Assembly (NCBI RefSeq): GCF_030160635.1 | Contig: NZ_BSOS01000006.1 | Span: forward strand, 62,001 to 126,000 | Origin: Acidocella aquatica | Lineage (GTDB): Bacteria > Pseudomonadota > Alphaproteobacteria > Acetobacterales > Acetobacteraceae | DNA: 64,000 nt | Direction: 5' to 3' | Shown here: piece after piece, positions 1-64,000 of the stretch | Layout: every line of letters starts with the position of its first letter | Position numbering within the stretch: position 1 is the stretch's first letter | Notes under the pieces: model-generated | What the model saw: the letters and a program-made list of their open reading frames with translations, nothing else | The model's database searches: none | What the model was told of the DNA's origin: nothing | Program-made: the position numbers and the translations under genes

Positions 1-209
1 TGCGTATTGTGGGTGAGGAGGATGGCGGGACGCGGCTGCGTGCGAATATCGCAGTTTACCGGACCAAGGAAGATACCAGCACCGTGTTTATGGGCGAGGC
101 CTGGTATACGATCGTGAATGAAGGTGGGACACTTAAAATTCATCGCAAGCGGATCATTCTTGATCTGAACAGCCTTTATAACCAAGGCCGTCTGACAATT
201 ATTTTATAA
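1..209 (+). CDS. Aromatic-ring-hydroxylating dioxygenase, beta (small) subunit, C-terminal fragment
   Basis: Only the last 68 or so codons are in the window; the frame is open through the left edge. The visible end (VYRTKEDTSTVFMGEAWYTI, then KIHRKRIILDLNSL and a short hydrophobic tail) matches the C-terminal strands of the NTF2-like small subunit of Rieske non-heme iron dioxygenases, where a conserved arginine-rich strand precedes a V/I-LD-N motif. The alpha subunit is expected upstream, outside the window. The subunit is structural in an alpha3beta3 cytoplasmic oxygenase that cis-dihydroxylates aromatic rings. The extradiol dioxygenase gene starts 22 nt downstream, which fits one operon. 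The ferredoxin and reductase partners may be the genes at 13.1 and 20.9-22.1 kb. The family call rests on the C-terminus only. Confidence 0.72.
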   Translation, partial: RIVGEEDGGTRLRANIAVYRTKEDTSTVFMGEAWYTIVNEGGTLKIHRKRIILDLNSLYNQGRLTIIL

Positions 210-231
210 CTCTGATGGTGGGGCAAAAAAA

Positions 232-1146
232 ATGGCCGTAAATTTCCGCTATAGAAGGCTTGGCTACGTTGCATTGAATGTAATTGATGTTGAAAAATCA
301 ACGAAATTTGCAACAGACGTGTTTGGGCTTGACTGTGTTGGCGAGGGGCCAAACGGGGCGCGGTTTTTCCGCTCTGGGACGTCGCATCATGATATTATCC
401 TGACCCCAGCCGCGAGCCCCGCGTTTGTACGCAGCTCCTGGGAGCTTGAGACGGAGGAGGATCTTGACCGGGCGTTCAGGCATTATCAAGGGCTCGGTTT
501 GAACCCGGTGTGGCTGGGTGCTGGCGAGAGCGCGGATTTGAAATTGGAGCGAGCCTTCCGGATGATTGAACCGGTGCTCGGCACGACCTGGGAATATTAT
601 GCGCGGATGACGTATTTGACATCACCGCGGCAGAATCGGCTGACCAAGTTCCAGGGCGGGAAGCATTATGGGCTTGTGGTGCCCGACTGCAAGAAGATGA
701 ACGACTATATGGTCGAAAACATGGGCTTCCTGGTGTCGGACTATATGGAAGGGTGGTTCGCCTCGTTGCTGCGGGCGTTCCCGAATCCGAACCATCATAG
801 CTTTGCGCCGCTGCAGTTTCCCTCGCCTAAGCCGGTGTTTCACCATGTGGCGTTTATGGTTGATGAAATCGACGATATTGGAAAATTGCTGAACCGCGCT
901 AAGCAGTTTGATGTGAAGATTCAGTTTGGCATTGGCCGGCATCCGACATCAGGCAGCATTCATCTGTATCTGTACGATCCGGACTATTTTGTGTGGGAAT
1001 ACACGCTGGGCATGGAGCAGTTCCCCGAGGCGGGCGCGCGCGAGCCAAGACGGATGTCGTCGTTGCCGGAAAATCTTGACCTGTGGCAGGCGGTGCCGGA
1101 TCGGGAACATTTCAGCAAAATGCCGCCGATTATACAGGCGCTCTGA
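232..1146 (+). CDS. Extradiol ring-cleavage dioxygenase, type I (VOC/glyoxalase fold)
   Basis: This 304-residue protein has two vicinal-oxygen-chelate modules: residues 10-120 (degenerate) and 140-260 (catalytic). The iron ligands expected in BphC-type enzymes are visible: His145 in KHYGLVV, His205 in HHVAF and Glu256 in FVWEY, at nearly the same spacing as in 2,3-dihydroxybiphenyl dioxygenases. It should open a catechol-type ring next to the hydroxyls using Fe(II) and O2, in the cytoplasm. It lies between a ring-hydroxylating dioxygenase subunit and an amidohydrolase whose ATG immediately follows its stop codon, so the three are probably co-transcribed. The substrate cannot be read from the sequence. 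The length equals that of two-domain extradiol enzymes. Confidence 0.85.
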   Translation: MAVNFRYRRLGYVALNVIDVEKSTKFATDVFGLDCVGEGPNGARFFRSGTSHHDIILTPAASPAFVRSSWELETEEDLDRAFRHYQGLGLNPVWLGAGESADLKLERAFRMIEPVLGTTWEYYARMTYLTSPRQNRLTKFQGGKHYGLVVPDCKKMNDYMVENMGFLVSDYMEGWFASLLRAFPNPNHHSFAPLQFPSPKPVFHHVAFMVDEIDDIGKLLNRAKQFDVKIQFGIGRHPTSGSIHLYLYDPDYFVWEYTLGMEQFPEAGAREPRRMSSLPENLDLWQAVPDREHFSKMPPIIQAL

Positions 1147-2169
1147 ATGCTGATTGATTTCCATAGCCATTTCATTCCGGGTTCTTTCCCTGAATTACCG
1201 CAGGGAATTGAGGAGCCGGCCTGGCCCCGGCTGGAACTGGATGGCCAAGGGCATGGCACGATGTTTACCGGTGCGCGGAAGTTCCGGGCGTTTGATGATA
1301 TCTACTGGGATGTTCCCAGGCGCCTTGCGGTGATGGATGCGGCTGGGCTTGATATGCAGGTGATATCCCCGTTGCCGGAAACGTTGTCCTACTGGCTTGA
1401 TGCGGCGGCGGCGGTTGTGTTGACTGATGCAATGAATGAAGCCTGCGCTGCGATGGTGGCGCAGGCGCCGCTGCGGTTGAAGGGGTTTGGCGCGGTGGCG
1501 CTGCAGAATCCTGAAGCGGCGATTAGGCAGGTTGCTGATGTCGCGCGGATGCCGGGGATGGTGGGCATTTTTGTGGGCAGCCATGTCAACGGAAAGTCGA
1601 TTGCTTCGTCCGAGTTTCATCTGGTGTTCGCAGCGGCGGAAAAGGCCGGACTGTTGGTGTTTGTGCATGGGATTAAGCCAGATATTTTGGGCAAGGTGGC
1701 GGGACCGCCGCTGCTGGAGGCCGTTTTAGGTATCCCGCAGGAAAATGCGCTGGCTCTGGCCTCGTTTATTTCCACGGATATTCTGGGGAAATTTCCAGAG
1801 TTAAAGTTGGTTTTTAGCCATGGCGGCGGAACCATTGGGGCGGTGATTGACCGCATGACCTTGGTTTGGGAAAAATTCGCGGATATGCGTGTGGCGATAA
1901 AAATCCCGCCGCTCGAATATGCGCGGCGATTTTGGTACGATACTGTCGTATTCAGCCCGGAGTATCTCGGCTATCTGATCGCGCGGTTGGGGGCTGATCG
2001 GATTGTTGCGGGAACGGATGGGCCGACCGAAATCGGCCAGACCAATCTGCGCGGCTTTATCGCAGCGACAGGCGTTGATGCGGCGGACCAGGAGCGCGTT
2101 GGCGGCGGCAACGCGTTGGCATTGTTTATGAAGACGCCTGGCATTATCGCGATAAAATACATGGATTAA
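1147..2169 (+). CDS. Amidohydrolase family 2 protein (ACMSD-like decarboxylase/hydrolase)
   Basis: This 340-residue TIM-barrel metalloenzyme carries the amidohydrolase-2 signature. The N-terminal His6-x-His8 pair (DFHSHF), His174 (VFVHG), His225 (VFSHGGG) and Asp291 (AGTDGP) are the usual metal and catalytic ligands of 2-amino-3-carboxymuconate-6-semialdehyde decarboxylase and related decarboxylases or hydratases. In aromatic pathways such enzymes process the ring-fission product. The ATG follows the dioxygenase stop codon directly, so the genes are likely translationally coupled. The likely role is decarboxylation or hydrolysis of the semialdehyde or acid made by the preceding dioxygenase; this is inferred from position. 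Confidence 0.82.
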   Translation: MLIDFHSHFIPGSFPELPQGIEEPAWPRLELDGQGHGTMFTGARKFRAFDDIYWDVPRRLAVMDAAGLDMQVISPLPETLSYWLDAAAAVVLTDAMNEACAAMVAQAPLRLKGFGAVALQNPEAAIRQVADVARMPGMVGIFVGSHVNGKSIASSEFHLVFAAAEKAGLLVFVHGIKPDILGKVAGPPLLEAVLGIPQENALALASFISTDILGKFPELKLVFSHGGGTIGAVIDRMTLVWEKFADMRVAIKIPPLEYARRFWYDTVVFSPEYLGYLIARLGADRIVAGTDGPTEIGQTNLRGFIAATGVDAADQERVGGGNALALFMKTPGIIAIKYMD

Positions 2170-2217
2170 TCTCTCCGGGTGAATTGACCTGGGAAATTGT
2201 GATGACGAGGACAGGAC

Positions 2218-5200
2218 ATGGTTAAGACGGCTGTAAAGCTCGACGATAAATTTACACAGGATCATGGACGGGTCTATATTTCGTCTAACCAGGCGCTGGT
2301 GCGTCTGCCGATTATGCAGCGCCAGCGCGATGCGGCTGCAGGGTTAAATACAGCCGGGTATATCACCGGATATCGTGGCTCGCCCATTGGTGTTTACGAC
2401 ACCAATCTATGGGCCGCAGCCGATTATTTGAAAGACAATCATATCCGCTTCCAGCCGGGGGTGAACGAGGAGATGGCGGCGTCCACGATTCGTGGCACGC
2501 AATGGTTGAGTTATTACAAAGAGGCAAAATACGACGGTATTTTTTCAATCTGGTATGCCAAGAATCTGGGGGTTGACCGGGCGTTTGAAGTGTTGCGCCA
2601 GGGTAATCTGGAGGGTTCGGCCAAGAATGGCGGTGTGTTGGTGGTTGGCGCCGACGATGTTGGCGGTAAGTCCACGGTAACAGCGACTTCGTCTGATCCG
2701 GTATGGCGTGCGGCATTGATGCCGATTCTCTATCCGTCCAATACGCAGGAATATCTGGATTTTGGCTTGTATGGGTTTGGCCTGTCGCGTTATGCGGGGG
2801 TGTGGACAGGGTTCAAGGTGGTTACGGATACCATCGAGCTGACCTCTACGATTGACGTTAACCCGGAGCGTTCGCGCATTATTTTACCGGCGGATTTTCA
2901 GATGCCGCCGGGTGGCATTAATAAGATGAAGGGGGATATTGCACCTTTGCCGATTGAGCGGCGGTTGGTGGAATTTAAGTTGCCGGCCGCGCAGGCTTTT
3001 GCGCGCGCCAATAATCTTGACAAGATCATCCTCGACAGCGAACGCCGCGAGCTTGGCATTGTGACCGCGGGTAAGCCGTATCAGGATGTGCGCGAGGCGT
3101 TGAACGAGTTGGATATCGACGAGAACCGCGCGCGGGCGCTGGGTATCCGGCTGCTCAAGCTCGGCATGATTTTTCCGGTGGAGCCGAATGTTGCCACGCA
3201 CTTCGCGCTTGACCACAAGGAGATTCTGGTTGTCGAGGAGAAGAGTGCGTTTATCGAGGATCAGCTGATCACGCTGCTTTACCATACCGAAGCAGCGCGC
3301 CGGCCGCAGGTGACGGGCAAGAAGGACGACAGGGGTGAACGTCTGGTACCTGATTTCGGTGAGACTTCGGTACATCTGCTGATCGACGTGCTGAGCCGAC
3401 GGATTGAGGCGCTGGGCCTGGCGGATGACCGGCTCAAAGAGCGCATTGCGCGGATTCGTGAGCGGCGCAGCAATGTGCAGCCGATCAAGCAAACGGGTCT
3501 GGTGCGGACGGCGTTTTTTTGCTCGGGTTGCCCGCATAATACCTCGACGCGCACGGTTGATGGCAGTCTGACGTTTGCGGGTGTTGGCTGCCACGGGCTG
3601 GCGGCGATGTTTATGCCTGACAGGCCGACCGAATGGGCGGTGCAGATGGGCGGCGAGGGATCGTTGTGGGCGGGGCTGCATTCTTTTGTTGATGTGCCGC
3701 ACGCATTCCAGAATTTGGGTGATGGTACATATTTTCATTCAGGTATTCTGGCCATTCGTGCGGCTGTCGCATCCGGCGCGAACATGACCTACAAGCTGCT
3801 GTATAATGATGCGGTGGCGATGACGGGTGGACAGCCGGTCGATGGCAAGTTGAGCGTCGAGGCGATGGCTAACCAGGTGTATTGGGAAGGCGTGAAGCCG
3901 ATTGTGATTGTCACCGACGAGCCGGATAAATATCCCGCGGATGTGATCTGGCCGCCGGGAACAACCATCCGGCACCGGCGCGACCTGGAGGACGTGCAGC
4001 GCGAGATGCAGAAACTCCCTGGTGTTTCCGGCCTGATTTATGATCAGACCTGTGCTGCGGAGAAGCGCCGCCGGCGCAAGCGCAAGACCTTTCCCGACCC
4101 GGCGAAGCGCTTGTTCATCAACCAAGATGTCTGTGAAGGCTGTGGCGATTGCAGCAAAAAATCGAACTGTGTGAGTGTGCAGCCGGTTGATACCGAGTTC
4201 GGCCGCAAGCGCAAGATTGATCAGTCTAGCTGCAACAAGGATTTCTCATGCCAGGATGGCTTCTGCCCATCGTTTGTGAGTGTGCTGGGCGGCTCGGTGC
4301 GTAAGTTTGGTGCGGTGTTCAAGGACGCGGAACTGGCTGATCTGTTCAAGACACTGCCGGAGCCAGGCGCTCCGGCGGAGAAGCCGGTTTATAATATCGT
4401 GCTCACCGGTATTGGCGGGACGGGCGTGCTGACTGTGGCGGCGATTGCCGGCATGGCAGCGCATCTCGACAATAAGGGGTCCAGCGTGATGGACATGACG
4501 GGGATGGCGCAGAAAGGCGGTTCGGTGCTTAGCCATATCCGTATCGCCAACTCGCCGGATGCGTTGCATGCGCCGCGGCTTTGGGCTGGTTCGGCCGATT
4601 TGGTGCTGGGTTGCGATCTGGTCGTGACTGCGAGCGCGCAGACGCTGGACATGGTGTCGCCGGATACGAAGATCGTGGTGAATAGTGATATTGTGCCGAC
4701 GGCGCAGTTTCAGTCCAACAATGCGATTCAGTTGAATCCACAAACACAACTTGATGTGTTGCGGGGAATTGTTGGGGCGGAAAATCTGGCGGAGCGGCCG
4801 GCGACATCAATCGCGACGCGGTTGATGGGTGACAGTATTACGACGAACATGTTCATGTTCGGGTTCGCGGTGCAGAAGGGGCTGGTGCCGCTTTCGGTCG
4901 CGGCGATCGAAGAAGCGATCAAGCTTAACGGCTCGCAGGTGAAGGCAACTTTGCAGGTGTTCAACTGGGGCCGGCTGGCCGCGCATGATGAGCCGATGCT
5001 GGAAGAGTATCTGGAGAAATGCGGCGTTGAGGAATTGGCGGAGCCGGTGTCACAGACACTGGATGCGTTGATCGAACGGCGCGTGAGGCACCTGACTGAT
5101 TACCAGAACGCTGGTTGGGCAAAGCAATATAGCGACTTTGTTAGCAAGGTGCGTGAGGCTGAATTGGTGGGTGTGCCGGGTGGCGAACTGAAGGTGACGG

Positions 5201-5712
5201 CCTCGGTGGCGCGCTATCTGAGCAAGCTGATGTCTTACAAGGACGAATATGAAGTTGCGCGCCTTTATACCAACGGTGATTTCATTAAGCGGTTGCAGCA
5301 GCAATTTGAAGGTGACTTCAAGCTTGAGTTCAACATGGCGCCGCCGTTGATCGCCAAGGCGCGCAAGCCTGGTGGTGAACCGCAGAAGATCGCCATCGGG
5401 GGTTGGATGTTTAACGTGCTGAAGGTGATGGCAAAACTGAAGGGTTTGCGCGGCGGGGCGCTTGATGTATTCGGGCGGACGGCGGAGCGCCGGATGGAGC
5501 GCCGGTTAATTGGCGAATACCGTGACCTTATCACCAATGTGCTGGAGCAGTTGACGCCGGCGACACAGAATTTGGTAACACGGATTGCTGAGTTGCCCGA
5601 GATCATCCGTGGCTATGGCGTGATCAAGGATGGCCATGTTAAGCAATTTGAAGTGGAGAAGCAAAAGCTTCTGGCGGAACTGAACAAGGGCTCGCCGGCG
5701 CTGGCGGCTTGA
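2218..5712 (+). CDS. Indolepyruvate:ferredoxin oxidoreductase family protein, fused alpha-gamma subunits
   Basis: This is a 1164-residue single-chain 2-oxoacid:ferredoxin oxidoreductase. The N-terminal part (about 1-400) is the pyrimidine-binding and transketolase-like region. A TPP-binding region follows at about 440-560 (VGCHGLAAM, then NLGDGTYFHSG). A cysteine cluster around residues 638-685 (CEGCGDCSKKSNC and later cysteines) should hold a [4Fe-4S] centre. The gamma domain (GIGGTGVLTVA) starts near 728. It oxidatively decarboxylates aryl or branched 2-oxoacids to acyl-CoA and reduces ferredoxin. It is last in a run of catabolic genes, with a strong hairpin after the stop, so it could convert a 2-oxoacid fragment to a CoA ester. 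The family's classical substrate, indolepyruvate, need not be the substrate here. Confidence 0.88.
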   Translation: MVKTAVKLDDKFTQDHGRVYISSNQALVRLPIMQRQRDAAAGLNTAGYITGYRGSPIGVYDTNLWAAADYLKDNHIRFQPGVNEEMAASTIRGTQWLSYYKEAKYDGIFSIWYAKNLGVDRAFEVLRQGNLEGSAKNGGVLVVGADDVGGKSTVTATSSDPVWRAALMPILYPSNTQEYLDFGLYGFGLSRYAGVWTGFKVVTDTIELTSTIDVNPERSRIILPADFQMPPGGINKMKGDIAPLPIERRLVEFKLPAAQAFARANNLDKIILDSERRELGIVTAGKPYQDVREALNELDIDENRARALGIRLLKLGMIFPVEPNVATHFALDHKEILVVEEKSAFIEDQLITLLYHTEAARRPQVTGKKDDRGERLVPDFGETSVHLLIDVLSRRIEALGLADDRLKERIARIRERRSNVQPIKQTGLVRTAFFCSGCPHNTSTRTVDGSLTFAGVGCHGLAAMFMPDRPTEWAVQMGGEGSLWAGLHSFVDVPHAFQNLGDGTYFHSGILAIRAAVASGANMTYKLLYNDAVAMTGGQPVDGKLSVEAMANQVYWEGVKPIVIVTDEPDKYPADVIWPPGTTIRHRRDLEDVQREMQKLPGVSGLIYDQTCAAEKRRRRKRKTFPDPAKRLFINQDVCEGCGDCSKKSNCVSVQPVDTEFGRKRKIDQSSCNKDFSCQDGFCPSFVSVLGGSVRKFGAVFKDAELADLFKTLPEPGAPAEKPVYNIVLTGIGGTGVLTVAAIAGMAAHLDNKGSSVMDMTGMAQKGGSVLSHIRIANSPDALHAPRLWAGSADLVLGCDLVVTASAQTLDMVSPDTKIVVNSDIVPTAQFQSNNAIQLNPQTQLDVLRGIVGAENLAERPATSIATRLMGDSITTNMFMFGFAVQKGLVPLSVAAIEEAIKLNGSQVKATLQVFNWGRLAAHDEPMLEEYLEKCGVEELAEPVSQTLDALIERRVRHLTDYQNAGWAKQYSDFVSKVREAELVGVPGGELKVTASVARYLSKLMSYKDEYEVARLYTNGDFIKRLQQQFEGDFKLEFNMAPPLIAKARKPGGEPQKIAIGGWMFNVLKVMAKLKGLRGGALDVFGRTAERRMERRLIGEYRDLITNVLEQLTPATQNLVTRIAELPEIIRGYGVIKDGHVKQFEVEKQKLLAELNKGSPALAA

Positions 5713-5735
5713 TGCCGACAATCTCGGATTGATAC

Positions 5736-5771
5736 GCGGCCAGTCTGCACTGAAAGGTTTAGACTGGCCGT
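5736..5771. terminator. Hairpin between convergent genes
   Basis: A perfect 10-bp inverted repeat (CGGCCAGTCT at 5737-5746 and AGACTGGCCG at 5761-5770) with a 14-nt loop lies between two convergent genes. A flanking G-T wobble can extend it by one pair. No run of T follows on either strand, so it may be a weak or factor-assisted bidirectional terminator. Confidence 0.5.
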
Positions 5772-5799
5772 TGCGTTCGGTTGCTAAAAAACAAAAGAC

Positions 5800-6972
5800 C
5801 TAGCAGTAACCGAGTTGACGGCCTGCGAGGTCCAGGAGAATTTCTTCGGAGCCCCCGCCGATGGCATAGACGCGGACTTCGCGGTAGAGGCGTTCGGTTT
5901 TGGTGCCGCGGATGTAGGAGGCGCCACCGAGGACTTGTGCGGCTTCGCGGGCGACGCGTTCGAAGGTGCGTGTTGCTTGTACTTTTAAGAGTGCGAAATC
6001 GGCGGCGTTGATTTTGCCTTCCCGGAAACGCCAGGCGCAAAGGTCGACAAAGGCCTGTGTTGTATCGATGTGACGTTGCATGTCGGCTAGTTTGACGCGA
6101 ATCACTTGATGTTCGGTGAGTCTCTTGCCGAAAGTATAGCGCTGTTTTGCCCATTCAGCGGCTTCGGTGAGGCAGACCCTGGCCTGGCCGCAGCAACTTT
6201 GCGCGGCGACGAGCCGTTCGGCGTTGAAATTTTCGAGGATCTTGATGAAGCCGCCATTTTCGGGACCGATCAGGTTTTCAACAGGCACCTCTACGTCGTC
6301 GAAGTAGAGCGCCGCGGTGTCAGAGCAATGCCAGCCCATTTTGTCGAGCTTGGTCTGGGTGAACCCAGGCGAGCCTTTTTCAATTAAAAGCAGGGAAATT
6401 CCCTTCATGCCCTCACCGCCGGTGCGAACGGCGACGACGTAGTAGTCGGCACGCATGCCGTTGCTGATGAACATTTTGGAGCCATTGACAATGTATTTCC
6501 CGCCGCGCCGGACGGCTGTGGTTTTGAGGCGCGCAACGTCCGAGCCGCCCGAGGGTTCGGTGATGCCAAGTGCCATGATTTTCTCGCCGCGCAGCACGGC
6601 CGGTGCGATGCGCTGCTTCATTTCTTCGGACCCCATGGCAAGAACAGGTGGCAATGCCACGAAATGGGTCATTAAAACCGAATGGATGCCGCCGGCGCCT
6701 GCGAGGGCGAGTTCCTCGGCGCAGACGAGGTTATGGAAAATATCGATGCCTTCCGAGGTTCCACCGTATTGTTCGGGAAATCCGAGCCCGGTAATCCCGG
6801 CCTCTCCAGCTTTGCGGTTCAGTTCGCGCGGGGTGTCGCAGGTCGCTTCCCAGTGGTCGAGATTGGGCAGGACTTCCTTTTGGATGAACCGGCGGACAAG
6901 ATGGGAAATTTCTTCATGGGTTTCATTGTAAAAGGGTGACCGTACGCGCCATGCGTCGAAAATTGCTTCCAA
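5800..6972 (-). CDS. Acyl-CoA dehydrogenase
   Basis: A cytoplasmic FAD enzyme of about 390 residues that introduces an alpha,beta double bond into an acyl-CoA. The order is typical: an N-terminal helical domain, a middle beta domain with ALGITEPSGGSDVA (flavin and substrate contacts) and a C-terminal helical domain ending in GGGSEEILLDLAGRQLG. The first ATG is at 7014 but has no clear ribosome binding site. A TTG at 6972 follows an AAAGGA motif at proper spacing and gives the usual start EAIFDAWR, so I prefer it. The gene points toward the dioxygenase operon and lies downstream of marR on the same strand. The natural acyl-CoA is unknown. Confidence 0.88.
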   Translation of the reverse strand: MEAIFDAWRVRSPFYNETHEEISHLVRRFIQKEVLPNLDHWEATCDTPRELNRKAGEAGITGLGFPEQYGGTSEGIDIFHNLVCAEELALAGAGGIHSVLMTHFVALPPVLAMGSEEMKQRIAPAVLRGEKIMALGITEPSGGSDVARLKTTAVRRGGKYIVNGSKMFISNGMRADYYVVAVRTGGEGMKGISLLLIEKGSPGFTQTKLDKMGWHCSDTAALYFDDVEVPVENLIGPENGGFIKILENFNAERLVAAQSCCGQARVCLTEAAEWAKQRYTFGKRLTEHQVIRVKLADMQRHIDTTQAFVDLCAWRFREGKINAADFALLKVQATRTFERVAREAAQVLGGASYIRGTKTERLYREVRVYAIGGGSEEILLDLAGRQLGYC

Positions 6973-7200
6973 TTTCTCGGGTCCTTTCTGGTTGTGATTT
7001 TGTCTCCGGAGCATGCTGGCCCGACAATTTTCTACGGGGCGCGTATCCGCCGGACAAGGGGGCGGCCGATGAAGAGTTGAGCGTGGCTGACGAGGCGGCG
7101 ATTATGAGTTGCGTGCCTTGAGTATGTTCGATTTCCCGCCAAGCCGGCCATGTTAGCGTAGAGACACCTTAACGAATCTCTGCTGAATGAAGGCAGATGC

Positions 7201-7728
7201 TCATGGCTGGTCGGTTAAAAGCAGCGACTCGGGTGCATCGCTTTTATCCTCGGCGGTTTGCTTTGTCTGGTTGTTCATTTCGATGAGGCGTAGTTTCATC
7301 CGGTGCAAAATATCTTCGGCCAACAGGATTTCATCGTTCGTCATGCCGCGCATGGTTTCTTGATTGAGGCTGGTGGCGCGTTCCTGCATCAGGCTCAGGA
7401 GGGAGCGGCCGGCGGGGGTCATCTCGATCCGCTTGGCGCGGCGATCCGTGGGGTCGGCCTTACGGGCGACGTAGCCGTTGGCTTCCAGCCGGTCGAGTAG
7501 GCCACCCAGGGCGACCTTGCCGATGTCCAGAACTTTGGCAAGTTCAGTTTGCATGGTCGGCTCGCCGTCGTGGCGGGAAAGGTTGGCCAACACCCACCAT
7601 TGTGAACGGGTGATGCCCAAGGGTTTGAGCGCATTGTCGATGACGGTACGCCGAAGGCGTGAAACGTCGTGGACCAGAAAACCCAAACGGAATTGTCCAG
7701 GTTTAAGAGTTATTTTTTTACCTGACAT
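7201..7728 (-). CDS. MarR-family transcriptional regulator
   Basis: A 175-residue winged-helix protein. Residues about 30-130 carry the MarR core: a dimerisation helix, the recognition region (LAKVLDIGKVALGGLLDRLE) and the wing with a conserved DPTDRRAKRIEMTPAG motif. The last 25 residues are a polar tail. MarR proteins usually repress nearby catabolic or efflux genes and release DNA when they bind a phenolic or CoA-ester ligand. It is transcribed away from the lipocalin/kinase operon starting at 8106; the 377-bp spacer holds an inverted repeat that could be its operator. It lies just upstream of the acyl-CoA dehydrogenase on the same strand, so autoregulated co-transcription is possible. Confidence 0.88.
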   Translation of the reverse strand: MSGKKITLKPGQFRLGFLVHDVSRLRRTVIDNALKPLGITRSQWWVLANLSRHDGEPTMQTELAKVLDIGKVALGGLLDRLEANGYVARKADPTDRRAKRIEMTPAGRSLLSLMQERATSLNQETMRGMTNDEILLAEDILHRMKLRLIEMNNQTKQTAEDKSDAPESLLLTDQP

Positions 7729-8105
7729 TTCGCGAAGCCTTTAAAGTAAGTCTAATCGTGGAACCTGGATTAGAGTTGGTTGTGGTGCCGTTGTGTGACG
7801 GTGATACACAAGTATAGCCGGGATTGCCGCCGAATGAAAGTAGTGTGCTTGCACATAATTCTAGGTTCGCGGTGGGAGGCGATAGGGCCAAATTTATGCC
7901 TGGGCGGAGAAATTCCGCGCTGTTTTGCGATGCAGCCCAGAATCGGCTGTGCTGTACATGTTTCAGATAAATAAGAAAGCTAGTGCATTATATGGAGGTA
8001 TATCAGATATTGACCCCCCAGACAAGACTCCATATACAAATTGCGCAAAGGTAGAGACTGGCGCCCGGCCCGCTTCACCGCACCGCGAAACAATGGGAGA
8101 AAGCG
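7729..8105. other. Divergent intergenic region between marR and the lipocalin/kinase operon
   Basis: This is a 377-bp non-coding stretch. No open frame in it looks like a protein. It must hold promoters for marR (leftward) and for the five-gene operon starting at 8106 (rightward). The notable element is the inverted repeat near 7989-8036. An AT-rich block (TTATATGGAGGTATATCAG) overlaps its left arm and could contain a -10 element. Confidence 0.6.
7989..8036. promoter_or_regulatory. Inverted repeat, candidate operator
   Basis: Two perfectly complementary 9-nt arms, TATATGGAG (7989-7997) and CTCCATATA (8028-8036), are separated by 30 nt and end about 70 nt before the ATG at 8106. The spacing suits either two half-operators bound by a dimeric regulator or a hairpin in the leader. 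The divergent MarR gene is the obvious candidate binder, but this is inference. Confidence 0.4.
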
Positions 8106-9248
8106 ATGCTGACGGATCTCGATGAAAGCCTGCATCATCAGGCCCCGTTGACGTTTGATCACGTGAATACCACGGATCATCGCTTTTATGACCGGCAGTT
8201 GATGGGCGGGTTCCGCCCGGATGGCGAGGCGGCTTTTCTTGCCGGAATCACCTATTTCAAGAATATGAACGTGGCCGAGGGCTTTATGATGGTCCAGGCG
8301 CGTTCGGCCAAGCAGTATAATGTGCGGTTCACCAAGCAATTGCGGCCGTTGACGGAGAGCCGGGCGCAGCTCGGGCCGCTTTCGCTGACCGTGGTGGAGC
8401 CGTTCAAGGAGTTGCGGTTTGTGCTGGAGGCGGGTGTGGACTACCCGCTGGCGATGGATATTACCTATCGCGCGGTGCTGCCGGCGCGCCTTGAGCACCC
8501 GCATAACGACCGTATGGATGGCCGGCTGCATACGGATTATCTGCGCTATAACCAGCTGGCGAAAATCAGTGGCTGGATTGAAGTTGAGGGTGAGCGTTTT
8601 GATGCCGCCGATTGGTTCGGCTGGCGCGACCATAGCTGGGGTGTGCGCCCTGGGGTTGGCGGGTTTGAACCCCAGACGGGGACCGCCGTGGGTGGGGGCG
8701 TGGCGTCGGCGTCGCGGACTGGCGGCAAGGGGCTTTTTCTCGTGCATGCGGGGTTTTTCAATGGCACGCAGGGCGGCAGTATCCAGTTGATTGAAGCGGG
8801 CGACGGCAAGCGGATTTATACCGAGGGCGCGGTGTGCGGGGCGGACGGCGAGGAGATCGCCGTGACCAGCATTACGCATGACGTGGTGTTCAAACCCGGC
8901 ACGAGGGTGTTTGATACCATGGGGCTGGATCTCGGCCTGGCGAATGGCGAGACGTGGACGCTGCGGGCAAAGTCTGTTGGGCGGCCCTGGGTGTATCGTG
9001 GCGGCGGGTTTGACAGCGGGTTTAACGATGGCAAGGGCCAGGGCGTGTATCGCAGCAAGGAGTTGATGATCGAGACGGAGGTTTATGACATCTCCGACCC
9101 TGAGTTGATAGGCTTCCCCGATGGCACGCGCGGCAAGACCAAGCACCGTGAGCAAATGGCGGTTTGCGAGATTAACGGCGTGACCGGCTCCGCCTATATG
9201 CCGATGTTTGTCATTGGCGATTTAGTTCAGCTTAAGGGCCAAAAATGA
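8106..9248 (+). CDS. Lipocalin-like (AttH/CrtC-type, DUF7064-like) protein
   Basis: A 380-residue soluble protein with no signal peptide, rich in predicted beta strands. The key visible motif is ADWFGWRDHSWGVRPG near residues 168-183; the RDHSWG-R element is typical of the two-domain calycin superfamily (AttH, CrtC hydratases and DUF7064/7065 proteins) that handle hydrophobic molecules. A good ribosome binding site (GGGAGAA) precedes the ATG. Its stop overlaps the next start by 4 nt (ATGA), so it is coupled to the phosphotransferase-like gene. A paralogue at 32059 is coupled to a kinase in exactly the same way. The biochemical role is unproven; substrate binding, hydration or isomerisation of a lipophilic intermediate is plausible. 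Confidence 0.7.
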   Translation: MLTDLDESLHHQAPLTFDHVNTTDHRFYDRQLMGGFRPDGEAAFLAGITYFKNMNVAEGFMMVQARSAKQYNVRFTKQLRPLTESRAQLGPLSLTVVEPFKELRFVLEAGVDYPLAMDITYRAVLPARLEHPHNDRMDGRLHTDYLRYNQLAKISGWIEVEGERFDAADWFGWRDHSWGVRPGVGGFEPQTGTAVGGGVASASRTGGKGLFLVHAGFFNGTQGGSIQLIEAGDGKRIYTEGAVCGADGEEIAVTSITHDVVFKPGTRVFDTMGLDLGLANGETWTLRAKSVGRPWVYRGGGFDSGFNDGKGQGVYRSKELMIETEVYDISDPELIGFPDGTRGKTKHREQMAVCEINGVTGSAYMPMFVIGDLVQLKGQK

Positions 9249-10297
9249 TCAATGAAGCATCGCTGCAAAGCTATTTTCAGAAGCACCTGGGTATTGATAC
9301 GCAGGTGGTTAAGGTGAAGCAGACGTTTCCAGGAATTTCGCGGCAGACCTATTTGGTTTGGACCAAGGAGGGGAATGCCGAGGGGAGCTATATTTTCCGG
9401 ACTGATTCCAAGGGCGGGCCGATTTGCCCGGTGCCGTTGGAATATGAGTGGAAGATTATGTCGCGGCTGTTCAAGACCGTGGTGCCGGTGGCCGAGCCGT
9501 TGTGGTTTGAGCAGGCGCCGGAGGTGACCGGGGGCCGGCCGGTGATGGTGCGGCGGATGGTTGATGGCTCCAATGAGATTCCGGGGCTGTACGATGAGGG
9601 TGCGGCAGCGGCGGCGCGGCGGCAGCGGGTTGCCTTTGACCATGCCGAAAAGCTGGCGGCGCTGCATACGCTGGATTTAGAGGCCAACGGGTTTACCGCG
9701 TTTGTGGAAATGCCGGAGTCTCCAGCACTGGCCTCGCGGCATGATTTTGAGCGTTGGACCGGCATATGGCGTGGCGCGCGCACTGATCCGATGCCGCTGG
9801 TGACCGAGGCGGCCTATTGGCTGGAGGAAAATCTGCCGACGAGCGCTGCGCGGATTTCGTTATGCAAAGGCAATAACGGCATGGGCGAGGAGATTTGGAA
9901 GGACGACAAGGTTGCGGCGCTGAGCGATTGGGAGTTGGCGTTCGCGGGTGACCCGGCGCAGGATTGGGCGATGTCTCAGGGCATGCTGACGCTCGGCGAT
10001 GCGAAGGCGACGATCGCGCATTATGAGGCGGCGGCGGGGTTCTCGATTGATCAGTCGAGCCTGGATTTTTACCGGGTGTGGGAGGTGTGGAAAGCGGTGC
10101 CGACGCTCAACAACGGGCTGCGCAGCTTTCTGGACGGCTCCGACAAGAGCGTGGCGCGGTTGAACCTGGGCTATGGGCGCGTGAAATTGTTCGAGCAGCT
10201 GTTGGGCATGATGATCGGCAAGCCGATTGACGAGGCGGCGGCGATTGTCGAGCGTTGGCGCAAGAGCCCGTACCGCCCTGAAAACGCCGCGGCTTAA
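9245..10297 (+). CDS. Phosphotransferase-fold protein lacking catalytic residues (predicted pseudokinase)
   Basis: A 350-residue protein of the aminoglycoside phosphotransferase/choline kinase superfamily: N-lobe (1-100), C-lobe with the usual DWELAFAGDPAQDWA segment at about 228-242. The catalytic loop, normally HGD-x4-N, reads K208-G209-N210 and E215 here (LCKGNNGMGEEIW), so the catalytic base Asp and the metal-binding Asn are replaced while the downstream Asp228 is kept. The frame is intact, so this is not simple decay. It starts inside the stop codon of the lipocalin-like gene and belongs to a five-gene operon that also encodes an intact kinase. It may bind a ligand or act as a scaffold or regulator rather than transfer phosphate. 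Confidence 0.8.
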   Translation: MINEASLQSYFQKHLGIDTQVVKVKQTFPGISRQTYLVWTKEGNAEGSYIFRTDSKGGPICPVPLEYEWKIMSRLFKTVVPVAEPLWFEQAPEVTGGRPVMVRRMVDGSNEIPGLYDEGAAAAARRQRVAFDHAEKLAALHTLDLEANGFTAFVEMPESPALASRHDFERWTGIWRGARTDPMPLVTEAAYWLEENLPTSAARISLCKGNNGMGEEIWKDDKVAALSDWELAFAGDPAQDWAMSQGMLTLGDAKATIAHYEAAAGFSIDQSSLDFYRVWEVWKAVPTLNNGLRSFLDGSDKSVARLNLGYGRVKLFEQLLGMMIGKPIDEAAAIVERWRKSPYRPENAAA

Positions 10298-10308
10298 GGA
10301 GAGAGACG

Positions 10309-10809
10309 ATGAAACCATCCGTTGAGCAGATGCTCGAAGCGATGCAGTTGGCGCTGCGGGAAAAAGTGTCGCCGGTGGTGAGCGACCAATGGGCGGCGAG
10401 TGCGCTGCGTAGTGTCGACGTGATTTTGAACCATCTGCAGGCGCGCACGCCTGTGGAAGGGCCGATGCTGTATGAGGATAACCGTGACCTGGCGGCAGTG
10501 CTGGAAGGGGCGGGCGGGTTGAGCCTGGCTGGGGAAATGGCCAGCAATGGTGATGTATTGGCCAAGGCGCTGGCGGGGTTTGCCGCGGATGTGGCGGAGT
10601 CGGCGCAGGGGTATCCGGCGGTTGCGGTGTTGTCGGCGCTGAATGTTCGCGGGCGGTATTTACTCGACGATTTGCTGCGGGTTTGCCACGCGCGCAGGGG
10701 CCAGCCAGGGGTGGAGCGGGTGCATACGGCATTGCGTGGATATTTGGACCGGCATATTGAGCGCGAGCGGCCGTTTTTCTTCCCGACATACGTCGGCCGG
10801 CCGGTATGA
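10309..10809 (+). CDS. Small helical protein resembling the N-terminal module of the adjacent kinase
   Basis: A 166-residue, mostly alpha-helical cytoplasmic protein with no recognised catalytic motif. A strong ribosome binding site (AAGGAGAG) precedes the ATG and the stop overlaps the next start (ATGA). By eye, its first 60 residues share spacing of hydrophobic and A-x-x-x-L-x-x-x-V-x-P positions with the N-terminal 50 residues of the kinases at 10806 and 33150 (for example LREKVSPVVSDQWA versus FREEVKPELTSPQT). It may be a free-standing copy of that module, perhaps contributing to a complex with the pseudokinase. Function unknown. Confidence 0.65.
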   Translation: MKPSVEQMLEAMQLALREKVSPVVSDQWAASALRSVDVILNHLQARTPVEGPMLYEDNRDLAAVLEGAGGLSLAGEMASNGDVLAKALAGFAADVAESAQGYPAVAVLSALNVRGRYLLDDLLRVCHARRGQPGVERVHTALRGYLDRHIERERPFFFPTYVGRPV

Positions 10810-12188
10810 GCGGGTTGGATGACCGCGCGGGCGCGCAGCTACGGGCCGTGCTTGCGGCGTTCCGCGAGGAGGTGAAGCCTGAACTCACCTCGCCGCAGAC
10901 CAAGTTTCGCGCAGAGCTGATTGATATGCTCCTGACCCGGCTTGCCGCCGAGGCGGATGGCGGGGATGCGGGGGAGTTGTTCTGGGATGATATGGGGCGA
11001 TTGCTGGGGCAGACGCCTGCTAACGATGAGCGGGCGCGCAACCAGGCGCTGTCCGATTTGTTGGGCCATGCGCAGGGCGGGGACGGCAAATTGGTGGCTT
11101 TGATTGCCGCGATCGCCGCTGGTGAAGCCAAGCGCCGGGTTGCATTGGAAGACCGGGTTGCGGAGAATTTGCGGGTTTTGAAAACCGGGCCGAGTTCGGC
11201 TGGCGAACTCTCGATTTCGCCGGAGGATGTGACCGGGTATCTGCGCGGGCGTTTTCCGGAAGACCCTGGTATTATCGCGACGCGGGTGACGGTGGTGCCA
11301 GGTGGGCGCTCGAAGGCGACCATTTTAATTGAGTTCACCACCGCCGATGGTCCGCGTGAGATTGTGGTGCGCAAGGATTTCGAGCTGGGGTCGGCGGGTA
11401 TTTCGGTTGTTGAAGAATATCCCGTGATTCGCGCTGCTTGGGAGGCGGGTTTGCCGGTGCCGCAGCCGTTGTGGCTGGAGGAGCGGCGGAGCGCGATTGG
11501 CGGCAAGTTCATCGCGTTCAGCAAGGTCCGTGGCAAATCCATGGGGACGTTGTTCGCCAGCGATGCCTCGCCGGCATTTTTGCGGGAGTTTGCCGCGACG
11601 CTGGCAAAACTGCATGCGGTGGACATTGATAAATCCGGCTTGAGCGAGCGGCTGCGCTGGGCGCGGGAGGCGCACCCGGTTCGCGCGCTCATTGATCATT
11701 TTTATGACCGTTACCGCCTGCTGCCGCCTGAGCCGTTGATGGATGCGGCGTTTGCGCATTTGCGGCTGCTGATGAAGGATATCGGCAATGAACGCGCGCT
11801 GGTGCATGGCGATGCGGGTTTGCATAATCTGATGGGCGAGGGCGACCATCTGACAGCGCTGCTGGACTGGGAGTTTTCGCATACAGGGGACCCGGCCGAG
11901 GATTTAACGTATTGCAAATATCTGGTGGAGAAGTTGATCCCCTGGGATGAGTTCATGGCGGTGTATATCGCGGCTGGCGGGCGGCCGGTCTCCCCGGCGC
12001 GGATGCAGTTCTTCACGCTGTGGCGGACGCTGCATCTTGCCATTCACACCGGAACGGCGAAGCTGGCGTTTGATAGCGGTGAAGATCAGGATTTGCGCAA
12101 GGCGGCGATCGGCTACAACACATTTCCCAAACAGTTGCGCGACCTGGCGTTTGATTTGGCCAGATATACCGGCGGGAGCAAGCTGTGA
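10806..12188 (+). CDS. Aminoglycoside phosphotransferase-like kinase with N-terminal helical domain
   Basis: A 460-residue protein. Residues 1-135 form a helical extension; the phosphotransferase fold follows. The nucleotide loop is VVPGGRSKATI near 163-173, the catalytic loop is intact (His334-Gly335-Asp336 and Asn341, ALVHGDAGLHNLM) and the metal-binding LLDWE has Asp354. It should transfer the gamma-phosphate of ATP to a hydroxyl of a small molecule. Antibiotic resistance is unlikely: it overlaps the helical satellite gene by 4 nt and the alpha/beta hydrolase by 4 nt in a catabolic operon. The presumed substrate is a hydroxylated pathway intermediate, by inference. A paralogue is at 33150. 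Confidence 0.85.
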   Translation: MSGLDDRAGAQLRAVLAAFREEVKPELTSPQTKFRAELIDMLLTRLAAEADGGDAGELFWDDMGRLLGQTPANDERARNQALSDLLGHAQGGDGKLVALIAAIAAGEAKRRVALEDRVAENLRVLKTGPSSAGELSISPEDVTGYLRGRFPEDPGIIATRVTVVPGGRSKATILIEFTTADGPREIVVRKDFELGSAGISVVEEYPVIRAAWEAGLPVPQPLWLEERRSAIGGKFIAFSKVRGKSMGTLFASDASPAFLREFAATLAKLHAVDIDKSGLSERLRWAREAHPVRALIDHFYDRYRLLPPEPLMDAAFAHLRLLMKDIGNERALVHGDAGLHNLMGEGDHLTALLDWEFSHTGDPAEDLTYCKYLVEKLIPWDEFMAVYIAAGGRPVSPARMQFFTLWRTLHLAIHTGTAKLAFDSGEDQDLRKAAIGYNTFPKQLRDLAFDLARYTGGSKL

Positions 12189-13066
12189 CCGGCCGGTCCA
12201 CCACCGGACCTTCATCGCATATCTATGTTTCGCAGCGGCTTCGGCTGCATTATGCCGATTGGGGAAATGCCCAGGCGCCGCCGTTGCTTCTGCTGCATGG
12301 CTCGCGGGACCATTGCCGTAACTGGGACTGGGTGGCGCAGGATTTGTGCCGGGATTACCACGTCATCGCGCCGGATTTGCGCGGGCATGGCGATAGTGCC
12401 TGGACCAATGACGGCCAGTATTCCATGGCGGCCTATGTGTATGATCTGGCGCAGTTGATCCATCAGTTGAAGCTGGCGCCGCTTGCCATCGTGGCGCATT
12501 CGCTTGGCGGGAATATTTCGCTGCGGTATGCGGGGTTGTATCCGCAAAATGTGAGCCGCCTGGTGGTGATCGAGGGCATGGGTTCGATGCCCAATGGGCC
12601 GCTGGAGGCACAGCCGGAGAAGGTGGTGCCACGGATGATTGATTGGCTGGATGAGCAGCGCAGGCTCTCGGCGCGGTTGCCGAGGCGGTATGCGACCATC
12701 GATGAGGCGTTTCAGCGCATGCACGCGGAGAACAAGCATCTCTCCGAGGCACAGGCGCGGCATTTGACGTATCATGGTGTGAGCCAGAACGAGGATGGCA
12801 CGTTCAGCTGGAAGTTTGATAATTATGTGCGGGCGTTTCCACCGAACGATCTGGCGCCGGCGGAACTGGCGTATTTATGGAGCCGGATTAGCTGCCCAAC
12901 GCTGTTGGTTTACGGAGCGGATAGTTGGGCGACCCCGCCGGACCAGGATGGGCGCATGGCGCATTTTAAAAATGCGCGGCTCGATGTTTTTGAGCATTCC
13001 GGGCATTGGGTGCAGCACGATCGTACGCCGGATTTTATCAAGACCGTGCGGGAATTTTTGGCCTGA
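12185..13066 (+). CDS. Alpha/beta hydrolase
   Basis: A 293-residue cytoplasmic hydrolase with the expected triad: nucleophile Ser106 in AHSLGG, an acid in YGADSWATPP after strand 7, and a histidine in EHSGHWVQHD near the C-terminus. The oxyanion region is LLLLHGSRDH. The fold suits ester, thioester or carbon-carbon bond hydrolysis; in meta-cleavage pathways such enzymes hydrolyse ring-fission products. It starts inside the stop codon of the kinase and is last in its operon, followed by a hairpin. The exact substrate cannot be told from sequence. Confidence 0.82.
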   Translation: MTGRSTTGPSSHIYVSQRLRLHYADWGNAQAPPLLLLHGSRDHCRNWDWVAQDLCRDYHVIAPDLRGHGDSAWTNDGQYSMAAYVYDLAQLIHQLKLAPLAIVAHSLGGNISLRYAGLYPQNVSRLVVIEGMGSMPNGPLEAQPEKVVPRMIDWLDEQRRLSARLPRRYATIDEAFQRMHAENKHLSEAQARHLTYHGVSQNEDGTFSWKFDNYVRAFPPNDLAPAELAYLWSRISCPTLLVYGADSWATPPDQDGRMAHFKNARLDVFEHSGHWVQHDRTPDFIKTVREFLA

Positions 13067-13075
13067 GCGGAGCGG

Positions 13076-13099
13076 GCGCGGCGATTTTTATCGCCACGC
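13076..13099. terminator. Hairpin between convergent genes
   Basis: GGCGAT (13080-13085) pairs with ATCGCC (13090-13095) around a TTTT loop; beyond one C-A mismatch, GCG pairs with CGC. It lies in the short gap between the hydrolase and the oppositely oriented ferredoxin. T-rich sequence after the stem is weak, so termination efficiency is uncertain. Confidence 0.4.
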
Positions 13100-13112
13100 T
13101 TCTCCGTTGGCG

Positions 13113-13445
13113 TTAAATGGTGAGAAAAACTTCGTCATTTTTGACTTCAACAGGATAGGTTTTTAGCGCGACCATGCAGGGCAGTGCGGCCGGCTCGCCG
13201 GTGCGGATGTCGAAGGCGCCGTCATGCCAGGAGCAGATGACATTGAATTTTTCGACATAGCCGTCCTCGGAGAGAGTCGCGGCGCCGTGGGTGCAGATAT
13301 TGTCGGAGGCGTAGACTTTGCCCTCCACCAGATAGATCGCGAAATTGCCTGACCCCGCGACTTCGGCGTGGAAAATTTCGCCTTCTTCAAGGTCCGACAT
13401 CTGACAAACTTTTACCAGTGTTTGTCCGGAATTCTCTGAAGTCAC
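13113..13445 (-). CDS. Rieske-type [2Fe-2S] ferredoxin
   Basis: A 110-residue soluble Rieske protein with ligands Cys51-x-His53 (CTHG) and Cys71-x2-His74 (CSWHDG), the order of ring-hydroxylating dioxygenase ferredoxins and NirD-like small Rieske proteins. It would pass electrons from an NADH-dependent reductase to the terminal oxygenase. The oxygenase subunit at the left edge and the ferredoxin reductase at 20.9-22.1 kb are the likely partners. There is no membrane anchor, which separates it from cytochrome bc1 Rieske proteins. It is followed upstream on the same strand by the tandem-domain monooxygenase-like gene and an SDR. Confidence 0.9.
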   Translation of the reverse strand: MTSENSGQTLVKVCQMSDLEEGEIFHAEVAGSGNFAIYLVEGKVYASDNICTHGAATLSEDGYVEKFNVICSWHDGAFDIRTGEPAALPCMVALKTYPVEVKNDEVFLTI

Positions 13446-13523
13446 GGCTGATCCTTTTTCTTAAAGCTGGGGGTGAAATACAATAGGGCGTAGCCTGGTG
13501 GAATGGAAGATGCCGGCGCGCGG

Positions 13524-14270
13524 TTAGAGAATTCCCTGGAATAATGGGCCGCCATAGGTTGTGCCTAATTCCGGTTTGAATTTTGCCAGGAAGGGCGCGG
13601 GCACGGCGCCGAAGAGGTGTACCTTGCTGGTAACCAGGGGCAGGATTTTAGACATTTTAGGGCCGGAATTTGCCATATGGGCAGCCAGGGCCGGGGCGTC
13701 GTCATAAATATCGAGCACCAGCGCTTCAGTGCCGGATTCGTTGAGGAACCATTCGTAGCCGCTGGTGGCGGGTTCGGTGGCGGCGACATGGGCGAAGCAG
13801 TCCGCAGCGAGAGCGCGGAAGGCGGCTTCCTGGCCGGGGTGGATGGAGAAGCGGGCGACGGCGAAAATTTTGGGGCTTGGCCCTGGGCTCGCGGTGCCCG
13901 GGGCGGGCGATTGCAGCTTGCCCTGGAAGCGCAGGCCGGCGTGCGCCGCGTTGGGGAACCGCTTGGTGTATTGGGTAAATAAATCGGCGGGCATGTCCCC
14001 GGCGAATTTGATTTTCAAGCTGGCGTGCGCGAGCAGGGCGGGCATGGTTTTGCCAACCATTTTGCCGTGATGGTTGAGACCGGCGATGCCGTCATAGATT
14101 TCGATGACGAAGGCCTGGGTGCCGTCGGGCGAGATGAACCATTCATAGGCCTGGGTGCCGGTGAGGTCCACTTTCGCGGCGGCCATGCACGTCTGGGCTT
14201 TTTCCCTAAAAGCCTCGGTCTCGCCAGGGTTGATGAAGAAGTGCACGATGCTGAAGAGTTTTTCCGCCAT
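13524..14270 (-). CDS. Tandem antibiotic-biosynthesis-monooxygenase (ABM)-like protein
   Basis: A 248-residue protein made of two related halves, about 1-118 and 130-248. Each begins with an F-x-I/V-x-x-F-x-I-x-P-G-x-E-x-A-F-R pattern, has a YEWF motif (AYEWFISPDGTQA, GYEWFLNESGTEA), then IYD and a conserved KMxKxxP/GKMVGKTMP stretch. This matches two dimeric alpha/beta ABM or quinol-monooxygenase-like domains fused in one chain. The start ATG at 14270 has a GGAG site and gives a clean N-terminus; a longer frame extends upstream but overlaps the SDR. Activity is unknown: monooxygenase or ligand binding are both possible. It lies between the Rieske ferredoxin and the SDR on the same strand. 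Confidence 0.7.
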   Translation of the reverse strand: MAEKLFSIVHFFINPGETEAFREKAQTCMAAAKVDLTGTQAYEWFISPDGTQAFVIEIYDGIAGLNHHGKMVGKTMPALLAHASLKIKFAGDMPADLFTQYTKRFPNAAHAGLRFQGKLQSPAPGTASPGPSPKIFAVARFSIHPGQEAAFRALAADCFAHVAATEPATSGYEWFLNESGTEALVLDIYDDAPALAAHMANSGPKMSKILPLVTSKVHLFGAVPAPFLAKFKPELGTTYGGPLFQGIL

Positions 14271-14283
14271 GGGAGGCTCCTGA

Positions 14284-15054
14284 TTAAACCGAGGTTGCGC
14301 CGTCGACCGGGAGGGCGGCGCCGTTGACGAAGCTGCTCTCGGGCGAGGCGAGCCACAAGACCGCGTTGGCGACTTCCTCGGGCAAGCCAACGCGCTGCAT
14401 GGGGATGCGGGCGGTGAGCATGGCGAGTTTTTCCTGCGCGTTGGCGAAGCCGCTGGTGATGAGGTCGGTCATGATCAGGCCGGGGCAGACGGCGTTCACG
14501 CGGATGTTGCGGGCGGCGTATTCGAGGGCGACGGATTTGGTCATGCCCAATACGGCGTGTTTGCTGGCGTAATAGGCGGATGAGCGCGGGCCGCCGCGCA
14601 GGCCGGCGAAGGAGCTGCAATTGACGATGGCGCCGCCGCCGGCTTTGAGAATTTCCGGGATTTCGTATTTCATTGAGAGCCAGACGCCGCGCACATTGAC
14701 GGCCATGACGCGCTCGAATGTGTCCTCGTCGGCATCGGCGATGTCGGTGGTCACGTCACCAGGGATGCCGGCGTTGTTGAAGGCGACGTCGAGGCGGCCA
14801 AAGCGGGCGATGCAGGCGGCGACCATGGCCTGCACCGAGGCAGAGCTGGTAACGTCGGTTGCCACGAAGGCGGCCTCGCCCCCGGCCTGGAGGATTTCGG
14901 CGACGGCCTGCTCGCCCTCGGCGCTGCGGCGGGCGGCGATCATCACTTTGGCGCCCTGCCCGGCGAAGGCGTGGCCGGCCGCGAGGCCGATGCCAGCGTT
15001 GCCGCCGGTGATCAGGGCGACCTTGCCGTCGAATCGCATCCGCGCGTTTGGCAT
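14284..15054 (-). CDS. Short-chain dehydrogenase/reductase (classical SDR)
   Basis: A 256-residue NAD(P)-dependent oxidoreductase. The glycine motif TGGNAGIG is at 16-23, NNAG at 93-96, the catalytic Ser at 147-148, and Tyr161-x3-Lys165 (YYASK) completes the site. An Arg pair after the glycine motif (AARRSAEG) suggests NADPH may be accepted. It could oxidise a dihydrodiol or a hydroxyacyl intermediate of the island; the substrate is inferred. It is first in a minus-strand run with the ABM-like protein and the ferredoxin, and divergent from the crotonase/ligase operon at 15207. Confidence 0.88.
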   Translation of the reverse strand: MPNARMRFDGKVALITGGNAGIGLAAGHAFAGQGAKVMIAARRSAEGEQAVAEILQAGGEAAFVATDVTSSASVQAMVAACIARFGRLDVAFNNAGIPGDVTTDIADADEDTFERVMAVNVRGVWLSMKYEIPEILKAGGGAIVNCSSFAGLRGGPRSSAYYASKHAVLGMTKSVALEYAARNIRVNAVCPGLIMTDLITSGFANAQEKLAMLTARIPMQRVGLPEEVANAVLWLASPESSFVNGAALPVDGATSV

Positions 15055-15080
15055 GATTGGATTTCCCCTTGATTATTAAC

Positions 15081-15133
15081 TAGCGCACGATCTGAAAAAA
15101 CTCATTCCGCACGCTTGCTTAAAATGTGCGCTA
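15081..15133. promoter_or_regulatory. Inverted repeat in divergent promoter, candidate operator pair
   Basis: TAGCGCAC (15081-15088) and GTGCGCTA (15126-15133) are perfect complements, 37 nt apart, inside the 152-bp gap between the divergent SDR and crotonase genes. A related ATGCGCTA occurs at 22768-22775 ahead of the DUF1302 operon. The arrangement suggests two half-sites for one regulator controlling both directions. The binder is not known. Confidence 0.4.
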
Positions 15134-15206
15134 CTTTATCATACACATCCATGCTTGCAAGCCAAGCCGCAAGGCGGGCGACGATTCGGGGGAAGGGAAA
15201 AGCCAG

Positions 15207-16001
15207 ATGGCCAAAGAGTATAAAACGCTCCGCTATGAGGTCGACGGGCCGATTGCCAGGTTGACGTTGACCCGGCCGGAAATATTGAACCGGATGGATG
15301 ATGTGACCTCCGAGGAGGTGGTGCATGTGATCGAGAGCCTGCGCCGCCCTGGCGATGTGCGGGTGCTGATTATTGCCTCGACCGGCACGACGTTCTCGGC
15401 CGGGGGGGATTTGGATGAGGTGCGCCGGTTGATCAATGATTTTGATCGCCGGATGGATGCTTATGATACCGGGCGGCGGCTGATTTACGGCATGGCGGAG
15501 ATTACCGTGCCGGTGGTGGTGGCGTTGCAGGGCGATGTGTTCGGGTTGGGCACGTCGCTGGCGCTGTCGGGCGATATCATCATTGCCAGCAAGAATGTGC
15601 GCATCGGTGATCCGCATGTGAAGGTGGGGCTGGTGGCGGGCGATGGCGGCTGCCTGGTGTGGCCGGCGGCGTTCGGCATGGCGCGGGCGAAGCGGCATCT
15701 GCTGACGGGTGACCCGATTGGCGCGGAAGAGGCTTACCGGCTGGGAGGGGTGACGGATTTGGTGGACACACCCGAGGAAGTGCTGCCGCTGGCGGAGAAG
15801 CTTGCGGCCAAGATTGCGGCGCTGCCGCCGGTGGCGGTGCAGCTGACCAAGCGCTCGCTCAACCATGTGATGCACAAGGCGGCGGTGGATGGTTTTGAGT
15901 TCTCCATGGCGCTTGAGCAATACGCGATCACCACCAATGACCTTGTGGAAGGGCTTGATGCGTTCAAGGAAAAACGCAAGCCGGTGTATCGTAATCGTTA
16001 A
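15207..16001 (+). CDS. Crotonase-fold enoyl-CoA hydratase/isomerase family protein
   Basis: A 264-residue crotonase-superfamily protein; the oxyanion loop FSAGGDLDE is near 63-71. At the two positions that carry the catalytic glutamates in classical enoyl-CoA hydratase it has Ser117 and His137, but Asp146 (GDGG) is present, as in some isomerases, hydrolases or lyases of the fold. So plain hydratase activity is doubtful. The start at 15207 is supported by a GGGGGAAGGGA site and by the family's usual N-terminus; an upstream in-frame ATG at 15126 lies in the putative operator. It heads an operon with an acyl-CoA ligase, a second crotonase and a CoA-transferase. Confidence 0.85.
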   Translation: MAKEYKTLRYEVDGPIARLTLTRPEILNRMDDVTSEEVVHVIESLRRPGDVRVLIIASTGTTFSAGGDLDEVRRLINDFDRRMDAYDTGRRLIYGMAEITVPVVVALQGDVFGLGTSLALSGDIIIASKNVRIGDPHVKVGLVAGDGGCLVWPAAFGMARAKRHLLTGDPIGAEEAYRLGGVTDLVDTPEEVLPLAEKLAAKIAALPPVAVQLTKRSLNHVMHKAAVDGFEFSMALEQYAITTNDLVEGLDAFKEKRKPVYRNR

Positions 16002-16024
16002 AATGGGCGGGAGAGAGTAGGGCC

Positions 16025-17548
16025 ATGCACCCGCGTGACCAGCTTGCGATCAATCCTGACCGCCCGGCGCTGATTATGGCCGGGAGCGGGGAGGTGATTA
16101 CGTTTGCCGGACTGGACCGGCGGGCGAACCGGTGCGCGCAGTTGTACCGCAAGCTCGGGCTGAAGCCGGGGGACCGGGTGGCGTTCTGGCTGGAGAATGA
16201 TGCGCGGTTTTTCGAGATATGCTGGGGCGCGCATAACGCCGGGCTGCTGTATGTGCCGATCAGCTCGCGCCTGACGGTGGGCGAGGCGGCGTATATCGCG
16301 CGCGATTGTGATGCGAAGCTGGTGATTGCCTCGGCGGCGTTGCGGGCCGAGGCGCTGGCGGCAGAGTTGGGGCCGGAGATAGCGGTGCTGGTGACCAGTG
16401 CGCCGGGCGGGTTCGACGAAGCGGTGGCGGGGATGCCTGACACGCCGATTGCGGGTGAGGTGCGCGGGGCGGCGATGGTGTATTCATCGGGCACCACGGG
16501 GCGGCCGAAGGGGATTTCACCTGACCTGGAGGCGGTGGGGATTGATGTGCCGCCCGCGGTAACCGCCACGGTGGTGCGGCTTTATGGGTTTGATAACCAC
16601 ACGGTGTATCTCTCCACCGCGCCGCTTTATCATACCGCGCCGCTGAAATTTACCATGTCGGTGCAGTCCGTTGGTGGCACGGTGGTGGTGCTGGAGAAGT
16701 TTGACGCGGCGGCGGCGCTGGCGGCGATTGAGACATATCGCGTGACGCATTCGCAATGGGTGCCAACCATGTTCGTGCGCATGCTGCATTTGCGCGAGAG
16801 CATGACGGGGCGTGATTTGTCGTCGCACAAGGTGGCGATTCATTCGGCGGCCCCCTGCCCGGTGGCGGTGAAGGAGCAGATGATCGACTGGTGGGGGCCG
16901 ATTATTTACGAATATTATGGCGGGTCCGAGAGTGTCGGCATGTGCGCCATCGAGCCGTTGGAGTGGTTGCGCAAAAAGGGGTCGGTGGGGCGGCCCTCGC
17001 GTGGGAAAATTCATATTCTGGCAGAGGATGGCGCCGAACTTGGCGTTGGCCAGACCGGGAATGTGTATTTCGAGGGCGGCAGCGCCTTTGTGTATCATAA
17101 GGACGAAGCCAAGACCGCGCGGGCAAAAACACGAGAGGGCTGGGGCACGTTTGGGGATATTGGGTATGTGGATGAGGACGGCTACCTCTTCCTGACCGAC
17201 CGGCGCGATTATGTGATCAATGTTGGCGGTGTGAATATCTATCCGCAGGAGGCGGAGAATTTTCTCTCCACGCATCCGAAGGTGCTGGACGTGGCGGTGT
17301 TTGGCATTCCGCATGCGGAATATGGCGAAGAGGTGAAGGCCGTGGTCGCTGTGCGCGCGCCGCATGTCGCCGGTCCGGCGCTGGCGGAGGAATTGATCGC
17401 GTATTGCCGCGAACATCTGGCGGCGAACAAATGTCCGCGCTCGGTTGATTTCGAGGCTGACATGCCGCGCGAGCCGACAGGGAAATTGCTGAAGCGCTTG
17501 TTGCGGGCGCGCTACTGGCCGGAAAAAAACAAACAAAAGGTGGGATGA
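16025..17548 (+). CDS. Acyl-CoA synthetase (AMP-dependent ligase)
   Basis: A 507-residue ANL-superfamily adenylate-forming enzyme. The P-loop-like signature YSSGTTGRPKG lies near residues 153-163, the A5 motif YYGGSESVG near 297-305, and the catalytic lysine is in the C-terminal TGKLLKR. It would activate a carboxylic acid with ATP and CoA. It is 23 nt after a crotonase and 1 nt before another, so it probably makes the CoA ester that they process. The length is normal for medium/long-chain or aryl-CoA ligases; acyl specificity cannot be deduced. Confidence 0.9.
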   Translation: MHPRDQLAINPDRPALIMAGSGEVITFAGLDRRANRCAQLYRKLGLKPGDRVAFWLENDARFFEICWGAHNAGLLYVPISSRLTVGEAAYIARDCDAKLVIASAALRAEALAAELGPEIAVLVTSAPGGFDEAVAGMPDTPIAGEVRGAAMVYSSGTTGRPKGISPDLEAVGIDVPPAVTATVVRLYGFDNHTVYLSTAPLYHTAPLKFTMSVQSVGGTVVVLEKFDAAAALAAIETYRVTHSQWVPTMFVRMLHLRESMTGRDLSSHKVAIHSAAPCPVAVKEQMIDWWGPIIYEYYGGSESVGMCAIEPLEWLRKKGSVGRPSRGKIHILAEDGAELGVGQTGNVYFEGGSAFVYHKDEAKTARAKTREGWGTFGDIGYVDEDGYLFLTDRRDYVINVGGVNIYPQEAENFLSTHPKVLDVAVFGIPHAEYGEEVKAVVAVRAPHVAGPALAEELIAYCREHLAANKCPRSVDFEADMPREPTGKLLKRLLRARYWPEKNKQKVG

Positions 17549-17549
17549 C

Positions 17550-18350
17550 ATGAGCGAGCCGGAATTATTAACGCAAATCGACGGACCGATTGCCCGGATC
17601 ACGTTTAACCGGCCGCAGGCGCGTAATGCGCTGACCGCTGGCATGGTGAGCGACATGGCGGCGTTTTTGCTGAAAATTGAGAATGACTCAGCGGTGCGCT
17701 GCGTGATTCTTGCGGGTTCTGGCGAGCACTTCATGGCCGGTGGCGATGTTGCGGGGTTTGGCGAGGCGCTGAATGCCCTGCCGGCGGAGCGGGAGGCTGA
17801 TTTTGTCCGCCGGGCAAAATCAGCCATGCCGATCTTCGAGGTGTTTGAACGTTTGTCGAAGCCGGTGATTGCCAAGGTGCGCGGTGCGGCGGCGGGGGCC
17901 AGTATCGGCTGGGTTGCGGCGGCGGATTTTGTGATGATCTCCGAGACGGCATTATTCGTGTTCGCGCATATCCATTTGGGTGCCAGCCCGGATGGCGCGC
18001 TGACCTGGCATCTGCCGCGCGCGGTGGGGCTGCGCAAGGCGAAGGAACTGGTGCTTCTCGGCGGGCGGTTGAACGCGCAGGAAGCGCTGGAGGCGGGGCT
18101 GGCAAATCGCCTGGTGCCGAACGCGGAGCTTGATGCGGAAACCGAAGCGCTGGCGAAACGCCTTAGCGCCGGGCCAAGCATTGCCATTGGCCGCAGCAAG
18201 CTGTTGCTCAATCAGGCTTCGGCCAATTCGCAACTCCGGCAGATGGAGCTGGAAGCAGAGTCGTTTGGCGCCTGCGCGGCGAGTGATGATTTCGTTGAAG
18301 GCGTCACGGCATTCACGGGCAAGCGTAAAGCGGCATTCAAGGGCCGTTGA
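17550..18350 (+). CDS. Crotonase-fold enoyl-CoA hydratase/isomerase family protein
   Basis: A 266-residue crotonase protein with the oxyanion segment FMAGGDVAGF near 61-70. The catalytic glutamate positions are Gly120 and His140, while Asp148 in SPDGA is retained, the SPDG pattern seen in PaaG-like isomerases. Hydration is therefore less likely than isomerisation or another CoA-ester reaction. Its ATG is 1 nt after the ligase stop codon and the CoA-transferase starts 19 nt downstream, giving a tight four-gene operon. Confidence 0.85.
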   Translation: MSEPELLTQIDGPIARITFNRPQARNALTAGMVSDMAAFLLKIENDSAVRCVILAGSGEHFMAGGDVAGFGEALNALPAEREADFVRRAKSAMPIFEVFERLSKPVIAKVRGAAAGASIGWVAAADFVMISETALFVFAHIHLGASPDGALTWHLPRAVGLRKAKELVLLGGRLNAQEALEAGLANRLVPNAELDAETEALAKRLSAGPSIAIGRSKLLLNQASANSQLRQMELEAESFGACAASDDFVEGVTAFTGKRKAAFKGR

Positions 18351-18369
18351 TCTTCGAAGGGTTTTGAAT

Positions 18370-19557
18370 ATGGCAAAGATTTTACAGGGCATAAGGGTGC
18401 TGGATGTCACGCGTTATGTCGCTGGCCCGGCGACGACGGCATTGCTCGCGGACCTTGGCGCGGATGTAATCCGCATTGAGCCGCCTGGCGGCGGTGAAGA
18501 CCGTACGCCCCTGCCCTTTGCCGAAGGTTTCCACGGGGGTGCTGGTTTCACCCAGGTTGGGCGCAACAAGCGTGGTATAACGCTCGATCTTGCTTGCGAG
18601 CGTGGGAAGGCCGTGTTTGAAAAATTGTTAAAGACGGCGGATATCGTGGTTGCGAATTTGCCACCTCGCTCCGTGGCGTCGCTGGGCATTGGCTATGAGC
18701 GGCTCTGCGCGACCAAGCCTGATATCATCTTTGTGCATCTGACCACTTTTGGCGCCGATGGGCCTTATGCCGACCGGCTGGGGTTTGATGCGATCGCGCA
18801 AGTGATGAGCGGCATGACACATCTCTCCGGTGATCCTGGCCGGCCGATGAAAAACGCGGCGGCATGGGTGGATATGTCCACCGGTTTTATCGGTGCGTTC
18901 GGCGCGCTGGCGGCGTTGCGCCATCGCGATGCCACCGGCGAGGGGCAGAAGGTGGAAGCCAATCTGCTGCAAACCGCAATGACAGTCGGTAATTACTTTT
19001 TGATCGAGGAAGATTTCAATCACTACGGGCGCGAGGGGACGGGTAACCGTGCGCAGTCTGGCGGGCCGGCTGATCTGGTGCGGACCAAGGATGGCTGGGT
19101 GTATATCGTCGCGCTTGGCAACCCGATGTTCAAGCGGTTTGCCCGGATGATTGGCCGTGAGGAGGAGTTTCTGGCAGATCCACGCTATCAATCCGACGAG
19201 AGCCGCGCCGAGCATGGCGATGCATTGAGTGCGGTGACGAGTGAATGGTCGTCGCGGCTGACGACGGAAGAAGCGCTGCTGCAACTGGCCAAATTCAACA
19301 TTCCGGCCGGGCCGCTTTTAACGCCCAAACAGGCCTTGGCCGACCCGCATGTGGTTGGGCAATTCCTGCAGCATGTCGAGGTCGAGGGCTTGTCAAAACC
19401 CGTGCCCTATATCCGCCCGCCTGCGAAGTTGAGTAAAACACCGGCGGAAATACACAAAGGTCCGCCGCGCGCGGGGGAGGATAATGAAGCGATTTTGGCG
19501 GAAGTTGGTTTTACGGTGGAAGAAATCGCAACGCTGGCGCGCGACGGTGTGATTTGA
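18370..19557 (+). CDS. CoA-transferase family III (CaiB/BaiF type)
   Basis: A 395-residue transferase. The N-terminal VLDVTRYVAGP, GADVIRIEPPGG and NKRGITLDL motifs are typical, and the catalytic aspartate that forms the acyl-anhydride is Asp168 (AAWVDMSTG). It moves CoA between carboxylic acids, probably recycling CoA among pathway acids. The start at 18370 was chosen because the family N-terminus begins there; the frame is open further upstream but overlaps the crotonase. Its TGA abuts the stop of the convergent gene in the palindrome TGATCA. Confidence 0.9.
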   Translation: MAKILQGIRVLDVTRYVAGPATTALLADLGADVIRIEPPGGGEDRTPLPFAEGFHGGAGFTQVGRNKRGITLDLACERGKAVFEKLLKTADIVVANLPPRSVASLGIGYERLCATKPDIIFVHLTTFGADGPYADRLGFDAIAQVMSGMTHLSGDPGRPMKNAAAWVDMSTGFIGAFGALAALRHRDATGEGQKVEANLLQTAMTVGNYFLIEEDFNHYGREGTGNRAQSGGPADLVRTKDGWVYIVALGNPMFKRFARMIGREEEFLADPRYQSDESRAEHGDALSAVTSEWSSRLTTEEALLQLAKFNIPAGPLLTPKQALADPHVVGQFLQHVEVEGLSKPVPYIRPPAKLSKTPAEIHKGPPRAGEDNEAILAEVGFTVEEIATLARDGVI

Positions 19558-20928
19558 TCAGCTGGCGCTGAGGTTTTTTTGATATATGGGCCCACCGAGC
19601 GGGCGGGGAAAGCCCAGTGCTGCGACGCAGAGCAGGTCAATATCTCCGGTTGACGCAGCGGCGCCGGAGGCAACCAGCGCTTCGCCGGTCGCAGAGAGTG
19701 CCGCGGTAAATTGCGGTGAAAATGCCTGCACGGGGCCAGATACAGCGGCGCGGAGTTGTTGGCTGAGCTGGCAGCCGCGCCCGATGACCGTGGCGCGGCC
19801 CAATGGACGGACGAGGCGGGCAATGGCGGCGAGGACGGCGGCATCCTGATTTTTTTGTGTGGCGATTTCGACCAGCCCGTTGGCCTTGCCATGCAGGATG
19901 ACGGTCAGCGCGTGGGGAGCCGCGGTTTCGTTTGAGCCAATGACATGCACGGCTATTTCCGCATCCGGCCGGATTTCGATGTTGGCGGCACGGGCGATTG
20001 GTGCCAGGGTTTGGGCGTGTGAGCCGCTGAGCGCCAGGGCGGTGAGTCGCTGGGGTGGCGCCGCAACTTTTCCGGCGGCGCGTTCGGCGAAGAACAGATG
20101 GCGCATGGCCTTGGCTTCAGCGGAATATTTGCATTCGCTGACGAGCTGGCGTTCGGCTTCAACACCGGCATCAAACCCATGTTCATAGCCAGCGCGCACG
20201 GCGGCGATGGCTTTGAGGGGGGCGGTTTCTCCAGGGCGTTCATGTGCGGCGCGCAGCGCGGCGGCGGCGAAGATAGCCTGAGCATCCTGGCTGGCGATGA
20301 GCGCGTGGTCGCGGGTGCGGCGGATGAGTTTGCCGGTTTGGGCTTTGGCCCATGCTATGGCGGCGGCGCGGAAGTCAGCTTCGGTTGTTGTCTCATCGAC
20401 AAGACCGAGGCGCAGGGCCTCCGGGGTATCGAGGATATCGCCGCAGGCGGCGACATCCAGTGCGCGGGCGAGGGGGATGATGCGGGGCAGGCGCTGTGTG
20501 CCGCAGGCGCCGGGGATGATGCCGACCTCGACTTCGGGCAGGCCGAAACGGGCTTGTGCTCCGGCGAGGCGGTAATGGCAGGTGAGGGCGAGCTCCAGCC
20601 CGCCGCCCAGCGCCGCGCCGTGGATGGCGGCGAACAGTGGTTTTGTGACCCGGTCCATGGCGTCAAGTGCCGCATGCAGAAAGAACGGTTCGGTGCGCGT
20701 GGCGGTTCGCTTGAGGTCCACCCCGGCGGAGAAGGCGCGGCCGGCGCCAACGAACAGTATGCCCGCGACCGCCTTATTGTGTTCCAGATGGGGCATAAGC
20801 TCGGCGATGCCCTCGCGCATGGTGTCATACAGTGCGTTGACCGGTGGGTTATCCAGTTCGATGATGGCGAGATTGCCATCGAGGGTGAGGTGCAGCGGAG
20901 CTTGGCTCTCAGCGGCGGGCGTGGTCAT
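19558..20928 (-). CDS. Enoyl-CoA hydratase with a degenerate FadB/FadJ-like C-terminal region
   Basis: 456 residues. Residues 1-205 are a crotonase domain with both catalytic glutamates kept (GGGLELAL and GLPEVEVG), so hydratase activity is likely. Residues 205-300 resemble the linker helix region of multifunctional FadB/FadJ proteins (ECKYSAEAKAMRHLFFAER). After that, no NAD-binding GxGxxG or dehydrogenase catalytic motif is seen, yet the C-terminus (VAALGFPRPLGGPIYQ) matches the end of the 3-hydroxyacyl-CoA dehydrogenase domain. It therefore looks like a bifunctional enzyme whose dehydrogenase part has shrunk. It is translated by ATGA overlap with the ferredoxin reductase upstream. Confidence 0.8.
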   Translation of the reverse strand: MTTPAAESQAPLHLTLDGNLAIIELDNPPVNALYDTMREGIAELMPHLEHNKAVAGILFVGAGRAFSAGVDLKRTATRTEPFFLHAALDAMDRVTKPLFAAIHGAALGGGLELALTCHYRLAGAQARFGLPEVEVGIIPGACGTQRLPRIIPLARALDVAACGDILDTPEALRLGLVDETTTEADFRAAAIAWAKAQTGKLIRRTRDHALIASQDAQAIFAAAALRAAHERPGETAPLKAIAAVRAGYEHGFDAGVEAERQLVSECKYSAEAKAMRHLFFAERAAGKVAAPPQRLTALALSGSHAQTLAPIARAANIEIRPDAEIAVHVIGSNETAAPHALTVILHGKANGLVEIATQKNQDAAVLAAIARLVRPLGRATVIGRGCQLSQQLRAAVSGPVQAFSPQFTAALSATGEALVASGAAASTGDIDLLCVAALGFPRPLGGPIYQKNLSAS

Positions 20929-22121
20929 ACCGCGAGTTTCCGCAAATCCTGTTTTGGATCAGCGAGCAGGGCGGCGTTAACCGCGGCGCGTTTCTCGACG
21001 AGAATTTGGGCGAAACGCATGTCCTTGGCCTGATTGATGCCGAGCGCGCCGATCACGACTCCGGCTTCGTTCTGGTAGATGAGCATGAATTTCCGGCTGT
21101 TGGCCTCACCACGCAACGTGGCGATGCCGGTGCCGATATCGCCGGCGGTTTGCAGCTTTACGTCATATTGGTCGGACCACATGGTTGACACGGCGCCATA
21201 GGCCTCGTGTTTGCCCAGCATGTTGCGCGCAGCGGTGATGGCCTGGTTTTGCGCGTGTTTCCAGTTTTCGCTGCGGATGTCGCCGTTGCCAAAAGGGTTG
21301 GGATAGCGCGTTACGTCACCCGCGGCGTAAATATCCGGGTCGCTGGTCTGGCAATATTCGTCGACGATGATGCCGTCGCGGCAGGCAAGTCCGGCCGCGG
21401 CGGCGAGCTCGGTATTTGGCACGACGCCGATGCCGATCACGATCAGATCAGCTTGAAGATCACCGCGCTTGGTGGTGCTGATACCCGTGGGGGTGAGGCT
21501 GACGGAGCCGGCATCGAGCAGCAGATTGACGCCGTGGCTCGTGTGCAGTTCCGCCATATAGGCGGAGAGCTCGGGCGGCAGAATACGCGACATCACACGG
21601 CCGGCGAAGTCTACCACGGTGACATGGCAGCCGCGGGTTGAAGCGCTGGCGGCGACTTCCATGCCGATGACGCCAGCGCCGACGATGGCAACGCGTATGC
21701 CAGGTTGAAGCGCGGCGCGAAGATGCCGCGCGTCGGCAAGCGTTCTCACGACGTAGGCCGGCACCGGGGAGGTTTCCATGCCGGGCAGGGTGCGCGCGCG
21801 CGCGCCCGTGGTGATCAGCAATTTTTCATATTTAATCGGTTCATCGGAGCCGATCTGCAGCGTGCGCGCGGCCGGGTTGATGGCAGTGACGGGCGTGCCC
21901 AGCCGGAGTTCGACGCCCTGTTCGGCGTACCAACTCTCGGCGCGCAGATAAAAGCGGCTTTCCGGCGCATCGCCGGTCAGCGCTTCCTTTGATAAAGGCG
22001 GACGGTCGTAGGGGGCTTCAGGCTCATCGCCGATCAGCAGAATCGGTCCGGCATAGCCTTCCTGCCGCAGAGTCGCCGCCGCCATATCGCCAGCCAGGCT
22101 CGCGCCGATGATGTAAATCAT
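20925..22121 (-). CDS. FAD-dependent NAD(P)H:ferredoxin reductase of the dioxygenase type (BphA4-like)
   Basis: A 398-residue flavoprotein with two dinucleotide-binding motifs: FAD at the N-terminus (IIGASLAGDMAA) and NADH in VAIVGAGVIGMEVA. The PYDRPPLSKEAL motif and the FAD-contacting YAAGDVTRYPNP are also present. The C-terminal domain is BphA4-like. It should pass electrons from NADH to a Rieske or [2Fe-2S] ferredoxin feeding an oxygenase. The start at 22121 has a textbook AGGAGGAGA site and begins MIYIIG, the usual start; the longer frame adds a non-homologous leader. The stop overlaps the enoyl-CoA hydratase start. Confidence 0.9.
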   Translation of the reverse strand: MIYIIGASLAGDMAAATLRQEGYAGPILLIGDEPEAPYDRPPLSKEALTGDAPESRFYLRAESWYAEQGVELRLGTPVTAINPAARTLQIGSDEPIKYEKLLITTGARARTLPGMETSPVPAYVVRTLADARHLRAALQPGIRVAIVGAGVIGMEVAASASTRGCHVTVVDFAGRVMSRILPPELSAYMAELHTSHGVNLLLDAGSVSLTPTGISTTKRGDLQADLIVIGIGVVPNTELAAAAGLACRDGIIVDEYCQTSDPDIYAAGDVTRYPNPFGNGDIRSENWKHAQNQAITAARNMLGKHEAYGAVSTMWSDQYDVKLQTAGDIGTGIATLRGEANSRKFMLIYQNEAGVVIGALGINQAKDMRFAQILVEKRAAVNAALLADPKQDLRKLAV

Positions 22122-22840
22122 GCTAGAATCTCCTCCTGAACCGCTTTGCGGCAATATATGGCAACCAAACAATGAGGTTGTGTACTAATTTTCTGGCCAC
22201 CCTAACATCTGTTTCCTGTGGGGGCAAGAAATCGCCGTGGAAGCGGATCGAAGACGGATAAAATGAGGAAAACCAAGGATATCAAAGCAATTTCACGGAA
22301 AAATTCCAACAAATTCAACGGGGATGGAGAAGACCCCCGGTGTGACGCCCGGTTTTAGTGGAACGAAAAGAGAATTGCCGGCAATGCTGAGAAAGCTGGT
22401 AAGCAAGGGCAGAAAATGGTCAAATAAAGAGATTGTAAGCCACCGTATGGTTGACAACTTTCTATCTAGTGTAATAAACACTTGCGTACTATCGTCGTTC
22501 AGGCAAAAGTTCACAGACCGTAGTTTGTAGTTACCGTCGTCATAAGTGGTGTTGTTATGAGGGGGAGGCGTGGACAAAATTATCGTTCTTAAATGCTGGG
22601 TGGATTTATCCGTCGCGGTGTAGGTTGAAGGGGCGGGGTATTGATCCATTTAGGCTGGCTTCCAGTCGTTTTTCGCGGAATGTTCTGAGATTGCGGGTTG
22701 CTTGGTGGGCGTGAGCAATGCCTCATTTGAGTGTTGAAGGTCTGACAGGTACTAAAAGCTTATTGATATGCGCTAGAGTAATAAAAAATCGCCAGCTTTA
22801 AACTGGTGGCGTGCAAGATCAACTGGGAAGGATAAATTCA
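22122..22840. other. Long AT-richer intergenic region
   Basis: 719 bp between the divergent ferredoxin reductase and DUF1302 genes, less GC-rich than its surroundings. It holds promoters for both directions, a possible relic of a LuxR-type gene at 22324-22530, a TGCGCTA-type motif at 22768-22775 and a small hairpin (CGCCAG, loop, CTGGTG) near 22790-22808 in the leader of the barrel gene. No intact protein frame is convincing. Confidence 0.5.
22324..22530 (+). pseudogene. Possible remnant of a LuxR-type helix-turn-helix
   Basis: A 68-codon frame whose middle reads TKREL...LVSKG..WSNKEI, then VSHRMVDNFLSSVIN. These segments resemble the LuxR C-terminal helix-turn-helix (TxRE-x-EVL-x-LVA-x-G-x-SNKEIA ... 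VSxRTVDNHLSxV), with about four extra residues before SNKEI and about five missing after it. The rest of a regulator is absent. It is most simply read as a decayed fragment. Chance resemblance is possible. Confidence 0.3.
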
Positions 22841-24526
22841 ATGAAAACAAAGGATGTAACGATTTTAAAGCAGCGGTTGCTGTCGAGTATTCCATCTCGA
22901 TATGCGCACCTCTCCGCCTTGATGCTCGCGGGCACGGCGGCGGGTGTCGTGACACTTTTGGCGCCGCATGCGGCGCATGCGTACAGCTTCTACAACGGCC
23001 AGTATGATGGTCAGCAACTCGAGATCAACCTCGATACGACGGTTGGTTATTCAAATATTTTTCGTGTCAATAATCCGTCCAAGGTGTTGTTGGCCAATGT
23101 CAACGGCGATGAAGGCGACCGCCAGTTTCCGCATGGCATGGTTTCGAATGAATTCGAAGTTAACCCGATTTTTGACGTCAAATACGGCAATTACGGCTTG
23201 CATGTCAGCGGTGAAGCTTATCTGAACACCGTTTATCTGCAAAAGGGCCAAGATCACTCAGCGGCCACCTTAAACCCGATTTCGATTACCGATCCATCGA
23301 GTTTCACGAGTGCGACGCGCAATCAGAATGGTGAAAATGCCAAGCTTCTGGATGCCTTTGTTTATGGCTCGGAGTATTTTGGGGCGAATAACCAGCAGGA
23401 AATCACTGTTAAAATTGGCCGTCAGACTCAGCTTTGGGGGCAGAGCCTGTTGATCGCCGGTGATGGTATTTCCGCGGCCATGGCGCCGATTGATATTCAG
23501 TTCGCGCAGAGCAACCCGAATGCGCTGGCCTCGCAGGTGTTCCTGCCGACCGCGCAGGTGGTCGTAACCTATCAGCCAAACACCGTATATACCCTGCAGG
23601 CTTATTATCAGTCTGAATGGGCGCCGGATAATTTCCAGGGTGTAGGCTCTTATTTCAGCAGCGCAGACATTCTCGACAAGGGTGGGCAGCGGATTCTTGT
23701 TGGAGGTCCTTATGGGCTTTACCGTATCAAGGATAACCGCCCGCCGATCGGTAACGGCCAGTTCGGTGTCTCCCTACAGGCGACGCTTGGTAATTTCGAT
23801 CTTGGCGTGTATGCGCTGCGCTATGATTCCAAAACGCCTGAGATCTATGTTGGTGCACCAGATCCGTCGAAGGGGCCGTCAATTCCTCAGGGCGGCGTAA
23901 ATGCGGGCAGTTACTGGCTGGTTTACCCACGTGACTTGCAGTTGTACGGTGCTTCGATCTCCACCACCATTGGGCCAGCTAACGTCGCGGGAGAAATTTC
24001 GTATCGTCCGAATGTGAATTTGGACAGCGGTTTGGGTGGTTCGGCCTATCCCGGTAATGCGAATGGCTCCCCGGCCTGGGCCGTCGGCCGCGTGTTGAAC
24101 GAACAGATTTCAACTTTGTATATTTCGCCACCGTTACCGCTTGATCCAGGTGGTTTGTCGTTCCTGGGCGAATTTGTATCAAACACCGTGCTTGGCGTGT
24201 CAAAAAACAAGGCTGCGTTGGCTCCAGGCCGCGATGCCACGGCTGGCCAGATTGCCTTTCAGCTTACCCCGACCTACTTCTTTGCTGCGGTTCCAAATGT
24301 TCAGTGGAACTTTCCGATCGGCTTCGGCATGGGCGTGTTTAACCGCTCGCAGTTCGACCAAACCGAAAACAATGGCGTTGGCCACGTAAATGTCAGTATT
24401 CAAGCCATTTACAAGCAAACTTGGACGGCCGAGGTGACCTATTACGACTATCTCGGGAAGGCTAACGCGCTCAATCCAACGGCCGATCGCGGGTATGTCG
24501 GATTCAACCTTACGCATACATTCTAA
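22841..24526 (+). CDS. DUF1302 family outer-membrane beta-barrel protein
   Basis: 561 residues. The N-terminus has a positively charged start, a hydrophobic stretch (SALMLAGTAAGVVTLLA) and a cleavage site AHA|YSF near residue 47, so it is exported. The mature protein is rich in amphipathic strands and Gly/Asn/Gln and ends in F (LTHTF), the usual barrel signal for the BAM machinery. DUF1302 proteins accompany DUF1329 proteins and RND pumps in clusters for steroid, terpenoid and other hydrophobic substrates and may be uptake channels. The start at 22841 has a GGGAAGGA site; an earlier in-frame GTG lacks one. DUF1329 follows after 20 nt. Confidence 0.88.
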   Translation: MKTKDVTILKQRLLSSIPSRYAHLSALMLAGTAAGVVTLLAPHAAHAYSFYNGQYDGQQLEINLDTTVGYSNIFRVNNPSKVLLANVNGDEGDRQFPHGMVSNEFEVNPIFDVKYGNYGLHVSGEAYLNTVYLQKGQDHSAATLNPISITDPSSFTSATRNQNGENAKLLDAFVYGSEYFGANNQQEITVKIGRQTQLWGQSLLIAGDGISAAMAPIDIQFAQSNPNALASQVFLPTAQVVVTYQPNTVYTLQAYYQSEWAPDNFQGVGSYFSSADILDKGGQRILVGGPYGLYRIKDNRPPIGNGQFGVSLQATLGNFDLGVYALRYDSKTPEIYVGAPDPSKGPSIPQGGVNAGSYWLVYPRDLQLYGASISTTIGPANVAGEISYRPNVNLDSGLGGSAYPGNANGSPAWAVGRVLNEQISTLYISPPLPLDPGGLSFLGEFVSNTVLGVSKNKAALAPGRDATAGQIAFQLTPTYFFAAVPNVQWNFPIGFGMGVFNRSQFDQTENNGVGHVNVSIQAIYKQTWTAEVTYYDYLGKANALNPTADRGYVGFNLTHTF

Positions 24527-24546
24527 GAATCAGGGAAGAAACAACC

Positions 24547-25962
24547 ATGAAAAGAAGAAGTTTTGGTTTGATGGGTGCAGTCAGCGCGGCGGCGATGAGT
24601 GCGGGGGTTGGTCTTCCGCAGAGGGCACGCGCGGCGCTGACGACGGCGGATGCCGACCGGCTCAAGAGTGAACTAACCCCGATCGGCGCCGAGCGCGCGG
24701 GCAATGCGGATGGTTCGATCCCGGCCTGGACCGGCGAAAATCTGCCGCTTGAGGGCAGCGGCCCATGGGGCATTCTGCCTGACTACTTCGCCAGCGACGC
24801 GAAGATTGTCAGCATCAATGCCTCCAATATGGAGCAATACAAAGACAAGCTGACACCCGGCACGCAGGCGATGATGCAGAAGTATCCGGACTTCCGGATC
24901 GATGTGTATCCGACCCATCGTACCGCGATTGCCACGCAGGAAGTGTATGACAACGCGTATAAGAACGTGACGGGTGCGGTGCCGGCCGCGGGCGGTTCGC
25001 GCTTTGGCGTTTCGGGTGTTTACGGCGCCATTCCGTTCCCGATCCCCGACCCGAACGATCCGCTTGAGGCTGGCGCACAGATTATTCAAAACCATTCCTT
25101 CCGGTGGTTCGGCCCGTATCAGACGCGCAATCTCTGTATTTATACAATGATCGATGGCCAGTTGGTGCTGGCCACGGGTGACCGGGTGACGCAGTCCTGC
25201 CCTTACTACTTCCCCGGCGGTGATGCTGCCTCCTTCGACAGCGGCCCTCACAGGGGCCAACTGCGCAACTTCCTGGGGCCGGTGTTTGCCCCGCCGCAGT
25301 CCAAGGGGCAGATCTACATGGAGCTGAACACGACGAATCAGCTGGAGAATCCGGTCAAGATCTGGGAATATCTGGTGGGTCAAGGGCGTGTGCGCCGCGC
25401 GCCGGAACTACAGTATGACACGCCGGAAACGCAGGCCAACGACCTTATCAATTATGACGAAAGCTACGGTTGGTACGGTTCGCAGGACAGGTACGACTGG
25501 AAGTCGCTCGGCAAGAAGGAGATGTACATCCCCTACAACAACAACAAGCTGTGGAATGCAACCCAGTTTGAGGCGCATGGGAACCATTTCATTAATCCGG
25601 ATCTGGTGCGGTGGGAACTGCATCGTGTATGGGTGGTTGATGCCACGTTGCACCCAGGTGAGCGTAACGTGCTGCCGCACCGTGTGTTCTATGTTGACGA
25701 GGATACATGGACCATCGCGGCGACTGACTCCTACGATGCGCAAGGCAATCTGCTTCGCGTTGTGCATATCTTCAATGAAAACCGGCCAGATATTCCTGCT
25801 GTTTCCATGGGAACGCCGGCGTTCTACAATTTCCAGACGGGCAATTATGTGACTGTGCAGGCCCCCTGGAATTCACCGCCGTATAACCAGCCCTACCTGC
25901 TGACGCCAATTCCCGATAGCACGTTCAATCCGCAACAAATGGCGGCGGCGGGTCAGTATTAA
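24547..25962 (+). CDS. DUF1329 family periplasmic/outer-membrane protein
   Basis: 471 residues with an N-terminal signal (KRRSFGLMG is Tat-like, cleavage near ARA|ALT). DUF1329 proteins have a LolB-like fold and are thought to carry lipophilic molecules in the envelope. Visible family features are ADRLKSELTPIGAERAGN at the start of the mature chain, IPAWTGE and a C-terminal YVDEDTWTI region. It is 20 nt behind the DUF1302 barrel gene and ends before a strong terminator, so the two form the upstream unit of the envelope module. Confidence 0.88.
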   Translation: MKRRSFGLMGAVSAAAMSAGVGLPQRARAALTTADADRLKSELTPIGAERAGNADGSIPAWTGENLPLEGSGPWGILPDYFASDAKIVSINASNMEQYKDKLTPGTQAMMQKYPDFRIDVYPTHRTAIATQEVYDNAYKNVTGAVPAAGGSRFGVSGVYGAIPFPIPDPNDPLEAGAQIIQNHSFRWFGPYQTRNLCIYTMIDGQLVLATGDRVTQSCPYYFPGGDAASFDSGPHRGQLRNFLGPVFAPPQSKGQIYMELNTTNQLENPVKIWEYLVGQGRVRRAPELQYDTPETQANDLINYDESYGWYGSQDRYDWKSLGKKEMYIPYNNNKLWNATQFEAHGNHFINPDLVRWELHRVWVVDATLHPGERNVLPHRVFYVDEDTWTIAATDSYDAQGNLLRVVHIFNENRPDIPAVSMGTPAFYNFQTGNYVTVQAPWNSPPYNQPYLLTPIPDSTFNPQQMAAAGQY

Positions 25963-25996
25963 GGAGGCGCCGCTCCCAAGCGGCAGCCTGACCAGC

Positions 25997-26045
25997 GGTG
26001 TGCCTCAAACAGGGGTTTTGTTTGGGGCGCACCTTTTGTCTTTTT
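25997..26045 (+). terminator. Rho-independent terminator after DUF1329
   Basis: A 15-bp stem (25997-26011 with 26019-26033, two G-T wobbles, no mismatch) closes a 7-nt loop and is followed by TTTTGTCTTTTT. It lies 35 nt after the DUF1329 stop and 42 nt before the next gene, so transcription of the YCF48/RND genes either reads through or restarts. Confidence 0.85.
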
Positions 26046-26086
26046 AGCCTAGTGCGTTCGTGATCGGTGAAGTGAGTACGATAATA

Positions 26087-27193
26087 ATGCCAATACGCCG
26101 CCATTTTACTGTTATTCTGGGCCTGTTGTGCATGCTGATCTCGACGCCGCTGCGGGCTGACGGTCAGGTGCCAACGGGTATCCGGCCGCTCGATACACCA
26201 GCGTTGGCAGCCAAGGTGCCGGATCAGGTAACGCTGATTGCCATTACGAAAGCCGGTAACAGGCTTGTGGCGGTTGGTGAACATGGTGTGATTATCTACT
26301 CTGATGACAATGGCAAAACCTGGACGCAGGCGCGCGTGCCGGTTAGCGTTCTGCTAACGGCGGTTGCTTTCGCAACGCCGGCGCAAGGCTGGGCGGTGGG
26401 GCATTATGGGGTGATTCTCCATACGTCTGACGCTGGCGCCACTTGGCAACTGCAGCTCAATGGCATCCAGGCAAACCAGCTTACACTTGACGCTGCCAAC
26501 CAGGCCGTTGCGCAAGACCCGAATTCGGAAGTAGCCCAGCGTGCATTGCACCGGGCAAATATATTCATGGCGGCCGGCGCGGATAAGCCATTTCTCACCG
26601 TTTTGGCGCTGAGCGCGAATGACGCGATTGCCTTCGGGGGCTACCGTATGGCGATGAGAACAACAGATGGCGGAAAAACCTGGACTGACTGGAGCCTGCA
26701 TATAGGGGATCCGATCAGCCATAATCTCTATGATGTGGAGCAAATCGGGCCGTATATTGTTATCGCTGGCGAGGCTGGAAATGTCTTCATTTCAACTGAC
26801 GGCGGCAATGATTTTCCAGCTGTAACGGCACCCACTGATGCGACCATGTTTGGCGCTGTTGCAACAGGCGATAACAACGGGGTGCTTGTGTTTGGTGTCG
26901 CGGGGCAGGCGTATCGCAGCGAAGATGGCGGTAAGACCTGGCAAACGGTACAGACGTTTGGATCAGAGGCCAATTTGCTTGCCGCGCGCACGCTCGCATC
27001 GGGCGTCATTGTCGTCGTCAGTGAAGCGGGTGTGATCTATGTTTCCCGCGATCATGCTCACAGCTTCACCCGCTTGCCGGAACCTCAGAAAATGGGCCTG
27101 TTTGATCTTGTGCAGGCTGCGAATGGTGATGTCGTGTTTGTCGGAAATCTTGGTGTGCAGCGTGTTCCTGCCCAAGATTTCGGCGTAAATTAG
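26087..27193 (+). CDS. YCF48/BNR-repeat (sialidase-like propeller) exported protein
   Basis: 368 residues with a signal peptide (FTVILGLLCMLISTPLRA) and at least five Asp-box-like repeats: DDNGKTWTQ, SDAGATWQL, TDGGKTWTD, TDGGNDF and EDGGKTWQT. The S-x-D-x-G-x-T-W repeats predict a beta-propeller, as in YCF48/HCF136-type proteins. In bacterial clusters this family sits beside DUF1302, DUF1329 and RND genes, suggesting an accessory to the envelope system. The start at 26087 (ATG giving MPIRRHF) provides the compact signal peptide; a GTG 27 nt upstream is possible. Confidence 0.8.
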   Translation: MPIRRHFTVILGLLCMLISTPLRADGQVPTGIRPLDTPALAAKVPDQVTLIAITKAGNRLVAVGEHGVIIYSDDNGKTWTQARVPVSVLLTAVAFATPAQGWAVGHYGVILHTSDAGATWQLQLNGIQANQLTLDAANQAVAQDPNSEVAQRALHRANIFMAAGADKPFLTVLALSANDAIAFGGYRMAMRTTDGGKTWTDWSLHIGDPISHNLYDVEQIGPYIVIAGEAGNVFISTDGGNDFPAVTAPTDATMFGAVATGDNNGVLVFGVAGQAYRSEDGGKTWQTVQTFGSEANLLAARTLASGVIVVVSEAGVIYVSRDHAHSFTRLPEPQKMGLFDLVQAANGDVVFVGNLGVQRVPAQDFGVN

Positions 27194-27207
27194 AACGGGG
27201 GAATTTC

Positions 27208-29604
27208 GTGACCATTCATACTGATCCATCGCCCGTCATTGCCGATATTTCCCAATTTGATCGAAAGTCCGGTTCATTTCTGGAAGGACTGTTGTTTAAT
27301 CATCGGCCGATTATTCTACTGGCCTGCCTCCTGGCAACTTTGTTCTTTGGCTTCTCGGCGACGCAGATAAAACTGAATGCAAGCTTCGAGAAGATGATTC
27401 CGACGCACCAAGCGTTTATCGTCAATTTTCTTAAGCACTATGACGAGCTGCAAAGTCAGGGGAATGCTGTCCGCATCGTGGTGAGCGCCAATCAGGGCAC
27501 GATCATTGACGCGCACTATCTCTCGGTCCTGCAGAAGATTAGTGACCAGGTCTACCTTCTGCCGGGCGTTGACAGAGGGTATATGACCTCGCTCTGGACG
27601 CCGCTGACACGCTGGCTGGCGGTCACCCCCGACGGGCTTGAGGGGGGGCCTGTAATCAGCCAGTATTATGATGGCAGTCCCGCGCAGTTGGAGATCGTCC
27701 GGCAGAATATTGCGAAAACGGGAAAAATCGGCGAACTCGTCAGTCCTGATTTCAAGTCGAGCATGATTTATGTGCCGTTGATGGAGAACGATAATCTCAC
27801 GGGAAAACCGTTGAACTACGGCGAGCTTGCACGGGATTTGAATGGCATACGCAAGGAATATGCCTCCCAGGGAGTGACGCTGCATATTGTTGGTTTCGCC
27901 ATGGTGGTTGGCGATATGATCAACGGAATCAACGAAATTCTAGCCTTCTTCGCGGTCTCAATTCTGATCGCGACATGCGCGTTGTTTTGGTATACGCGCT
28001 GTGTGAGGAGCACGTTGCTGGTGGTAACGGCCTCTCTTGTGGCCGTCACTTGGCAAATGGGGTTACTGCCGATACTCGGCTTTGATCTCAACCCCTATTC
28101 GGTGCTGGTGCCATTCCTGGTGTTTGCCATTGGTATGAGCCATGGCGCGCAGAAAATGAACGGCGTTATGCAGGATATCGGGCGTGGCACGCATCCGCTG
28201 GTCGCCGCACGCTACACGTTCCGGCGGCTGTTCCTGGCCGGGTTCGCGGCACTTACCTGTGATGCGGCCAGCTTTGGCGTGCTGATGACCATAAAAATCG
28301 AGGCGATTCGCGAGTTGGCGCTGATTGCCAGCATGGGTGTGGGTATCCTGATCTTCACGAACTTGATAATGCTGCCAATGTTGCTGAGCTATACAGGGGT
28401 TAGCCGCAAGGCGGCGGTGCGCAGCATGCGCACCGAAATGGCTGAGGAAGGCGGGCGGGTCTCACATCCGTTATGGGATTTTCTCGATCTGTTTACCCAG
28501 CGCCGCTATGCCACCATGGCAATTTTTCTGGCGGTGATCCTTGGTTGCGTTGGCTGGTATGTTGGCCGTGGTGTGCAGGTTGGCGATTTGAACCAGGGCG
28601 CACCGGAGTTGCGGCAAGCCTCGCAGTACAACAAGGATAATGCATATATCCTGAGTCATTATTCGACCGGCAGTGATGTACTGGTCGTAATGATTGATAC
28701 GACGCCGGGGCAATGCACCGACTATAAGACAATTTCAACAATTGATGGTCTGGAATGGCAATTAGACCAGATGCATGAAGTGAAGTCCACGGAGTCTCTC
28801 GCATCCTTTGCGGCCATGGCCACGATGCTGTTGACCGAGGATGCGCCTAAATGGGACGCGCTTGATCTTACGATGACCGATTATATCGTCTACGCGCCGA
28901 GCCGTCTGGTGAATCCAGATTGTAGCTTTTTGCCGCTCTACGTCTCACTCGTCGACCATAAAGCGGCGACACTGGACCATGTGGTCGCGACCATACAGAA
29001 ATTCATCGCAAACCCGGCTAACCAGGGGGCCGGTTTTAAAATCTCCCTGGCAGGCGGCAACGCCGGCATTGAAGCCGCGACCAATATCGTCATCAAGCAG
29101 GCCAATGATCAGATGCTTTATCTGGTTTATGCGGCCGTGATTCTCTTCTGCTTTGTAACCTTCCGTTCCTGGCGGGCGGTGCTCTGCGCGGTATTGCCGC
29201 TTGTCCTCACCTCAATTCTCAGCCAGGCGCTGATGGTCTGGTTACACATAGGCATCAAAGTGGCGACGCTTCCGGTGATTGCGCTTGGTGTCGGCATAGG
29301 TGTCGACTATGCTCTCTATGTACTGAGCATTTGCCTTAAACAACTGCGGGCAGGGGCGAGCCTTTCGGACGCTTATCATCGTACGCTTCTGTTTACGGGA
29401 AAGGTCGTGCTGCTGACCGGGTTTACCTTGGCGGCCGGTGTGGTGACCTGGGTATTCGCCCCGATTAAATTCCAGGCTGACATGGGATTGCTGCTATCGT
29501 TCATGTTTGTATGGAACATGCTCGGCGCGATGATTCTCGTTCCCTCACTGGCGTATTTCCTGCTCCCACAATCATTGTTCAAGCCCGCCGTGGAATCCCA
29601 GTGA
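27208..29604 (+). CDS. RND/MMPL-family transporter
   Basis: A 798-residue inner-membrane protein in two halves, each with one N-terminal membrane helix, a large periplasmic loop and a block of about five helices (first block about 235-400, second about 640-790). The membrane segment of the second half contains GVGIGVDYALYV, a typical RND/SSD motif with the membrane Asp, and ALGVGIG ahead of it. No periplasmic adaptor gene is adjacent. It follows the YCF48 protein by 14 nt. It probably moves a lipophilic molecule with proton-motive force; the direction is not determined. Confidence 0.9.
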   Translation: MTIHTDPSPVIADISQFDRKSGSFLEGLLFNHRPIILLACLLATLFFGFSATQIKLNASFEKMIPTHQAFIVNFLKHYDELQSQGNAVRIVVSANQGTIIDAHYLSVLQKISDQVYLLPGVDRGYMTSLWTPLTRWLAVTPDGLEGGPVISQYYDGSPAQLEIVRQNIAKTGKIGELVSPDFKSSMIYVPLMENDNLTGKPLNYGELARDLNGIRKEYASQGVTLHIVGFAMVVGDMINGINEILAFFAVSILIATCALFWYTRCVRSTLLVVTASLVAVTWQMGLLPILGFDLNPYSVLVPFLVFAIGMSHGAQKMNGVMQDIGRGTHPLVAARYTFRRLFLAGFAALTCDAASFGVLMTIKIEAIRELALIASMGVGILIFTNLIMLPMLLSYTGVSRKAAVRSMRTEMAEEGGRVSHPLWDFLDLFTQRRYATMAIFLAVILGCVGWYVGRGVQVGDLNQGAPELRQASQYNKDNAYILSHYSTGSDVLVVMIDTTPGQCTDYKTISTIDGLEWQLDQMHEVKSTESLASFAAMATMLLTEDAPKWDALDLTMTDYIVYAPSRLVNPDCSFLPLYVSLVDHKAATLDHVVATIQKFIANPANQGAGFKISLAGGNAGIEAATNIVIKQANDQMLYLVYAAVILFCFVTFRSWRAVLCAVLPLVLTSILSQALMVWLHIGIKVATLPVIALGVGIGVDYALYVLSICLKQLRAGASLSDAYHRTLLFTGKVVLLTGFTLAAGVVTWVFAPIKFQADMGLLLSFMFVWNMLGAMILVPSLAYFLLPQSLFKPAVESQ

Positions 29605-29779
29605 GGCATGGAAACAAGGGGCGGACCAAAATAGGTTAGTTGTTTTCTGTCCTGGCGATGCTTTCTGCGGATGGCATTGCGGGTAACGAGTATTGTGCGG
29701 GCCGTCTGACTTTGAAGCAGCGGCATTTGGAACGGTTGTCAGCAGCCGTTAAGGATCGCTTTGAAGAAAGGTCTATGGC

Positions 29780-31990
29780 ATGGCTTCTGAACCGCGGATT
29801 TTGAAGGATATCGTCGTCGTGGATTTGGGCGCCGGCATGGCGGCCGCACTGGTTTCAAAATTTCTCGGTGAATGGGGCGCTGAGATAATCCGGGTAACGC
29901 CCGCGCAGTCCGATCCGTTTGGCACGATCTATCCAGCCTATGAAGTCTGGCGCCGTGGCAATAAATTTGACCATGAGGCCGCACACTCCACGGTGGCGTT
30001 CAACCGGTTGCTTGCCCGGGCGGACATTTGCATTACCGGCGGCGAGGATTACCCCGGCCTGGCAAGACATGATGCGACGGCTTTGGCGGCGCAGAATCCG
30101 CGTTTGATCGTTCTGGATATTGAAGCTTATCCGGCTGGAACCAAATATGCTGGCCGCCCCGCGACGGATGTGCTCGTGCAGGCACGCTCCGGGCTCGCTT
30201 ATGAACATTATTCCAAACGCCCGCTGGTTATGAGCTTCGCGCCTGCGAGTTACGGCGCTGCATGCCGTGGTCTGGTGGGGCTATTCGCAGCCCTCTACGA
30301 GCGCGAGGGCAGCGGGAAGGGGCAGGTTGTCGCGACGTCGTTATTTGAAGGGGCGTTGAACTGGGCGGCCGGGTTGTGGTGTGATGTCGACAAACCCACC
30401 GAGAATACGAAGTTTGTTATGCCGAAGGACCCGTACCCGCTGATCTTCCGCTGCGCGGACGGGGTGTATGTGCATATCGTGATCGGTGCTGCGGGTTCTA
30501 AATACCGCATGTATCAGGCACTGGAGATCGACGACCCGAGTGTGCTGCCCAATGACAGCGGGATGCCCAAGCCCACCGATGATCCAAAAAACTTTTTCGG
30601 GAACATCGATCTTCTGGCCGAGCATGTGGCGAAAAAACCAAGTGGGGAGCTGCTGGAGCGAATTTGGGCACTCGGCCTGCCTGCCGAGCCGGTGCTCCCG
30701 CCCGGCGCATGCTGGGATCTGCCGCAGATCCGGCATAATGGCACAATTGTCACGGATGCTGATGGTACGCGCCATGTTGGTCAGCCGATTGTCATCGAGA
30801 CCTGCGAAGCCCCCTTCGCCGGGCCGCCTAAACAGGTGGGGCCGCGGCCTTTGGATGGCGTGCGCGCCATCGATTTCGGCGCTTTTGTCGCCGGGCCCTA
30901 CGCTTCGCTGGTGCTGGCGGATCTTGGTGCGGAGGTGATCAAGGTTGAAACCCCGGCGGGCGACCCGAATCGCAGTATTTTCCGGTCGTGGTCGCCGGTG
31001 AACCGAGGCAAGCGTGCGATTTCAATTGACCTGAAACACCCTGACGGGCTGGCCCTGGCGAAAATGCTCTGCACGAAATCTGACATTGTCACAAGCAATT
31101 TCAGGACCGGCGTTTCCGCCCGGCTGGGGATTGATCCGGATAGTTTGCACGCTGAAAAGCCAGAACTTATCGTGCTTGAGAGCCCGGCCTATGGCAGCAG
31201 CGGTCCGCTGGCGGAACGCGCTGGGTTTGACCTGGTGATGCAGGCCTTGTGCGGGCATGAGTACCGGGCGGGCGGCAAGGGCAATGAGCCGTTGTGGAAC
31301 CGGACTTCCATGGTGGATTATGCCGGCGGTTTGCTCGGAGCCATCGGCGCGCTTGCGGCGCTGTATCATCGTGCCAGGACGGGTGAGGGCACGACGGTTA
31401 ACTGTGCCCTCGTGAGCGCCGGTATTTATCTGCTCTCAGAGCTTGTGCAGCGGCCTGATGGCCATTTTGAGGGTGCAGAGCCATTGAATGCGTCGCGGAC
31501 TGGTTACGGCCCCGCGGAAGCGCTCTATGAGGCTACTGATGGTTGGATCGCCATTGCCGTGCGTGGCGCTGCCGCTGGGGCGGCTTTGGCGAAGGTGCTG
31601 GGGCTGAGCGGCGCCCTGACCGGCGAGCCGATGCAGTGGGGGGCCGGGGAGGCCAACCTGATTGCGGACGCGGTGCGCGCGAGACCGGCGGATGAGCTGC
31701 TCGGCGCGTTGGATGCGGCCGGCGTGTGGGCTGAAAAATGTCTGAAAAACAATGAGCGGGAAATTTTGAATGATCCCAGCCTGCATGCCGCCGGGACAAT
31801 CCGCAGCGCATTTCATCCGCAATCTGGGGAGGTGCGCGAGCTTGGCCCGATGCTACGGTTCTCGCGTTCATCGACTGGTGTGCCCGGGCATGCGCCGCTG
31901 TTGGGTGAGTCGACGCGCGAGGTGCTTGTGGAGATAGGTATGAGCGAGACGGAGATTGACGCGCTTTGGGCAAAGAAGGCGGTCTCCTGA
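29780..31990 (+). CDS. Fused double CoA-transferase family III protein
   Basis: 736 residues containing two CaiB/BaiF-like halves, about 1-345 and 355-736. The C-terminal half is canonical (FGAFVAGPYASLVLADLGAE, NRGKRAISIDL) with catalytic Asp513 in MVDYAGG. In the N-terminal half the equivalent position is Ser157 (SFAPASYG), so that half probably lacks acyl-transfer activity. Family III enzymes are interlocked dimers, so a tandem fusion could form a heterodimer-like monomer with one active site. It starts at ATG 29780 after a GAAGAAAGG site, 175 nt after the RND gene, and precedes the second lipocalin/kinase pair. Confidence 0.85.
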   Translation: MASEPRILKDIVVVDLGAGMAAALVSKFLGEWGAEIIRVTPAQSDPFGTIYPAYEVWRRGNKFDHEAAHSTVAFNRLLARADICITGGEDYPGLARHDATALAAQNPRLIVLDIEAYPAGTKYAGRPATDVLVQARSGLAYEHYSKRPLVMSFAPASYGAACRGLVGLFAALYEREGSGKGQVVATSLFEGALNWAAGLWCDVDKPTENTKFVMPKDPYPLIFRCADGVYVHIVIGAAGSKYRMYQALEIDDPSVLPNDSGMPKPTDDPKNFFGNIDLLAEHVAKKPSGELLERIWALGLPAEPVLPPGACWDLPQIRHNGTIVTDADGTRHVGQPIVIETCEAPFAGPPKQVGPRPLDGVRAIDFGAFVAGPYASLVLADLGAEVIKVETPAGDPNRSIFRSWSPVNRGKRAISIDLKHPDGLALAKMLCTKSDIVTSNFRTGVSARLGIDPDSLHAEKPELIVLESPAYGSSGPLAERAGFDLVMQALCGHEYRAGGKGNEPLWNRTSMVDYAGGLLGAIGALAALYHRARTGEGTTVNCALVSAGIYLLSELVQRPDGHFEGAEPLNASRTGYGPAEALYEATDGWIAIAVRGAAAGAALAKVLGLSGALTGEPMQWGAGEANLIADAVRARPADELLGALDAAGVWAEKCLKNNEREILNDPSLHAAGTIRSAFHPQSGEVRELGPMLRFSRSSTGVPGHAPLLGESTREVLVEIGMSETEIDALWAKKAVS

Positions 31991-32058
31991 AACTGGTTTG
32001 CTGATTTAACGGGAGGCGGGCGCCTGCCGTATGATGGAAACGACAAGGACATAATTTC

Positions 32059-33153
32059 ATGCTGGATGCTGCTTTGCTGAACCCGTTTGACGTTGATCCA
32101 CACGACGAGCTTCCGCATCCGGCGGAGGATAAGCCGAATTGGACCGAGTACTACTATTTCTTTGGCTTCGACAGGCAAGCGGACCATGCCATCAGTTTGC
32201 ATATTGGCCGCGAGCCGACGGATACAGACATCTGGCGCGCGGTGATTGGCGTTTATCTTCCGGGCGGAAAACTGCTGGTGGGACGCTATTTGGGGCGGGA
32301 CGGCACCGCGGATGGTCCTGGCGCGGGACCAATGCGCGTGCGCTGCCTGGAACCAATGCGGCGGTGGGCACTTAGCTTCGATGGATTACTGGAACAATCC
32401 GATCGTGTTGCCGCGGCTAACCACCCGCATCCAAGCGCAATTGCCGAGGTGGCGAAATTTGATCTTGTGTTCGAAGGCGCCGCGCCGATGTGGGATCTTG
32501 GAAAGAGCGATCTGTCCAAAGGTTTTGTGTTTGTCGCGGATGACACAAGCGAGGAGTCAAAGTCGCATCACTGGGAACAAATCTGCAAGGTAGGCGGCAG
32601 CCTCACGGTTGCCGGCAAGACGCTGGCTTTTGAGGGCGCGGGCAACAGGGATCACTCCTTTGGTCCGCGCGATTATACCCCGATGGTGAGCAGCATGTGG
32701 GTGAATGCGTATTTCCCCAGTGGCAAGGCGCTGATGCTGATGGGAACGAGGGTTGGACCGTTCTTCATCAAGGGTGGTTATATCTTCCGCAACGATGGCA
32801 ACCCGCTGGAGACAGTTCGTTTTATTGAGGCGCCAGCGGGTGAGGGCGAGGCGGCGCCCCTTGCCAGCGTGGCGGCTGATCCGTTGGCGGACCCAGCGCA
32901 GAGGCATTTTCGGGTTGTGGTGGCGACGGCCGCGGGATACGAAGTGATTACCGGAGAGCTGGTACATGCCCTCTCCACTACGAATTTGTCGCCCAATCAT
33001 GAACTGCTAGGCACGGATATGGCTTTTTCAGGGAAGGGATTCCAGTTCTGCGAATGCCCCACGCGCTATTCATGGAATGGCGAGGAGGGCATGGGGCATT
33101 TCGAACGGATCACGCAATTGCGTTCTCTTCATGCAACAGGTGTGCTGCCATGA
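32059..33153 (+). CDS. Lipocalin-like (AttH/CrtC-type, DUF7064-like) protein
   Basis: A 364-residue soluble protein with no signal peptide and a beta-rich pattern. The diagnostic motif GAGNRDHSFGPRDY near residues 194-207 matches the RDHSWG-R motif of the paralogue at 8106. It is coupled by an ATGA overlap to a phosphotransferase, as is the paralogue. This is a second copy of the same two-gene unit, so the two proteins probably act in sequence on one type of hydrophobic substrate. Overall sequence similarity between the paralogues is low, so they likely have distinct substrates or roles. Catalysis is not demonstrated. Confidence 0.7.
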   Translation: MLDAALLNPFDVDPHDELPHPAEDKPNWTEYYYFFGFDRQADHAISLHIGREPTDTDIWRAVIGVYLPGGKLLVGRYLGRDGTADGPGAGPMRVRCLEPMRRWALSFDGLLEQSDRVAAANHPHPSAIAEVAKFDLVFEGAAPMWDLGKSDLSKGFVFVADDTSEESKSHHWEQICKVGGSLTVAGKTLAFEGAGNRDHSFGPRDYTPMVSSMWVNAYFPSGKALMLMGTRVGPFFIKGGYIFRNDGNPLETVRFIEAPAGEGEAAPLASVAADPLADPAQRHFRVVVATAAGYEVITGELVHALSTTNLSPNHELLGTDMAFSGKGFQFCECPTRYSWNGEEGMGHFERITQLRSLHATGVLP

Positions 33154-34631
33154 TCCGCGATAAAGATTTGCATCGCTTTATTACCTCCATCTCCACGGCG
33201 CTCGCTGGGCCGGTCATGGGCGATCTGCAATCGGATGGGGTGCGCAGGTTGAACGGCATACTGCTGTTGTTGCTGGACCGGATTGCCTCGGATTTTATAG
33301 ACGGGAATGCCATTGCGGCGGAAACCCTGCGGCAATGGGAAGAGCTGGAAGGCGAAGTCGCGGCGGTTGGTTTGGCGGCGGCAACGCGAGATTTGGAGCA
33401 GCCTGGGCAAATTCGCGAGACGCTGGATCGACGGATGACATCCGTGCAGAAACAGCTTTGCGCGCCGGAGGCTTTTGACGATTTTGTAGAGCGTCTGCGT
33501 GCGAAGGATCCGCAAGCGCGCGCATGGATGCAAAAAGCTTCCGGGGCATTGCTGCGGGTGAACCAGGCCTTTGAGGATAGTTTTTCCGCACATGGCAACC
33601 GTAAGGCGGAGGTGGCGGTTGACAAGGCAAGCGCATTGCGCACCGGCCTCGCAGCTTATCTGAAGCAGCGCTATCCTCAGTTGCCGGATGATCCTCTGGA
33701 AGAGTTTGTTGTTGCATCGGGGGGATTTTCAAAAATCACGGCGCTTTTCACGCTGCCCGAAAATGGCGTTTTGCCGCGGCGGCTGACGTTGCGGTTGGAT
33801 ATTCCGAACGCGATCACCCAGGCGGTCTTGAGTGATGAATACCCGATTTTGGAGCGAGTGTATCAGCTTGGGCTGCCGGTACCCAAGCCTCTGTTTTTCG
33901 AGCCGGATGCAAGCCATCTGGGCGGAGCTTTTGTCGTCACCACGCAGGTTGAGGATGCCAAGGTGGCGGGCTCGCCGTTTTATGAGGACCGCCGGAAGGG
34001 GGGCACGAATATCGGGCCGCAATTCGGGAGGGAAGTTGCGCGCCTGCTCGCGGATCTGCATCGCGGCACGCTGGAGGCCGCACCCGATCCGGCGATCGCC
34101 AAGGCACGTGATGACATTATCGCAACACTGAGCGCCGAGTGGCGGGCGCTGGAGAAACCGGCGTTCTCGCTGGGGCTCGATCTTGGCCTTGCCTGGCTGG
34201 CTGCGAATCCTCTACCGCCGGAGCGGCCGGTTACGTTGATCCACGGTGATTTCGCGCCGCATAATGTGCTGACGCGCGATGGCCACGTTGTGGCCCTGCT
34301 CGATTGGGAACTGGCAAAACGCGGTGACCCGGCGGAAGATCTGGCGCAGGCCAAGATGCTGATGACCGGCGGAATTATCGGCTGGGATGATTTTGTGGCA
34401 ACCTATGTCGAGGCCGGTGGCCCGGCAATTGCCTGCGACCCGCATGCTGTGGCCTATTATGCGATTATCGTTTTCCTCCAGCATGGCGTGAACGAGACGC
34501 GGCTTCGTAACAATTATCTGAACGGGACGCGCGGCGATATCGAGGCAATGATCTGCGCCAGCCATTTTCAGGATAGGCTCAATCTCTACCAGGCAAAGTC
34601 GTTGGCTGAAGCCTTGGCGCTGGAAACATAA
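33150..34631 (+). CDS. Aminoglycoside phosphotransferase-like kinase with N-terminal helical domain
   Basis: 493 residues. About 1-170 is helical, resembling the N-terminal module of the kinase at 10806; the rest is the phosphotransferase fold, with His365-Gly366-Asp367 and Asn372 (LIHGDFAPHNVL) and Asp385 in LLDWE all present. It should be an active ATP-dependent small-molecule kinase. The start at 33150 overlaps the lipocalin-like gene stop by 4 nt; the frame is open further upstream but overlaps coding sequence. The presumed role is phosphorylation of a hydroxylated intermediate, by inference from the repeated pairing. Confidence 0.85.
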   Translation: MIRDKDLHRFITSISTALAGPVMGDLQSDGVRRLNGILLLLLDRIASDFIDGNAIAAETLRQWEELEGEVAAVGLAAATRDLEQPGQIRETLDRRMTSVQKQLCAPEAFDDFVERLRAKDPQARAWMQKASGALLRVNQAFEDSFSAHGNRKAEVAVDKASALRTGLAAYLKQRYPQLPDDPLEEFVVASGGFSKITALFTLPENGVLPRRLTLRLDIPNAITQAVLSDEYPILERVYQLGLPVPKPLFFEPDASHLGGAFVVTTQVEDAKVAGSPFYEDRRKGGTNIGPQFGREVARLLADLHRGTLEAAPDPAIAKARDDIIATLSAEWRALEKPAFSLGLDLGLAWLAANPLPPERPVTLIHGDFAPHNVLTRDGHVVALLDWELAKRGDPAEDLAQAKMLMTGGIIGWDDFVATYVEAGGPAIACDPHAVAYYAIIVFLQHGVNETRLRNNYLNGTRGDIEAMICASHFQDRLNLYQAKSLAEALALET

Positions 34632-34671
34632 CGCCGCGCCGCCAGCACTGAACTCTAGGAGGAATGCTTAA

Positions 34672-35730
34672 ATGAAAGCCATTGTTTGTCGCGAGTTTGG
34701 GCCGATAGAGAAGCTTCGCTATGAGGACCTTGCCCGGCCCGTTCCGGGCGTTGGGGAGGTGTTGGTTGAAGTGCATGCCGTGGGCGTGAACTTTACGGAT
34801 GTGTTAGCGGTGGAGGGCCGCTCGCAGTTGAAGCGGAATTTCCCGATTGTTCCTGGCGTGGAGGCCGCTGGCGTGGTGTTGCGGACGGGGCCGGGTGTTA
34901 CTTCTGTGAAGCCGGGGCAGCGCGTGTTGGGAACGTGCATTTCTGGCTCTTATGCCGAGGAAGTCATTTTCGAAGAGCATGAAGTGTTCCGGATTCCTGA
35001 TGATATGGATATGCGTGCCGCCGCGACATTTTATGTCGCGTCGATGACTGCGCATTATGCCTTGCATGACAGGGCGAAGTTGCAGCCCGGTGAGACGCTG
35101 CTGGTATTGGGAGCCGGTGGTGGCGCCGGTCTGGCGGCGGTGCAAATTGGCAAGGCGCTGGGAGCAAGGGTTGTCGCCGGAGCGTCCTCGGAAGAAAAGC
35201 TGGTGTTGGCGGCGCGCTTTGGTGCCGATGCGGGATTGCAATATCCCAAGGGGCCGCTTGATCTTGCTGGTCAGAAGGAATTGGCGGAGGCATTGTTCAC
35301 GCATACAAAAAACACTGGCGCCGCATCACCCGTTGAGGTCAAGATCAGTTCCGTCCGCGACGCATCGGGATACCATGTGATTTTTGATGGTGTCGGCGGA
35401 ACTTATGCTGAACCGGCACTGCGCTCGCTTTCCTGGGAGGGGCGTTACCTTTCCGTTGGTTTTGCCGCGGGCGTGCCGAAAGTATCGCTCGGGCCGATAT
35501 TGTTTAAAAATGCCGTGGTGATGGGTATTCAGCCGGCCGAGGATATTATCCGCCAACCTGGGCGCAGCCCCGAGGCGATGGAAAGGATGCTGGGATGGTA
35601 TGCAAAAGGCTTGCTGCGTCCCGACATCAGCGCGGTGTTTCCGCTGAGAGATGCTGCTGAGGCCATGCGCCTGCTTGCTGAGCGGAAAGCAACGGGGCGT
35701 GTTGTGTTGGTGACGGATCGGGCGGGGTGA
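34672..35730 (+). CDS. Zinc-independent quinone oxidoreductase-like MDR protein
   Basis: 352 residues of the medium-chain dehydrogenase/reductase superfamily. The N-terminal catalytic fold (EVHAVGVNFTDVLAVEG) lacks the structural-zinc cysteine cluster and the catalytic zinc ligands; the NADPH-binding motif is GAGGGAGLAAVQIGKALGA. It matches NADPH:quinone oxidoreductase and enoyl reductase-like proteins. An AGGAGGA site precedes the ATG, 40 nt after the kinase, so it is the last gene of the long plus-strand run. The substrate is likely an enone or quinone of the pathway. Confidence 0.88.
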   Translation: MKAIVCREFGPIEKLRYEDLARPVPGVGEVLVEVHAVGVNFTDVLAVEGRSQLKRNFPIVPGVEAAGVVLRTGPGVTSVKPGQRVLGTCISGSYAEEVIFEEHEVFRIPDDMDMRAAATFYVASMTAHYALHDRAKLQPGETLLVLGAGGGAGLAAVQIGKALGARVVAGASSEEKLVLAARFGADAGLQYPKGPLDLAGQKELAEALFTHTKNTGAASPVEVKISSVRDASGYHVIFDGVGGTYAEPALRSLSWEGRYLSVGFAAGVPKVSLGPILFKNAVVMGIQPAEDIIRQPGRSPEAMERMLGWYAKGLLRPDISAVFPLRDAAEAMRLLAERKATGRVVLVTDRAG

Positions 35731-35746
35731 GGGCGAGCAGCTCGCT

Positions 35747-35790
35747 AAAAAATCAGGACGCTTTCTTTGCGCGAAGCGCCCCGATTTTAT
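35747..35790. terminator. Bidirectional terminator between convergent genes
   Basis: A 13-bp stem (35751-35763 with 35774-35786; two G-T wobbles when read on the minus strand, two A-C positions when read on the plus strand) with a 10-nt loop. On the minus strand the 3' arm runs into TGATTTTTTAGC, a good rho-independent terminator for the aldehyde dehydrogenase. On the plus strand GATTTTATC follows, so it may also stop transcription from the quinone-reductase-like gene. Confidence 0.7.
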
Positions 35791-35806
35791 CTGATTATGT
35801 TAAAAA

Positions 35807-37210
35807 TTATTTGGCGACGTACACGATGTGATTTTGCGTGAACTCGGCGAGCCCTTCAAGACCAAGTTCCGACCCCATGCCGGATTGCTTGGCGCCACCA
35901 GCTGGAACATCAGGGTGGACGTTCAAATGTTGATTTACCCAGACGATACCTGAGTCGATTTTCATCGCGACTTCAAGGCCGCGTTCCGGATTCGCGGTCC
36001 AGACCGTGCCGCCCAGGCCGTAGGTTGTATCGTTGGCGCGGGCGATCGCGTCGTCGATACTGGAGTAGCGGAGCACCGGCAGCACCGGCCCGAACTGCTC
36101 CTCGCGGACGAGGCGCGCGTTATCGCCAATGTCGCGGACAATGGTGGGGCGGATAAAATAACCCGGACCTTCGGGGAATACACCGCCCGCGATAATTGTG
36201 CCCTCACTGCGGGTGTCTTCGATCAACGCTTTGACTTTTTCATACTGCGCTCTGTTTTGGAGCGGTCCCATCTGGACACCTTGCTTCATGCCGTCCTCAA
36301 CAATGGCGGCATCCGCCAGAGTCGCCAGTTCGGTGCACATTTCCTCATAGAGTGAGTCATGAACGTAGAGGCGTTTGATCGCCAGGCACACCTGGCCGGC
36401 GTTGATCATGGCGCCGGCGAAAATTTTTGGTGCGACCACTTTGGGGTCGGCGTCGTCGAGCACAATGCCGACATCGTTGCCACCGAGTTCAAGTGTGACG
36501 CGCTTGAGCGTACCGGAAGCACTTTCCATGACTTTTTTGCCGGTGGCGGTGGAGCCGGTGAAGGAGATCTTCGCGACATCCGGGTGCTTTGTGAGCAGGC
36601 CGCCAAGGTCGTTGAGGTCGGTAATCATGTTGAACACGCCAGCGGGGAGGTGCTCATTGCAGATTTCGGCAAATCGCAGGCTGGAGAGAGGTGTCGTGGG
36701 AGCCGGTTTCGCCACGACGGTATTGCCGGCGAGCAATGCGGGCGTGATTTTGACCATCAGGATGGTCATCGGATAATTCCAGGGTGTGATCGCGGCGACG
36801 ACACCAAGCGGCGTGCGATGTTCGACGATTTTTTCCCGCTCGTCTTCTTTCAGGATTTTTGTAGGAAGTTCCATGCTGCCGAGAATACGCAGCATGGCAA
36901 CCGCGCCGCCGATTTCACCCGTTGCGTCAGCGAGAGGCTTTCCTTGTTCAGTGGTCAGCAGCCTGGCGAATTCCTCAAGCCGAGCTTCCAGGCTGGCGGC
37001 AATGGCAAAAAGTCTGGCGCGGCGGGCTTCAATGGTGAGTTTGGACCACGCGGGGAACGCAGCTTTCGCCGCCTGCACGGCAGCTTCAACCTGTGCGGCA
37101 TCGGCGCGCGGGCAACGGGTGATAATCTCCCCTGTTGCTGGATTCAGCACGTCCATGTTCAGAGCGCCGGGCGTGAGTTGCCCGTTGATAAGTAGGCGGT
37201 AATCGTTCAT
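35807..37210 (-). CDS. NAD(P)-dependent aldehyde dehydrogenase
   Basis: 467 residues with the ALDH signature: VTLELGGND (general-base Glu), NAGQVCLAIKR (nucleophilic Cys), the nucleotide motif FTGSTATGKKV and the active-site PWNYP stretch. It oxidises an aldehyde to an acid. The start at 37210 is supported by a GGGAGAA site and normal family length; the longer frame adds 15 residues. It is convergent with the quinone reductase and followed by a bidirectional terminator. In this setting it probably removes an aldehyde from ring or side-chain degradation. Confidence 0.9.
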   Translation of the reverse strand: MNDYRLLINGQLTPGALNMDVLNPATGEIITRCPRADAAQVEAAVQAAKAAFPAWSKLTIEARRARLFAIAASLEARLEEFARLLTTEQGKPLADATGEIGGAVAMLRILGSMELPTKILKEDEREKIVEHRTPLGVVAAITPWNYPMTILMVKITPALLAGNTVVAKPAPTTPLSSLRFAEICNEHLPAGVFNMITDLNDLGGLLTKHPDVAKISFTGSTATGKKVMESASGTLKRVTLELGGNDVGIVLDDADPKVVAPKIFAGAMINAGQVCLAIKRLYVHDSLYEEMCTELATLADAAIVEDGMKQGVQMGPLQNRAQYEKVKALIEDTRSEGTIIAGGVFPEGPGYFIRPTIVRDIGDNARLVREEQFGPVLPVLRYSSIDDAIARANDTTYGLGGTVWTANPERGLEVAMKIDSGIVWVNQHLNVHPDVPAGGAKQSGMGSELGLEGLAEFTQNHIVYVAK

Positions 37211-37551
37211 TTTTTTCTCCCTAAATTTATCTGGTTTAAACAAGCCGGGCCTCATAATTCACATGGTAGGTAAAATCATCCGGCCATGAATGCGCGTATT
37301 TGTTTTCTTCAATTTTATTTTAAACAGCTGTGGGCACCGGATAAATCCTATTCCCGTATCTTTGCTGACAGTCAATATATGAATTATATAATGATCATTA
37401 ACAACTTATTTGACGATTTCCGCATGAACGGCTTATGCCGCGCTGCCTTCAAAGGGCACGGGATGCTGCCGCCAGGGGCAGGCCGGAAGCCGGGGGATTA
37501 TCCAGGTGTTCGAATTTGGTCAGTCACCTCTTCTTCTGCAAAATTCATCAA
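37211..37551. other. AT-rich intergenic region
   Basis: 341 bp between the aldehyde dehydrogenase start and the DUF155 stop. It must hold the aldehyde dehydrogenase promoter. The middle (37370-37410) is strikingly AT-rich and contains the perfect 10-bp palindrome AATGATCATT at 37390-37399, a possible regulator site. A small open frame here has no family resemblance. Confidence 0.5.
37390..37399. promoter_or_regulatory. Palindrome in the aldehyde dehydrogenase upstream region
   Basis: AATGATCATT is a perfect 10-bp palindrome in an AT-rich block about 180 bp upstream of the aldehyde dehydrogenase start codon. It could be an operator. It could also arise by chance in AT-rich DNA. Confidence 0.25.
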
Positions 37552-38373
37552 TTAAGGCCAAAAATGCTGCCATAATGCGGGTGGATAGATCACGAGCAAC
37601 AGCTCGACGACGATAAGTGCCACGATGTACCATTCGACACGCAGGTTACTCTCGCTCTGCACGAGCCCCAGGAGGGTCTGCATCGTCCCCGAAATAACAT
37701 CAAGTTTGCGGTCAAGCGCGCGGTCGCGTTCACGCAGCTCATACTCCTCGGCAAGCCGGGCGTAGAGTCGCTCAAGCTCCGGGTGCTCCCAGAGCAATTC
37801 AGGTTTTTCGCCAATTTCAACACGGCCGACCATCTTGTGCTGGATCAGCAAAACCTTGCCGATATGGCGCATCAATTCACGCCCCCTGCCACGGTTTCGC
37901 GCCCTGATCGCGAGATCAGCCGCCAGGGGGTCGATCCGGTCGAAAACAGTGGCCAGACGCATCTCGTAATGTGATAGAATGACACTTTTCGCCAAGACGA
38001 TGGCAATGGCCTGAAGCCGCTCTATGTTCATCTCCCGAATCACGATGACGCCCGTGGTATCGACCTGCTCCTCGGCCGCGGGATCAACGCGCAGCCGAGC
38101 GTCATCCTTTTCGCGGACTGCCAGCGGCTCGGTCAGCAGTGGGGCAAGATGGTCCAGAAACGCCTGCTCAACGGCGTCGCTGGCATTGAACAACACCAGA
38201 GCCCCGTAGCGGAACACAACAGCGGCGCCATCCTGCGGAAGCCGCAGCACCAGCGGTGCCGTATCCAATGCCCCCTCCACCTCCAGCGGCCGCGGGTCGA
38301 GGCGTTCGGCCAGCAGCCACGTGCGTACCCTGATAAGCTTTGAAGCCCAGGTTTTGCCCATTACGTCTTGCAT
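37552..38373 (-). CDS. RMD1/YagE (DUF155) family protein
   Basis: 273 residues. The family signature is visible: an N-terminal domain with VVFRYGALVLFN, the central REMNIERLQAIAIVLAKSVILSHYE segment, the RLAEEYELRERDRALDRKL coiled stretch and a C-terminal membrane helix (VEWYIVALIVVELLLVIYP). DUF155 proteins occur in mitochondria (RMD1/RMD8) and bacteria; their molecular activity is unclear. Nothing nearby clarifies its role: it is on the minus strand between the island and the AraC gene. Confidence 0.85.
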   Translation of the reverse strand: MQDVMGKTWASKLIRVRTWLLAERLDPRPLEVEGALDTAPLVLRLPQDGAAVVFRYGALVLFNASDAVEQAFLDHLAPLLTEPLAVREKDDARLRVDPAAEEQVDTTGVIVIREMNIERLQAIAIVLAKSVILSHYEMRLATVFDRIDPLAADLAIRARNRGRGRELMRHIGKVLLIQHKMVGRVEIGEKPELLWEHPELERLYARLAEEYELRERDRALDRKLDVISGTMQTLLGLVQSESNLRVEWYIVALIVVELLLVIYPPALWQHFWP

Positions 38374-38683
38374 GGTAATATTCCTGTTGCGTTATCGCCT
38401 GTATGCCCGCCAAGCCGCGCGGCCAACCGGATCAACGCATGATCAGGTTTAACCGGAAGGTTCAGGCTAAACGCATGAAGGTGAGCATTAAAGTAAAAAG
38501 TGAGCGTCTTGCCGCCGATCCTGGTCAGATCGCGTTGTGGCATCCCGCGATGGCACGCGCGGTGGCGCCATTGGCGTCAATCCGGGCGAAAGGCCATCCG
38601 GCGGCCCCGGTTTCAATCCAAAACTCTTGAGAGCGGGGCATTTTCGCCAGCACCGCACAAAAAATATTCTCCATCAGCTGCGT
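38374..38683. other. Intergenic region without recognised content
   Basis: 310 bp between the DUF155 start and the AraC stop. It should contain the DUF155 promoter. Open frames on both strands have no family-like motifs. No convincing hairpin or repeat was found; a 9-nt direct repeat (AACGCATGA) occurs twice about 50 nt apart. Confidence 0.4.
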
Positions 38684-39757
38684 TCAGGGCAATGGCGCCG
38701 CATGGTCTTTGCCGCTTTTGGCCTGCCGTAACCGGGCTAAAAACGCAGTCGGGGACACACCATGAAATGCGGCGAAAGCCCGCGTGAACGAGGTATGCAC
38801 AGGGTAACCAGTCCGCCGCGCGATTTCAGAGAACGGAATGTCTTCAGCCTCAATGAGTTGGGCCGCTCGCATCATGCGGATCCGGGTGAGATAGGCCATA
38901 GGCGGCATACCCATGATGGCCGCGAACCCCGCCGCAAAACGTGACCGCGAGACGCCGACCGCGTGCGCCAGGCTCACAACGGTCCAGGACCGGTCAGGCC
39001 GCGAGTGCAGCAGAATAACCGCCGCATTGACCCAGCGCGTGCTTGGGGCACGAACCTCCATCGGCTGGTCTTGCCAGGAGTCATGGTACATGCCGCGCAT
39101 GCTGTGCACAAAACACAGGCTCGCCAGCATGCTGCCGAAGGCGGATGCGCCCGGCCCGCGCAAGGCCTCATGCCATTGCTTCGGATCACCGGCCAGCGCC
39201 CGGCCATGAGGGGCTGCTCCGGTCTTGGACATAACCAGAACCGCCGGTGCCGCGCGCACCGCCCGGGCCGCAGGCGACAGATAGGCAAGTTCCAGCACAC
39301 ACGACATCACGACCGCCAGAACCGGAAGATTGCCAACCGCAATATGGCACGGTTCCTCCAGCGGCGGGGTATCGATTATGACCTCTTCCTCCAGCACCGG
39401 CCCGGAGACGCCACTCAGGCGGTGCTGGTCACCGTAGAACATCAGCGCCGTCTCGCCGCTCTCCAGGCGTATGGCCGGAGCCTGCTGGCTGCTGGCATCA
39501 AGCCAGACGCAGCCTTCCAGCACCACATGCAGCACCGGACGCCCGGCCTCTGGAAACACGGCCGCCACGCCGCCAAGCTCGACAACCGAGACACGGGCCT
39601 CAATAACCCGCAAGTCGCGCAGCAAAACCTCGCTGAGCTGGCCCGGGGGCCTGGCCTGCCTATCGGTGGGCAAGCCGGGCCTCACATTGCGCGTGAGATG
39701 ATTCGAGACAGTTTCGGTCGTGCATGAGTTTGGCGCTCCGCCTGCCTTTTGGCTCAA
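38684..39757 (-). CDS. AraC-family transcriptional regulator with cupin-like N-terminal domain
   Basis: Up to 357 residues. About 60-130 resembles the cupin-type sensing domain of this AraC group (VLHVVLEGCVWLD ... LESGETALMFYGDQHRLSG). The C-terminal 100 residues hold the two helix-turn-helix motifs ([21 protein letters not shown], then IARRTGYPVHTSFTRAF). The N-terminus is uncertain: the frame opens with a TTG at 39757 and no ATG occurs before the conserved part; GTG or TTG codons further in are alternatives. It follows the carboxylic acid reductase by 40 nt on the same strand, so it may regulate that gene. Confidence 0.85.
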   Translation of the reverse strand: MSQKAGGAPNSCTTETVSNHLTRNVRPGLPTDRQARPPGQLSEVLLRDLRVIEARVSVVELGGVAAVFPEAGRPVLHVVLEGCVWLDASSQQAPAIRLESGETALMFYGDQHRLSGVSGPVLEEEVIIDTPPLEEPCHIAVGNLPVLAVVMSCVLELAYLSPAARAVRAAPAVLVMSKTGAAPHGRALAGDPKQWHEALRGPGASAFGSMLASLCFVHSMRGMYHDSWQDQPMEVRAPSTRWVNAAVILLHSRPDRSWTVVSLAHAVGVSRSRFAAGFAAIMGMPPMAYLTRIRMMRAAQLIEAEDIPFSEIARRTGYPVHTSFTRAFAAFHGVSPTAFLARLRQAKSGKDHAAPLP

Positions 39758-39797
39758 AAGTCTAAATGCCTTTCCTGGCGCCGCGCAAGCGCTGGAA

Positions 39798-42700
39798 TTA
39801 AGCCGGAGGGCGAGACATCACGTCCGCGCTCGCCTTCGGCTGCTCGATCAGCCCCAGCAAGCTCATATCCCTCAGATATTTGTGGATATATTCCTCGCTG
39901 AGTTGAGGCACCTCCGGCCCGGCCGGGATGGTCTTCACCATGGCCTCAAAGTCCGCGCTGCTAACCGGCACCGGGTTGGGCGGATGCGGCGCCGCGAAGT
40001 ATCCGAGGATCGACATCGAGGATTTCTGCCGCTCATTATCAGGCAGGTTACGCAATTTATCCTCAAACCTGCGGGCCCATTCCTCGTGATCGTTGATCCG
40101 CTTTACGGTGTAACCCGCGCTCTCCACCCAATCCACCACCGTGTCGAGCGACAAACCGTCGCCGTGGTGAACATTGATCAGGTTGTAGCTGAAGAAACCA
40201 CTATACGGCCGGGCGCCAATCTGCTGCATCGCCGCCGCGAGGAAATTAACCGGCAACCCGTCATAATGCGCAGGCTGGCGTTCGCCGTTCGGGCCAAGCT
40301 CGTAGAAGGATTTTGGCGCGATCCCCGTTTTCACGAGGCTGAACAGCAGCCGCGTGAACATGTCGGTGACATTGATCTGCCCCAGATAACGGGCATGAGG
40401 CATGATCATGCCGGCACGGAATACATTCACCGGCAGGCCGAATTCTTCATTTGCTTCGCGCAACATAACCTCGCCCGCCCATTTGCTCGCCCCGTAGCCG
40501 GATGCGTACATGTCGATCAGCGGCATCTCCGGCGCGCCCTTGCGCACGTCCATCGACTCCGGGCCGCGCGCGAGGTCGGCGCCCATATGCGGCACCGCGA
40601 CAGAGGATATGTAGTCAAATCGTTTGAGCCGCTCCGTCAGCGCCAGACGGATGAGTTCCGCCGTGCCCAGCACGTTTGGCTCGAAAAGATTCCGGTAGGA
40701 GAGGCGGTGATTCACCAGCGCGGCGGGATGCACGATGTGATCCACCTCATAGGCAAGCCGCGCGAAGCTTGCTTCGCTCAGCCCAAGCTTTGGCGTCGCG
40801 AGATCGCCGGGCAACATCTCCAGGTGGCGGGAAGCAAGTGTCTGGAAGCGCTCGGCCAGGTCGTGGTCCAAGGTGCCGATGGCCTCATCCAGCCGCGCCC
40901 GCGCCGCCTGCGCATCCGCGCCACGGATGATGCAAATGAGCTTACCGTCAATCCTGGCAAGCTGCTCCAGCCATTCCAGGCACAGAAACCGGCCAAGAAA
41001 GCCGTTCGCACCTGTCAGAAGCACTGTCCTGCTGACACTGACAGCCGGCGCGGCGACCTTCGCGGCGGCCAATGTTGCCGCATCTAACAGCACGTCAAGT
41101 TTGAAATCGGTGGCGCGCACCCGCTCCGGATCAGGATGGATCTGCTTGTAGCGTTCCAGTGGCCCGGCATTGCTGAGCGCATCGTCGATATAGGCAGCCA
41201 GGCGCGAGGCGCTGGCCGAGGGATGCAGCACAATGCTGACCGGCACCGAAATTCCGAACATCTCCTCGAACAGCAGCGTGAGGCTCACCGCGCCGAATGA
41301 GTCGCCGCCAAGGTCGGCATAGCTCTGGTGATTGCCGCCATGAAACGATGCCAGACCAAGATTTGCCTTGAACGCGCCGGCAACGCGATCAAGCGTTGAT
41401 TGGCCAGCCCCTCCCTCGCGCAGCAATGCGAGTTCGTCCTGCTGCTGGCGTTCAATCTCCTGATACATGGCCTCAAGCCTGCCGGCGTAACGCCGCTTCA
41501 GATTGGGCCGCAACGGCTTGCGCACGCTGGAGAGAAGGCCGTTTTCAAGGGTGAAAGCTTCCCGCTCGATCAAAACATCGCGCGGCACCTCGAAAGATTT
41601 CAGCCCTGCATCCCGCGCCGCGTTCTGGAGGTCGCCAAGTACAAGCTCCCTCAGCTCAGAATCGCTCGGCGCGTGGCCAAGCCGCGCTTGGGCAAGCTCA
41701 AGCGCCGGTACGGCCACGGCAAGCAGGAAGGAGCGCTGGGAGCTGCCATAAACGTAGATCTGTTTTATGAACTTGCTCTGGGCGAGAAACACGGCTTCCA
41801 AAGGCCCGATGGCCACAAACTCAGCCTGGGAGAGCTTGATGACATTGTTCCGCCGATCGACCCAGACCAAATACCCCGGCTCTTGCTCCTCCATAACGTC
41901 GCCGGTTTTAAGATAGCCATCCGCGTCGAAGATCGCCGCGCTCGCCTCCGGTCGCTTGAAATATCCCTTGATCGTGAGGGCGGTTTTCACCAGCAGCTCA
42001 CCGCGCGGGAAGGGCCGGTCCGTTGTGTAATAGCCAAGTTCAGGCACATCGGCGAGCTTGTAATCAAGCACAACGCGGGGAACGATCCTGTTGAGCCAGG
42101 TCATCGCGCCGCCGCCCGCTTCCGTGCAGCCATAGCCTTCGATGATGGGGATATCGAAACATTCCGCCATGAACTGGCGCACTTCCGGCGCGGTGGGCGA
42201 GCTGCCAACGCCACCGGCGTTCAGGCGGTCACCCAGGAAGGAGTTTCTCATCTCCTCCCGGACGGCTTCATCGGCGTTTTCGCGCGTCTCGCCGGCAGCA
42301 AGCCGGCGCTGAACCTCGGATTGATAGTGCTGATAGACCAGCTCGCACACACGCGGAATGAAGGTGATGAAAGTGGGGCGCGCGATGCGGATATCCTCGA
42401 ATAGGGAGGACATGTCGCTCTTCAGCGTGAAATAAACGGTGCCGCCCTGCGCAAGGGCGGAATGCACCATGTTGCGGCCCATAAAATGGTTCATCGGTGC
42501 ATAGCCCATGGCCACGGTCGGCACATAAACCGGCATCCAGCTCCAGAATTGAATGCTGATCGCATCATGGATCAACGCACCTTTCGGTGTGCCCGTGCTG
42601 CCGGAGGTGTACATGATCATCGAGATATTGTCGCGGCCGCGCGGCGAAGGCGGCAGCGGCTCGAACACGAATTGTCCGCCATGGCTGACCGCTTCGGCGA

Positions 42701-43382
42701 ATGCCGTCAACCTCACCGTGCCGCCATTTTTCGCGAGCCGCTCACGCGATGCTTCAAGCAACCGGCGTTCAGCATCAATCTGGTCATCATAATCGATCAC
42801 GATCAGGCTGCGGATCGTGTTCTGGCTGCACGCATAATCAGTTGCGAGCGCCAGATTGTCGATATTCGCAACCATGGTGACCGGCGCGGTATCGCGCAGC
42901 ACCTCTTCCATATCCGGCTGGGACAGATTGGCCTGCAGCGGCACGCACACCGCCTGGGCATAGATGCAGGCCAGATCAACCGCCGCCATCTCGGCGCCGG
43001 TGAAGGCGATGAACGCGACCATATCCCCCGGGGCGACGCGATGGTGCGGATGGTGCCGCCAGAAATTCGCAATGGCCTCAACCTGCCCGTGAAGCTGCGC
43101 GTAGCTGATGGTTTCGAATGCAGGCAGATAATGCCTGAAGCTTTCCCCCGTGCGCGCATCCAGCCTGATCTCGTAGGCGCGCGACCCCATGGCGGGGCGG
43201 CCGGCGTAGCCGTTCAGCGTCGCGGCGATGATTTCGCGATATGATATGTCAGGCTCTTGAATCCTGCGCGTCACATCCTCCAGGGGCTTCAGTGCCTTGA
43301 GCTGCGGATCAGCCTCGGCCATTTTCCAGATACGCACGCCCGCTTTCTCGATAAGATGCTGCTGGTTGAAGTCCTGGACCAT
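39798..43382 (-). CDS. car: Carboxylic acid reductase
   Basis: 1194 residues with three modules. The adenylation domain (about 85-630) has MYTSGSTGTPKGA near 257-269 and YGCTEAGG. The carrier domain has the phosphopantetheine Ser in ADLGGDSFG near residue 695. The NADPH-dependent thioester reductase domain starts near 786 with LLTGANGFLGRF and carries the YGASKWAGE site. This is the CAR architecture: ATP- and NADPH-driven reduction of a carboxylate to an aldehyde. The ATG at 43382 follows GGGGGAA; an ATG 42 nt upstream lacks a clear site. A hairpin with one bulge lies upstream at 43505-43526. The required phosphopantetheinyl transferase is not in the window. Confidence 0.88.
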   Translation of the reverse strand: MVQDFNQQHLIEKAGVRIWKMAEADPQLKALKPLEDVTRRIQEPDISYREIIAATLNGYAGRPAMGSRAYEIRLDARTGESFRHYLPAFETISYAQLHGQVEAIANFWRHHPHHRVAPGDMVAFIAFTGAEMAAVDLACIYAQAVCVPLQANLSQPDMEEVLRDTAPVTMVANIDNLALATDYACSQNTIRSLIVIDYDDQIDAERRLLEASRERLAKNGGTVRLTAFAEAVSHGGQFVFEPLPPSPRGRDNISMIMYTSGSTGTPKGALIHDAISIQFWSWMPVYVPTVAMGYAPMNHFMGRNMVHSALAQGGTVYFTLKSDMSSLFEDIRIARPTFITFIPRVCELVYQHYQSEVQRRLAAGETRENADEAVREEMRNSFLGDRLNAGGVGSSPTAPEVRQFMAECFDIPIIEGYGCTEAGGGAMTWLNRIVPRVVLDYKLADVPELGYYTTDRPFPRGELLVKTALTIKGYFKRPEASAAIFDADGYLKTGDVMEEQEPGYLVWVDRRNNVIKLSQAEFVAIGPLEAVFLAQSKFIKQIYVYGSSQRSFLLAVAVPALELAQARLGHAPSDSELRELVLGDLQNAARDAGLKSFEVPRDVLIEREAFTLENGLLSSVRKPLRPNLKRRYAGRLEAMYQEIERQQQDELALLREGGAGQSTLDRVAGAFKANLGLASFHGGNHQSYADLGGDSFGAVSLTLLFEEMFGISVPVSIVLHPSASASRLAAYIDDALSNAGPLERYKQIHPDPERVRATDFKLDVLLDAATLAAAKVAAPAVSVSRTVLLTGANGFLGRFLCLEWLEQLARIDGKLICIIRGADAQAARARLDEAIGTLDHDLAERFQTLASRHLEMLPGDLATPKLGLSEASFARLAYEVDHIVHPAALVNHRLSYRNLFEPNVLGTAELIRLALTERLKRFDYISSVAVPHMGADLARGPESMDVRKGAPEMPLIDMYASGYGASKWAGEVMLREANEEFGLPVNVFRAGMIMPHARYLGQINVTDMFTRLLFSLVKTGIAPKSFYELGPNGERQPAHYDGLPVNFLAAAMQQIGARPYSGFFSYNLINVHHGDGLSLDTVVDWVESAGYTVKRINDHEEWARRFEDKLRNLPDNERQKSSMSILGYFAAPHPPNPVPVSSADFEAMVKTIPAGPEVPQLSEEYIHKYLRDMSLLGLIEQPKASADVMSRPPA

Positions 43383-43618
43383 TTTTTCCCCCTCATTATT
43401 GGCATTAGAGGGGTAAGCTAACATTCACGCAGTCAGCCTGCCACGGTTTCTCCCATCATATATCTCGCAAATCGTCCAGAACATTTAACGATTAATCCAG
43501 CACGCGCGGGCAGTGGCTGTCCCGCGGGGGGCTGATCCGGCTCATGCGCCGTGCCGCCGATGATCCGCCGCTGGTTTCAGAGCATGAACGCGTTGGCGGC
43601 AACGAGATATCATACTGT

Positions 43619-44452
43619 TTAAACCGCGGCGCTGATCAGCTCCACCGGCGCGATCAGATTTCGCTCGAGATTATCGATCATGTTCGCAATTTTCTGCGGC
43701 GCCGTCCCGCCCATTAGCTGGTGCAGGCCAAGCCGCGGCGGCCCTTCGCTTTGGGCCATGCGCGCGCGCATCTGCTGGAAGAACGCGATGGCGAATGCAC
43801 GCCGGTTGCGCTCCTTGCGAACCACAAATCCGGCCCCCTCCAGCAGGTGCCGGTAGGTGGCGGTGGTTTCCACGAAGCTCGCCTCGGGCGTCGCGGCCCA
43901 GGGCAGGGGGAAGTTCAGCTCCGCCGAGATATCCTCGCGCATCACATCATAAATGCCGAACAGGCCTCCGGGTTTGAGCACGCGCCGCACCTGTTCGAAC
44001 AGCCGTGATTTTTCCCTTATGTTCATGCCGGCATGCAGCATATAGGCGCCATCGAAGCTGCCCGATTCGAACGGCAGATCAAGCGCGCTGCCATGCAGAT
44101 AGGCCACCTCGCTCTCCAGCCCCACATGCCGCGCCAGGGTTTTGGCGGCGCGGACATAGTCCTCGGTAATATCAATGCCGGTCACCCGGCATCTTTGCTC
44201 ATGGGCGAAATAGCGCGACGCGCCGCCCAGCCCCGCGCCGATGTCGAGCAGGAGCATCCCCGGCTTGAACCCCAGCTCGGCGGCGAAGTCCACGGTCGCC
44301 TGTCGTCCGCCGATGTGGAATTCATCGATGGGCGAAAGATCGGCGGGGACGAGGTGGCTAAGGTTTTTTCCCGTGGCGGCCAGGGCGTCGAAAATGTCGC
44401 GCTCCAGTGATCCGTGCGCGTAGTGCCGCGCGACTGTTTGTTCGAGTGTCAT
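43619..44452 (-). CDS. Class I SAM-dependent methyltransferase
   Basis: 277 residues. SAM-binding motif I is LLLDIGAGLGGASRYFA, followed by a motif II-like ITEDYV region and a post-motif VLKPGGLFGIYDVM. The N-terminus MTLEQTVARHYAHG resembles sarcosine- or small-molecule N/C-methyltransferases. The start at 44452 has GGGAG at good spacing; the frame continues upstream into the riboswitch region without homology. It is 236 nt upstream of the carboxylic acid reductase on the same strand and divergent from the thiamine transporter. The substrate is unknown. Confidence 0.85.
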   Translation of the reverse strand: MTLEQTVARHYAHGSLERDIFDALAATGKNLSHLVPADLSPIDEFHIGGRQATVDFAAELGFKPGMLLLDIGAGLGGASRYFAHEQRCRVTGIDITEDYVRAAKTLARHVGLESEVAYLHGSALDLPFESGSFDGAYMLHAGMNIREKSRLFEQVRRVLKPGGLFGIYDVMREDISAELNFPLPWAATPEASFVETTATYRHLLEGAGFVVRKERNRRAFAIAFFQQMRARMAQSEGPPRLGLHQLMGGTAPQKIANMIDNLERNLIAPVELISAAV

Positions 44453-44571
44453 GGTGCCGGCTCCCAATCCGAGTGAGAAGCGCGGCCAGCATACGTCCAT
44501 GCTGGATTTCTGTAAAAGGGCAATTGCAGGTCCGGCGGCTTGACGCGGCGCGTGGAATCCTAAAAACATCA

Positions 44572-44649
44572 GCTCAACCGGGGTGCCTGCAATCCGCAGG
44601 CTGAGATCAAACCCGCTGAACCTGTCTGGGTAATGCCAGCGAAGGGAGT
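44572..44649 (+). promoter_or_regulatory. TPP riboswitch (THI-box) with the ribosome binding site inside its 3' end
   Basis: All conserved blocks of the thiamine pyrophosphate aptamer are present in order: GGGGTGCC (44580-44587), GGCTGAGA, ACCC, GAACCTG, then CTGGGTAATGCCAGCGAAGGGAG ending about 44648 (given here in parts). One A of the usual CTGATCTGG block is missing (CTGTCTGG). The final AAGGGAG is also the ribosome binding site, 5 nt before the ATG at 44654. TPP binding should therefore block translation directly, with no separate expression platform. The 5' boundary is approximate. Confidence 0.9.
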
Positions 44650-44653
44650 GCAT

Positions 44654-45613
44654 ATGAGACTACACCGCCGTACCCTGTTGTCCGCCGCCACCGCGAGCGC
44701 CGCTCTGGCCGGCCCGCTTGCCCGCGCCGCAATGCCGCAAAAATTCACGGTATTGCTGGATTGGTTCGTCAACCCAGACCATGGGCCGCTGTTCGCCGCC
44801 AAATACATTGGCGCCTATGCCCGCGCGGGGCTCGATGTGGCGCTGATCGCCCCCACCGACCCCGATCTGCCGCCGCGCCTGCTCGCCGCCGGCAAGGCGG
44901 ATGTGGCGCTCAGCTACCAGACCCAGCTTTATCTGCTGGTGGACCAGGGCCTGCCCGTGCGCCGCATCGGCACGTTGATCGACAAGCCCCTGAACACGCT
45001 GACCGCGCTGGGCGGCCGGGGGATCACCACCCTGCACGACCTCAAGGGTAAAAAGATTGGCTATTCCATCGCCGGGGTGGAGGAGGTGCTGATCGGCACC
45101 ATGCTGAAATCAGTTGGCCTGGCTTTGAGCGATGTCACGCTGGTCAACGTCAATTTCAACCTTGTCAGCGCGTTGCAGAGCCATGCGGTGGATGCCGTGA
45201 TCGGCACCTACCGCACCTATGAGGATATTCAACTGGCCCAGGCCGGGCTGAACCCGGTGATCTTTCTGCCCGAGGATTATGGTGTGCCGCCCTCCGACGA
45301 GCTGATCATGCTCGCCAACCTGAAGGCGCTGGACAACCCGGCCCTGCCGAAATTCATCGCGGCGGTGAAGGAAGGCGCGGATTATCTGGCCCTGCACGGC
45401 GATGCGGTGCTGGCGCAGTTCCTTAAGGATAATCCGAGCCTGAACGACAGACTCGACATCGCCTCCTGGCATGCGCTGCCGGGCGCCTTCGCGGCTGACC
45501 CGGCGAAGCTCGATGCCGCGCGCTACACCCGCTACCGCGATTTCATGTTCGCCGCCGGACTCATCAAAAAATCCCTGCCGCTGGATACCTACGCGGTGGA
45601 GATCAAGGCCTAA
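44654..45613 (+). CDS. thiY: Thiamine-precursor (HMP) ABC transporter substrate-binding protein, NMT1/THI5-like
   Basis: 319 residues with a Tat-like signal (HRRTLLSAATASAAL, cleavage near ARA|AMP), so it is periplasmic. The NMT1/THI5 fold is indicated by VLLDWFVNPDHGPLFAAKYIG at the mature N-terminus and by HDLKGKKIGYSIAG. Such proteins bind hydroxymethylpyrimidine-type thiamine precursors. The TPP riboswitch directly upstream and the ATPase and permease genes downstream strongly support this. The start ATG is 5 nt after the riboswitch-embedded ribosome binding site. Confidence 0.9.
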   Translation: MRLHRRTLLSAATASAALAGPLARAAMPQKFTVLLDWFVNPDHGPLFAAKYIGAYARAGLDVALIAPTDPDLPPRLLAAGKADVALSYQTQLYLLVDQGLPVRRIGTLIDKPLNTLTALGGRGITTLHDLKGKKIGYSIAGVEEVLIGTMLKSVGLALSDVTLVNVNFNLVSALQSHAVDAVIGTYRTYEDIQLAQAGLNPVIFLPEDYGVPPSDELIMLANLKALDNPALPKFIAAVKEGADYLALHGDAVLAQFLKDNPSLNDRLDIASWHALPGAFAADPAKLDAARYTRYRDFMFAAGLIKKSLPLDTYAVEIKA

Positions 45614-45614
45614 G

Positions 45615-46349
45615 GTGGAGACACCTCCCGGGATTTTGGTGCGGGATCTGTCGCTTCATTTTGGCGGCGTCACCGTTTTCGAGGGGTTGAGCTTCGAGAT
45701 CGCCGCGCAAAAATTCACCGCGCTGCTGGGGCCGAGCGGGGTGGGCAAGACCACGCTGCTGCGCATCATCGCCGGGCTGGAAGCGCCCGCCACAGGCGGC
45801 GTTGCGGCAACTGACCGTGCACCGCTCGCCGGGCGGATCGCCTATATGGCGCAGCAGGATTTTTTGCTGCCCTGGGCCAGCGCGCTGCGTAACGTGATGC
45901 TTGGCGCCACCTTGCGGGGCGCCAGGCCGGAGCCTGAGCGGGCCTTGCATCTGCTGGAGCGGGTGGGGCTGGGCGCGCAGGCGCATGCGCTGCCGCAGAC
46001 CCTCTCGGGCGGCATGCGTCAGCGCGTGGCGCTGGCCCGCACGCTTTATGAGGACCGGCCGATTGTGCTGATGGACGAGCCGTTCTCCGCGCTGGACAGC
46101 ATCACCCGGCTCAAAATCCAAAACCTGGCGGCGGAACTTCTGGCCGGGCGCACAGTGCTGCTGATCACGCATGACCCGCTGGAGGCCTGCCGTCTTGGCC
46201 ATGCGCTGTTTGTGCTCTCCGGCGCCCCGGCGCGGCTGAGTGAGCCGCTGCACGTGCCCGGCCCGCCACCGCGCGCGGCCGATGATATTGCCCTGCTGCA
46301 GACCCAGGGCGCGCTGATGCGCACCCTCACCGAAGCAGCCGCGCCATGA
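45615..46349 (+). CDS. thiZ: ABC transporter ATP-binding protein of the thiamine-precursor system
   Basis: 244 residues with Walker A GPSGVGKTT, Q-loop (AQQD), signature LSGGMRQR, Walker B VLMDEPF and the H-loop THD. GTG at 45615, 1 nt after the substrate-binding protein stop, gives the normal N-terminus METPPG; the frame continues upstream only as overlap with the previous gene. It powers import of the pyrimidine precursor. The stop overlaps the permease start (ATGA). Confidence 0.9.
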   Translation: METPPGILVRDLSLHFGGVTVFEGLSFEIAAQKFTALLGPSGVGKTTLLRIIAGLEAPATGGVAATDRAPLAGRIAYMAQQDFLLPWASALRNVMLGATLRGARPEPERALHLLERVGLGAQAHALPQTLSGGMRQRVALARTLYEDRPIVLMDEPFSALDSITRLKIQNLAAELLAGRTVLLITHDPLEACRLGHALFVLSGAPARLSEPLHVPGPPPRAADDIALLQTQGALMRTLTEAAAP

Positions 46350-47095
46350 GGGGCGCTCGCCCAGCCACCACCTTCCTGGTGTTCCTCGCCCTATGGTGGC
46401 TGGCGGCCCGCTATTCTTCCGTGCCGCCCTTCATGCTGCCGCCGCCTGGTGATGTTGCCGTGGCGTTGTGGACGCAGCGTGGCCTGTTGCTGGCCAATAC
46501 GCTGGTCACGCTGGCGGAAATCCTGCTCGGCCTGCTCTGCGGCACGCTGCTGGGCGGTATCGCGGCGCTGGGAATCGTATTCTCCCCCGTGTTGCAGCGC
46601 TGGCTGATGCCGGTTCTGGTGGTCAGCCAGGCAATCCCCGTGTTCGCGCTGGCGCCGTTGATGGTGCTGTGGTTTGGCTTTGGCATGGTGGCGAAGATCA
46701 TCATGGCGATGCTGGTGATCTTTTTCCCCGTGACCGCCAATTTTGCTGACGGCCTGCGCCGCACGCCGCCCGGCTGGCTGGATCTGGCGCGCACGATGAA
46801 TGCCAGCCCCTACGCGATGCTGCGCCACATCCGCCTGCCGGCCGCGCTGCCGGCCTTTGCCTCCGGCCTGCGCGTGGCCACCGCCATCGCCCCCATCGGC
46901 GCGATCATCGGTGAGTGGGCCGGGGCCTCCTCGGGCCTGGGCTACATCATGCTCAACGCCAACGCGCGCATCCAGACAGCACTGATGTTCGCGGCATTGT
47001 TTATCCTGGCGGCCCTCACCGTCGCGCTTTATGTGCTGGTGGACCGCCTGTTGCGCCGCCTGCTTTATTGGGCGCCCGATACCACCGGCGGCTGA
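46346..47095 (+). CDS. thiX: ABC transporter permease of the thiamine-precursor system
   Basis: 249 residues with about six membrane helices and the SsuC/TauC-type EAA-like segment (TMNASPYAMLRHIRLPAALPAFASGLRVA), which contacts the ATPase. It is translationally coupled to thiZ. Its last 31 bp overlap the 3' end of the convergent DUF2125 gene. The whole thiYZX unit is under the TPP riboswitch. Confidence 0.9.
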   Translation: MRGARPATTFLVFLALWWLAARYSSVPPFMLPPPGDVAVALWTQRGLLLANTLVTLAEILLGLLCGTLLGGIAALGIVFSPVLQRWLMPVLVVSQAIPVFALAPLMVLWFGFGMVAKIIMAMLVIFFPVTANFADGLRRTPPGWLDLARTMNASPYAMLRHIRLPAALPAFASGLRVATAIAPIGAIIGEWAGASSGLGYIMLNANARIQTALMFAALFILAALTVALYVLVDRLLRRLLYWAPDTTGG

Positions 47096-48276
47096 GCCGC
47101 GGCGCCGGAGCCATCCCCCGGCGCCTGCGGCGTGGGGGCTGGCGGGTTTTCCAGCGCATCCCAGTCAATCGGCGGCAGGTCCGATACTTTTTCGCCGTTA
47201 ATAGCCACAGTACCCGCGCCATAAACCACATGCATGCCCAACGTCTGCCCACCGCTATCGCTGCTGGAGAGATAAGGTGAGAGCTGCGCCTGGATCGCGC
47301 TGATCCTGTCCTGCGTCTGTGGATACGCGCCGGTTATGGCGGCGGAGAATGCGTCTAGATGGTCCGCGGTGACATCCGCCGTGCCCGAGGGCTGCGCCTT
47401 GGCGTCAAATTTCACATTGCCGCTCGCATTCAGCGTGCTCGGCCCAGCCACCAGCTTCAGGCTGGCGCTGGCATTCCCACCCCCGGCCGCCCAGGCACGC
47501 GCCGCCTGCAGCATGATTTTGCCGCGATCCGCCCTGTTCGCCGCCGGCAGGGCGTTGAATTGTTCGACCAGCGCGTCCCAATTGGCGGGAACCGGGCCGG
47601 AGAGGTTCATGCTGACCGCCAGCTCCGTGACACTGCCGCCAAAGGGCACCGAGCCCAGGCGGGTGAGCAAGGGCGAGAGCGAGATGCCTTTAAAATCATC
47701 GGTCCAGTTTAAGGCCGAGCCGGAGGCACCGGCCGCGCGGTTGATGGTGGCATGGGAGTTGATGCTGTCGATATGCAGCAGCAGCAGGCTGCCGCCGCTG
47801 GCCAGAAGATTGATGTTGCTGGCTGAAAAATCGGAGGCCTTGAACGGGTCGATTTCTTTGTTCGCCAGTGCGTCGAGGTCGATCTGCTGGGTCAGGGCGA
47901 TGTTGCCGAACGTGGCGGCGACGCTGGCGCGCGGCGTGTTGATGGTGATCTGCCCCGGCAGGTTGTAATGCAATATCTGCGGGTCAGCCGCGTCGATCTC
48001 CATGCCGAAACTTGGCAAAGTGACGGAGACGGGCGGCCGGGCCGGGTTCGGCTGCACGGTAATCTGCATATTGGTCAGCGTCACGCTGGCCGCCAGCGGT
48101 GAATAACCCCGGTTCATGCGGCCATAGCTCACGGTAATGTTGCCCTGGTTCTGCATGCGCGCGGCCCAGTTGGCGAAGCCGTCCTGCATCTGGCTCTCCG
48201 TCCACCACCAAAGCCCGAGCCAGACGGCCGCCAGGACCACCACGGCCATGCCCAAAACTCTGCCGATGAACCGCAT
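47065..48276 (-). CDS. DUF2125 family exported protein
   Basis: 403 residues with an N-terminal membrane/signal segment (VLGMAVVVLAAVWLGLWWW) and a long periplasmic, beta-rich, Ser/Ala/Asn-rich body ending in a Pro/Ala-rich tail. DUF2125 proteins are conserved in alphaproteobacteria and have an AsmA/LolA-like look; their function is not established. The start at 48276 has CGGAG at good spacing and opens directly with the hydrophobic segment. It is divergent from ribF and overlaps the permease 3' end by 31 bp. Confidence 0.82.
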   Translation of the reverse strand: MRFIGRVLGMAVVVLAAVWLGLWWWTESQMQDGFANWAARMQNQGNITVSYGRMNRGYSPLAASVTLTNMQITVQPNPARPPVSVTLPSFGMEIDAADPQILHYNLPGQITINTPRASVAATFGNIALTQQIDLDALANKEIDPFKASDFSASNINLLASGGSLLLLHIDSINSHATINRAAGASGSALNWTDDFKGISLSPLLTRLGSVPFGGSVTELAVSMNLSGPVPANWDALVEQFNALPAANRADRGKIMLQAARAWAAGGGNASASLKLVAGPSTLNASGNVKFDAKAQPSGTADVTADHLDAFSAAITGAYPQTQDRISAIQAQLSPYLSSSDSGGQTLGMHVVYGAGTVAINGEKVSDLPPIDWDALENPPAPTPQAPGDGSGAAAQPPVVSGAQ

Positions 48277-48362
48277 GGTAAAAACTCCGTTCGGGCTATA
48301 TTTATGCGGCCATACTGCCCCACCCTTGACCATTGGCCAAGCGTTGGGGCTTTTGCAGGGTC

Positions 48363-49313
48363 ATGAAGATTTTCAAAGACTGGCGGGGCCTGCCCGCCTC
48401 CGCAAAAGGGGCCTGTGTGGCCCTGGGTAATTTTGACGGCGTGCATCTGGGCCATGTCACGGTGCTGCGCGCCGCCCATGCGGCCAGACCCGGCGCGCCG
48501 CTGGCGGTGCTAACCTTCGAGCCGCATCCGCGCGAGTTTTTCCGCCCGCAGGACCCGCCGTTCCGCCTCACATTGTCGAGCGAGCGTGCCAGTGCCCTGG
48601 CCGCGCTGGGTGTGGAGATGCTCTACGAGCTGCCATTCAACGCGGAATTCTCCCACCTCACCGCCGAGCAATTCTGCCAGGAGGTGCTGCATGAGGGGGT
48701 AGGGGCGCTGCATTTGGCCTGCGGCGGAGATTTTGCCTTCGGTCACCGGCGCGGCGGCGATGTGGCGCTGCTGGCCCGCCAGGCGGAGGTTTTTGGCATG
48801 GGCCTGAGCATCGTGCCCCCCGTGAGTGACACGCAGGGGCTGATCTCGTCCAGCCGCATCCGCCGCCTGCTGCAGGATGGCTACCCCGAGCGCGCCGCGC
48901 TGCTGCTCGGCCGCCCCTTTACGATTCGCGGCGAGGTGATGCATGGCGATGCGCGTGGCCGCACCATCGGCTTCCCCACCGCCAACATTCCGCTTGGCCG
49001 CCATCTGGAGCCCGCGCGCGGCGTATATGCCGTGACCGTGCGGCTGCCGGACGGGGCGGAGGTCAACGGGGTTGCCAATATCGGCCAGCGCCCCACCGTG
49101 GGCGGGTTGGAATCGCGGCTGGAGGTGCATTTGTTCGACTTCGCGGCCAACCTCTACGGCGAGGAGCTGAGTGTGGCGCTGCATCATTTTTTACGCGAGG
49201 AACAAAAATTCCCCAGCTTCGAGGTATTGAAGGCGCAAATCGCCCAGGATGCGCTGCAGGCCCTGGCCATGCTTGACAGGGATCAAAATCCGGCCAAACC
49301 CCTCACCCCATGA
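48363..49313 (+). CDS. ribF: Bifunctional riboflavin kinase/FMN adenylyltransferase
   Basis: 316 residues. The N-terminal adenylyltransferase domain (1-180) has GNFDGVHLGH, GGDFAFGHRR and SSSRIRRLL. The C-terminal kinase domain has the motif GDARGRTIGFPTAN and the RPTVGG segment. It makes FMN and FAD from riboflavin. The start at 48363 is the family's; an in-frame ATG 30 nt upstream adds a non-homologous leader. The stop overlaps the start of ileS. Confidence 0.95.
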   Translation: MKIFKDWRGLPASAKGACVALGNFDGVHLGHVTVLRAAHAARPGAPLAVLTFEPHPREFFRPQDPPFRLTLSSERASALAALGVEMLYELPFNAEFSHLTAEQFCQEVLHEGVGALHLACGGDFAFGHRRGGDVALLARQAEVFGMGLSIVPPVSDTQGLISSSRIRRLLQDGYPERAALLLGRPFTIRGEVMHGDARGRTIGFPTANIPLGRHLEPARGVYAVTVRLPDGAEVNGVANIGQRPTVGGLESRLEVHLFDFAANLYGEELSVALHHFLREEQKFPSFEVLKAQIAQDALQALAMLDRDQNPAKPLTP

Positions 49314-52129
49314 CCGAAGCCCCCATGAGCGAAGCAAAGCCCGACTATAAAGCCACCGTATTTCTGCCACGCACGGAATTTCCGATGCGCGGGGAGCTGC
49401 CAACCCGCGAGCCGGAGATGCTGCGCCGCTGGGAGGAGATGCGCCTGTGGGAGAAACTGCGCGAAGCCGGGGAGGGGCGCGCACCGTTCATCCTGCATGA
49501 CGGCCCTCCCTATGCCAACGGCAATCTGCACATCGGCCATGCGCTGAACAAGATTCACAAGGATGTCATCAACCGCGCGCAGCAGATGTCCGGGCGGGAT
49601 GCCAACTACATCCCCGGGTGGGACTGCCACGGCCTGCCGATTGAATGGAAGGTCGAGGAGAAATACCGCGCCAAAAAGCTGGATAAGGACCAGGTGCCGG
49701 TGCTGGAATTCCGCCGCGAGTGCCGCGAATACGCGCAGCACTGGCTGGATGTGCAGGCGGCGGAGTTCAAGCGCCTCGGCGTCGCCGGGGACTGGGTGAA
49801 CCGCTACGCCACCATGGATTTTAAGTCCGAGGCGTGCATCGCGGGCGAAATCGGCAAATTCCTGCTCAACGGCGCGCTCTATCGCGGCCTGCGCCCGGTG
49901 ATGTGGAGCCCGGTGGAAAAAACCGCCCTGGCCGAGGCCGAGGTTGAGTATTATGACAAAAAAGATACCGCGATCTATGTCCGCTTCCCCATCGCGGACA
50001 CGATCGCGCGCGGCGCCCCGGCCGAGGTGGCTGATCTGCTTGGCTGCGCCATCGTCATCTGGACCACGACGCCTTGGACCATTCCCGGTAACCGTGGCCT
50101 GGCGGTGGGGCATGAGCTTGATTATGTGCTGCTGCGGGTGGACGCTCTCGCCGACGGCAGCGCCGCCGTGGCGGGCGAAAAGTTCATCGTCTCCGAAGGC
50201 CTGCTGGAGGATTTCGCGGCAAAAACCGGCATCACCGCGCATAGCGTGCTGCGCAAGTTCCAGGGGCGCGATCTCGAAGGCCAATTGTTCAAACACCCGC
50301 TGCACAAGGCCGATGCGGGGTATGATTTCACCGTGCCGCTGATGCTGGGCGAGTTTGTGACCATGGAGGCGGGCACCGGCATCGTCCACATGGCCCCCGG
50401 CCACGGCGAGGACGATTTTTTCCTCTGCCGCGCGCATAACATCGCAGTGCCGGACACGGTGGCGGGTGACGGCACCTATTACCCCTCAGTGCCGTTGTTC
50501 GCGGGACTGCACGTTTACAAAGCGGCTGATCCCGTCTGCAACGCCTTGCAGGCGGCCGGGGCGCTGCTGCACCGGGCGGAGTTCATGCACTCCTACCCGC
50601 ATAGCTGGCGCTCGAAGGCGCCGCTGATCTACCGCGCCACGCCGAACTGGTTCATCCGCATGGACGGCGAGGACAAGATCCGCGAAAAGGCGCTCGCCGC
50701 CATCGACACCACGCAGTTCGTGCCCGGGATCGGCCGCAACCGCATCCGCTCCATGGTGGAATCGCGCCCTGACTGGTGCATCTCGCGCCAGCGCGCCTGG
50801 GGCGTGCCGATTGCGATCTTCGTTGACAAGACCACGCACGAGCCTTTGCGCGATGCCGAGGTCATGGCCCGCATCGTGGAGATTTTCGCGGCCGAAAGCG
50901 CCGATGCCTGGTATGTCCGCCCGGCGCAGGATTTCCTGGGCGATAAGTACAAGGCCGAGGATTACGAGCAGGTGTTCGATGTCGTCGACGTCTGGTTCGA
51001 AGCCGGCTCCACCCACGCCTTCGTGCTGGAAGCGCGCGGCCTGCCCACCCCCGCTGACATCTATCTCGAAGGCTCGGACCAGCATCGCGGCTGGTTCCAG
51101 GCGTCGTTGCTGGAATCGGTGGGCACACGCGGCGTGGCGCCGTTCAAGGCGGTGGTGACCGATGGCTTCGTGCTCGACGAGCAGGGGCGCAAAATGTCCA
51201 AATCGCTCGGCAATGTCACCGCGCCGCAGGAGGTGAACGACAAATACGGCGCGGATATTCTGCGCCTGTGGGTGATGAACTCCGACACCTCCGAGGATCT
51301 GCGCATCGGCCCGGAAATCCTCAAGCAGCAGGCGGAGCTTTATCGCCGGTTGCGCAATTCGCTGCGCTGGATTCTGGGCTCGCTGGATGGTTTCACCGAG
51401 GCGGAAAAACTGCCGGAAGCAAAATTCCCGGCGCTGGAGAAGTTCCTGCTGCACCGGCTGTGGGAGTTGAACCAAAAAATCCAGGGTGCCGTGCGCGACC
51501 ATGACTGGACCGGCGTATACCCCGCCATCCACCATTTCTGCGCCACCGACCTTTCGGCGTTCTATTTCGATATCCGCAAGGATTCGCTCTATTGCGACCA
51601 CCCGGATTCCGAAAAACGCCGCGCCTGCCGCAGCTTTCTGGATATTCTGCACCGGTGCCTCACCGCCTGGCTGGCTCCGGCATTGCCCTTCACCGCGGAG
51701 GAGGCCTGGGTCACGCGCTTTGGCGCGGAGGCGTCGGTTCATACAACGCAGTTCCCGGATGTGCCGGATATCTGGCGCAACGACGCGCTGGCGGAAAAAT
51801 GGCAGGATAAGATCCGCGCCGTGCGGGCCAATTTCACCAATGCGATCGAGCAGATGCGGCGCGAGAAGAAGGTGGGCTCGTCGCTGCAAATCGCATTGAG
51901 CATCCCCGAAAAATGGTCGTTCGGCCTGTCCGCCGAGGAATGGGCGGATGTCGTCATCGTGTCTCAGGTCGAACTCTCTTCTGAAACTCAAAAATCAGAC
52001 GAGAGCATGGAACTTCCCGTGATCGCCCCCGGCGCCAAATGCGAGCGTTGCTGGAAGATTTTGCCGGAAGTCGGCCATAACGCCACTCACCCCACGCTGT
52101 GTATCCGCTGCTGCGAGGCCGTTGCGTGA
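49310..52129 (+). CDS. ileS: Isoleucyl-tRNA synthetase
   Basis: 939 residues, class I synthetase. HIGH motif in NGNLHIGHALNK, the CP1 editing domain (VIWTTTPWTIPGNRG, GTGIVHMAPGHGEDD), KMSKS in GRKMSKSLGN, an anticodon-binding domain and a C-terminal zinc-binding stretch (CERCWK ... CIRCCEAV). It starts 4 nt inside the ribF stop; a second in-frame ATG lies 15 nt downstream. Its stop overlaps the lspA start (GTGA). The order ribF-ileS-lspA is widespread. Confidence 0.97.
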   Translation: MTEAPMSEAKPDYKATVFLPRTEFPMRGELPTREPEMLRRWEEMRLWEKLREAGEGRAPFILHDGPPYANGNLHIGHALNKIHKDVINRAQQMSGRDANYIPGWDCHGLPIEWKVEEKYRAKKLDKDQVPVLEFRRECREYAQHWLDVQAAEFKRLGVAGDWVNRYATMDFKSEACIAGEIGKFLLNGALYRGLRPVMWSPVEKTALAEAEVEYYDKKDTAIYVRFPIADTIARGAPAEVADLLGCAIVIWTTTPWTIPGNRGLAVGHELDYVLLRVDALADGSAAVAGEKFIVSEGLLEDFAAKTGITAHSVLRKFQGRDLEGQLFKHPLHKADAGYDFTVPLMLGEFVTMEAGTGIVHMAPGHGEDDFFLCRAHNIAVPDTVAGDGTYYPSVPLFAGLHVYKAADPVCNALQAAGALLHRAEFMHSYPHSWRSKAPLIYRATPNWFIRMDGEDKIREKALAAIDTTQFVPGIGRNRIRSMVESRPDWCISRQRAWGVPIAIFVDKTTHEPLRDAEVMARIVEIFAAESADAWYVRPAQDFLGDKYKAEDYEQVFDVVDVWFEAGSTHAFVLEARGLPTPADIYLEGSDQHRGWFQASLLESVGTRGVAPFKAVVTDGFVLDEQGRKMSKSLGNVTAPQEVNDKYGADILRLWVMNSDTSEDLRIGPEILKQQAELYRRLRNSLRWILGSLDGFTEAEKLPEAKFPALEKFLLHRLWELNQKIQGAVRDHDWTGVYPAIHHFCATDLSAFYFDIRKDSLYCDHPDSEKRRACRSFLDILHRCLTAWLAPALPFTAEEAWVTRFGAEASVHTTQFPDVPDIWRNDALAEKWQDKIRAVRANFTNAIEQMRREKKVGSSLQIALSIPEKWSFGLSAEEWADVVIVSQVELSSETQKSDESMELPVIAPGAKCERCWKILPEVGHNATHPTLCIRCCEAVA

Positions 52130-52614
52130 ACAAGCGCATCGCCGGATTGTTCCTCGCCGCCCTGGTGCTCACCGCTGACCAGGGCAGCAAATACTGGGTG
52201 CTGCATGGCGCGCATTTGACCGATGGCCATGTGCTCGTGCTGCTGCCGGTGCTCAACTTTGTGCTGGTCTGGAACCACGGAATCACCTTTGGCATGTTCG
52301 CGGGCGCGGGGGCTAAAGTGTTGCTGGCCACCGTTGCCAGCGTTGTCATTCTCAGCCTGCTTGTCTGGCTGTGGCGGAGCAAAAACTGGCTCACCAGCCT
52401 AGCCGCCGGCGCCATTGCCGGCGGGGCAGTCGGCAATGTAGCGGATCGCTTGCACTACGGCGCGGTGGTGGACTTCATCCAGGCGCATATCGGCGGCTGG
52501 TCCTGGTATGTGTTCAACGTGGGGGATGCCGCGATCGTCTGCGGGGTTGCCGCCTTGATGCTGGAAAGCTTGTTTCAACGCCCGCCAGTTGCCCCAAACG
52601 GCGCGCAGCGATAG
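52126..52614 (+). CDS. lspA: Lipoprotein signal peptidase
   Basis: 162 residues with four membrane helices. The catalytic aspartates are in GNVADRL and FNVGDAA, and the conserved LTADQGSK, NHGITFGMF and VVDFIQ motifs are present. It cleaves the signal peptide of diacylglyceryl-modified prolipoproteins such as the downstream DUF3035 lipoprotein. A GTG at 52126, overlapping the ileS stop, is the preferred start (VNKRIAG...); an upstream frame extension is inside ileS. Confidence 0.94.
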   Translation: MNKRIAGLFLAALVLTADQGSKYWVLHGAHLTDGHVLVLLPVLNFVLVWNHGITFGMFAGAGAKVLLATVASVVILSLLVWLWRSKNWLTSLAAGAIAGGAVGNVADRLHYGAVVDFIQAHIGGWSWYVFNVGDAAIVCGVAALMLESLFQRPPVAPNGAQR

Positions 52615-52623
52615 GAAGACGCC

Positions 52624-53181
52624 ATGAGAATCAAAATCCCCGCCGCTGCCTGCGCCGTTACCCTCGCTATCGTCCTCTCGGGCTGTAGCGACAATATGAA
52701 GAAGACGTTCGGGCTGGAAGCCAATCCGCCCGACGCCTTCCAGGTCGGCACGCAGGCGCCGCTCTCCTTGCCGCCCGAGCTTGGCGTATTGCCCCCGCCC
52801 AACCCCGGCGAACCGCGGCCCCAGCAGGTTAACGCGGCGCAGCAGGGCGCGGATGCGCTGGACACCGCCAACGCGTTGACCTCCGCCCCAACCACCCAAA
52901 GCCCTGGCGAACAGGCGCTGCTCGATCAGGCAGGCCCCGCCCCCAGCGGCGACATCCGCGCGCAGGTGAACCAGAATGCGCTGATCGCCAGCAAGCCGCC
53001 CGGTTTTGTCGCCAAGCTCACCGGCAGCGGCCCCGTGCCCGCGCCGACCGTGGATGCCGGGGCCGAGCAGCGCCGCTTGCAGGAGAACGAGGCCCTGGGC
53101 CAGCCAGCGACAACCGGCGCAACCCCGCAGGACTCAAACGTGAAGCCGGGCTTTTTTCAAAGCATCTGGAACGCGTTCTAA
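52624..53181 (+). CDS. DUF3035 family lipoprotein
   Basis: 185 residues with a lipoprotein signal ending in the lipobox LSGC (Cys near residue 22). The mature protein is low-complexity, Pro/Ala/Gln-rich and ends GFFQSIWNAF. DUF3035 proteins (beta-barrel-assembly-associated or unknown envelope role) are typical of alphaproteobacteria and often follow lspA. It lies 9 nt after lspA and ends 11 nt before the convergent lysA stop. Confidence 0.82.
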   Translation: MRIKIPAAACAVTLAIVLSGCSDNMKKTFGLEANPPDAFQVGTQAPLSLPPELGVLPPPNPGEPRPQQVNAAQQGADALDTANALTSAPTTQSPGEQALLDQAGPAPSGDIRAQVNQNALIASKPPGFVAKLTGSGPVPAPTVDAGAEQRRLQENEALGQPATTGATPQDSNVKPGFFQSIWNAF

Positions 53182-53192
53182 AACCCCGGCGT

Positions 53193-54503
53193 TCAGGCGG
53201 GCACGGCCTCATCTTCCCATAGCTGCGCAATGCTCTGCCGGGGTGTGATGAGGTGAAAATGCCCGCCATCCACCAACACGGCGGCGGCGCGCGGCCGGGC
53301 GTTGTAGCTGCTGCTCATCACCGCGCCGTAAGCTCCCGCATCCAATATCGCCACGCGCGCGCCCGGCGCCATCGGCGGCATCGGGCGGTCCTTGGCGAAG
53401 CAATCCGCGGTTTCGCACACCGGGCCGACGATATCAGCCGGCGAGACCGGATTTTGCAGCTGCGCCGCGCCCAGCGGTAAAATCCCGTGCCAGGCTTCGT
53501 AAAGCGCGGGGCGCATCAGATCGTTCATCGCCGCGTCCAGCACGATGAAGCGTTTGTCCCCGGCCTGTTTTTCCAGGATCACGCTGCTCAGCAGCATCCC
53601 CGCCGGGCCTACCAGATAACGCCCCGGCTCCAGCAACAGCCGCACGCCAAGCGCGCCCACCTCGCGCCGCACGGTGGCGGCAAAGGCGGCCAGCGGCATG
53701 CCGGGCTCATCGCCATAACCGATCCCCAGGCCGCCGCCGAGGTCGAGCACGGAGACCGCAAGCCCGGCCGTGCGCAATGCGCGCACCATGGCGGCGGCCT
53801 TGGCGTAGGCTTCGGCATAAGGGGCGGGTGAGAGGATCTGGCTGCCAATGTGCAGCGCGATGCCCACCGGCTCCACCCCCGGCAGGCTTGCCGCCCGCGC
53901 GTACAGGGCGGGAATATCCTGCGCGGCGATGCCGAATTTATTGCCGGCGAGGCCGGTGGTTATCTTCTCATGCGTGCCAGCGTCCACATCCGGGTTCATG
54001 CGCAGCACCACTTTCGCGGTGCAGCCCATCCGCCCGGCGATGGCCGAGATCATCTCCAGCTCCTCGGCGCTCTCAACGTTGATCTGCCCGATCCCGGCGC
54101 CCAACGCCTCAGCCAGTTCAACGGGCGCCTTGCCGACACCTGAATATACCACATCGGCCGCGGCGATTCCGGCGCGCTGGGTGCGCAGAAACTCGCCCAG
54201 GCTGACAACATCGGCCCCCGCGCCGAGGTGCCGGAAAATGTTGAGCACGGCCAGATGGTCGTTGGCCTTCACCGCGTAATGCACATGCACGTTCAGCTTT
54301 TGCGCCTCCAGCGCCGTGGTCAGAGCGGCGTAGCGCGCGCGTATGCTCCCCGCGCCGTAGACCCATACCGGTGTACCATGCGCATCCGCGATGGCGTTCA
54401 GCGGCACACCCTCAAAACACAGCCCGTCGCGCGCGTGCATCGAAAGTGCCGGGCGGGCGGCCAGAAGCTCCGGCAGACCCGCCGCTTGCGTTGCATCGGC
54501 CAT
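53193..54503 (-). CDS. lysA: Diaminopimelate decarboxylase
   Basis: 436 residues, fold III PLP enzyme. The PLP lysine is in VHYAVKAND, with the glycine-rich LDLGGGLGIGYGDEPG, HIGSQI and the C-terminal CETADCFAKDR region carrying the active-site cysteine. It makes lysine from meso-diaminopimelate. The start at 54503 gives the normal N-terminus; longer frames overlap lptM. It lies 2 nt after the tiny lipoprotein gene lptM and is the last gene of the argH-lptM-lysA operon. Confidence 0.95.
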   Translation of the reverse strand: MADATQAAGLPELLAARPALSMHARDGLCFEGVPLNAIADAHGTPVWVYGAGSIRARYAALTTALEAQKLNVHVHYAVKANDHLAVLNIFRHLGAGADVVSLGEFLRTQRAGIAAADVVYSGVGKAPVELAEALGAGIGQINVESAEELEMISAIAGRMGCTAKVVLRMNPDVDAGTHEKITTGLAGNKFGIAAQDIPALYARAASLPGVEPVGIALHIGSQILSPAPYAEAYAKAAAMVRALRTAGLAVSVLDLGGGLGIGYGDEPGMPLAAFAATVRREVGALGVRLLLEPGRYLVGPAGMLLSSVILEKQAGDKRFIVLDAAMNDLMRPALYEAWHGILPLGAAQLQNPVSPADIVGPVCETADCFAKDRPMPPMAPGARVAILDAGAYGAVMSSSYNARPRAAAVLVDGGHFHLITPRQSIAQLWEDEAVPA

Positions 54504-54505
54504 GG

Positions 54506-54631
54506 TTATTGCGCCGGGTAGACGTGCGGGTAGGTCACGGCCGCGGCCGGGCCGGGCGGGGATGGTTCGCCCCGCCGCCCGCAAGCGGTGAGCGCCAGAC
54601 AAAGCATCAAAGCCACGGTGATTCGTTTCAT
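54506..54631 (-). CDS. lptM: Small lipoprotein of the LptM (YifL) type
   Basis: A 41-residue lipoprotein: [20 protein letters not shown], then a Pro/Ala-rich tail ending YPHVYPAQ. The lipobox LTAC places the modified cysteine at residue 17. The gene lies exactly where LptM genes sit, between argH and lysA; its ATG overlaps the argH stop (ATGA) and its stop is 2 nt from the lysA start. LptM helps assembly of the LptDE lipopolysaccharide translocon in enterobacteria. The tail here has only the short pattern, so the assignment relies on position and lipobox. Confidence 0.85.
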
Positions 54632-56034
54632 GAAAGTTGTTCCAGCCATTTTGCCGCCTGCGCGCTCACATTCGCGGGCGCCGTTCCACCATAACTCACG
54701 CGCGAGGCCACTGAGGCCTCGACGGTCAGCACATCAAAAATCTCCGCCGTGATACGCGGTTCGGCTGAGCGCATCTCCTCGAGCGTGAGTTGCGCGATAT
54801 CCACCCCCCTGGCTTCCGCCAGCCGCACGATCTGCCCGGTCACATGGTGGGCGTCGCGGAAGGGCATTTTCAGCACCCGCACCAGCCAGTCGGCGAGGTC
54901 GGTCGCGGTGGAGAAGCCCGAGCCCGCCAGATCGGCCATGCGCGCGGTGTCGGCCGTCAGGTCGCGCACCATCCCGGCGGTGGCGGCTAGGCAGAGCGAG
55001 ATGGCCTCGCTCGCGTCGAACACCGGCTCCTTGTCCTCCTGCATGTCCTTCGCATAGGCCATCGGCAGGCCCTTCATCACGGTCAGCAGCCCGAGCAGAT
55101 GGCCGAAAATGCGCCCGGTCTTGGCCCGTGTCAGCTCGGCGGCGTCTGGGTTGCGCTTCTGCGGCATGATCGAGGAGCCGGTGGTGAAGGCATCGGAGAG
55201 CGAGATCAGCCGGTAGGGCGAGGAGCACCAGATGATGATCTCCTCGGCGAAGCGCGAGAGGTGCATCGCCAAAATGGAGAGCGCGGAGAGATACTCCAGC
55301 GCGAAATCGCGGTCGGAGACCGAATCCAGCGAATTCGCGGTCGGCCGCGCGAAGCCCAGCGCCGCCGCGGTCGCGAAACGGTCAATCGGGAATGAGGTTC
55401 CCGCCAGCGCCGCCGCGCCCAGCGGGCATTCGTTGAGGCGGCGGCGGGTATCCTCAAGCCGCCCGGCGTCGCGCGCCAGCATCTCCACATAGGCCAGCAG
55501 ATGGTGCCCGAAGGTGACCGGCTGCGCCGTTTGCAGATGCGTGAAGCCCGGCATCACGCTGCCCGCATGTTCCGCCGCGCGTGTGGCCATCGCCAGCATC
55601 AGATCCTTCACCTGCGCGCCCACATCATCAATTGCGCGGCGTACCCAGAGGCGGAAATCCGTCGCCACCTGGTCGTTACGGCTGCGCCCGGTGTGCAGGC
55701 GGCGCGCCGCTTCGCCGATGCGCTCGGTCAGCCGCACTTCCACGTTGGTGTGAATGTCCTCCAGCGTGTCCGAAAATTTAAATGTTCCGGCCCCGATCTC
55801 GGCGGCGATGTCCGCCAGCCCGGCATCAATGGCGGCAACATCCTCGGGGGTCAGAATTTTTTGCGCGCCCAGCATGGCCGCATGCGCGCGGCTGCCGGCA
55901 ATGTCCTCGGCCCATAAACGGGAGTCAAACCCGATGGATACATTAATCGCTTGCATCACGGCCGCGGGTCCGGCACCAAACCGGCCACCCCATTGCAGTT
56001 TCTTGGTCGCTGGAGTCTCGCTGTTGTCCGTCAA
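54628..56034 (-). CDS. argH: Argininosuccinate lyase
   Basis: 468 residues of the fumarase/aspartase superfamily. The signature [15 protein letters not shown] is present, as are [13 protein letters not shown] and the histidine-bearing HLQTAQPVT. It yields arginine and fumarate. The TTG at 56034 is preferred: it gives the family start ([18 protein letters not shown]) and avoids most overlap with the divergent thioredoxin gene; ATGs at 56070 and 56073 would overlap it. It is coupled to lptM by ATGA. Confidence 0.93.
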
Positions 56035-56053
56035 ACCCGTTCGTCCATTGTTG

Positions 56054-56638
56054 ATGTCCCGGCGATCCATCATCGCCGCCGCTGGTCTAGCCGCCGCGGC
56101 GGGCTGGGGCAAATTTTCCGCGGCCCAAATTGCGGAATCGGACCTGCCGGACGCCGCGGAGGTGATGACCCGGATGGCCCCCGTCATCGCGCCCCCGATG
56201 GTTTTCACCAGCGCCAAGGGCAAACGCCTAACGCTGGCGGATTACGCCGGGCACCCGCTGCTGGTGAACCTGTGGGCCACCTGGTGCGGCCCGTGCGTCG
56301 CGGAGCTGCCCAGTTTCGCCAGCCTGGCGCCCAGGCTCAAAGCCAGCGATGCGTTGATTTTGCCCATATCGATAGACCTGGAAGGCGCCGCCGCGGTGGC
56401 GCCGTTCTATACCAGCCACGGCATCACGGATCTGCCCATCCTGCTCGACCCGAACGGCGATAACATGAATGTGCTCAACACTGACGGCATTCCTGTCACC
56501 ATCGTCATCAACGCCGCAGGCCAGATGGTGGCGCGGCTTGATGGTGCCGCGAACTGGAACACCGGCGCGGTGGTGGAATTCATGCACGGCCTGCGGGGCA
56601 AGCCCCCAGCCGCGAAGAAAATTTTCGTCCCCGCATAG
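56054..56638 (+). CDS. TlpA-like thioredoxin family protein, exported
   Basis: 194 residues with an N-terminal RR-containing hydrophobic signal ([20 protein letters not shown]) and a thioredoxin fold with the redox motif [12 protein letters not shown], followed by PILLDPNGD and GIPVTIVI. It is probably a periplasmic thiol:disulfide reductase or resilience protein such as TlpA/ResA. Start choice is open: ATG 56054 gives the signal directly, whereas TTG 56024 follows a GGAG site and adds ten residues. Either way its 5' region crosses that of the divergent argH. Confidence 0.8.
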
Positions 56639-56644
56639 GCGCGC

Positions 56645-56677
56645 AAACAAAAACGGCGCGCCCTGAGGCACGCCGTT
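56645..56677 (-). terminator. Rho-independent terminator of secB
   Basis: An 11-bp stem with one C-A mismatch (56652-56662 with 56667-56677) and the 4-nt loop CTGA. Read on the minus strand it is followed by TTTTTGTTT, an ideal terminator 23 nt after the secB stop. Confidence 0.85.
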
Positions 56678-56700
56678 CATGAACCGTGTTTCGAGGCGGA

Positions 56701-57210
56701 TTAAGCGTTCGCGATGGGTGCCGCGGCGGCGGCCTGGGCGCGGCGCGACTGCCACAGCCCGACGAAGTCGATCGGCCCGAGCAGCACCGGGGGGAAGCTG
56801 CCGTCACGGGTGACATCGGCCAGGATATTGCGGGCGAAGGGGAACAGCAGGCGCGGGCATTCCACCAGCAGAACCGGCTCCTGCTGGTTCTCCGGGATCT
56901 CATGCAGCGTGAACACGCCGGCATACACGAGGTCGGCAATGAACACGACCACCGGCTTCTCCTCGGTGGCGCCGTTGGTAACCGGCGGAATGGTGCCCTC
57001 GGCGCGGATTGCCAGCGCAACCTCGAACACGCTCTGGTCTTCCTGAATGCGTTTGACCTGAACATCGAGGGTGATGTTCACGGCCGGTGCCGCGCGCAGC
57101 TGGGTGTAAATCGCCGGGGCGTTCGGCACCTCGAAGGACAGATCCTTCGTGTACTGGATATTAAGGGCGAGAGGCGGCTGCGGCTGGGCCGGGGGAGCGG
57201 TTTCTGACAT
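56701..57210 (-). CDS. secB: Protein-export chaperone SecB
   Basis: 169 residues with the SecB core (NIQYTKDLSFEVPNAPAI, then VECPRLLFPFARNILADVTRDGSFPPVLLGPIDF given here in parts). It holds preproteins unfolded for SecA and the translocon. N- and C-terminal Pro/Ala-rich tails are typical of alphaproteobacterial SecB. It is monocistronic, divergent from argC by 68 bp, and ends before a good terminator. Confidence 0.95.
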   Translation of the reverse strand: MSETAPPAQPQPPLALNIQYTKDLSFEVPNAPAIYTQLRAAPAVNITLDVQVKRIQEDQSVFEVALAIRAEGTIPPVTNGATEEKPVVVFIADLVYAGVFTLHEIPENQQEPVLLVECPRLLFPFARNILADVTRDGSFPPVLLGPIDFVGLWQSRRAQAAAAAPIANA

Positions 57211-57278
57211 GCGTAAAGTTTCCTGTTATTAGTACGCGCCCGCCTAGCACAGCGGCAACGCCATGATAAGAGAGGGTT

Positions 57279-58184
57279 ATGAGCGCACGTATTTTTATCG
57301 ACGGACAAGCCGGCACCACAGGTCTGGGCATCGCGCAACGCCTGCGCGGCATGCCCGGCATTGAGCTGATTACCTTGGAGGAGGCCCACCGCAAGGAGCC
57401 GAAGGCCCGCGCCGAGGCCATGGCCAGCGCGGACGTCACCGTGCTGTGCCTGCCCGATGACGCGGCGCGCGAGGCTGTGGAACTGGCGCCGCCCGGCGCG
57501 CGAATCCTGGACGCCAGCACCGCCCACCGGATCGCCCCTGGCTGGGTATACGGCTTTGCGGAGCTGGATGCCGCCCAACCCGGCAAAATCGCCGCCGCCA
57601 CCCGTGTTGCCAACCCCGGCTGCTACGCCACCGGCGCCATCGCGCTGCTGCACCCGCTCATCCAGGCGGGGATGCTGCCGCACGGCCAGCACCTCAGCAT
57701 CAACGCCGTCTCCGGTTATTCAGGCGGCGGCAAGGTGATGATCGCCTCGCACGAGGCCACTAACGGCCCCGCGTTCGAGCTTTACGGCCTGGGTCTCGCG
57801 CATAAACACATCCCAGAGATCATGGTGCTCTCCGGCCTCTCCCGCCGCCCGCTGTTTGTTCCCTCGGTCGGGCATTTCGCGCAGGGCATGCTGGTGTGTA
57901 TCCCCCTCTTTCTGGACCAGCTTCCAGGCAGCCCCACCCCGTATGAAATCTCTGAGGCCTACCGCGAGCATTACGACCATGCGCCCGATATCATCACCCA
58001 CCCCGGAATTTACGGCGGAACGCTGGAACCCGACGCCCTGAACGATACCAACCAGCTCGAAATCTTCGTCTGCGCCAACGGCGCCTTTGACCATGCCGTG
58101 CTCATCGCCCGGCTCGACAACCTCGGCAAAGGCGCCTCCGGTGCCGCCGTGCAGAACCTCAAACTCATGCTCGGAGATATCTGA
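57279..58184 (+). CDS. argC: N-acetyl-gamma-glutamyl-phosphate reductase (type 2)
   Basis: 301 residues, the shorter ArgC type. The NADP motif DGQAGTTGLGIAQRL, catalytic Cys in VANPGCYATG and the conserved HKHIPEIM stretch (His base) are visible. It reduces N-acetylglutamyl phosphate to the semialdehyde in arginine synthesis, linking it to argH about 2 kb away on the other strand. Its TGA overlaps the next ATG by one base. Confidence 0.95.
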   Translation: MSARIFIDGQAGTTGLGIAQRLRGMPGIELITLEEAHRKEPKARAEAMASADVTVLCLPDDAAREAVELAPPGARILDASTAHRIAPGWVYGFAELDAAQPGKIAAATRVANPGCYATGAIALLHPLIQAGMLPHGQHLSINAVSGYSGGGKVMIASHEATNGPAFELYGLGLAHKHIPEIMVLSGLSRRPLFVPSVGHFAQGMLVCIPLFLDQLPGSPTPYEISEAYREHYDHAPDIITHPGIYGGTLEPDALNDTNQLEIFVCANGAFDHAVLIARLDNLGKGASGAAVQNLKLMLGDI

Positions 58185-58744
58185 TGCCCGACTCCCACAT
58201 CGCCGCCAAACCCTCCGGGCTGCTCTACGCCCTTAACGGCGCCGCCCCCACGATCCACCCCACGGCCTGGATCGCCCCCACCGCCGTGCTGATCGGCGAC
58301 GTGCGCGTCGGCCCCGGCGCCAATATCTGGTTCAACTGTGTGCTCCGGGCTGACACCAACCCCATCATCGTCGGCGCCCGCAGCAACATCCAGGACGGCA
58401 CGGTCATCCATGTCGACCACGGCGAATTCTTCACCGATATCGGTGAGGACGTGACCATCGGCCACAGCGCCATCATCCATGCCTGCAAGTTGCGCCACCG
58501 CGCCTTCATCGGCATGGGCGCCACCGTGCTCGACGGCGCGGTGGTCGAGGAGGCCGGCCTCCTGGGTGCGCGCGGCCTGCTCGGCCCCGGCAAACGCATC
58601 GGCCCCCAGGAACTCTGGATCGGCAGCCCCGCCAAACTTTCGCGCGTGATGAGCGATGCCGAACGCGCCGGCTGGGACGAAACCGTGCCCCATTACCTGG
58701 GGCTTGCGGAGATGTTCCGGAGCGGGCTGACTGAAGCGGGCTAA
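58184..58744 (+). CDS. Gamma-carbonic anhydrase family protein
   Basis: 186 residues of left-handed beta-helix hexapeptide repeats (PTAVLIGDVRVGPGANIW, IGEDVTIGHSAIIHACKL). The zinc histidines are in VIHVDHGE and GHSAIIHAC. Such trimers may be active carbonic anhydrases or only scaffolds. The ATG overlaps the argC stop (TGATG), so the two are coupled, a pairing of unknown logic. A terminator overlaps its stop codon. Confidence 0.9.
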   Translation: MPDSHIAAKPSGLLYALNGAAPTIHPTAWIAPTAVLIGDVRVGPGANIWFNCVLRADTNPIIVGARSNIQDGTVIHVDHGEFFTDIGEDVTIGHSAIIHACKLRHRAFIGMGATVLDGAVVEEAGLLGARGLLGPGKRIGPQELWIGSPAKLSRVMSDAERAGWDETVPHYLGLAEMFRSGLTEAG

Positions 58745-58771
58745 ACAAGGCCAGACGCCCTTGTTTTACTT
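58743..58771 (+). terminator. Rho-independent terminator after the gamma-carbonic anhydrase
   Basis: A perfect 8-bp stem AAACAAGG/CCTTGTTT (58743-58750 and 58759-58766) with an 8-nt loop, followed by TACTT. The first arm begins within the stop codon. The U-tract is short, so moderate efficiency is expected. Confidence 0.6.
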
Positions 58772-58816
58772 AATCAACCATTGGCAACCTGCCCTGGCAC
58801 TTCTACATTCCCGGTT

Positions 58817-59437
58817 ATGACTGAAACAGATTTTGACCAGGCCTTGGTAACGGCGGCGTTTGCCTTGGGCGCGGAGGCAGGCTGGCGCAAGGTTTCCCCA
58901 GCGGCGGCGGCGTTGCGCGCGGGGCTTGATCTGGGCGAGGCGCGGGCGCGTTTTTCCGGGTGCGGCGATATTTTGCGCAAATTTGGCACCCTGGCGGATT
59001 GTTATGCGCTGCAGGGCGCGCTGACAGAGGGTTTGGTGCGCGACCGGTTATTTGATACGATGTTGCGCCGGTTCGATTTTTTGCAGATGCATCGCGGCGG
59101 TGTGGTGGCCCTGCTGAAGTTTCTGCCGCTTGCGCCGCCGCTGGCGGTCTGTCTGGCGCATGCCACGGTGGATTCCATGGGCTGGCTGCTGGAAGCAGCG
59201 GGGGTCTGCGCCACTGGTGCCCGTGGCGAGGTGCGCAAGCGCGGCCTCGCGCTGGTGTGGGGCTATGGCGTGCGGGCCTGGTTGCGCGATGACAGCCCGG
59301 ATCTGGCCGCGACCATGGCGGCGGTGGACGAGGCGCTGACCAAGGCCGATGCCCTGGCGGCGCGGTTTTCTCCGCCGCCCAAGGTAGCGCCCGCCGTGGA
59401 TTTGCCTTCCCCCGAGGCGCCATCTGAGGTAGCCTGA
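58817..59437 (+). CDS. TetR-like/COQ9-like helical protein
   Basis: 206 residues, all-helical. The N-terminal 50 residues (ALVTAAFALGAEAGWRKVSPAAAALRAGL) have the spacing of a TetR-type helix-turn-helix, but the usual YxHFxxKEEL motif is missing (RARFSGCGDILRKFG). This resembles the COQ9/TetR-related proteins found in Rhodospirillales. It lies 48 nt upstream of the phasin gene and might regulate granule genes; ubiquinone-related function is the alternative. ATG 58817 is preferred to one 36 nt upstream because it begins at the conserved helix. Confidence 0.7.
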   Translation: MTETDFDQALVTAAFALGAEAGWRKVSPAAAALRAGLDLGEARARFSGCGDILRKFGTLADCYALQGALTEGLVRDRLFDTMLRRFDFLQMHRGGVVALLKFLPLAPPLAVCLAHATVDSMGWLLEAAGVCATGARGEVRKRGLALVWGYGVRAWLRDDSPDLAATMAAVDEALTKADALAARFSPPPKVAPAVDLPSPEAPSEVA

Positions 59438-59485
59438 GGCAGGCCGGGGGTCCGGCCAACCGCCCACGTGAAAAGGATATGATCC

Positions 59486-59947
59486 ATGGCCGAAAAACCG
59501 ACTCCCAAAACCCCGGAATCCGCCTTCACCTTGCCTTCCGCGATGAAAGACCTTGATTTCACCAAGCTGTTCAAGGACATGAAGACACCCGCGATGCCCG
59601 ATATGGAAGCCGTTCTGGCCGCGCATAAGCGTAATCTGGAGGCATTGTCGGAAGCTAACCGCGTCGCGCTGGAGGGGGCCCAGGCCGTCGCCCGCCGGCA
59701 TATGGAAATCATGCAGTCCACCATGAGCGGCCTGACCGAGACCTTGAAGGATATCTCGGTGAGCGACGCCCCGGCGGCGCGTGCCGCCAAGCAGGCGGAC
59801 ATGCTCAAGCAGGCTTATGAAAACGCGGTTTCCAACACCCGTGAGCTGGGCGATCTGATCCAGAAGGCCAATTCCGAGGCGATGGAGAAGCTCAACCATC
59901 GCTTTTCCGAGGCGATGACCGAAATGAAGGCACTGTTCAAGAAGTAG
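59486..59947 (+). CDS. Phasin family protein
   Basis: 153 residues, amphipathic and helical: [15 protein letters not shown], then [20 protein letters not shown] and a heptad-rich C-terminal half. These are the features of phasins, which coat polyhydroxyalkanoate granules. No PHA synthase is in the window, so its partner is elsewhere. A hairpin follows the stop. Confidence 0.88.
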
Positions 59948-59956
59948 GTTCGCCGC

Positions 59957-59976
59957 GGGGCGGCGCCCGCCGCCGC
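59957..59976 (+). terminator. GC-rich hairpin after the phasin gene
   Basis: A perfect 8-bp stem GGGGCGGC/GCCGCCCC (59957-59964 and 59969-59976) with loop GCCC, followed only by TT, 9 nt after the stop. It may be a terminator or simply stabilise the 3' end; the lack of a T-run lowers confidence. Confidence 0.4.
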
Positions 59977-60014
59977 CCCTTCCATTGCCTGGCGCGCGGG
60001 CCATATACTGCGCC

Positions 60015-62186
60015 ATGTCCGCCTTTTCCTCCACCGCTCCGGTCACTTTCATCCCTGAGAAGCCCTCGCCGCGCGCGCCGCTGAAGCCGCTGCGCGTGGT
60101 TTCCGAATTCGAGCCCAGCGGCGACCAGCCAGCCGCCATCGAGCAGTTGGTGGCGGGCATTGTGGAGGGCGAGCGCGACCAGGTTCTGCTTGGCGTCACC
60201 GGTTCGGGCAAAACCTTCACCATGGCCAAGGTGATCGAGCGCATCCAGCGCCCGACTTTGGTGCTGGCGCCCAACAAAACCCTGGCGGCGCAACTTTACG
60301 CGGAAATGAAGTCCTTCTTCCCCGACAATGCGGTGGAGTATTTCGTCTCGTATTACGATTATTACCAGCCGGAAGCCTACGTCCCCCGCTCGGACACCTA
60401 TATCGAAAAAGACTCCGCCATCAACGAGACGATCGACCGCATGCGCCACGCCGCCACCCAGGCGCTGCTGGAACGCTCGGACGTGGTGATTGTTGCATCT
60501 GTTTCCTGCATCTACGGCATCGGCTCGGTCGAGACCTATTCCAAGATGGTGGTGCGGCTCGAGACCGGCGGCAGCATAGACCGCGATACACTGGCCAAGG
60601 CCCTGGTTGACCTGCAATACCGCCGCAACGATGTCGCCTTCGCCCGCGGCTCGTTCCGCCTGCGCGGCGAGGTGGTGGACATTTTTCCCAGCCAATACGA
60701 GGACCGCGCCTGGCGGGTCACGTTATTCGGCGACGAGATCGAGAAGATCTCGGAGTTCGACCCGCTGACCGGCGAGCAGACCGCGCTGCTGGAAACCATC
60801 AGCATCTACGCCAACAGCCACTACGTCACCCCGCGCCCCACACTCACCCAGGCCATCACCCGCATCAAGCGCGAGTTGAAGGACCGGCTGGATGAGTTCG
60901 TCGCGGACGGCAAACTGCTGGAAGCCGAACGCCTGCAACAGCGCACCACGTTTGACATTGAAATGATGGAAACCACCGGCGCCTGCAAGGGTATCGAGAA
61001 CTACTCGCGCTACCTCTCCGGCCGCAACGCCGGCGAGCCGCCGCCGACCTTGTTCGAATATCTCCCTGACAATGCATTGCTGGTGGTCGATGAATCCCAC
61101 GTCACCGTGCCGCAGATCGGCGGCATGTTCAAAGGCGATTTCTCGCGCAAATCCACCCTGGCCGATTACGGCTTCCGCCTGCCCAGCTGCATGGACAACC
61201 GCCCGCTCAAATTCGAGGAATGGGAAAAATTCCGCCCGCAGTCCGTCTTCGTCTCCGCCACGCCGGGGCCATGGGAGCTGGACCGCACGCAGGGCGTGTT
61301 CGCCGAACAGATTATCCGCCCCACCGGCCTGGTTGATCCGGTGACGGAAATCCGCCCTGTCGAGCATCAGGTCGATGATCTGCTCGGTGAATGCAAAAAA
61401 GTCGCGGCCCTGGGCGGGCGCGTGCTGGTCACCACCCTGACCAAGCGCATGGCCGAGGACCTCACCGAATACCTCACCGAACAGGGCGTGCGCGTGCGCT
61501 ACCTGCACTCTGATATCGACACGCTGGAGCGCATCGAGATCATCCGCGACCTGCGGCTTGGCGCCTACGATGTTCTGGTTGGCATCAATCTGCTCCGCGA
61601 GGGGCTGGATATTCCCGAATGCATGCTGGTCGCCATTCTTGACGCCGACAAGGAAGGTTTTCTGCGCTCCGTCACCTCGCTGGTGCAGACCATCGGCCGC
61701 GCCGCGCGCAATGTGGATGGCCGCGTGATCCTCTACGCCGATGTGATGACCCGCAGCCTGAAACAGGCGCTGGACGAAACCGCCCGCCGCCGTACCAAGC
61801 AGACAGCCTGGAACGCCGCGCACGGCATCACCCCGCAGAGCATCCGCAAAAACATCGGCGAGGTCATCCACTCGGTGTTCGAGCAGGATTACGTCACCGT
61901 CTCGCCGCTTAAGGACTCCAGCCTCGATGAATTCGTCGGCAAAGACCTGGGTGCGACCATCGCCACGCTGGAGACCCGCATGCGTAAGGCCGCCGGCGAT
62001 CTGGAGTTTGAGGAAGCCGCCCGCCTGCGCGACGAGATCAAGCGCCTGGAAGCCCTGGTCCTGGGCATCGCCCCGCCGCCGCCAACTCCCCGCCCGCAAA
62101 AAAACCGCGGTCCGGTGCCGATGGGGCCGGGCGGTGGCGGTTACGACCCGGCGCTGCGTAAGGGCAAGGGGCGCAAACGTGTTTGA
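60015..62186 (+). CDS. uvrB: Excinuclease ABC subunit B
   Basis: 723 residues. Walker [13 protein letters not shown], the beta-hairpin [17 protein letters not shown] in motif II, helicase motifs V-VI ([23 protein letters not shown]) and a C-terminal UVR domain that binds UvrC. It is the damage-verification helicase of nucleotide excision repair. The start at 60015 was chosen because the upstream ATG at 59985 gives a non-homologous leader. It follows the phasin gene by 67 nt. Confidence 0.97.
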
Positions 62187-62216
62187 CGCCCCACGAGGAC
62201 AAGTCATTATACGCCC

Positions 62217-63002
62217 ATGAAACTTCCCCTCGCGCTCCTCTGCCTGCTCACCCCTGGTCTGGCCGATGCTGCCGGCCTCACGGGCCAGCACGCGCTCTAC
62301 ACCCTCAGCCTCTCCAAGGTCCGCACGCATGACATCACCGGCGCCACCGGGCAGCTGAGCTTCGATGTGGCGGACGGCTGCACCGGCTGGGCCACCACCC
62401 AGCACATGACCCTGCTGCTGCGCGGCGTGGATGGCACGCTGACCAAATCAGTCACCGATTATATCACCTGGGAGAGCAAGGACGGCAAAACCCTGACCTT
62501 CACCCTGCGTGAGAGCGATAATGACGGCAAGGAGCAGATCGACGATGCCGGAACCGCCACCCACACCGCGGCGGACGGCTCGGGCATCATCGCCTACACC
62601 ACGCCTGCCAATACCACGCTGCGGATGCCGCCGGGCACGCTCTTCCCCATTGCCCATACCGAGGCGCTGCTGGCGGCCGGTGCGGCGGGGGAAAAATTCA
62701 TCTCGCCCACCCTGTTCGACGGCACCACCGCTGACGGCGCCCAGGCCACCTTCGTCGCCATTCTGGGCCACCACGGCCCCATGCCCAACACCTACCCGGC
62801 GCTGGCCGCCCTCCCCAGCTCAGATGTCGACATCGCCTTCTACGAGCGCAAAAATGACGACGAAAACCCTGATTTCCGCAACCAGATGCGCTATTTCGAC
62901 GATGGCGTGGCCGGCAACATGGCCCTGGACTTTGGCGATTTCGTCATGGCCGCCAAATTGACGCATCTGAGCATCCCGCCCTCGCCCTGCGGCGCAAAAT
63001 AA
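62217..63002 (+). CDS. eipB: EipB family (DUF1849) envelope protein
   Basis: 261 residues with a signal peptide (LALLCLLTPGLADA|AG). The mature protein has the DUF1849 features, including Cys in ADGCTGWATTQ and the C-terminal PSPCGAK; in the characterised EipB these cysteines form a disulfide. EipB is a periplasmic spiral beta protein that helps maintain envelope integrity in Brucella and related alphaproteobacteria. The start is at 62217, 30 nt after uvrB. Confidence 0.85.
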   Translation: MKLPLALLCLLTPGLADAAGLTGQHALYTLSLSKVRTHDITGATGQLSFDVADGCTGWATTQHMTLLLRGVDGTLTKSVTDYITWESKDGKTLTFTLRESDNDGKEQIDDAGTATHTAADGSGIIAYTTPANTTLRMPPGTLFPIAHTEALLAAGAAGEKFISPTLFDGTTADGAQATFVAILGHHGPMPNTYPALAALPSSDVDIAFYERKNDDENPDFRNQMRYFDDGVAGNMALDFGDFVMAAKLTHLSIPPSPCGAK

Positions 63003-63144
63003 CCCTGGCTCTTATAATATAGGGCGCGCCATGCAGGTAACGGGCTTGCCAAACCGGCCGCGCTGCCGCAAAAGCCGGGCAGCGCGCGCTACTCGATGAG
63101 TGGCGCCGTACCCTTTTGTTTTTTCCTCGCCCGTGGAGGCTTTG

Positions 63145-64000
<856 letters not shown>

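What the first reader, a model, noticed from the sequence alone, without database searches (positions are those of the whole stretch)
8106..34631. Lipocalin-like protein coupled to a kinase-fold protein, twice in one catabolic island
At 8106-10297 and at 32059-34631 a gene with the RDHS(W/F)G-R calycin motif overlaps by 4 nt (ATGA) a phosphotransferase-fold gene. The same coupled arrangement at two distant places suggests the pair works as a unit, for instance binding a hydrophobic hydroxylated intermediate and phosphorylating it. Phosphorylation is unusual in aromatic or terpenoid breakdown.
Basis: partly seen in the sequence, partly recalled or inferred. Interest (0 to 1): 0.75.

Follow-up and report, generated by a model that had tools for sequence, protein, structure and literature searches.

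The report
Kinase and phosphate-eliminating lyase gene pairs
The two gene pairs look like a two-step machine that spends ATP to strip water from a stubborn alcohol, one enzyme adding a phosphate and the lipocalin-shaped partner knocking it off to leave a double bond; a steroid-degrading bacterium is known to do this, but here it comes as a repeated cassette with an extra small protein and, in one copy, a kinase with an altered active site.

Summary
In detail: both lipocalin-like genes overlap an APH-fold gene by ATGA (9245, 33150). The first protein matches 25-PSL by sequence (E 2.7e-24); the predicted fold of the second has 25-PSL entries as its five best PDB matches (best E 9e-15). PDB entry 9g4c shows Asp-to-Asn in this motif and is titled with phosphate and alkene bound. 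Best reading: kinase plus phospholyase, an ATP-driven dehydration of a hydroxylated hydrophobic intermediate. The lipocalin-like protein is probably an enzyme, not a carrier.

Adjacency is real: 41 of 80 homologous loci have an APH kinase within 2 kb; 8 of 12 in this genome. Additions: (1) a small helical third gene (10309-10809) accompanies 25 of those 41; (2) the first kinase belongs to a conserved subfamily whose HGDxxxGN loop is KG(N/T/Q)xGxGE; (3) in eight actinobacterial loci phosphohistidine-type phosphotransferase genes stand in place of the APH kinase.

The chemistry is known from Sterolibacterium denitrificans. My paper searches, limited and only partly aimed at these additions, returned nothing on them. 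Substrate and activity are unproven. New variant of a known kind.

The parts
8106..9248 (+). P1: Rv3169-family / 25-phosphosteroid-lyase-like protein, two-lipocalin type, motif RDHSWG with Asp175
   Evidence: NF053593 262.7 bits, cut-off 150; PDB 25-PSL 9fzn E 2.7e-24 over residues 2-338
9245..10297 (+). K1: APH-fold protein with altered catalytic loop CKGNNGMGEE in place of HGDxxxGN; ATGA overlap with P1
   Evidence: Pfam APH 44.3 bits; loop alignment
10309..10809 (+). S: small all-helical partner protein, no Pfam family
   Evidence: no Pfam match above any cut-off; homologues beside kinases; helical model pLDDT 86.6
10806..12188 (+). K1b: second APH kinase, canonical VHGDAGLHN loop, ATGA overlap with S
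   Evidence: Pfam APH 100.2 bits; loop; overlap
12185..13066 (+). alpha/beta hydrolase, GTGA overlap with K1b; end of the coupled run, role unknown
   Evidence: Pfam Abhydrolase_1 109 bits; overlap
7201..7728 (-). probable MarR-type regulator, divergent from P1; similar ORFs in the Sphingomonas and Sphingobium loci
   Evidence: ORFs (L025, L026); the MarR label and the likeness are by eye, no family search
5800..7014 (-). acyl-CoA dehydrogenase next to cassette 1
   Evidence: Pfam Acyl-CoA_dh_1/N/M
32059..33153 (+). P2: divergent 25-PSL-like lyase (DUF7065), motif RDHSFG with Asp198
   Evidence: DUF7065 35.5 bits, cut-off 27; fold search best five hits 25-PSL entries, E 9.3e-15 to 4.0e-14; profile match to the P1 family over the N-terminal domain
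33150..34631 (+). K2: APH kinase with canonical IHGDFAPHN loop and about 150 extra N-terminal residues; ATGA overlap with P2
   Evidence: Pfam APH 94.4 bits; loop

Best explanation
Each pair is an ATP-dependent two-step dehydratase. An APH-fold kinase phosphorylates a hydroxyl of a hydrophobic catabolic intermediate, probably a tertiary or otherwise poorly eliminated alcohol. The lipocalin-fold partner then eliminates phosphate through the Asp of its RDHS(W/F)G motif, giving an alkene that the CoA-dependent degradation enzymes around it can process. Cassette 1 is a larger unit, lyase - altered kinase (K1) - small helical protein (S) - canonical kinase (K1b). There K1b is probably the phosphate donor enzyme and K1/S a substrate-handling or regulatory partner of the lyase, although a non-canonical activity of K1 is not excluded. 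Shown: gene arrangement, family membership, motif conservation, co-occurrence, third gene. Inferred: the reaction, substrate class and division of labour.
For: P1 matches solved 25-PSL over residues 2-338; PDB 9g4c has Asp to Asn in the shared motif and is titled with phosphate and desmost-1,4-diene-3-one bound. The P2 model's five best PDB matches are 25-PSL entries, ahead of AttH, decalin-type Diels-Alderases and kievitone hydratase. The Arg-Asp pair is kept in 15 of 15 distant P2 homologues found without using the motif (some are near-copies). APH kinase within 2 kb in 41 of 80 loci, 43 near versus 8 at 2-6 kb; 8 of 12 in this genome; 7 of 15 distant P2-type loci. In 8 of the 39 loci without a near APH kinase, phosphohistidine-domain phosphotransferase genes lie beside the lyase-like gene instead, as expected if the lyase needs a phosphorylated substrate. 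Partner type is clustered on the lyase tree: 19 changes, shuffled mean 45.1, 0 of 200 as low. Kinase plus phosphate elimination has been shown biochemically in S. denitrificans (PMC8449060 abstract, one section, passages; PMC7411048 passages).
Against: No activity is shown for any protein here. P1 is only 25-28% identical to four paralogues of this genome, and the fold family also holds hydratases and Diels-Alderases, so the reaction could have drifted. K1 lacks the catalytic Asp whose change to Ala left ACAD10/11 with little to no substrate consumption (PMC12440821, passage). 30 of 80 loci have neither an APH kinase within 2 kb nor a detected PEP-type phosphotransferase (five of the 30 have an APH kinase at 2-4 kb), and 4 of 12 loci in this genome have no APH gene within 2 kb. 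In S. denitrificans itself no lyase candidate lay near the 25-HSK gene (PMC8449060, passage). The P2 model has mean pLDDT 69.4 and about 7 A rmsd to 25-PSL.
Confidence: 0.7

Rival explanations
1. The lipocalin-like protein is a binding or carrier protein that presents a hydrophobic alcohol to the kinase; no elimination occurs.
For: Lipocalin folds commonly bind hydrophobic ligands (recall); adjacency alone fits.
Against: The nearest solved relatives are a phosphosteroid lyase with product-bound and Asp-to-Asn entries in the shared motif; the Arg-Asp pair is kept in all 15 distant homologues aligned.
Confidence: 0.1
2. The kinase works on a 4-hydroxyacyl-CoA as in LvaAB or ACAD10/11, with the neighbouring acyl-CoA dehydrogenase doing the elimination; the lipocalin-like gene has a separate role.
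For: Kinases are homologous to ACAD11; an acyl-CoA dehydrogenase is nearby; small partner genes recall LvaB (PMC6692424, passage), and one distant P2 locus carries DUF6285.
Against: Reverse search, 12 K1-like kinases: 5 of 12 have a loop of the form HGDxRxDN and none of these 5 has a detected lyase-like gene in about 1.5 kb flanks, whereas both KG kinases and both HGDYRLGN kinases do. The remaining three (HGDYRTGN, HGDFRVGN, HGDIGFHN) showed none in that test; the last is the C5 kinase of this genome, whose divergent lyase-like neighbour (L023) those profiles missed. So the lyase tends to go with a different kinase branch, on few cases.
Confidence: 0.12
3. Related fold, different chemistry: the lipocalin-like protein is a hydratase or dehydratase of the AttH / kievitone hydratase type and the kinase acts at another step.
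For: These folds are among the next structural matches.
Against: For P2 they rank below 25-PSL by about four to five orders of magnitude in E, and no coupling to kinases follows from that chemistry.
Confidence: 0.08

Closest known systems
25-hydroxysteroid kinase (25-HSK) and 25-phosphosteroid lyase (25-PSL) of Sterolibacterium denitrificans
   Same: Same kinase superfamily and lyase fold; same motif; proposed same two-step ATP-dependent dehydration.
   Different: There no lyase candidate was near the kinase gene (PMC8449060, passage). Here the genes overlap, cassette 1 adds S and a second kinase, and K1 has an altered catalytic loop. Substrate unknown here. That PDB 9fsg is 25-HSK is my guess; its label is only 'aminoglycoside phosphotransferase-like protein'.
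Rv3168-Rv3169 operon of Mycobacterium tuberculosis
   Same: Described as one operon (PMC5340868, passages); P1 passes the Rv3169_fam cut-off.
   Different: No reaction is assigned to the pair in the passages read. PDB 3ats, the top profile match for the kinases, is Rv3168 by recall; its loop is of the WGD type, and none of the 10 WGD-type loci with a kinase within 2 kb had S.
LvaA-LvaB (levulinic acid catabolism) and ACAD10/ACAD11
   Same: APH-type kinase that phosphorylates a hydroxyl so that phosphate can be eliminated; LvaA works with a 12 kDa partner LvaB (PMC6692424, passage), a parallel to S.
   Different: Acyl-CoA substrates and an acyl-CoA dehydrogenase for elimination. S is not detectably homologous to the DUF6285 protein of L116; that LvaB is DUF6285 is recall.
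HpeHI / CreHI / PpsAB and rifampin phosphotransferase
   Same: Swivel-domain (phosphohistidine) phosphotransferases used in catabolism (PMC12167813, passages); the same Pfam domain (PF00391) lies beside the lyase on one plasmid by Pfam and in eight actinobacterial loci by likeness to those proteins.
   Different: In the passages read the phosphorylated phenol is carboxylated and dephosphorylated; no lipocalin-fold lyase was mentioned.

Membership tests
25-phosphosteroid lyase / Rv3169 family | Sequence family score (NF053593), P1 | tested here: met
   262.7 bits against cut-off 150
25-phosphosteroid lyase / Rv3169 family | Sequence family score (NF053593), P2 | tested here: not met
   45.3 bits against cut-off 150; P2 is filed under DUF7065 instead (35.5 bits, cut-off 27)
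25-phosphosteroid lyase / Rv3169 family | Two-lipocalin fold | tested here: met
   P1 by sequence over residues 2-338, not modelled; P2 by predicted fold, TM about 0.6, model pLDDT 69.4
25-phosphosteroid lyase / Rv3169 family | Motif Asp that is Asn in 9g4c | tested here: met
   Asp175 in P1 and Asp198 in P2
25-phosphosteroid lyase / Rv3169 family | Elimination of phosphate from a 25-phosphosteroid | not testable with these tools
   needs assay
25-phosphosteroid lyase / Rv3169 family | Cholesterol-type pathway genes (molybdenum C25 hydroxylases) in the genome | not tested
   no search made
25-HSK / APH-type small-molecule kinase | APH fold | tested here: met
   K1, K1b, K2 all above the Pfam cut-off
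25-HSK / APH-type small-molecule kinase | Catalytic Asp and metal-binding Asn of the (H/W)GDxxxxN loop, in K1b and K2 | tested here: met
   VHGDAGLHN and IHGDFAPHN
25-HSK / APH-type small-molecule kinase | Catalytic Asp and metal-binding Asn of the (H/W)GDxxxxN loop, in K1 | tested here: not met
   CKGNNGMGE, conserved in relatives
LvaAB / ACAD10-11 system | DUF6285 small partner | tested here: not met
   S gives no DUF6285 match at E up to 10; that LvaB is DUF6285 is recall
LvaAB / ACAD10-11 system | Acyl-CoA substrate | not testable with these tools
   needs assay

The most novel reading that the evidence does not exclude
The lipocalin-fold phospholyase is the fixed core of a widespread modular class of ATP-driven dehydratases. 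It takes its phosphoester from interchangeable donors: several APH kinase branches, or an unrelated phosphohistidine dikinase. In one old branch (window cassette 1, sphingomonads, Chloroflexi, Paraburkholderia, actinobacteria) its direct partner is a non-canonical APH-fold protein (KG(N/T/Q)xGxGE), together with an undescribed helical subunit. That protein is either a pseudokinase that hands substrate between a true kinase and the lyase, or a kinase with a new metal and acid-base arrangement.
Probability: 0.4. Interest if true: 0.8.

Novelty: new variant of a known kind. Interest (0 to 1): 0.66.

Why it matters
Dehydrating a tertiary alcohol through a phosphoester is a rare piece of biochemistry, known to me in detail from one anaerobic sterol degrader. 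If right, it is a common, swappable module in bacterial breakdown of hydrophobic compounds. It would give function to the Rv3169 and DUF7064/DUF7065 families, give a testable reaction for the Rv3168-Rv3169 operon, and expose an APH-fold branch whose catalytic loop breaks the textbook rule yet is conserved across phyla.

Tried and rejected
Rejected or not supported: (a) The extra N-terminal 150 residues of K1b and K2 as fused S: profile comparison 1.7% probability; single-profile hits weak and mixed (K1b 3e-5, K2 0.027, in a database of 10 sequences). (b) S as a DUF6285 homologue: no (of ten small proteins scanned only that of L116 is DUF6285). (c) A known fold name for S: helical bundle, 0 PDB matches at E up to 0.001. 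(d) P2 as a close family in related genomes: 0 of 199 other genomes of its order at E 1e-30; 15 distant foreign matches among 385 class genomes (that tool scores only the first few candidates per genome). (e) A further common kinase type in the remaining 30 loci: none seen among clusters shared by loci; short-chain dehydrogenases, enoyl-CoA hydratases, CoA ligases and CoA-transferases recur (labels by eye). (f) KG kinases as decaying genes: K1 is 73% identical to its Sphingomonas relative, with differences of 19.7, 16.6 and 50.0% at codon positions 1, 2, 3, which points to purifying selection. One KG copy (L040) lacks its N-lobe, beside a transposase-like ORF (by eye), and looks broken. (g) Plasmid records: 19 hold a P1-like gene, 18 a P2-like gene; three regions were opened; the TomMM15 one shows no kinase annotated within 9 kb.

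Many loci are near-copies, so P-values are not for independent cases. The binomial P uses this genome's kinase density for all genomes, and 7 of 11, counted before the twelfth locus was added. The S profile was built from 24 small ORFs picked at kinase ends plus the window's S, so 25 of 41 is partly by construction; the four-sequence profile found further members on its own, and A5 against A6 checks homology. The script that picked S starts favours a 4-nt overlap, so 14 of 24 with that overlap is biased upward. Some negative gaps come from over-long ORF starts. The tree is the quick method with several long branches; there L027 is labelled KG although its nearest kinase is of HND type, L040 is labelled HGD although it also holds a KG relic, and L094 is labelled none although a PPDK-type ORF lies 1.4 kb off. 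Earlier in the work I counted 6 xDN kinases; the recount is 5 of 12.
Full report
WHAT IS THERE. In pair 1, the lipocalin-like gene P1 (8106-9248) overlaps the APH-fold gene K1 (9245-10297) by ATGA. In pair 2, P2 (32059-33153) overlaps K2, whose start is taken as 33150, again by ATGA. Pair 1 is the front of a longer run: a small gene S (10309-10809), a second APH kinase K1b (10806-12188, ATGA overlap with S) and an alpha/beta hydrolase (12185-13066, GTGA overlap). The genome has 4.03 Mb and its name is withheld; I take it for an acetobacter-like alphaproteobacterium because one of its own lyases (own18) pairs with that of an Acetobacteraceae MAG (L085), an inference only.

WHAT THE LIPOCALIN-LIKE PROTEINS ARE. 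P1 passes the NCBIfam Rv3169-family cut-off (262.7 against 150 bits), and its only PDB sequence matches at E up to 1 are the three entries of 25-phosphosteroid lyase (best E 2.7e-24, residues 2-338). Its title lists bound phosphate and desmost-1,4-diene-3-one, the alkene of the published pathway. I infer that the depositors changed a catalytic Asp; I have not seen their paper. P2 is more distant: DUF7065 above cut-off, Rv3169_fam below cut-off, and a profile match to the P1 family over P1 residues 22-185 (98.2%). Its AlphaFold model (mean pLDDT 69.4) has 25-PSL entries as its five best PDB matches (E 9.3e-15 to 4.0e-14, TM about 0.6), followed by AttH, the CghA Diels-Alderase and kievitone hydratase. 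In 15 distant P2 homologues found by whole-protein search, the Arg-Asp of the motif is kept in 15 of 15.

ADJACENCY. In this genome 12 lyase-like loci were found and 24 APH matches; 8 of the 12 have an APH gene within 2 kb (coordinates). In other genomes, the best 80 of 557 confirmed relatives were taken with up to 6 kb flanks. 41 of 80 have an APH kinase within 2 kb, 24 within 300 nt; 43 kinases lie under 2 kb and 8 at 2-6 kb. Of 15 foreign P2-type loci, 7 have a kinase in the 1.5 kb flanks. Against: 30 of 80 loci have neither an APH kinase within 2 kb nor a detected PEP-type phosphotransferase; five of these 30 have an APH kinase at 2-4 kb.

THIRD PARTNER. A profile from four S proteins found relatives next to the kinases in other loci. 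S homologues occur in 25 of the 41 kinase-lyase loci, 14 of 24 picked S genes overlapping the kinase by 4 nt (by a script that favours this), in the orders lyase-kinase-S or kinase-S-lyase. The S proteins of the KG loci and of the other loci are homologous (98.7%, E 4e-16). In a Variovorax MAG, S is fused to the kinase (kinase residues 119-438, S 473-632). S is absent from all 10 loci with a WGD-type kinase within 2 kb (the loop type of PDB 9fsg and 3ats). S is modelled as a confident helical bundle without a significant PDB match, and the members scanned have no Pfam family. LvaB, the 12 kDa partner of LvaA (PMC6692424, passage), is a functional parallel, not a shown homologue.

ALTERED KINASE. 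K1 has CKGNNGMGEE where canonical relatives have HGDxxxGN, while the DWE metal Asp is kept. The same KG(N/T/Q)xGxGE loop occurs in 11 of 68 kinases compared: window K1, a second locus of this genome, Sphingomonas, Sphingobium, an Acetobacteraceae MAG, three Chloroflexi-type MAGs, Paraburkholderia, Pseudonocardia and a truncated Streptomyces copy. By ORF positions 9 of the 11 lie directly behind a lyase gene on the same strand; the other two (L027, L040) are 2.9-3.1 kb from the anchor lyase. In ACAD10/11, replacing the catalytic Asp by Ala left little to no substrate consumption (PMC12440821, passage), so K1 is not expected to act as a standard kinase. A second phosphotransferase is present in 7 of 11 KG loci (another APH kinase, or a phosphohistidine swivel protein in two Chloroflexi-type MAGs) against 3 of 32 other kinase loci (Fisher P 9e-4). 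The KG loci fall into fewer independent groups (about 4 of 8), so this is suggestive only. I favour K1 as a partner protein with K1b as the donor enzyme, at about 55 to 45. The KG type is rare: in 398 genomes of the phylum, matches to K1 at E 1e-15 came from 8 genomes, and KG loops only from this one (the tool scores only a few candidates per genome).

KINASE REPLACEMENT. In 8 of the 39 loci without an APH kinase within 2 kb, all actinobacterial by title, the lyase-like gene stands beside genes similar to the swivel-domain proteins of a Rhodococcus oxybenzonivorans plasmid cluster, where the same arrangement was first seen; the plasmid proteins carry Pfam PEP-utilisers domains and one has a PPDK ATP-binding domain. 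A ninth locus (L094) has only a PPDK-type ORF 1.4 kb away. In the eight loci no PPDK-type ORF was detected; they end near where it would lie on the plasmid, and I did not look further. These eight lyases form one clade (SH-aLRT 99) placed among APH-partnered clades. Swivel-type kinases open other catabolic pathways (HpeHI, CreHI, PpsAB; PMC12167813, passages). That two unrelated phosphotransferases occupy the same place supports a lyase that needs a phosphorylated substrate; as one clade it counts as one event.

SETTING AND SUBSTRATE. The nearest relatives of cassette 1 in Sphingomonas formosensis (L025) and Sphingobium sp. Leaf26 (L026) keep lyase-K1-S-K1b with an acyl-CoA dehydrogenase, an enoyl-CoA hydratase and a P450 (L025 by Pfam; L026 by ORF likeness), and in L026 a Rieske protein. 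The window has an acyl-CoA dehydrogenase, two CoA-transferases, a CoA ligase, a Rieske protein, a ferredoxin-reductase-like protein and a DUF1302/DUF1329/BNR/MMPL set. This fits a hydrophobic substrate that is hydroxylated, dehydrated to an alkene and then degraded as CoA esters. The substrate itself is unknown.

KNOWN OR NEW. The ATP-dependent dehydration by kinase and phosphate elimination is known from S. denitrificans (PMC8449060 abstract, one section and passages; PMC7411048 and PMC11061730 passages). There no lyase candidate was near the kinase gene. The paper behind the lyase structures released in 2026 was not found in the library and may already discuss distribution. Searches on the kinase-lyase pair, on DUF7064 (0 papers), on DUF6285 or LvaB, on phosphohistidine partners and on pseudokinases with APH, lyase and steroid (listing of 10 of 53) returned nothing on the third partner, the KG loop or the phosphohistidine replacement. 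No search could name S or the KG loop directly, and most subscription journals are not in that library, so this is weak evidence of novelty.

Noticed in passing
window 1-37300 versus 37300-64000: The catabolic part has 58.1% G+C against 63.3% in the rest, and P2 has no close relative in 199 other genomes of the order at E 1e-30: probably an acquired island.
   Followed up: partly
G000:C6:57069-58076 (about 4 kb before the window), L019: A further lyase-like gene of the P1 family without an APH gene nearby.
   Followed up: partly
L063:3621-5531: Natural fusion of an APH kinase and the small partner S in one ORF of a Variovorax MAG.
   Followed up: yes
L124 (Rhodococcus oxybenzonivorans pRB98 544057-557139): Lyase-like gene in a cluster of split PEP-utiliser genes and a CoA ligase; two of its large subunits have no Pfam match at E up to 0.01.
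   Followed up: partly
L028:8717-10222 and L029:8533-9891: A swivel-domain protein (Pfam for L028, likeness for L029) follows lyase-KG kinase-S in two Chloroflexi-type MAGs; no ATP-grasp gene was noted beside it.
   Followed up: partly
L116, L121: P2-like gene and APH kinase; in L116 a DUF6285 gene follows, so a second small-partner family may exist.
   Followed up: partly
window 22811-29604: DUF1302, DUF1329, BNR-repeat and MMPL genes in a row, possibly for uptake or export of a hydrophobic compound.
   Followed up: no
window 2218-5712: 1164-residue protein with POR and DUF6537 domains, unusual beside an otherwise CoA-ester type pathway.
   Followed up: no
AP027315.1 748885-749886 (L122): P2-like gene on a plasmid of Sphingobium sp. 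TomMM15, near an acyl-CoA dehydrogenase and an enoyl-CoA isomerase, no kinase annotated within 9 kb.
   Followed up: no
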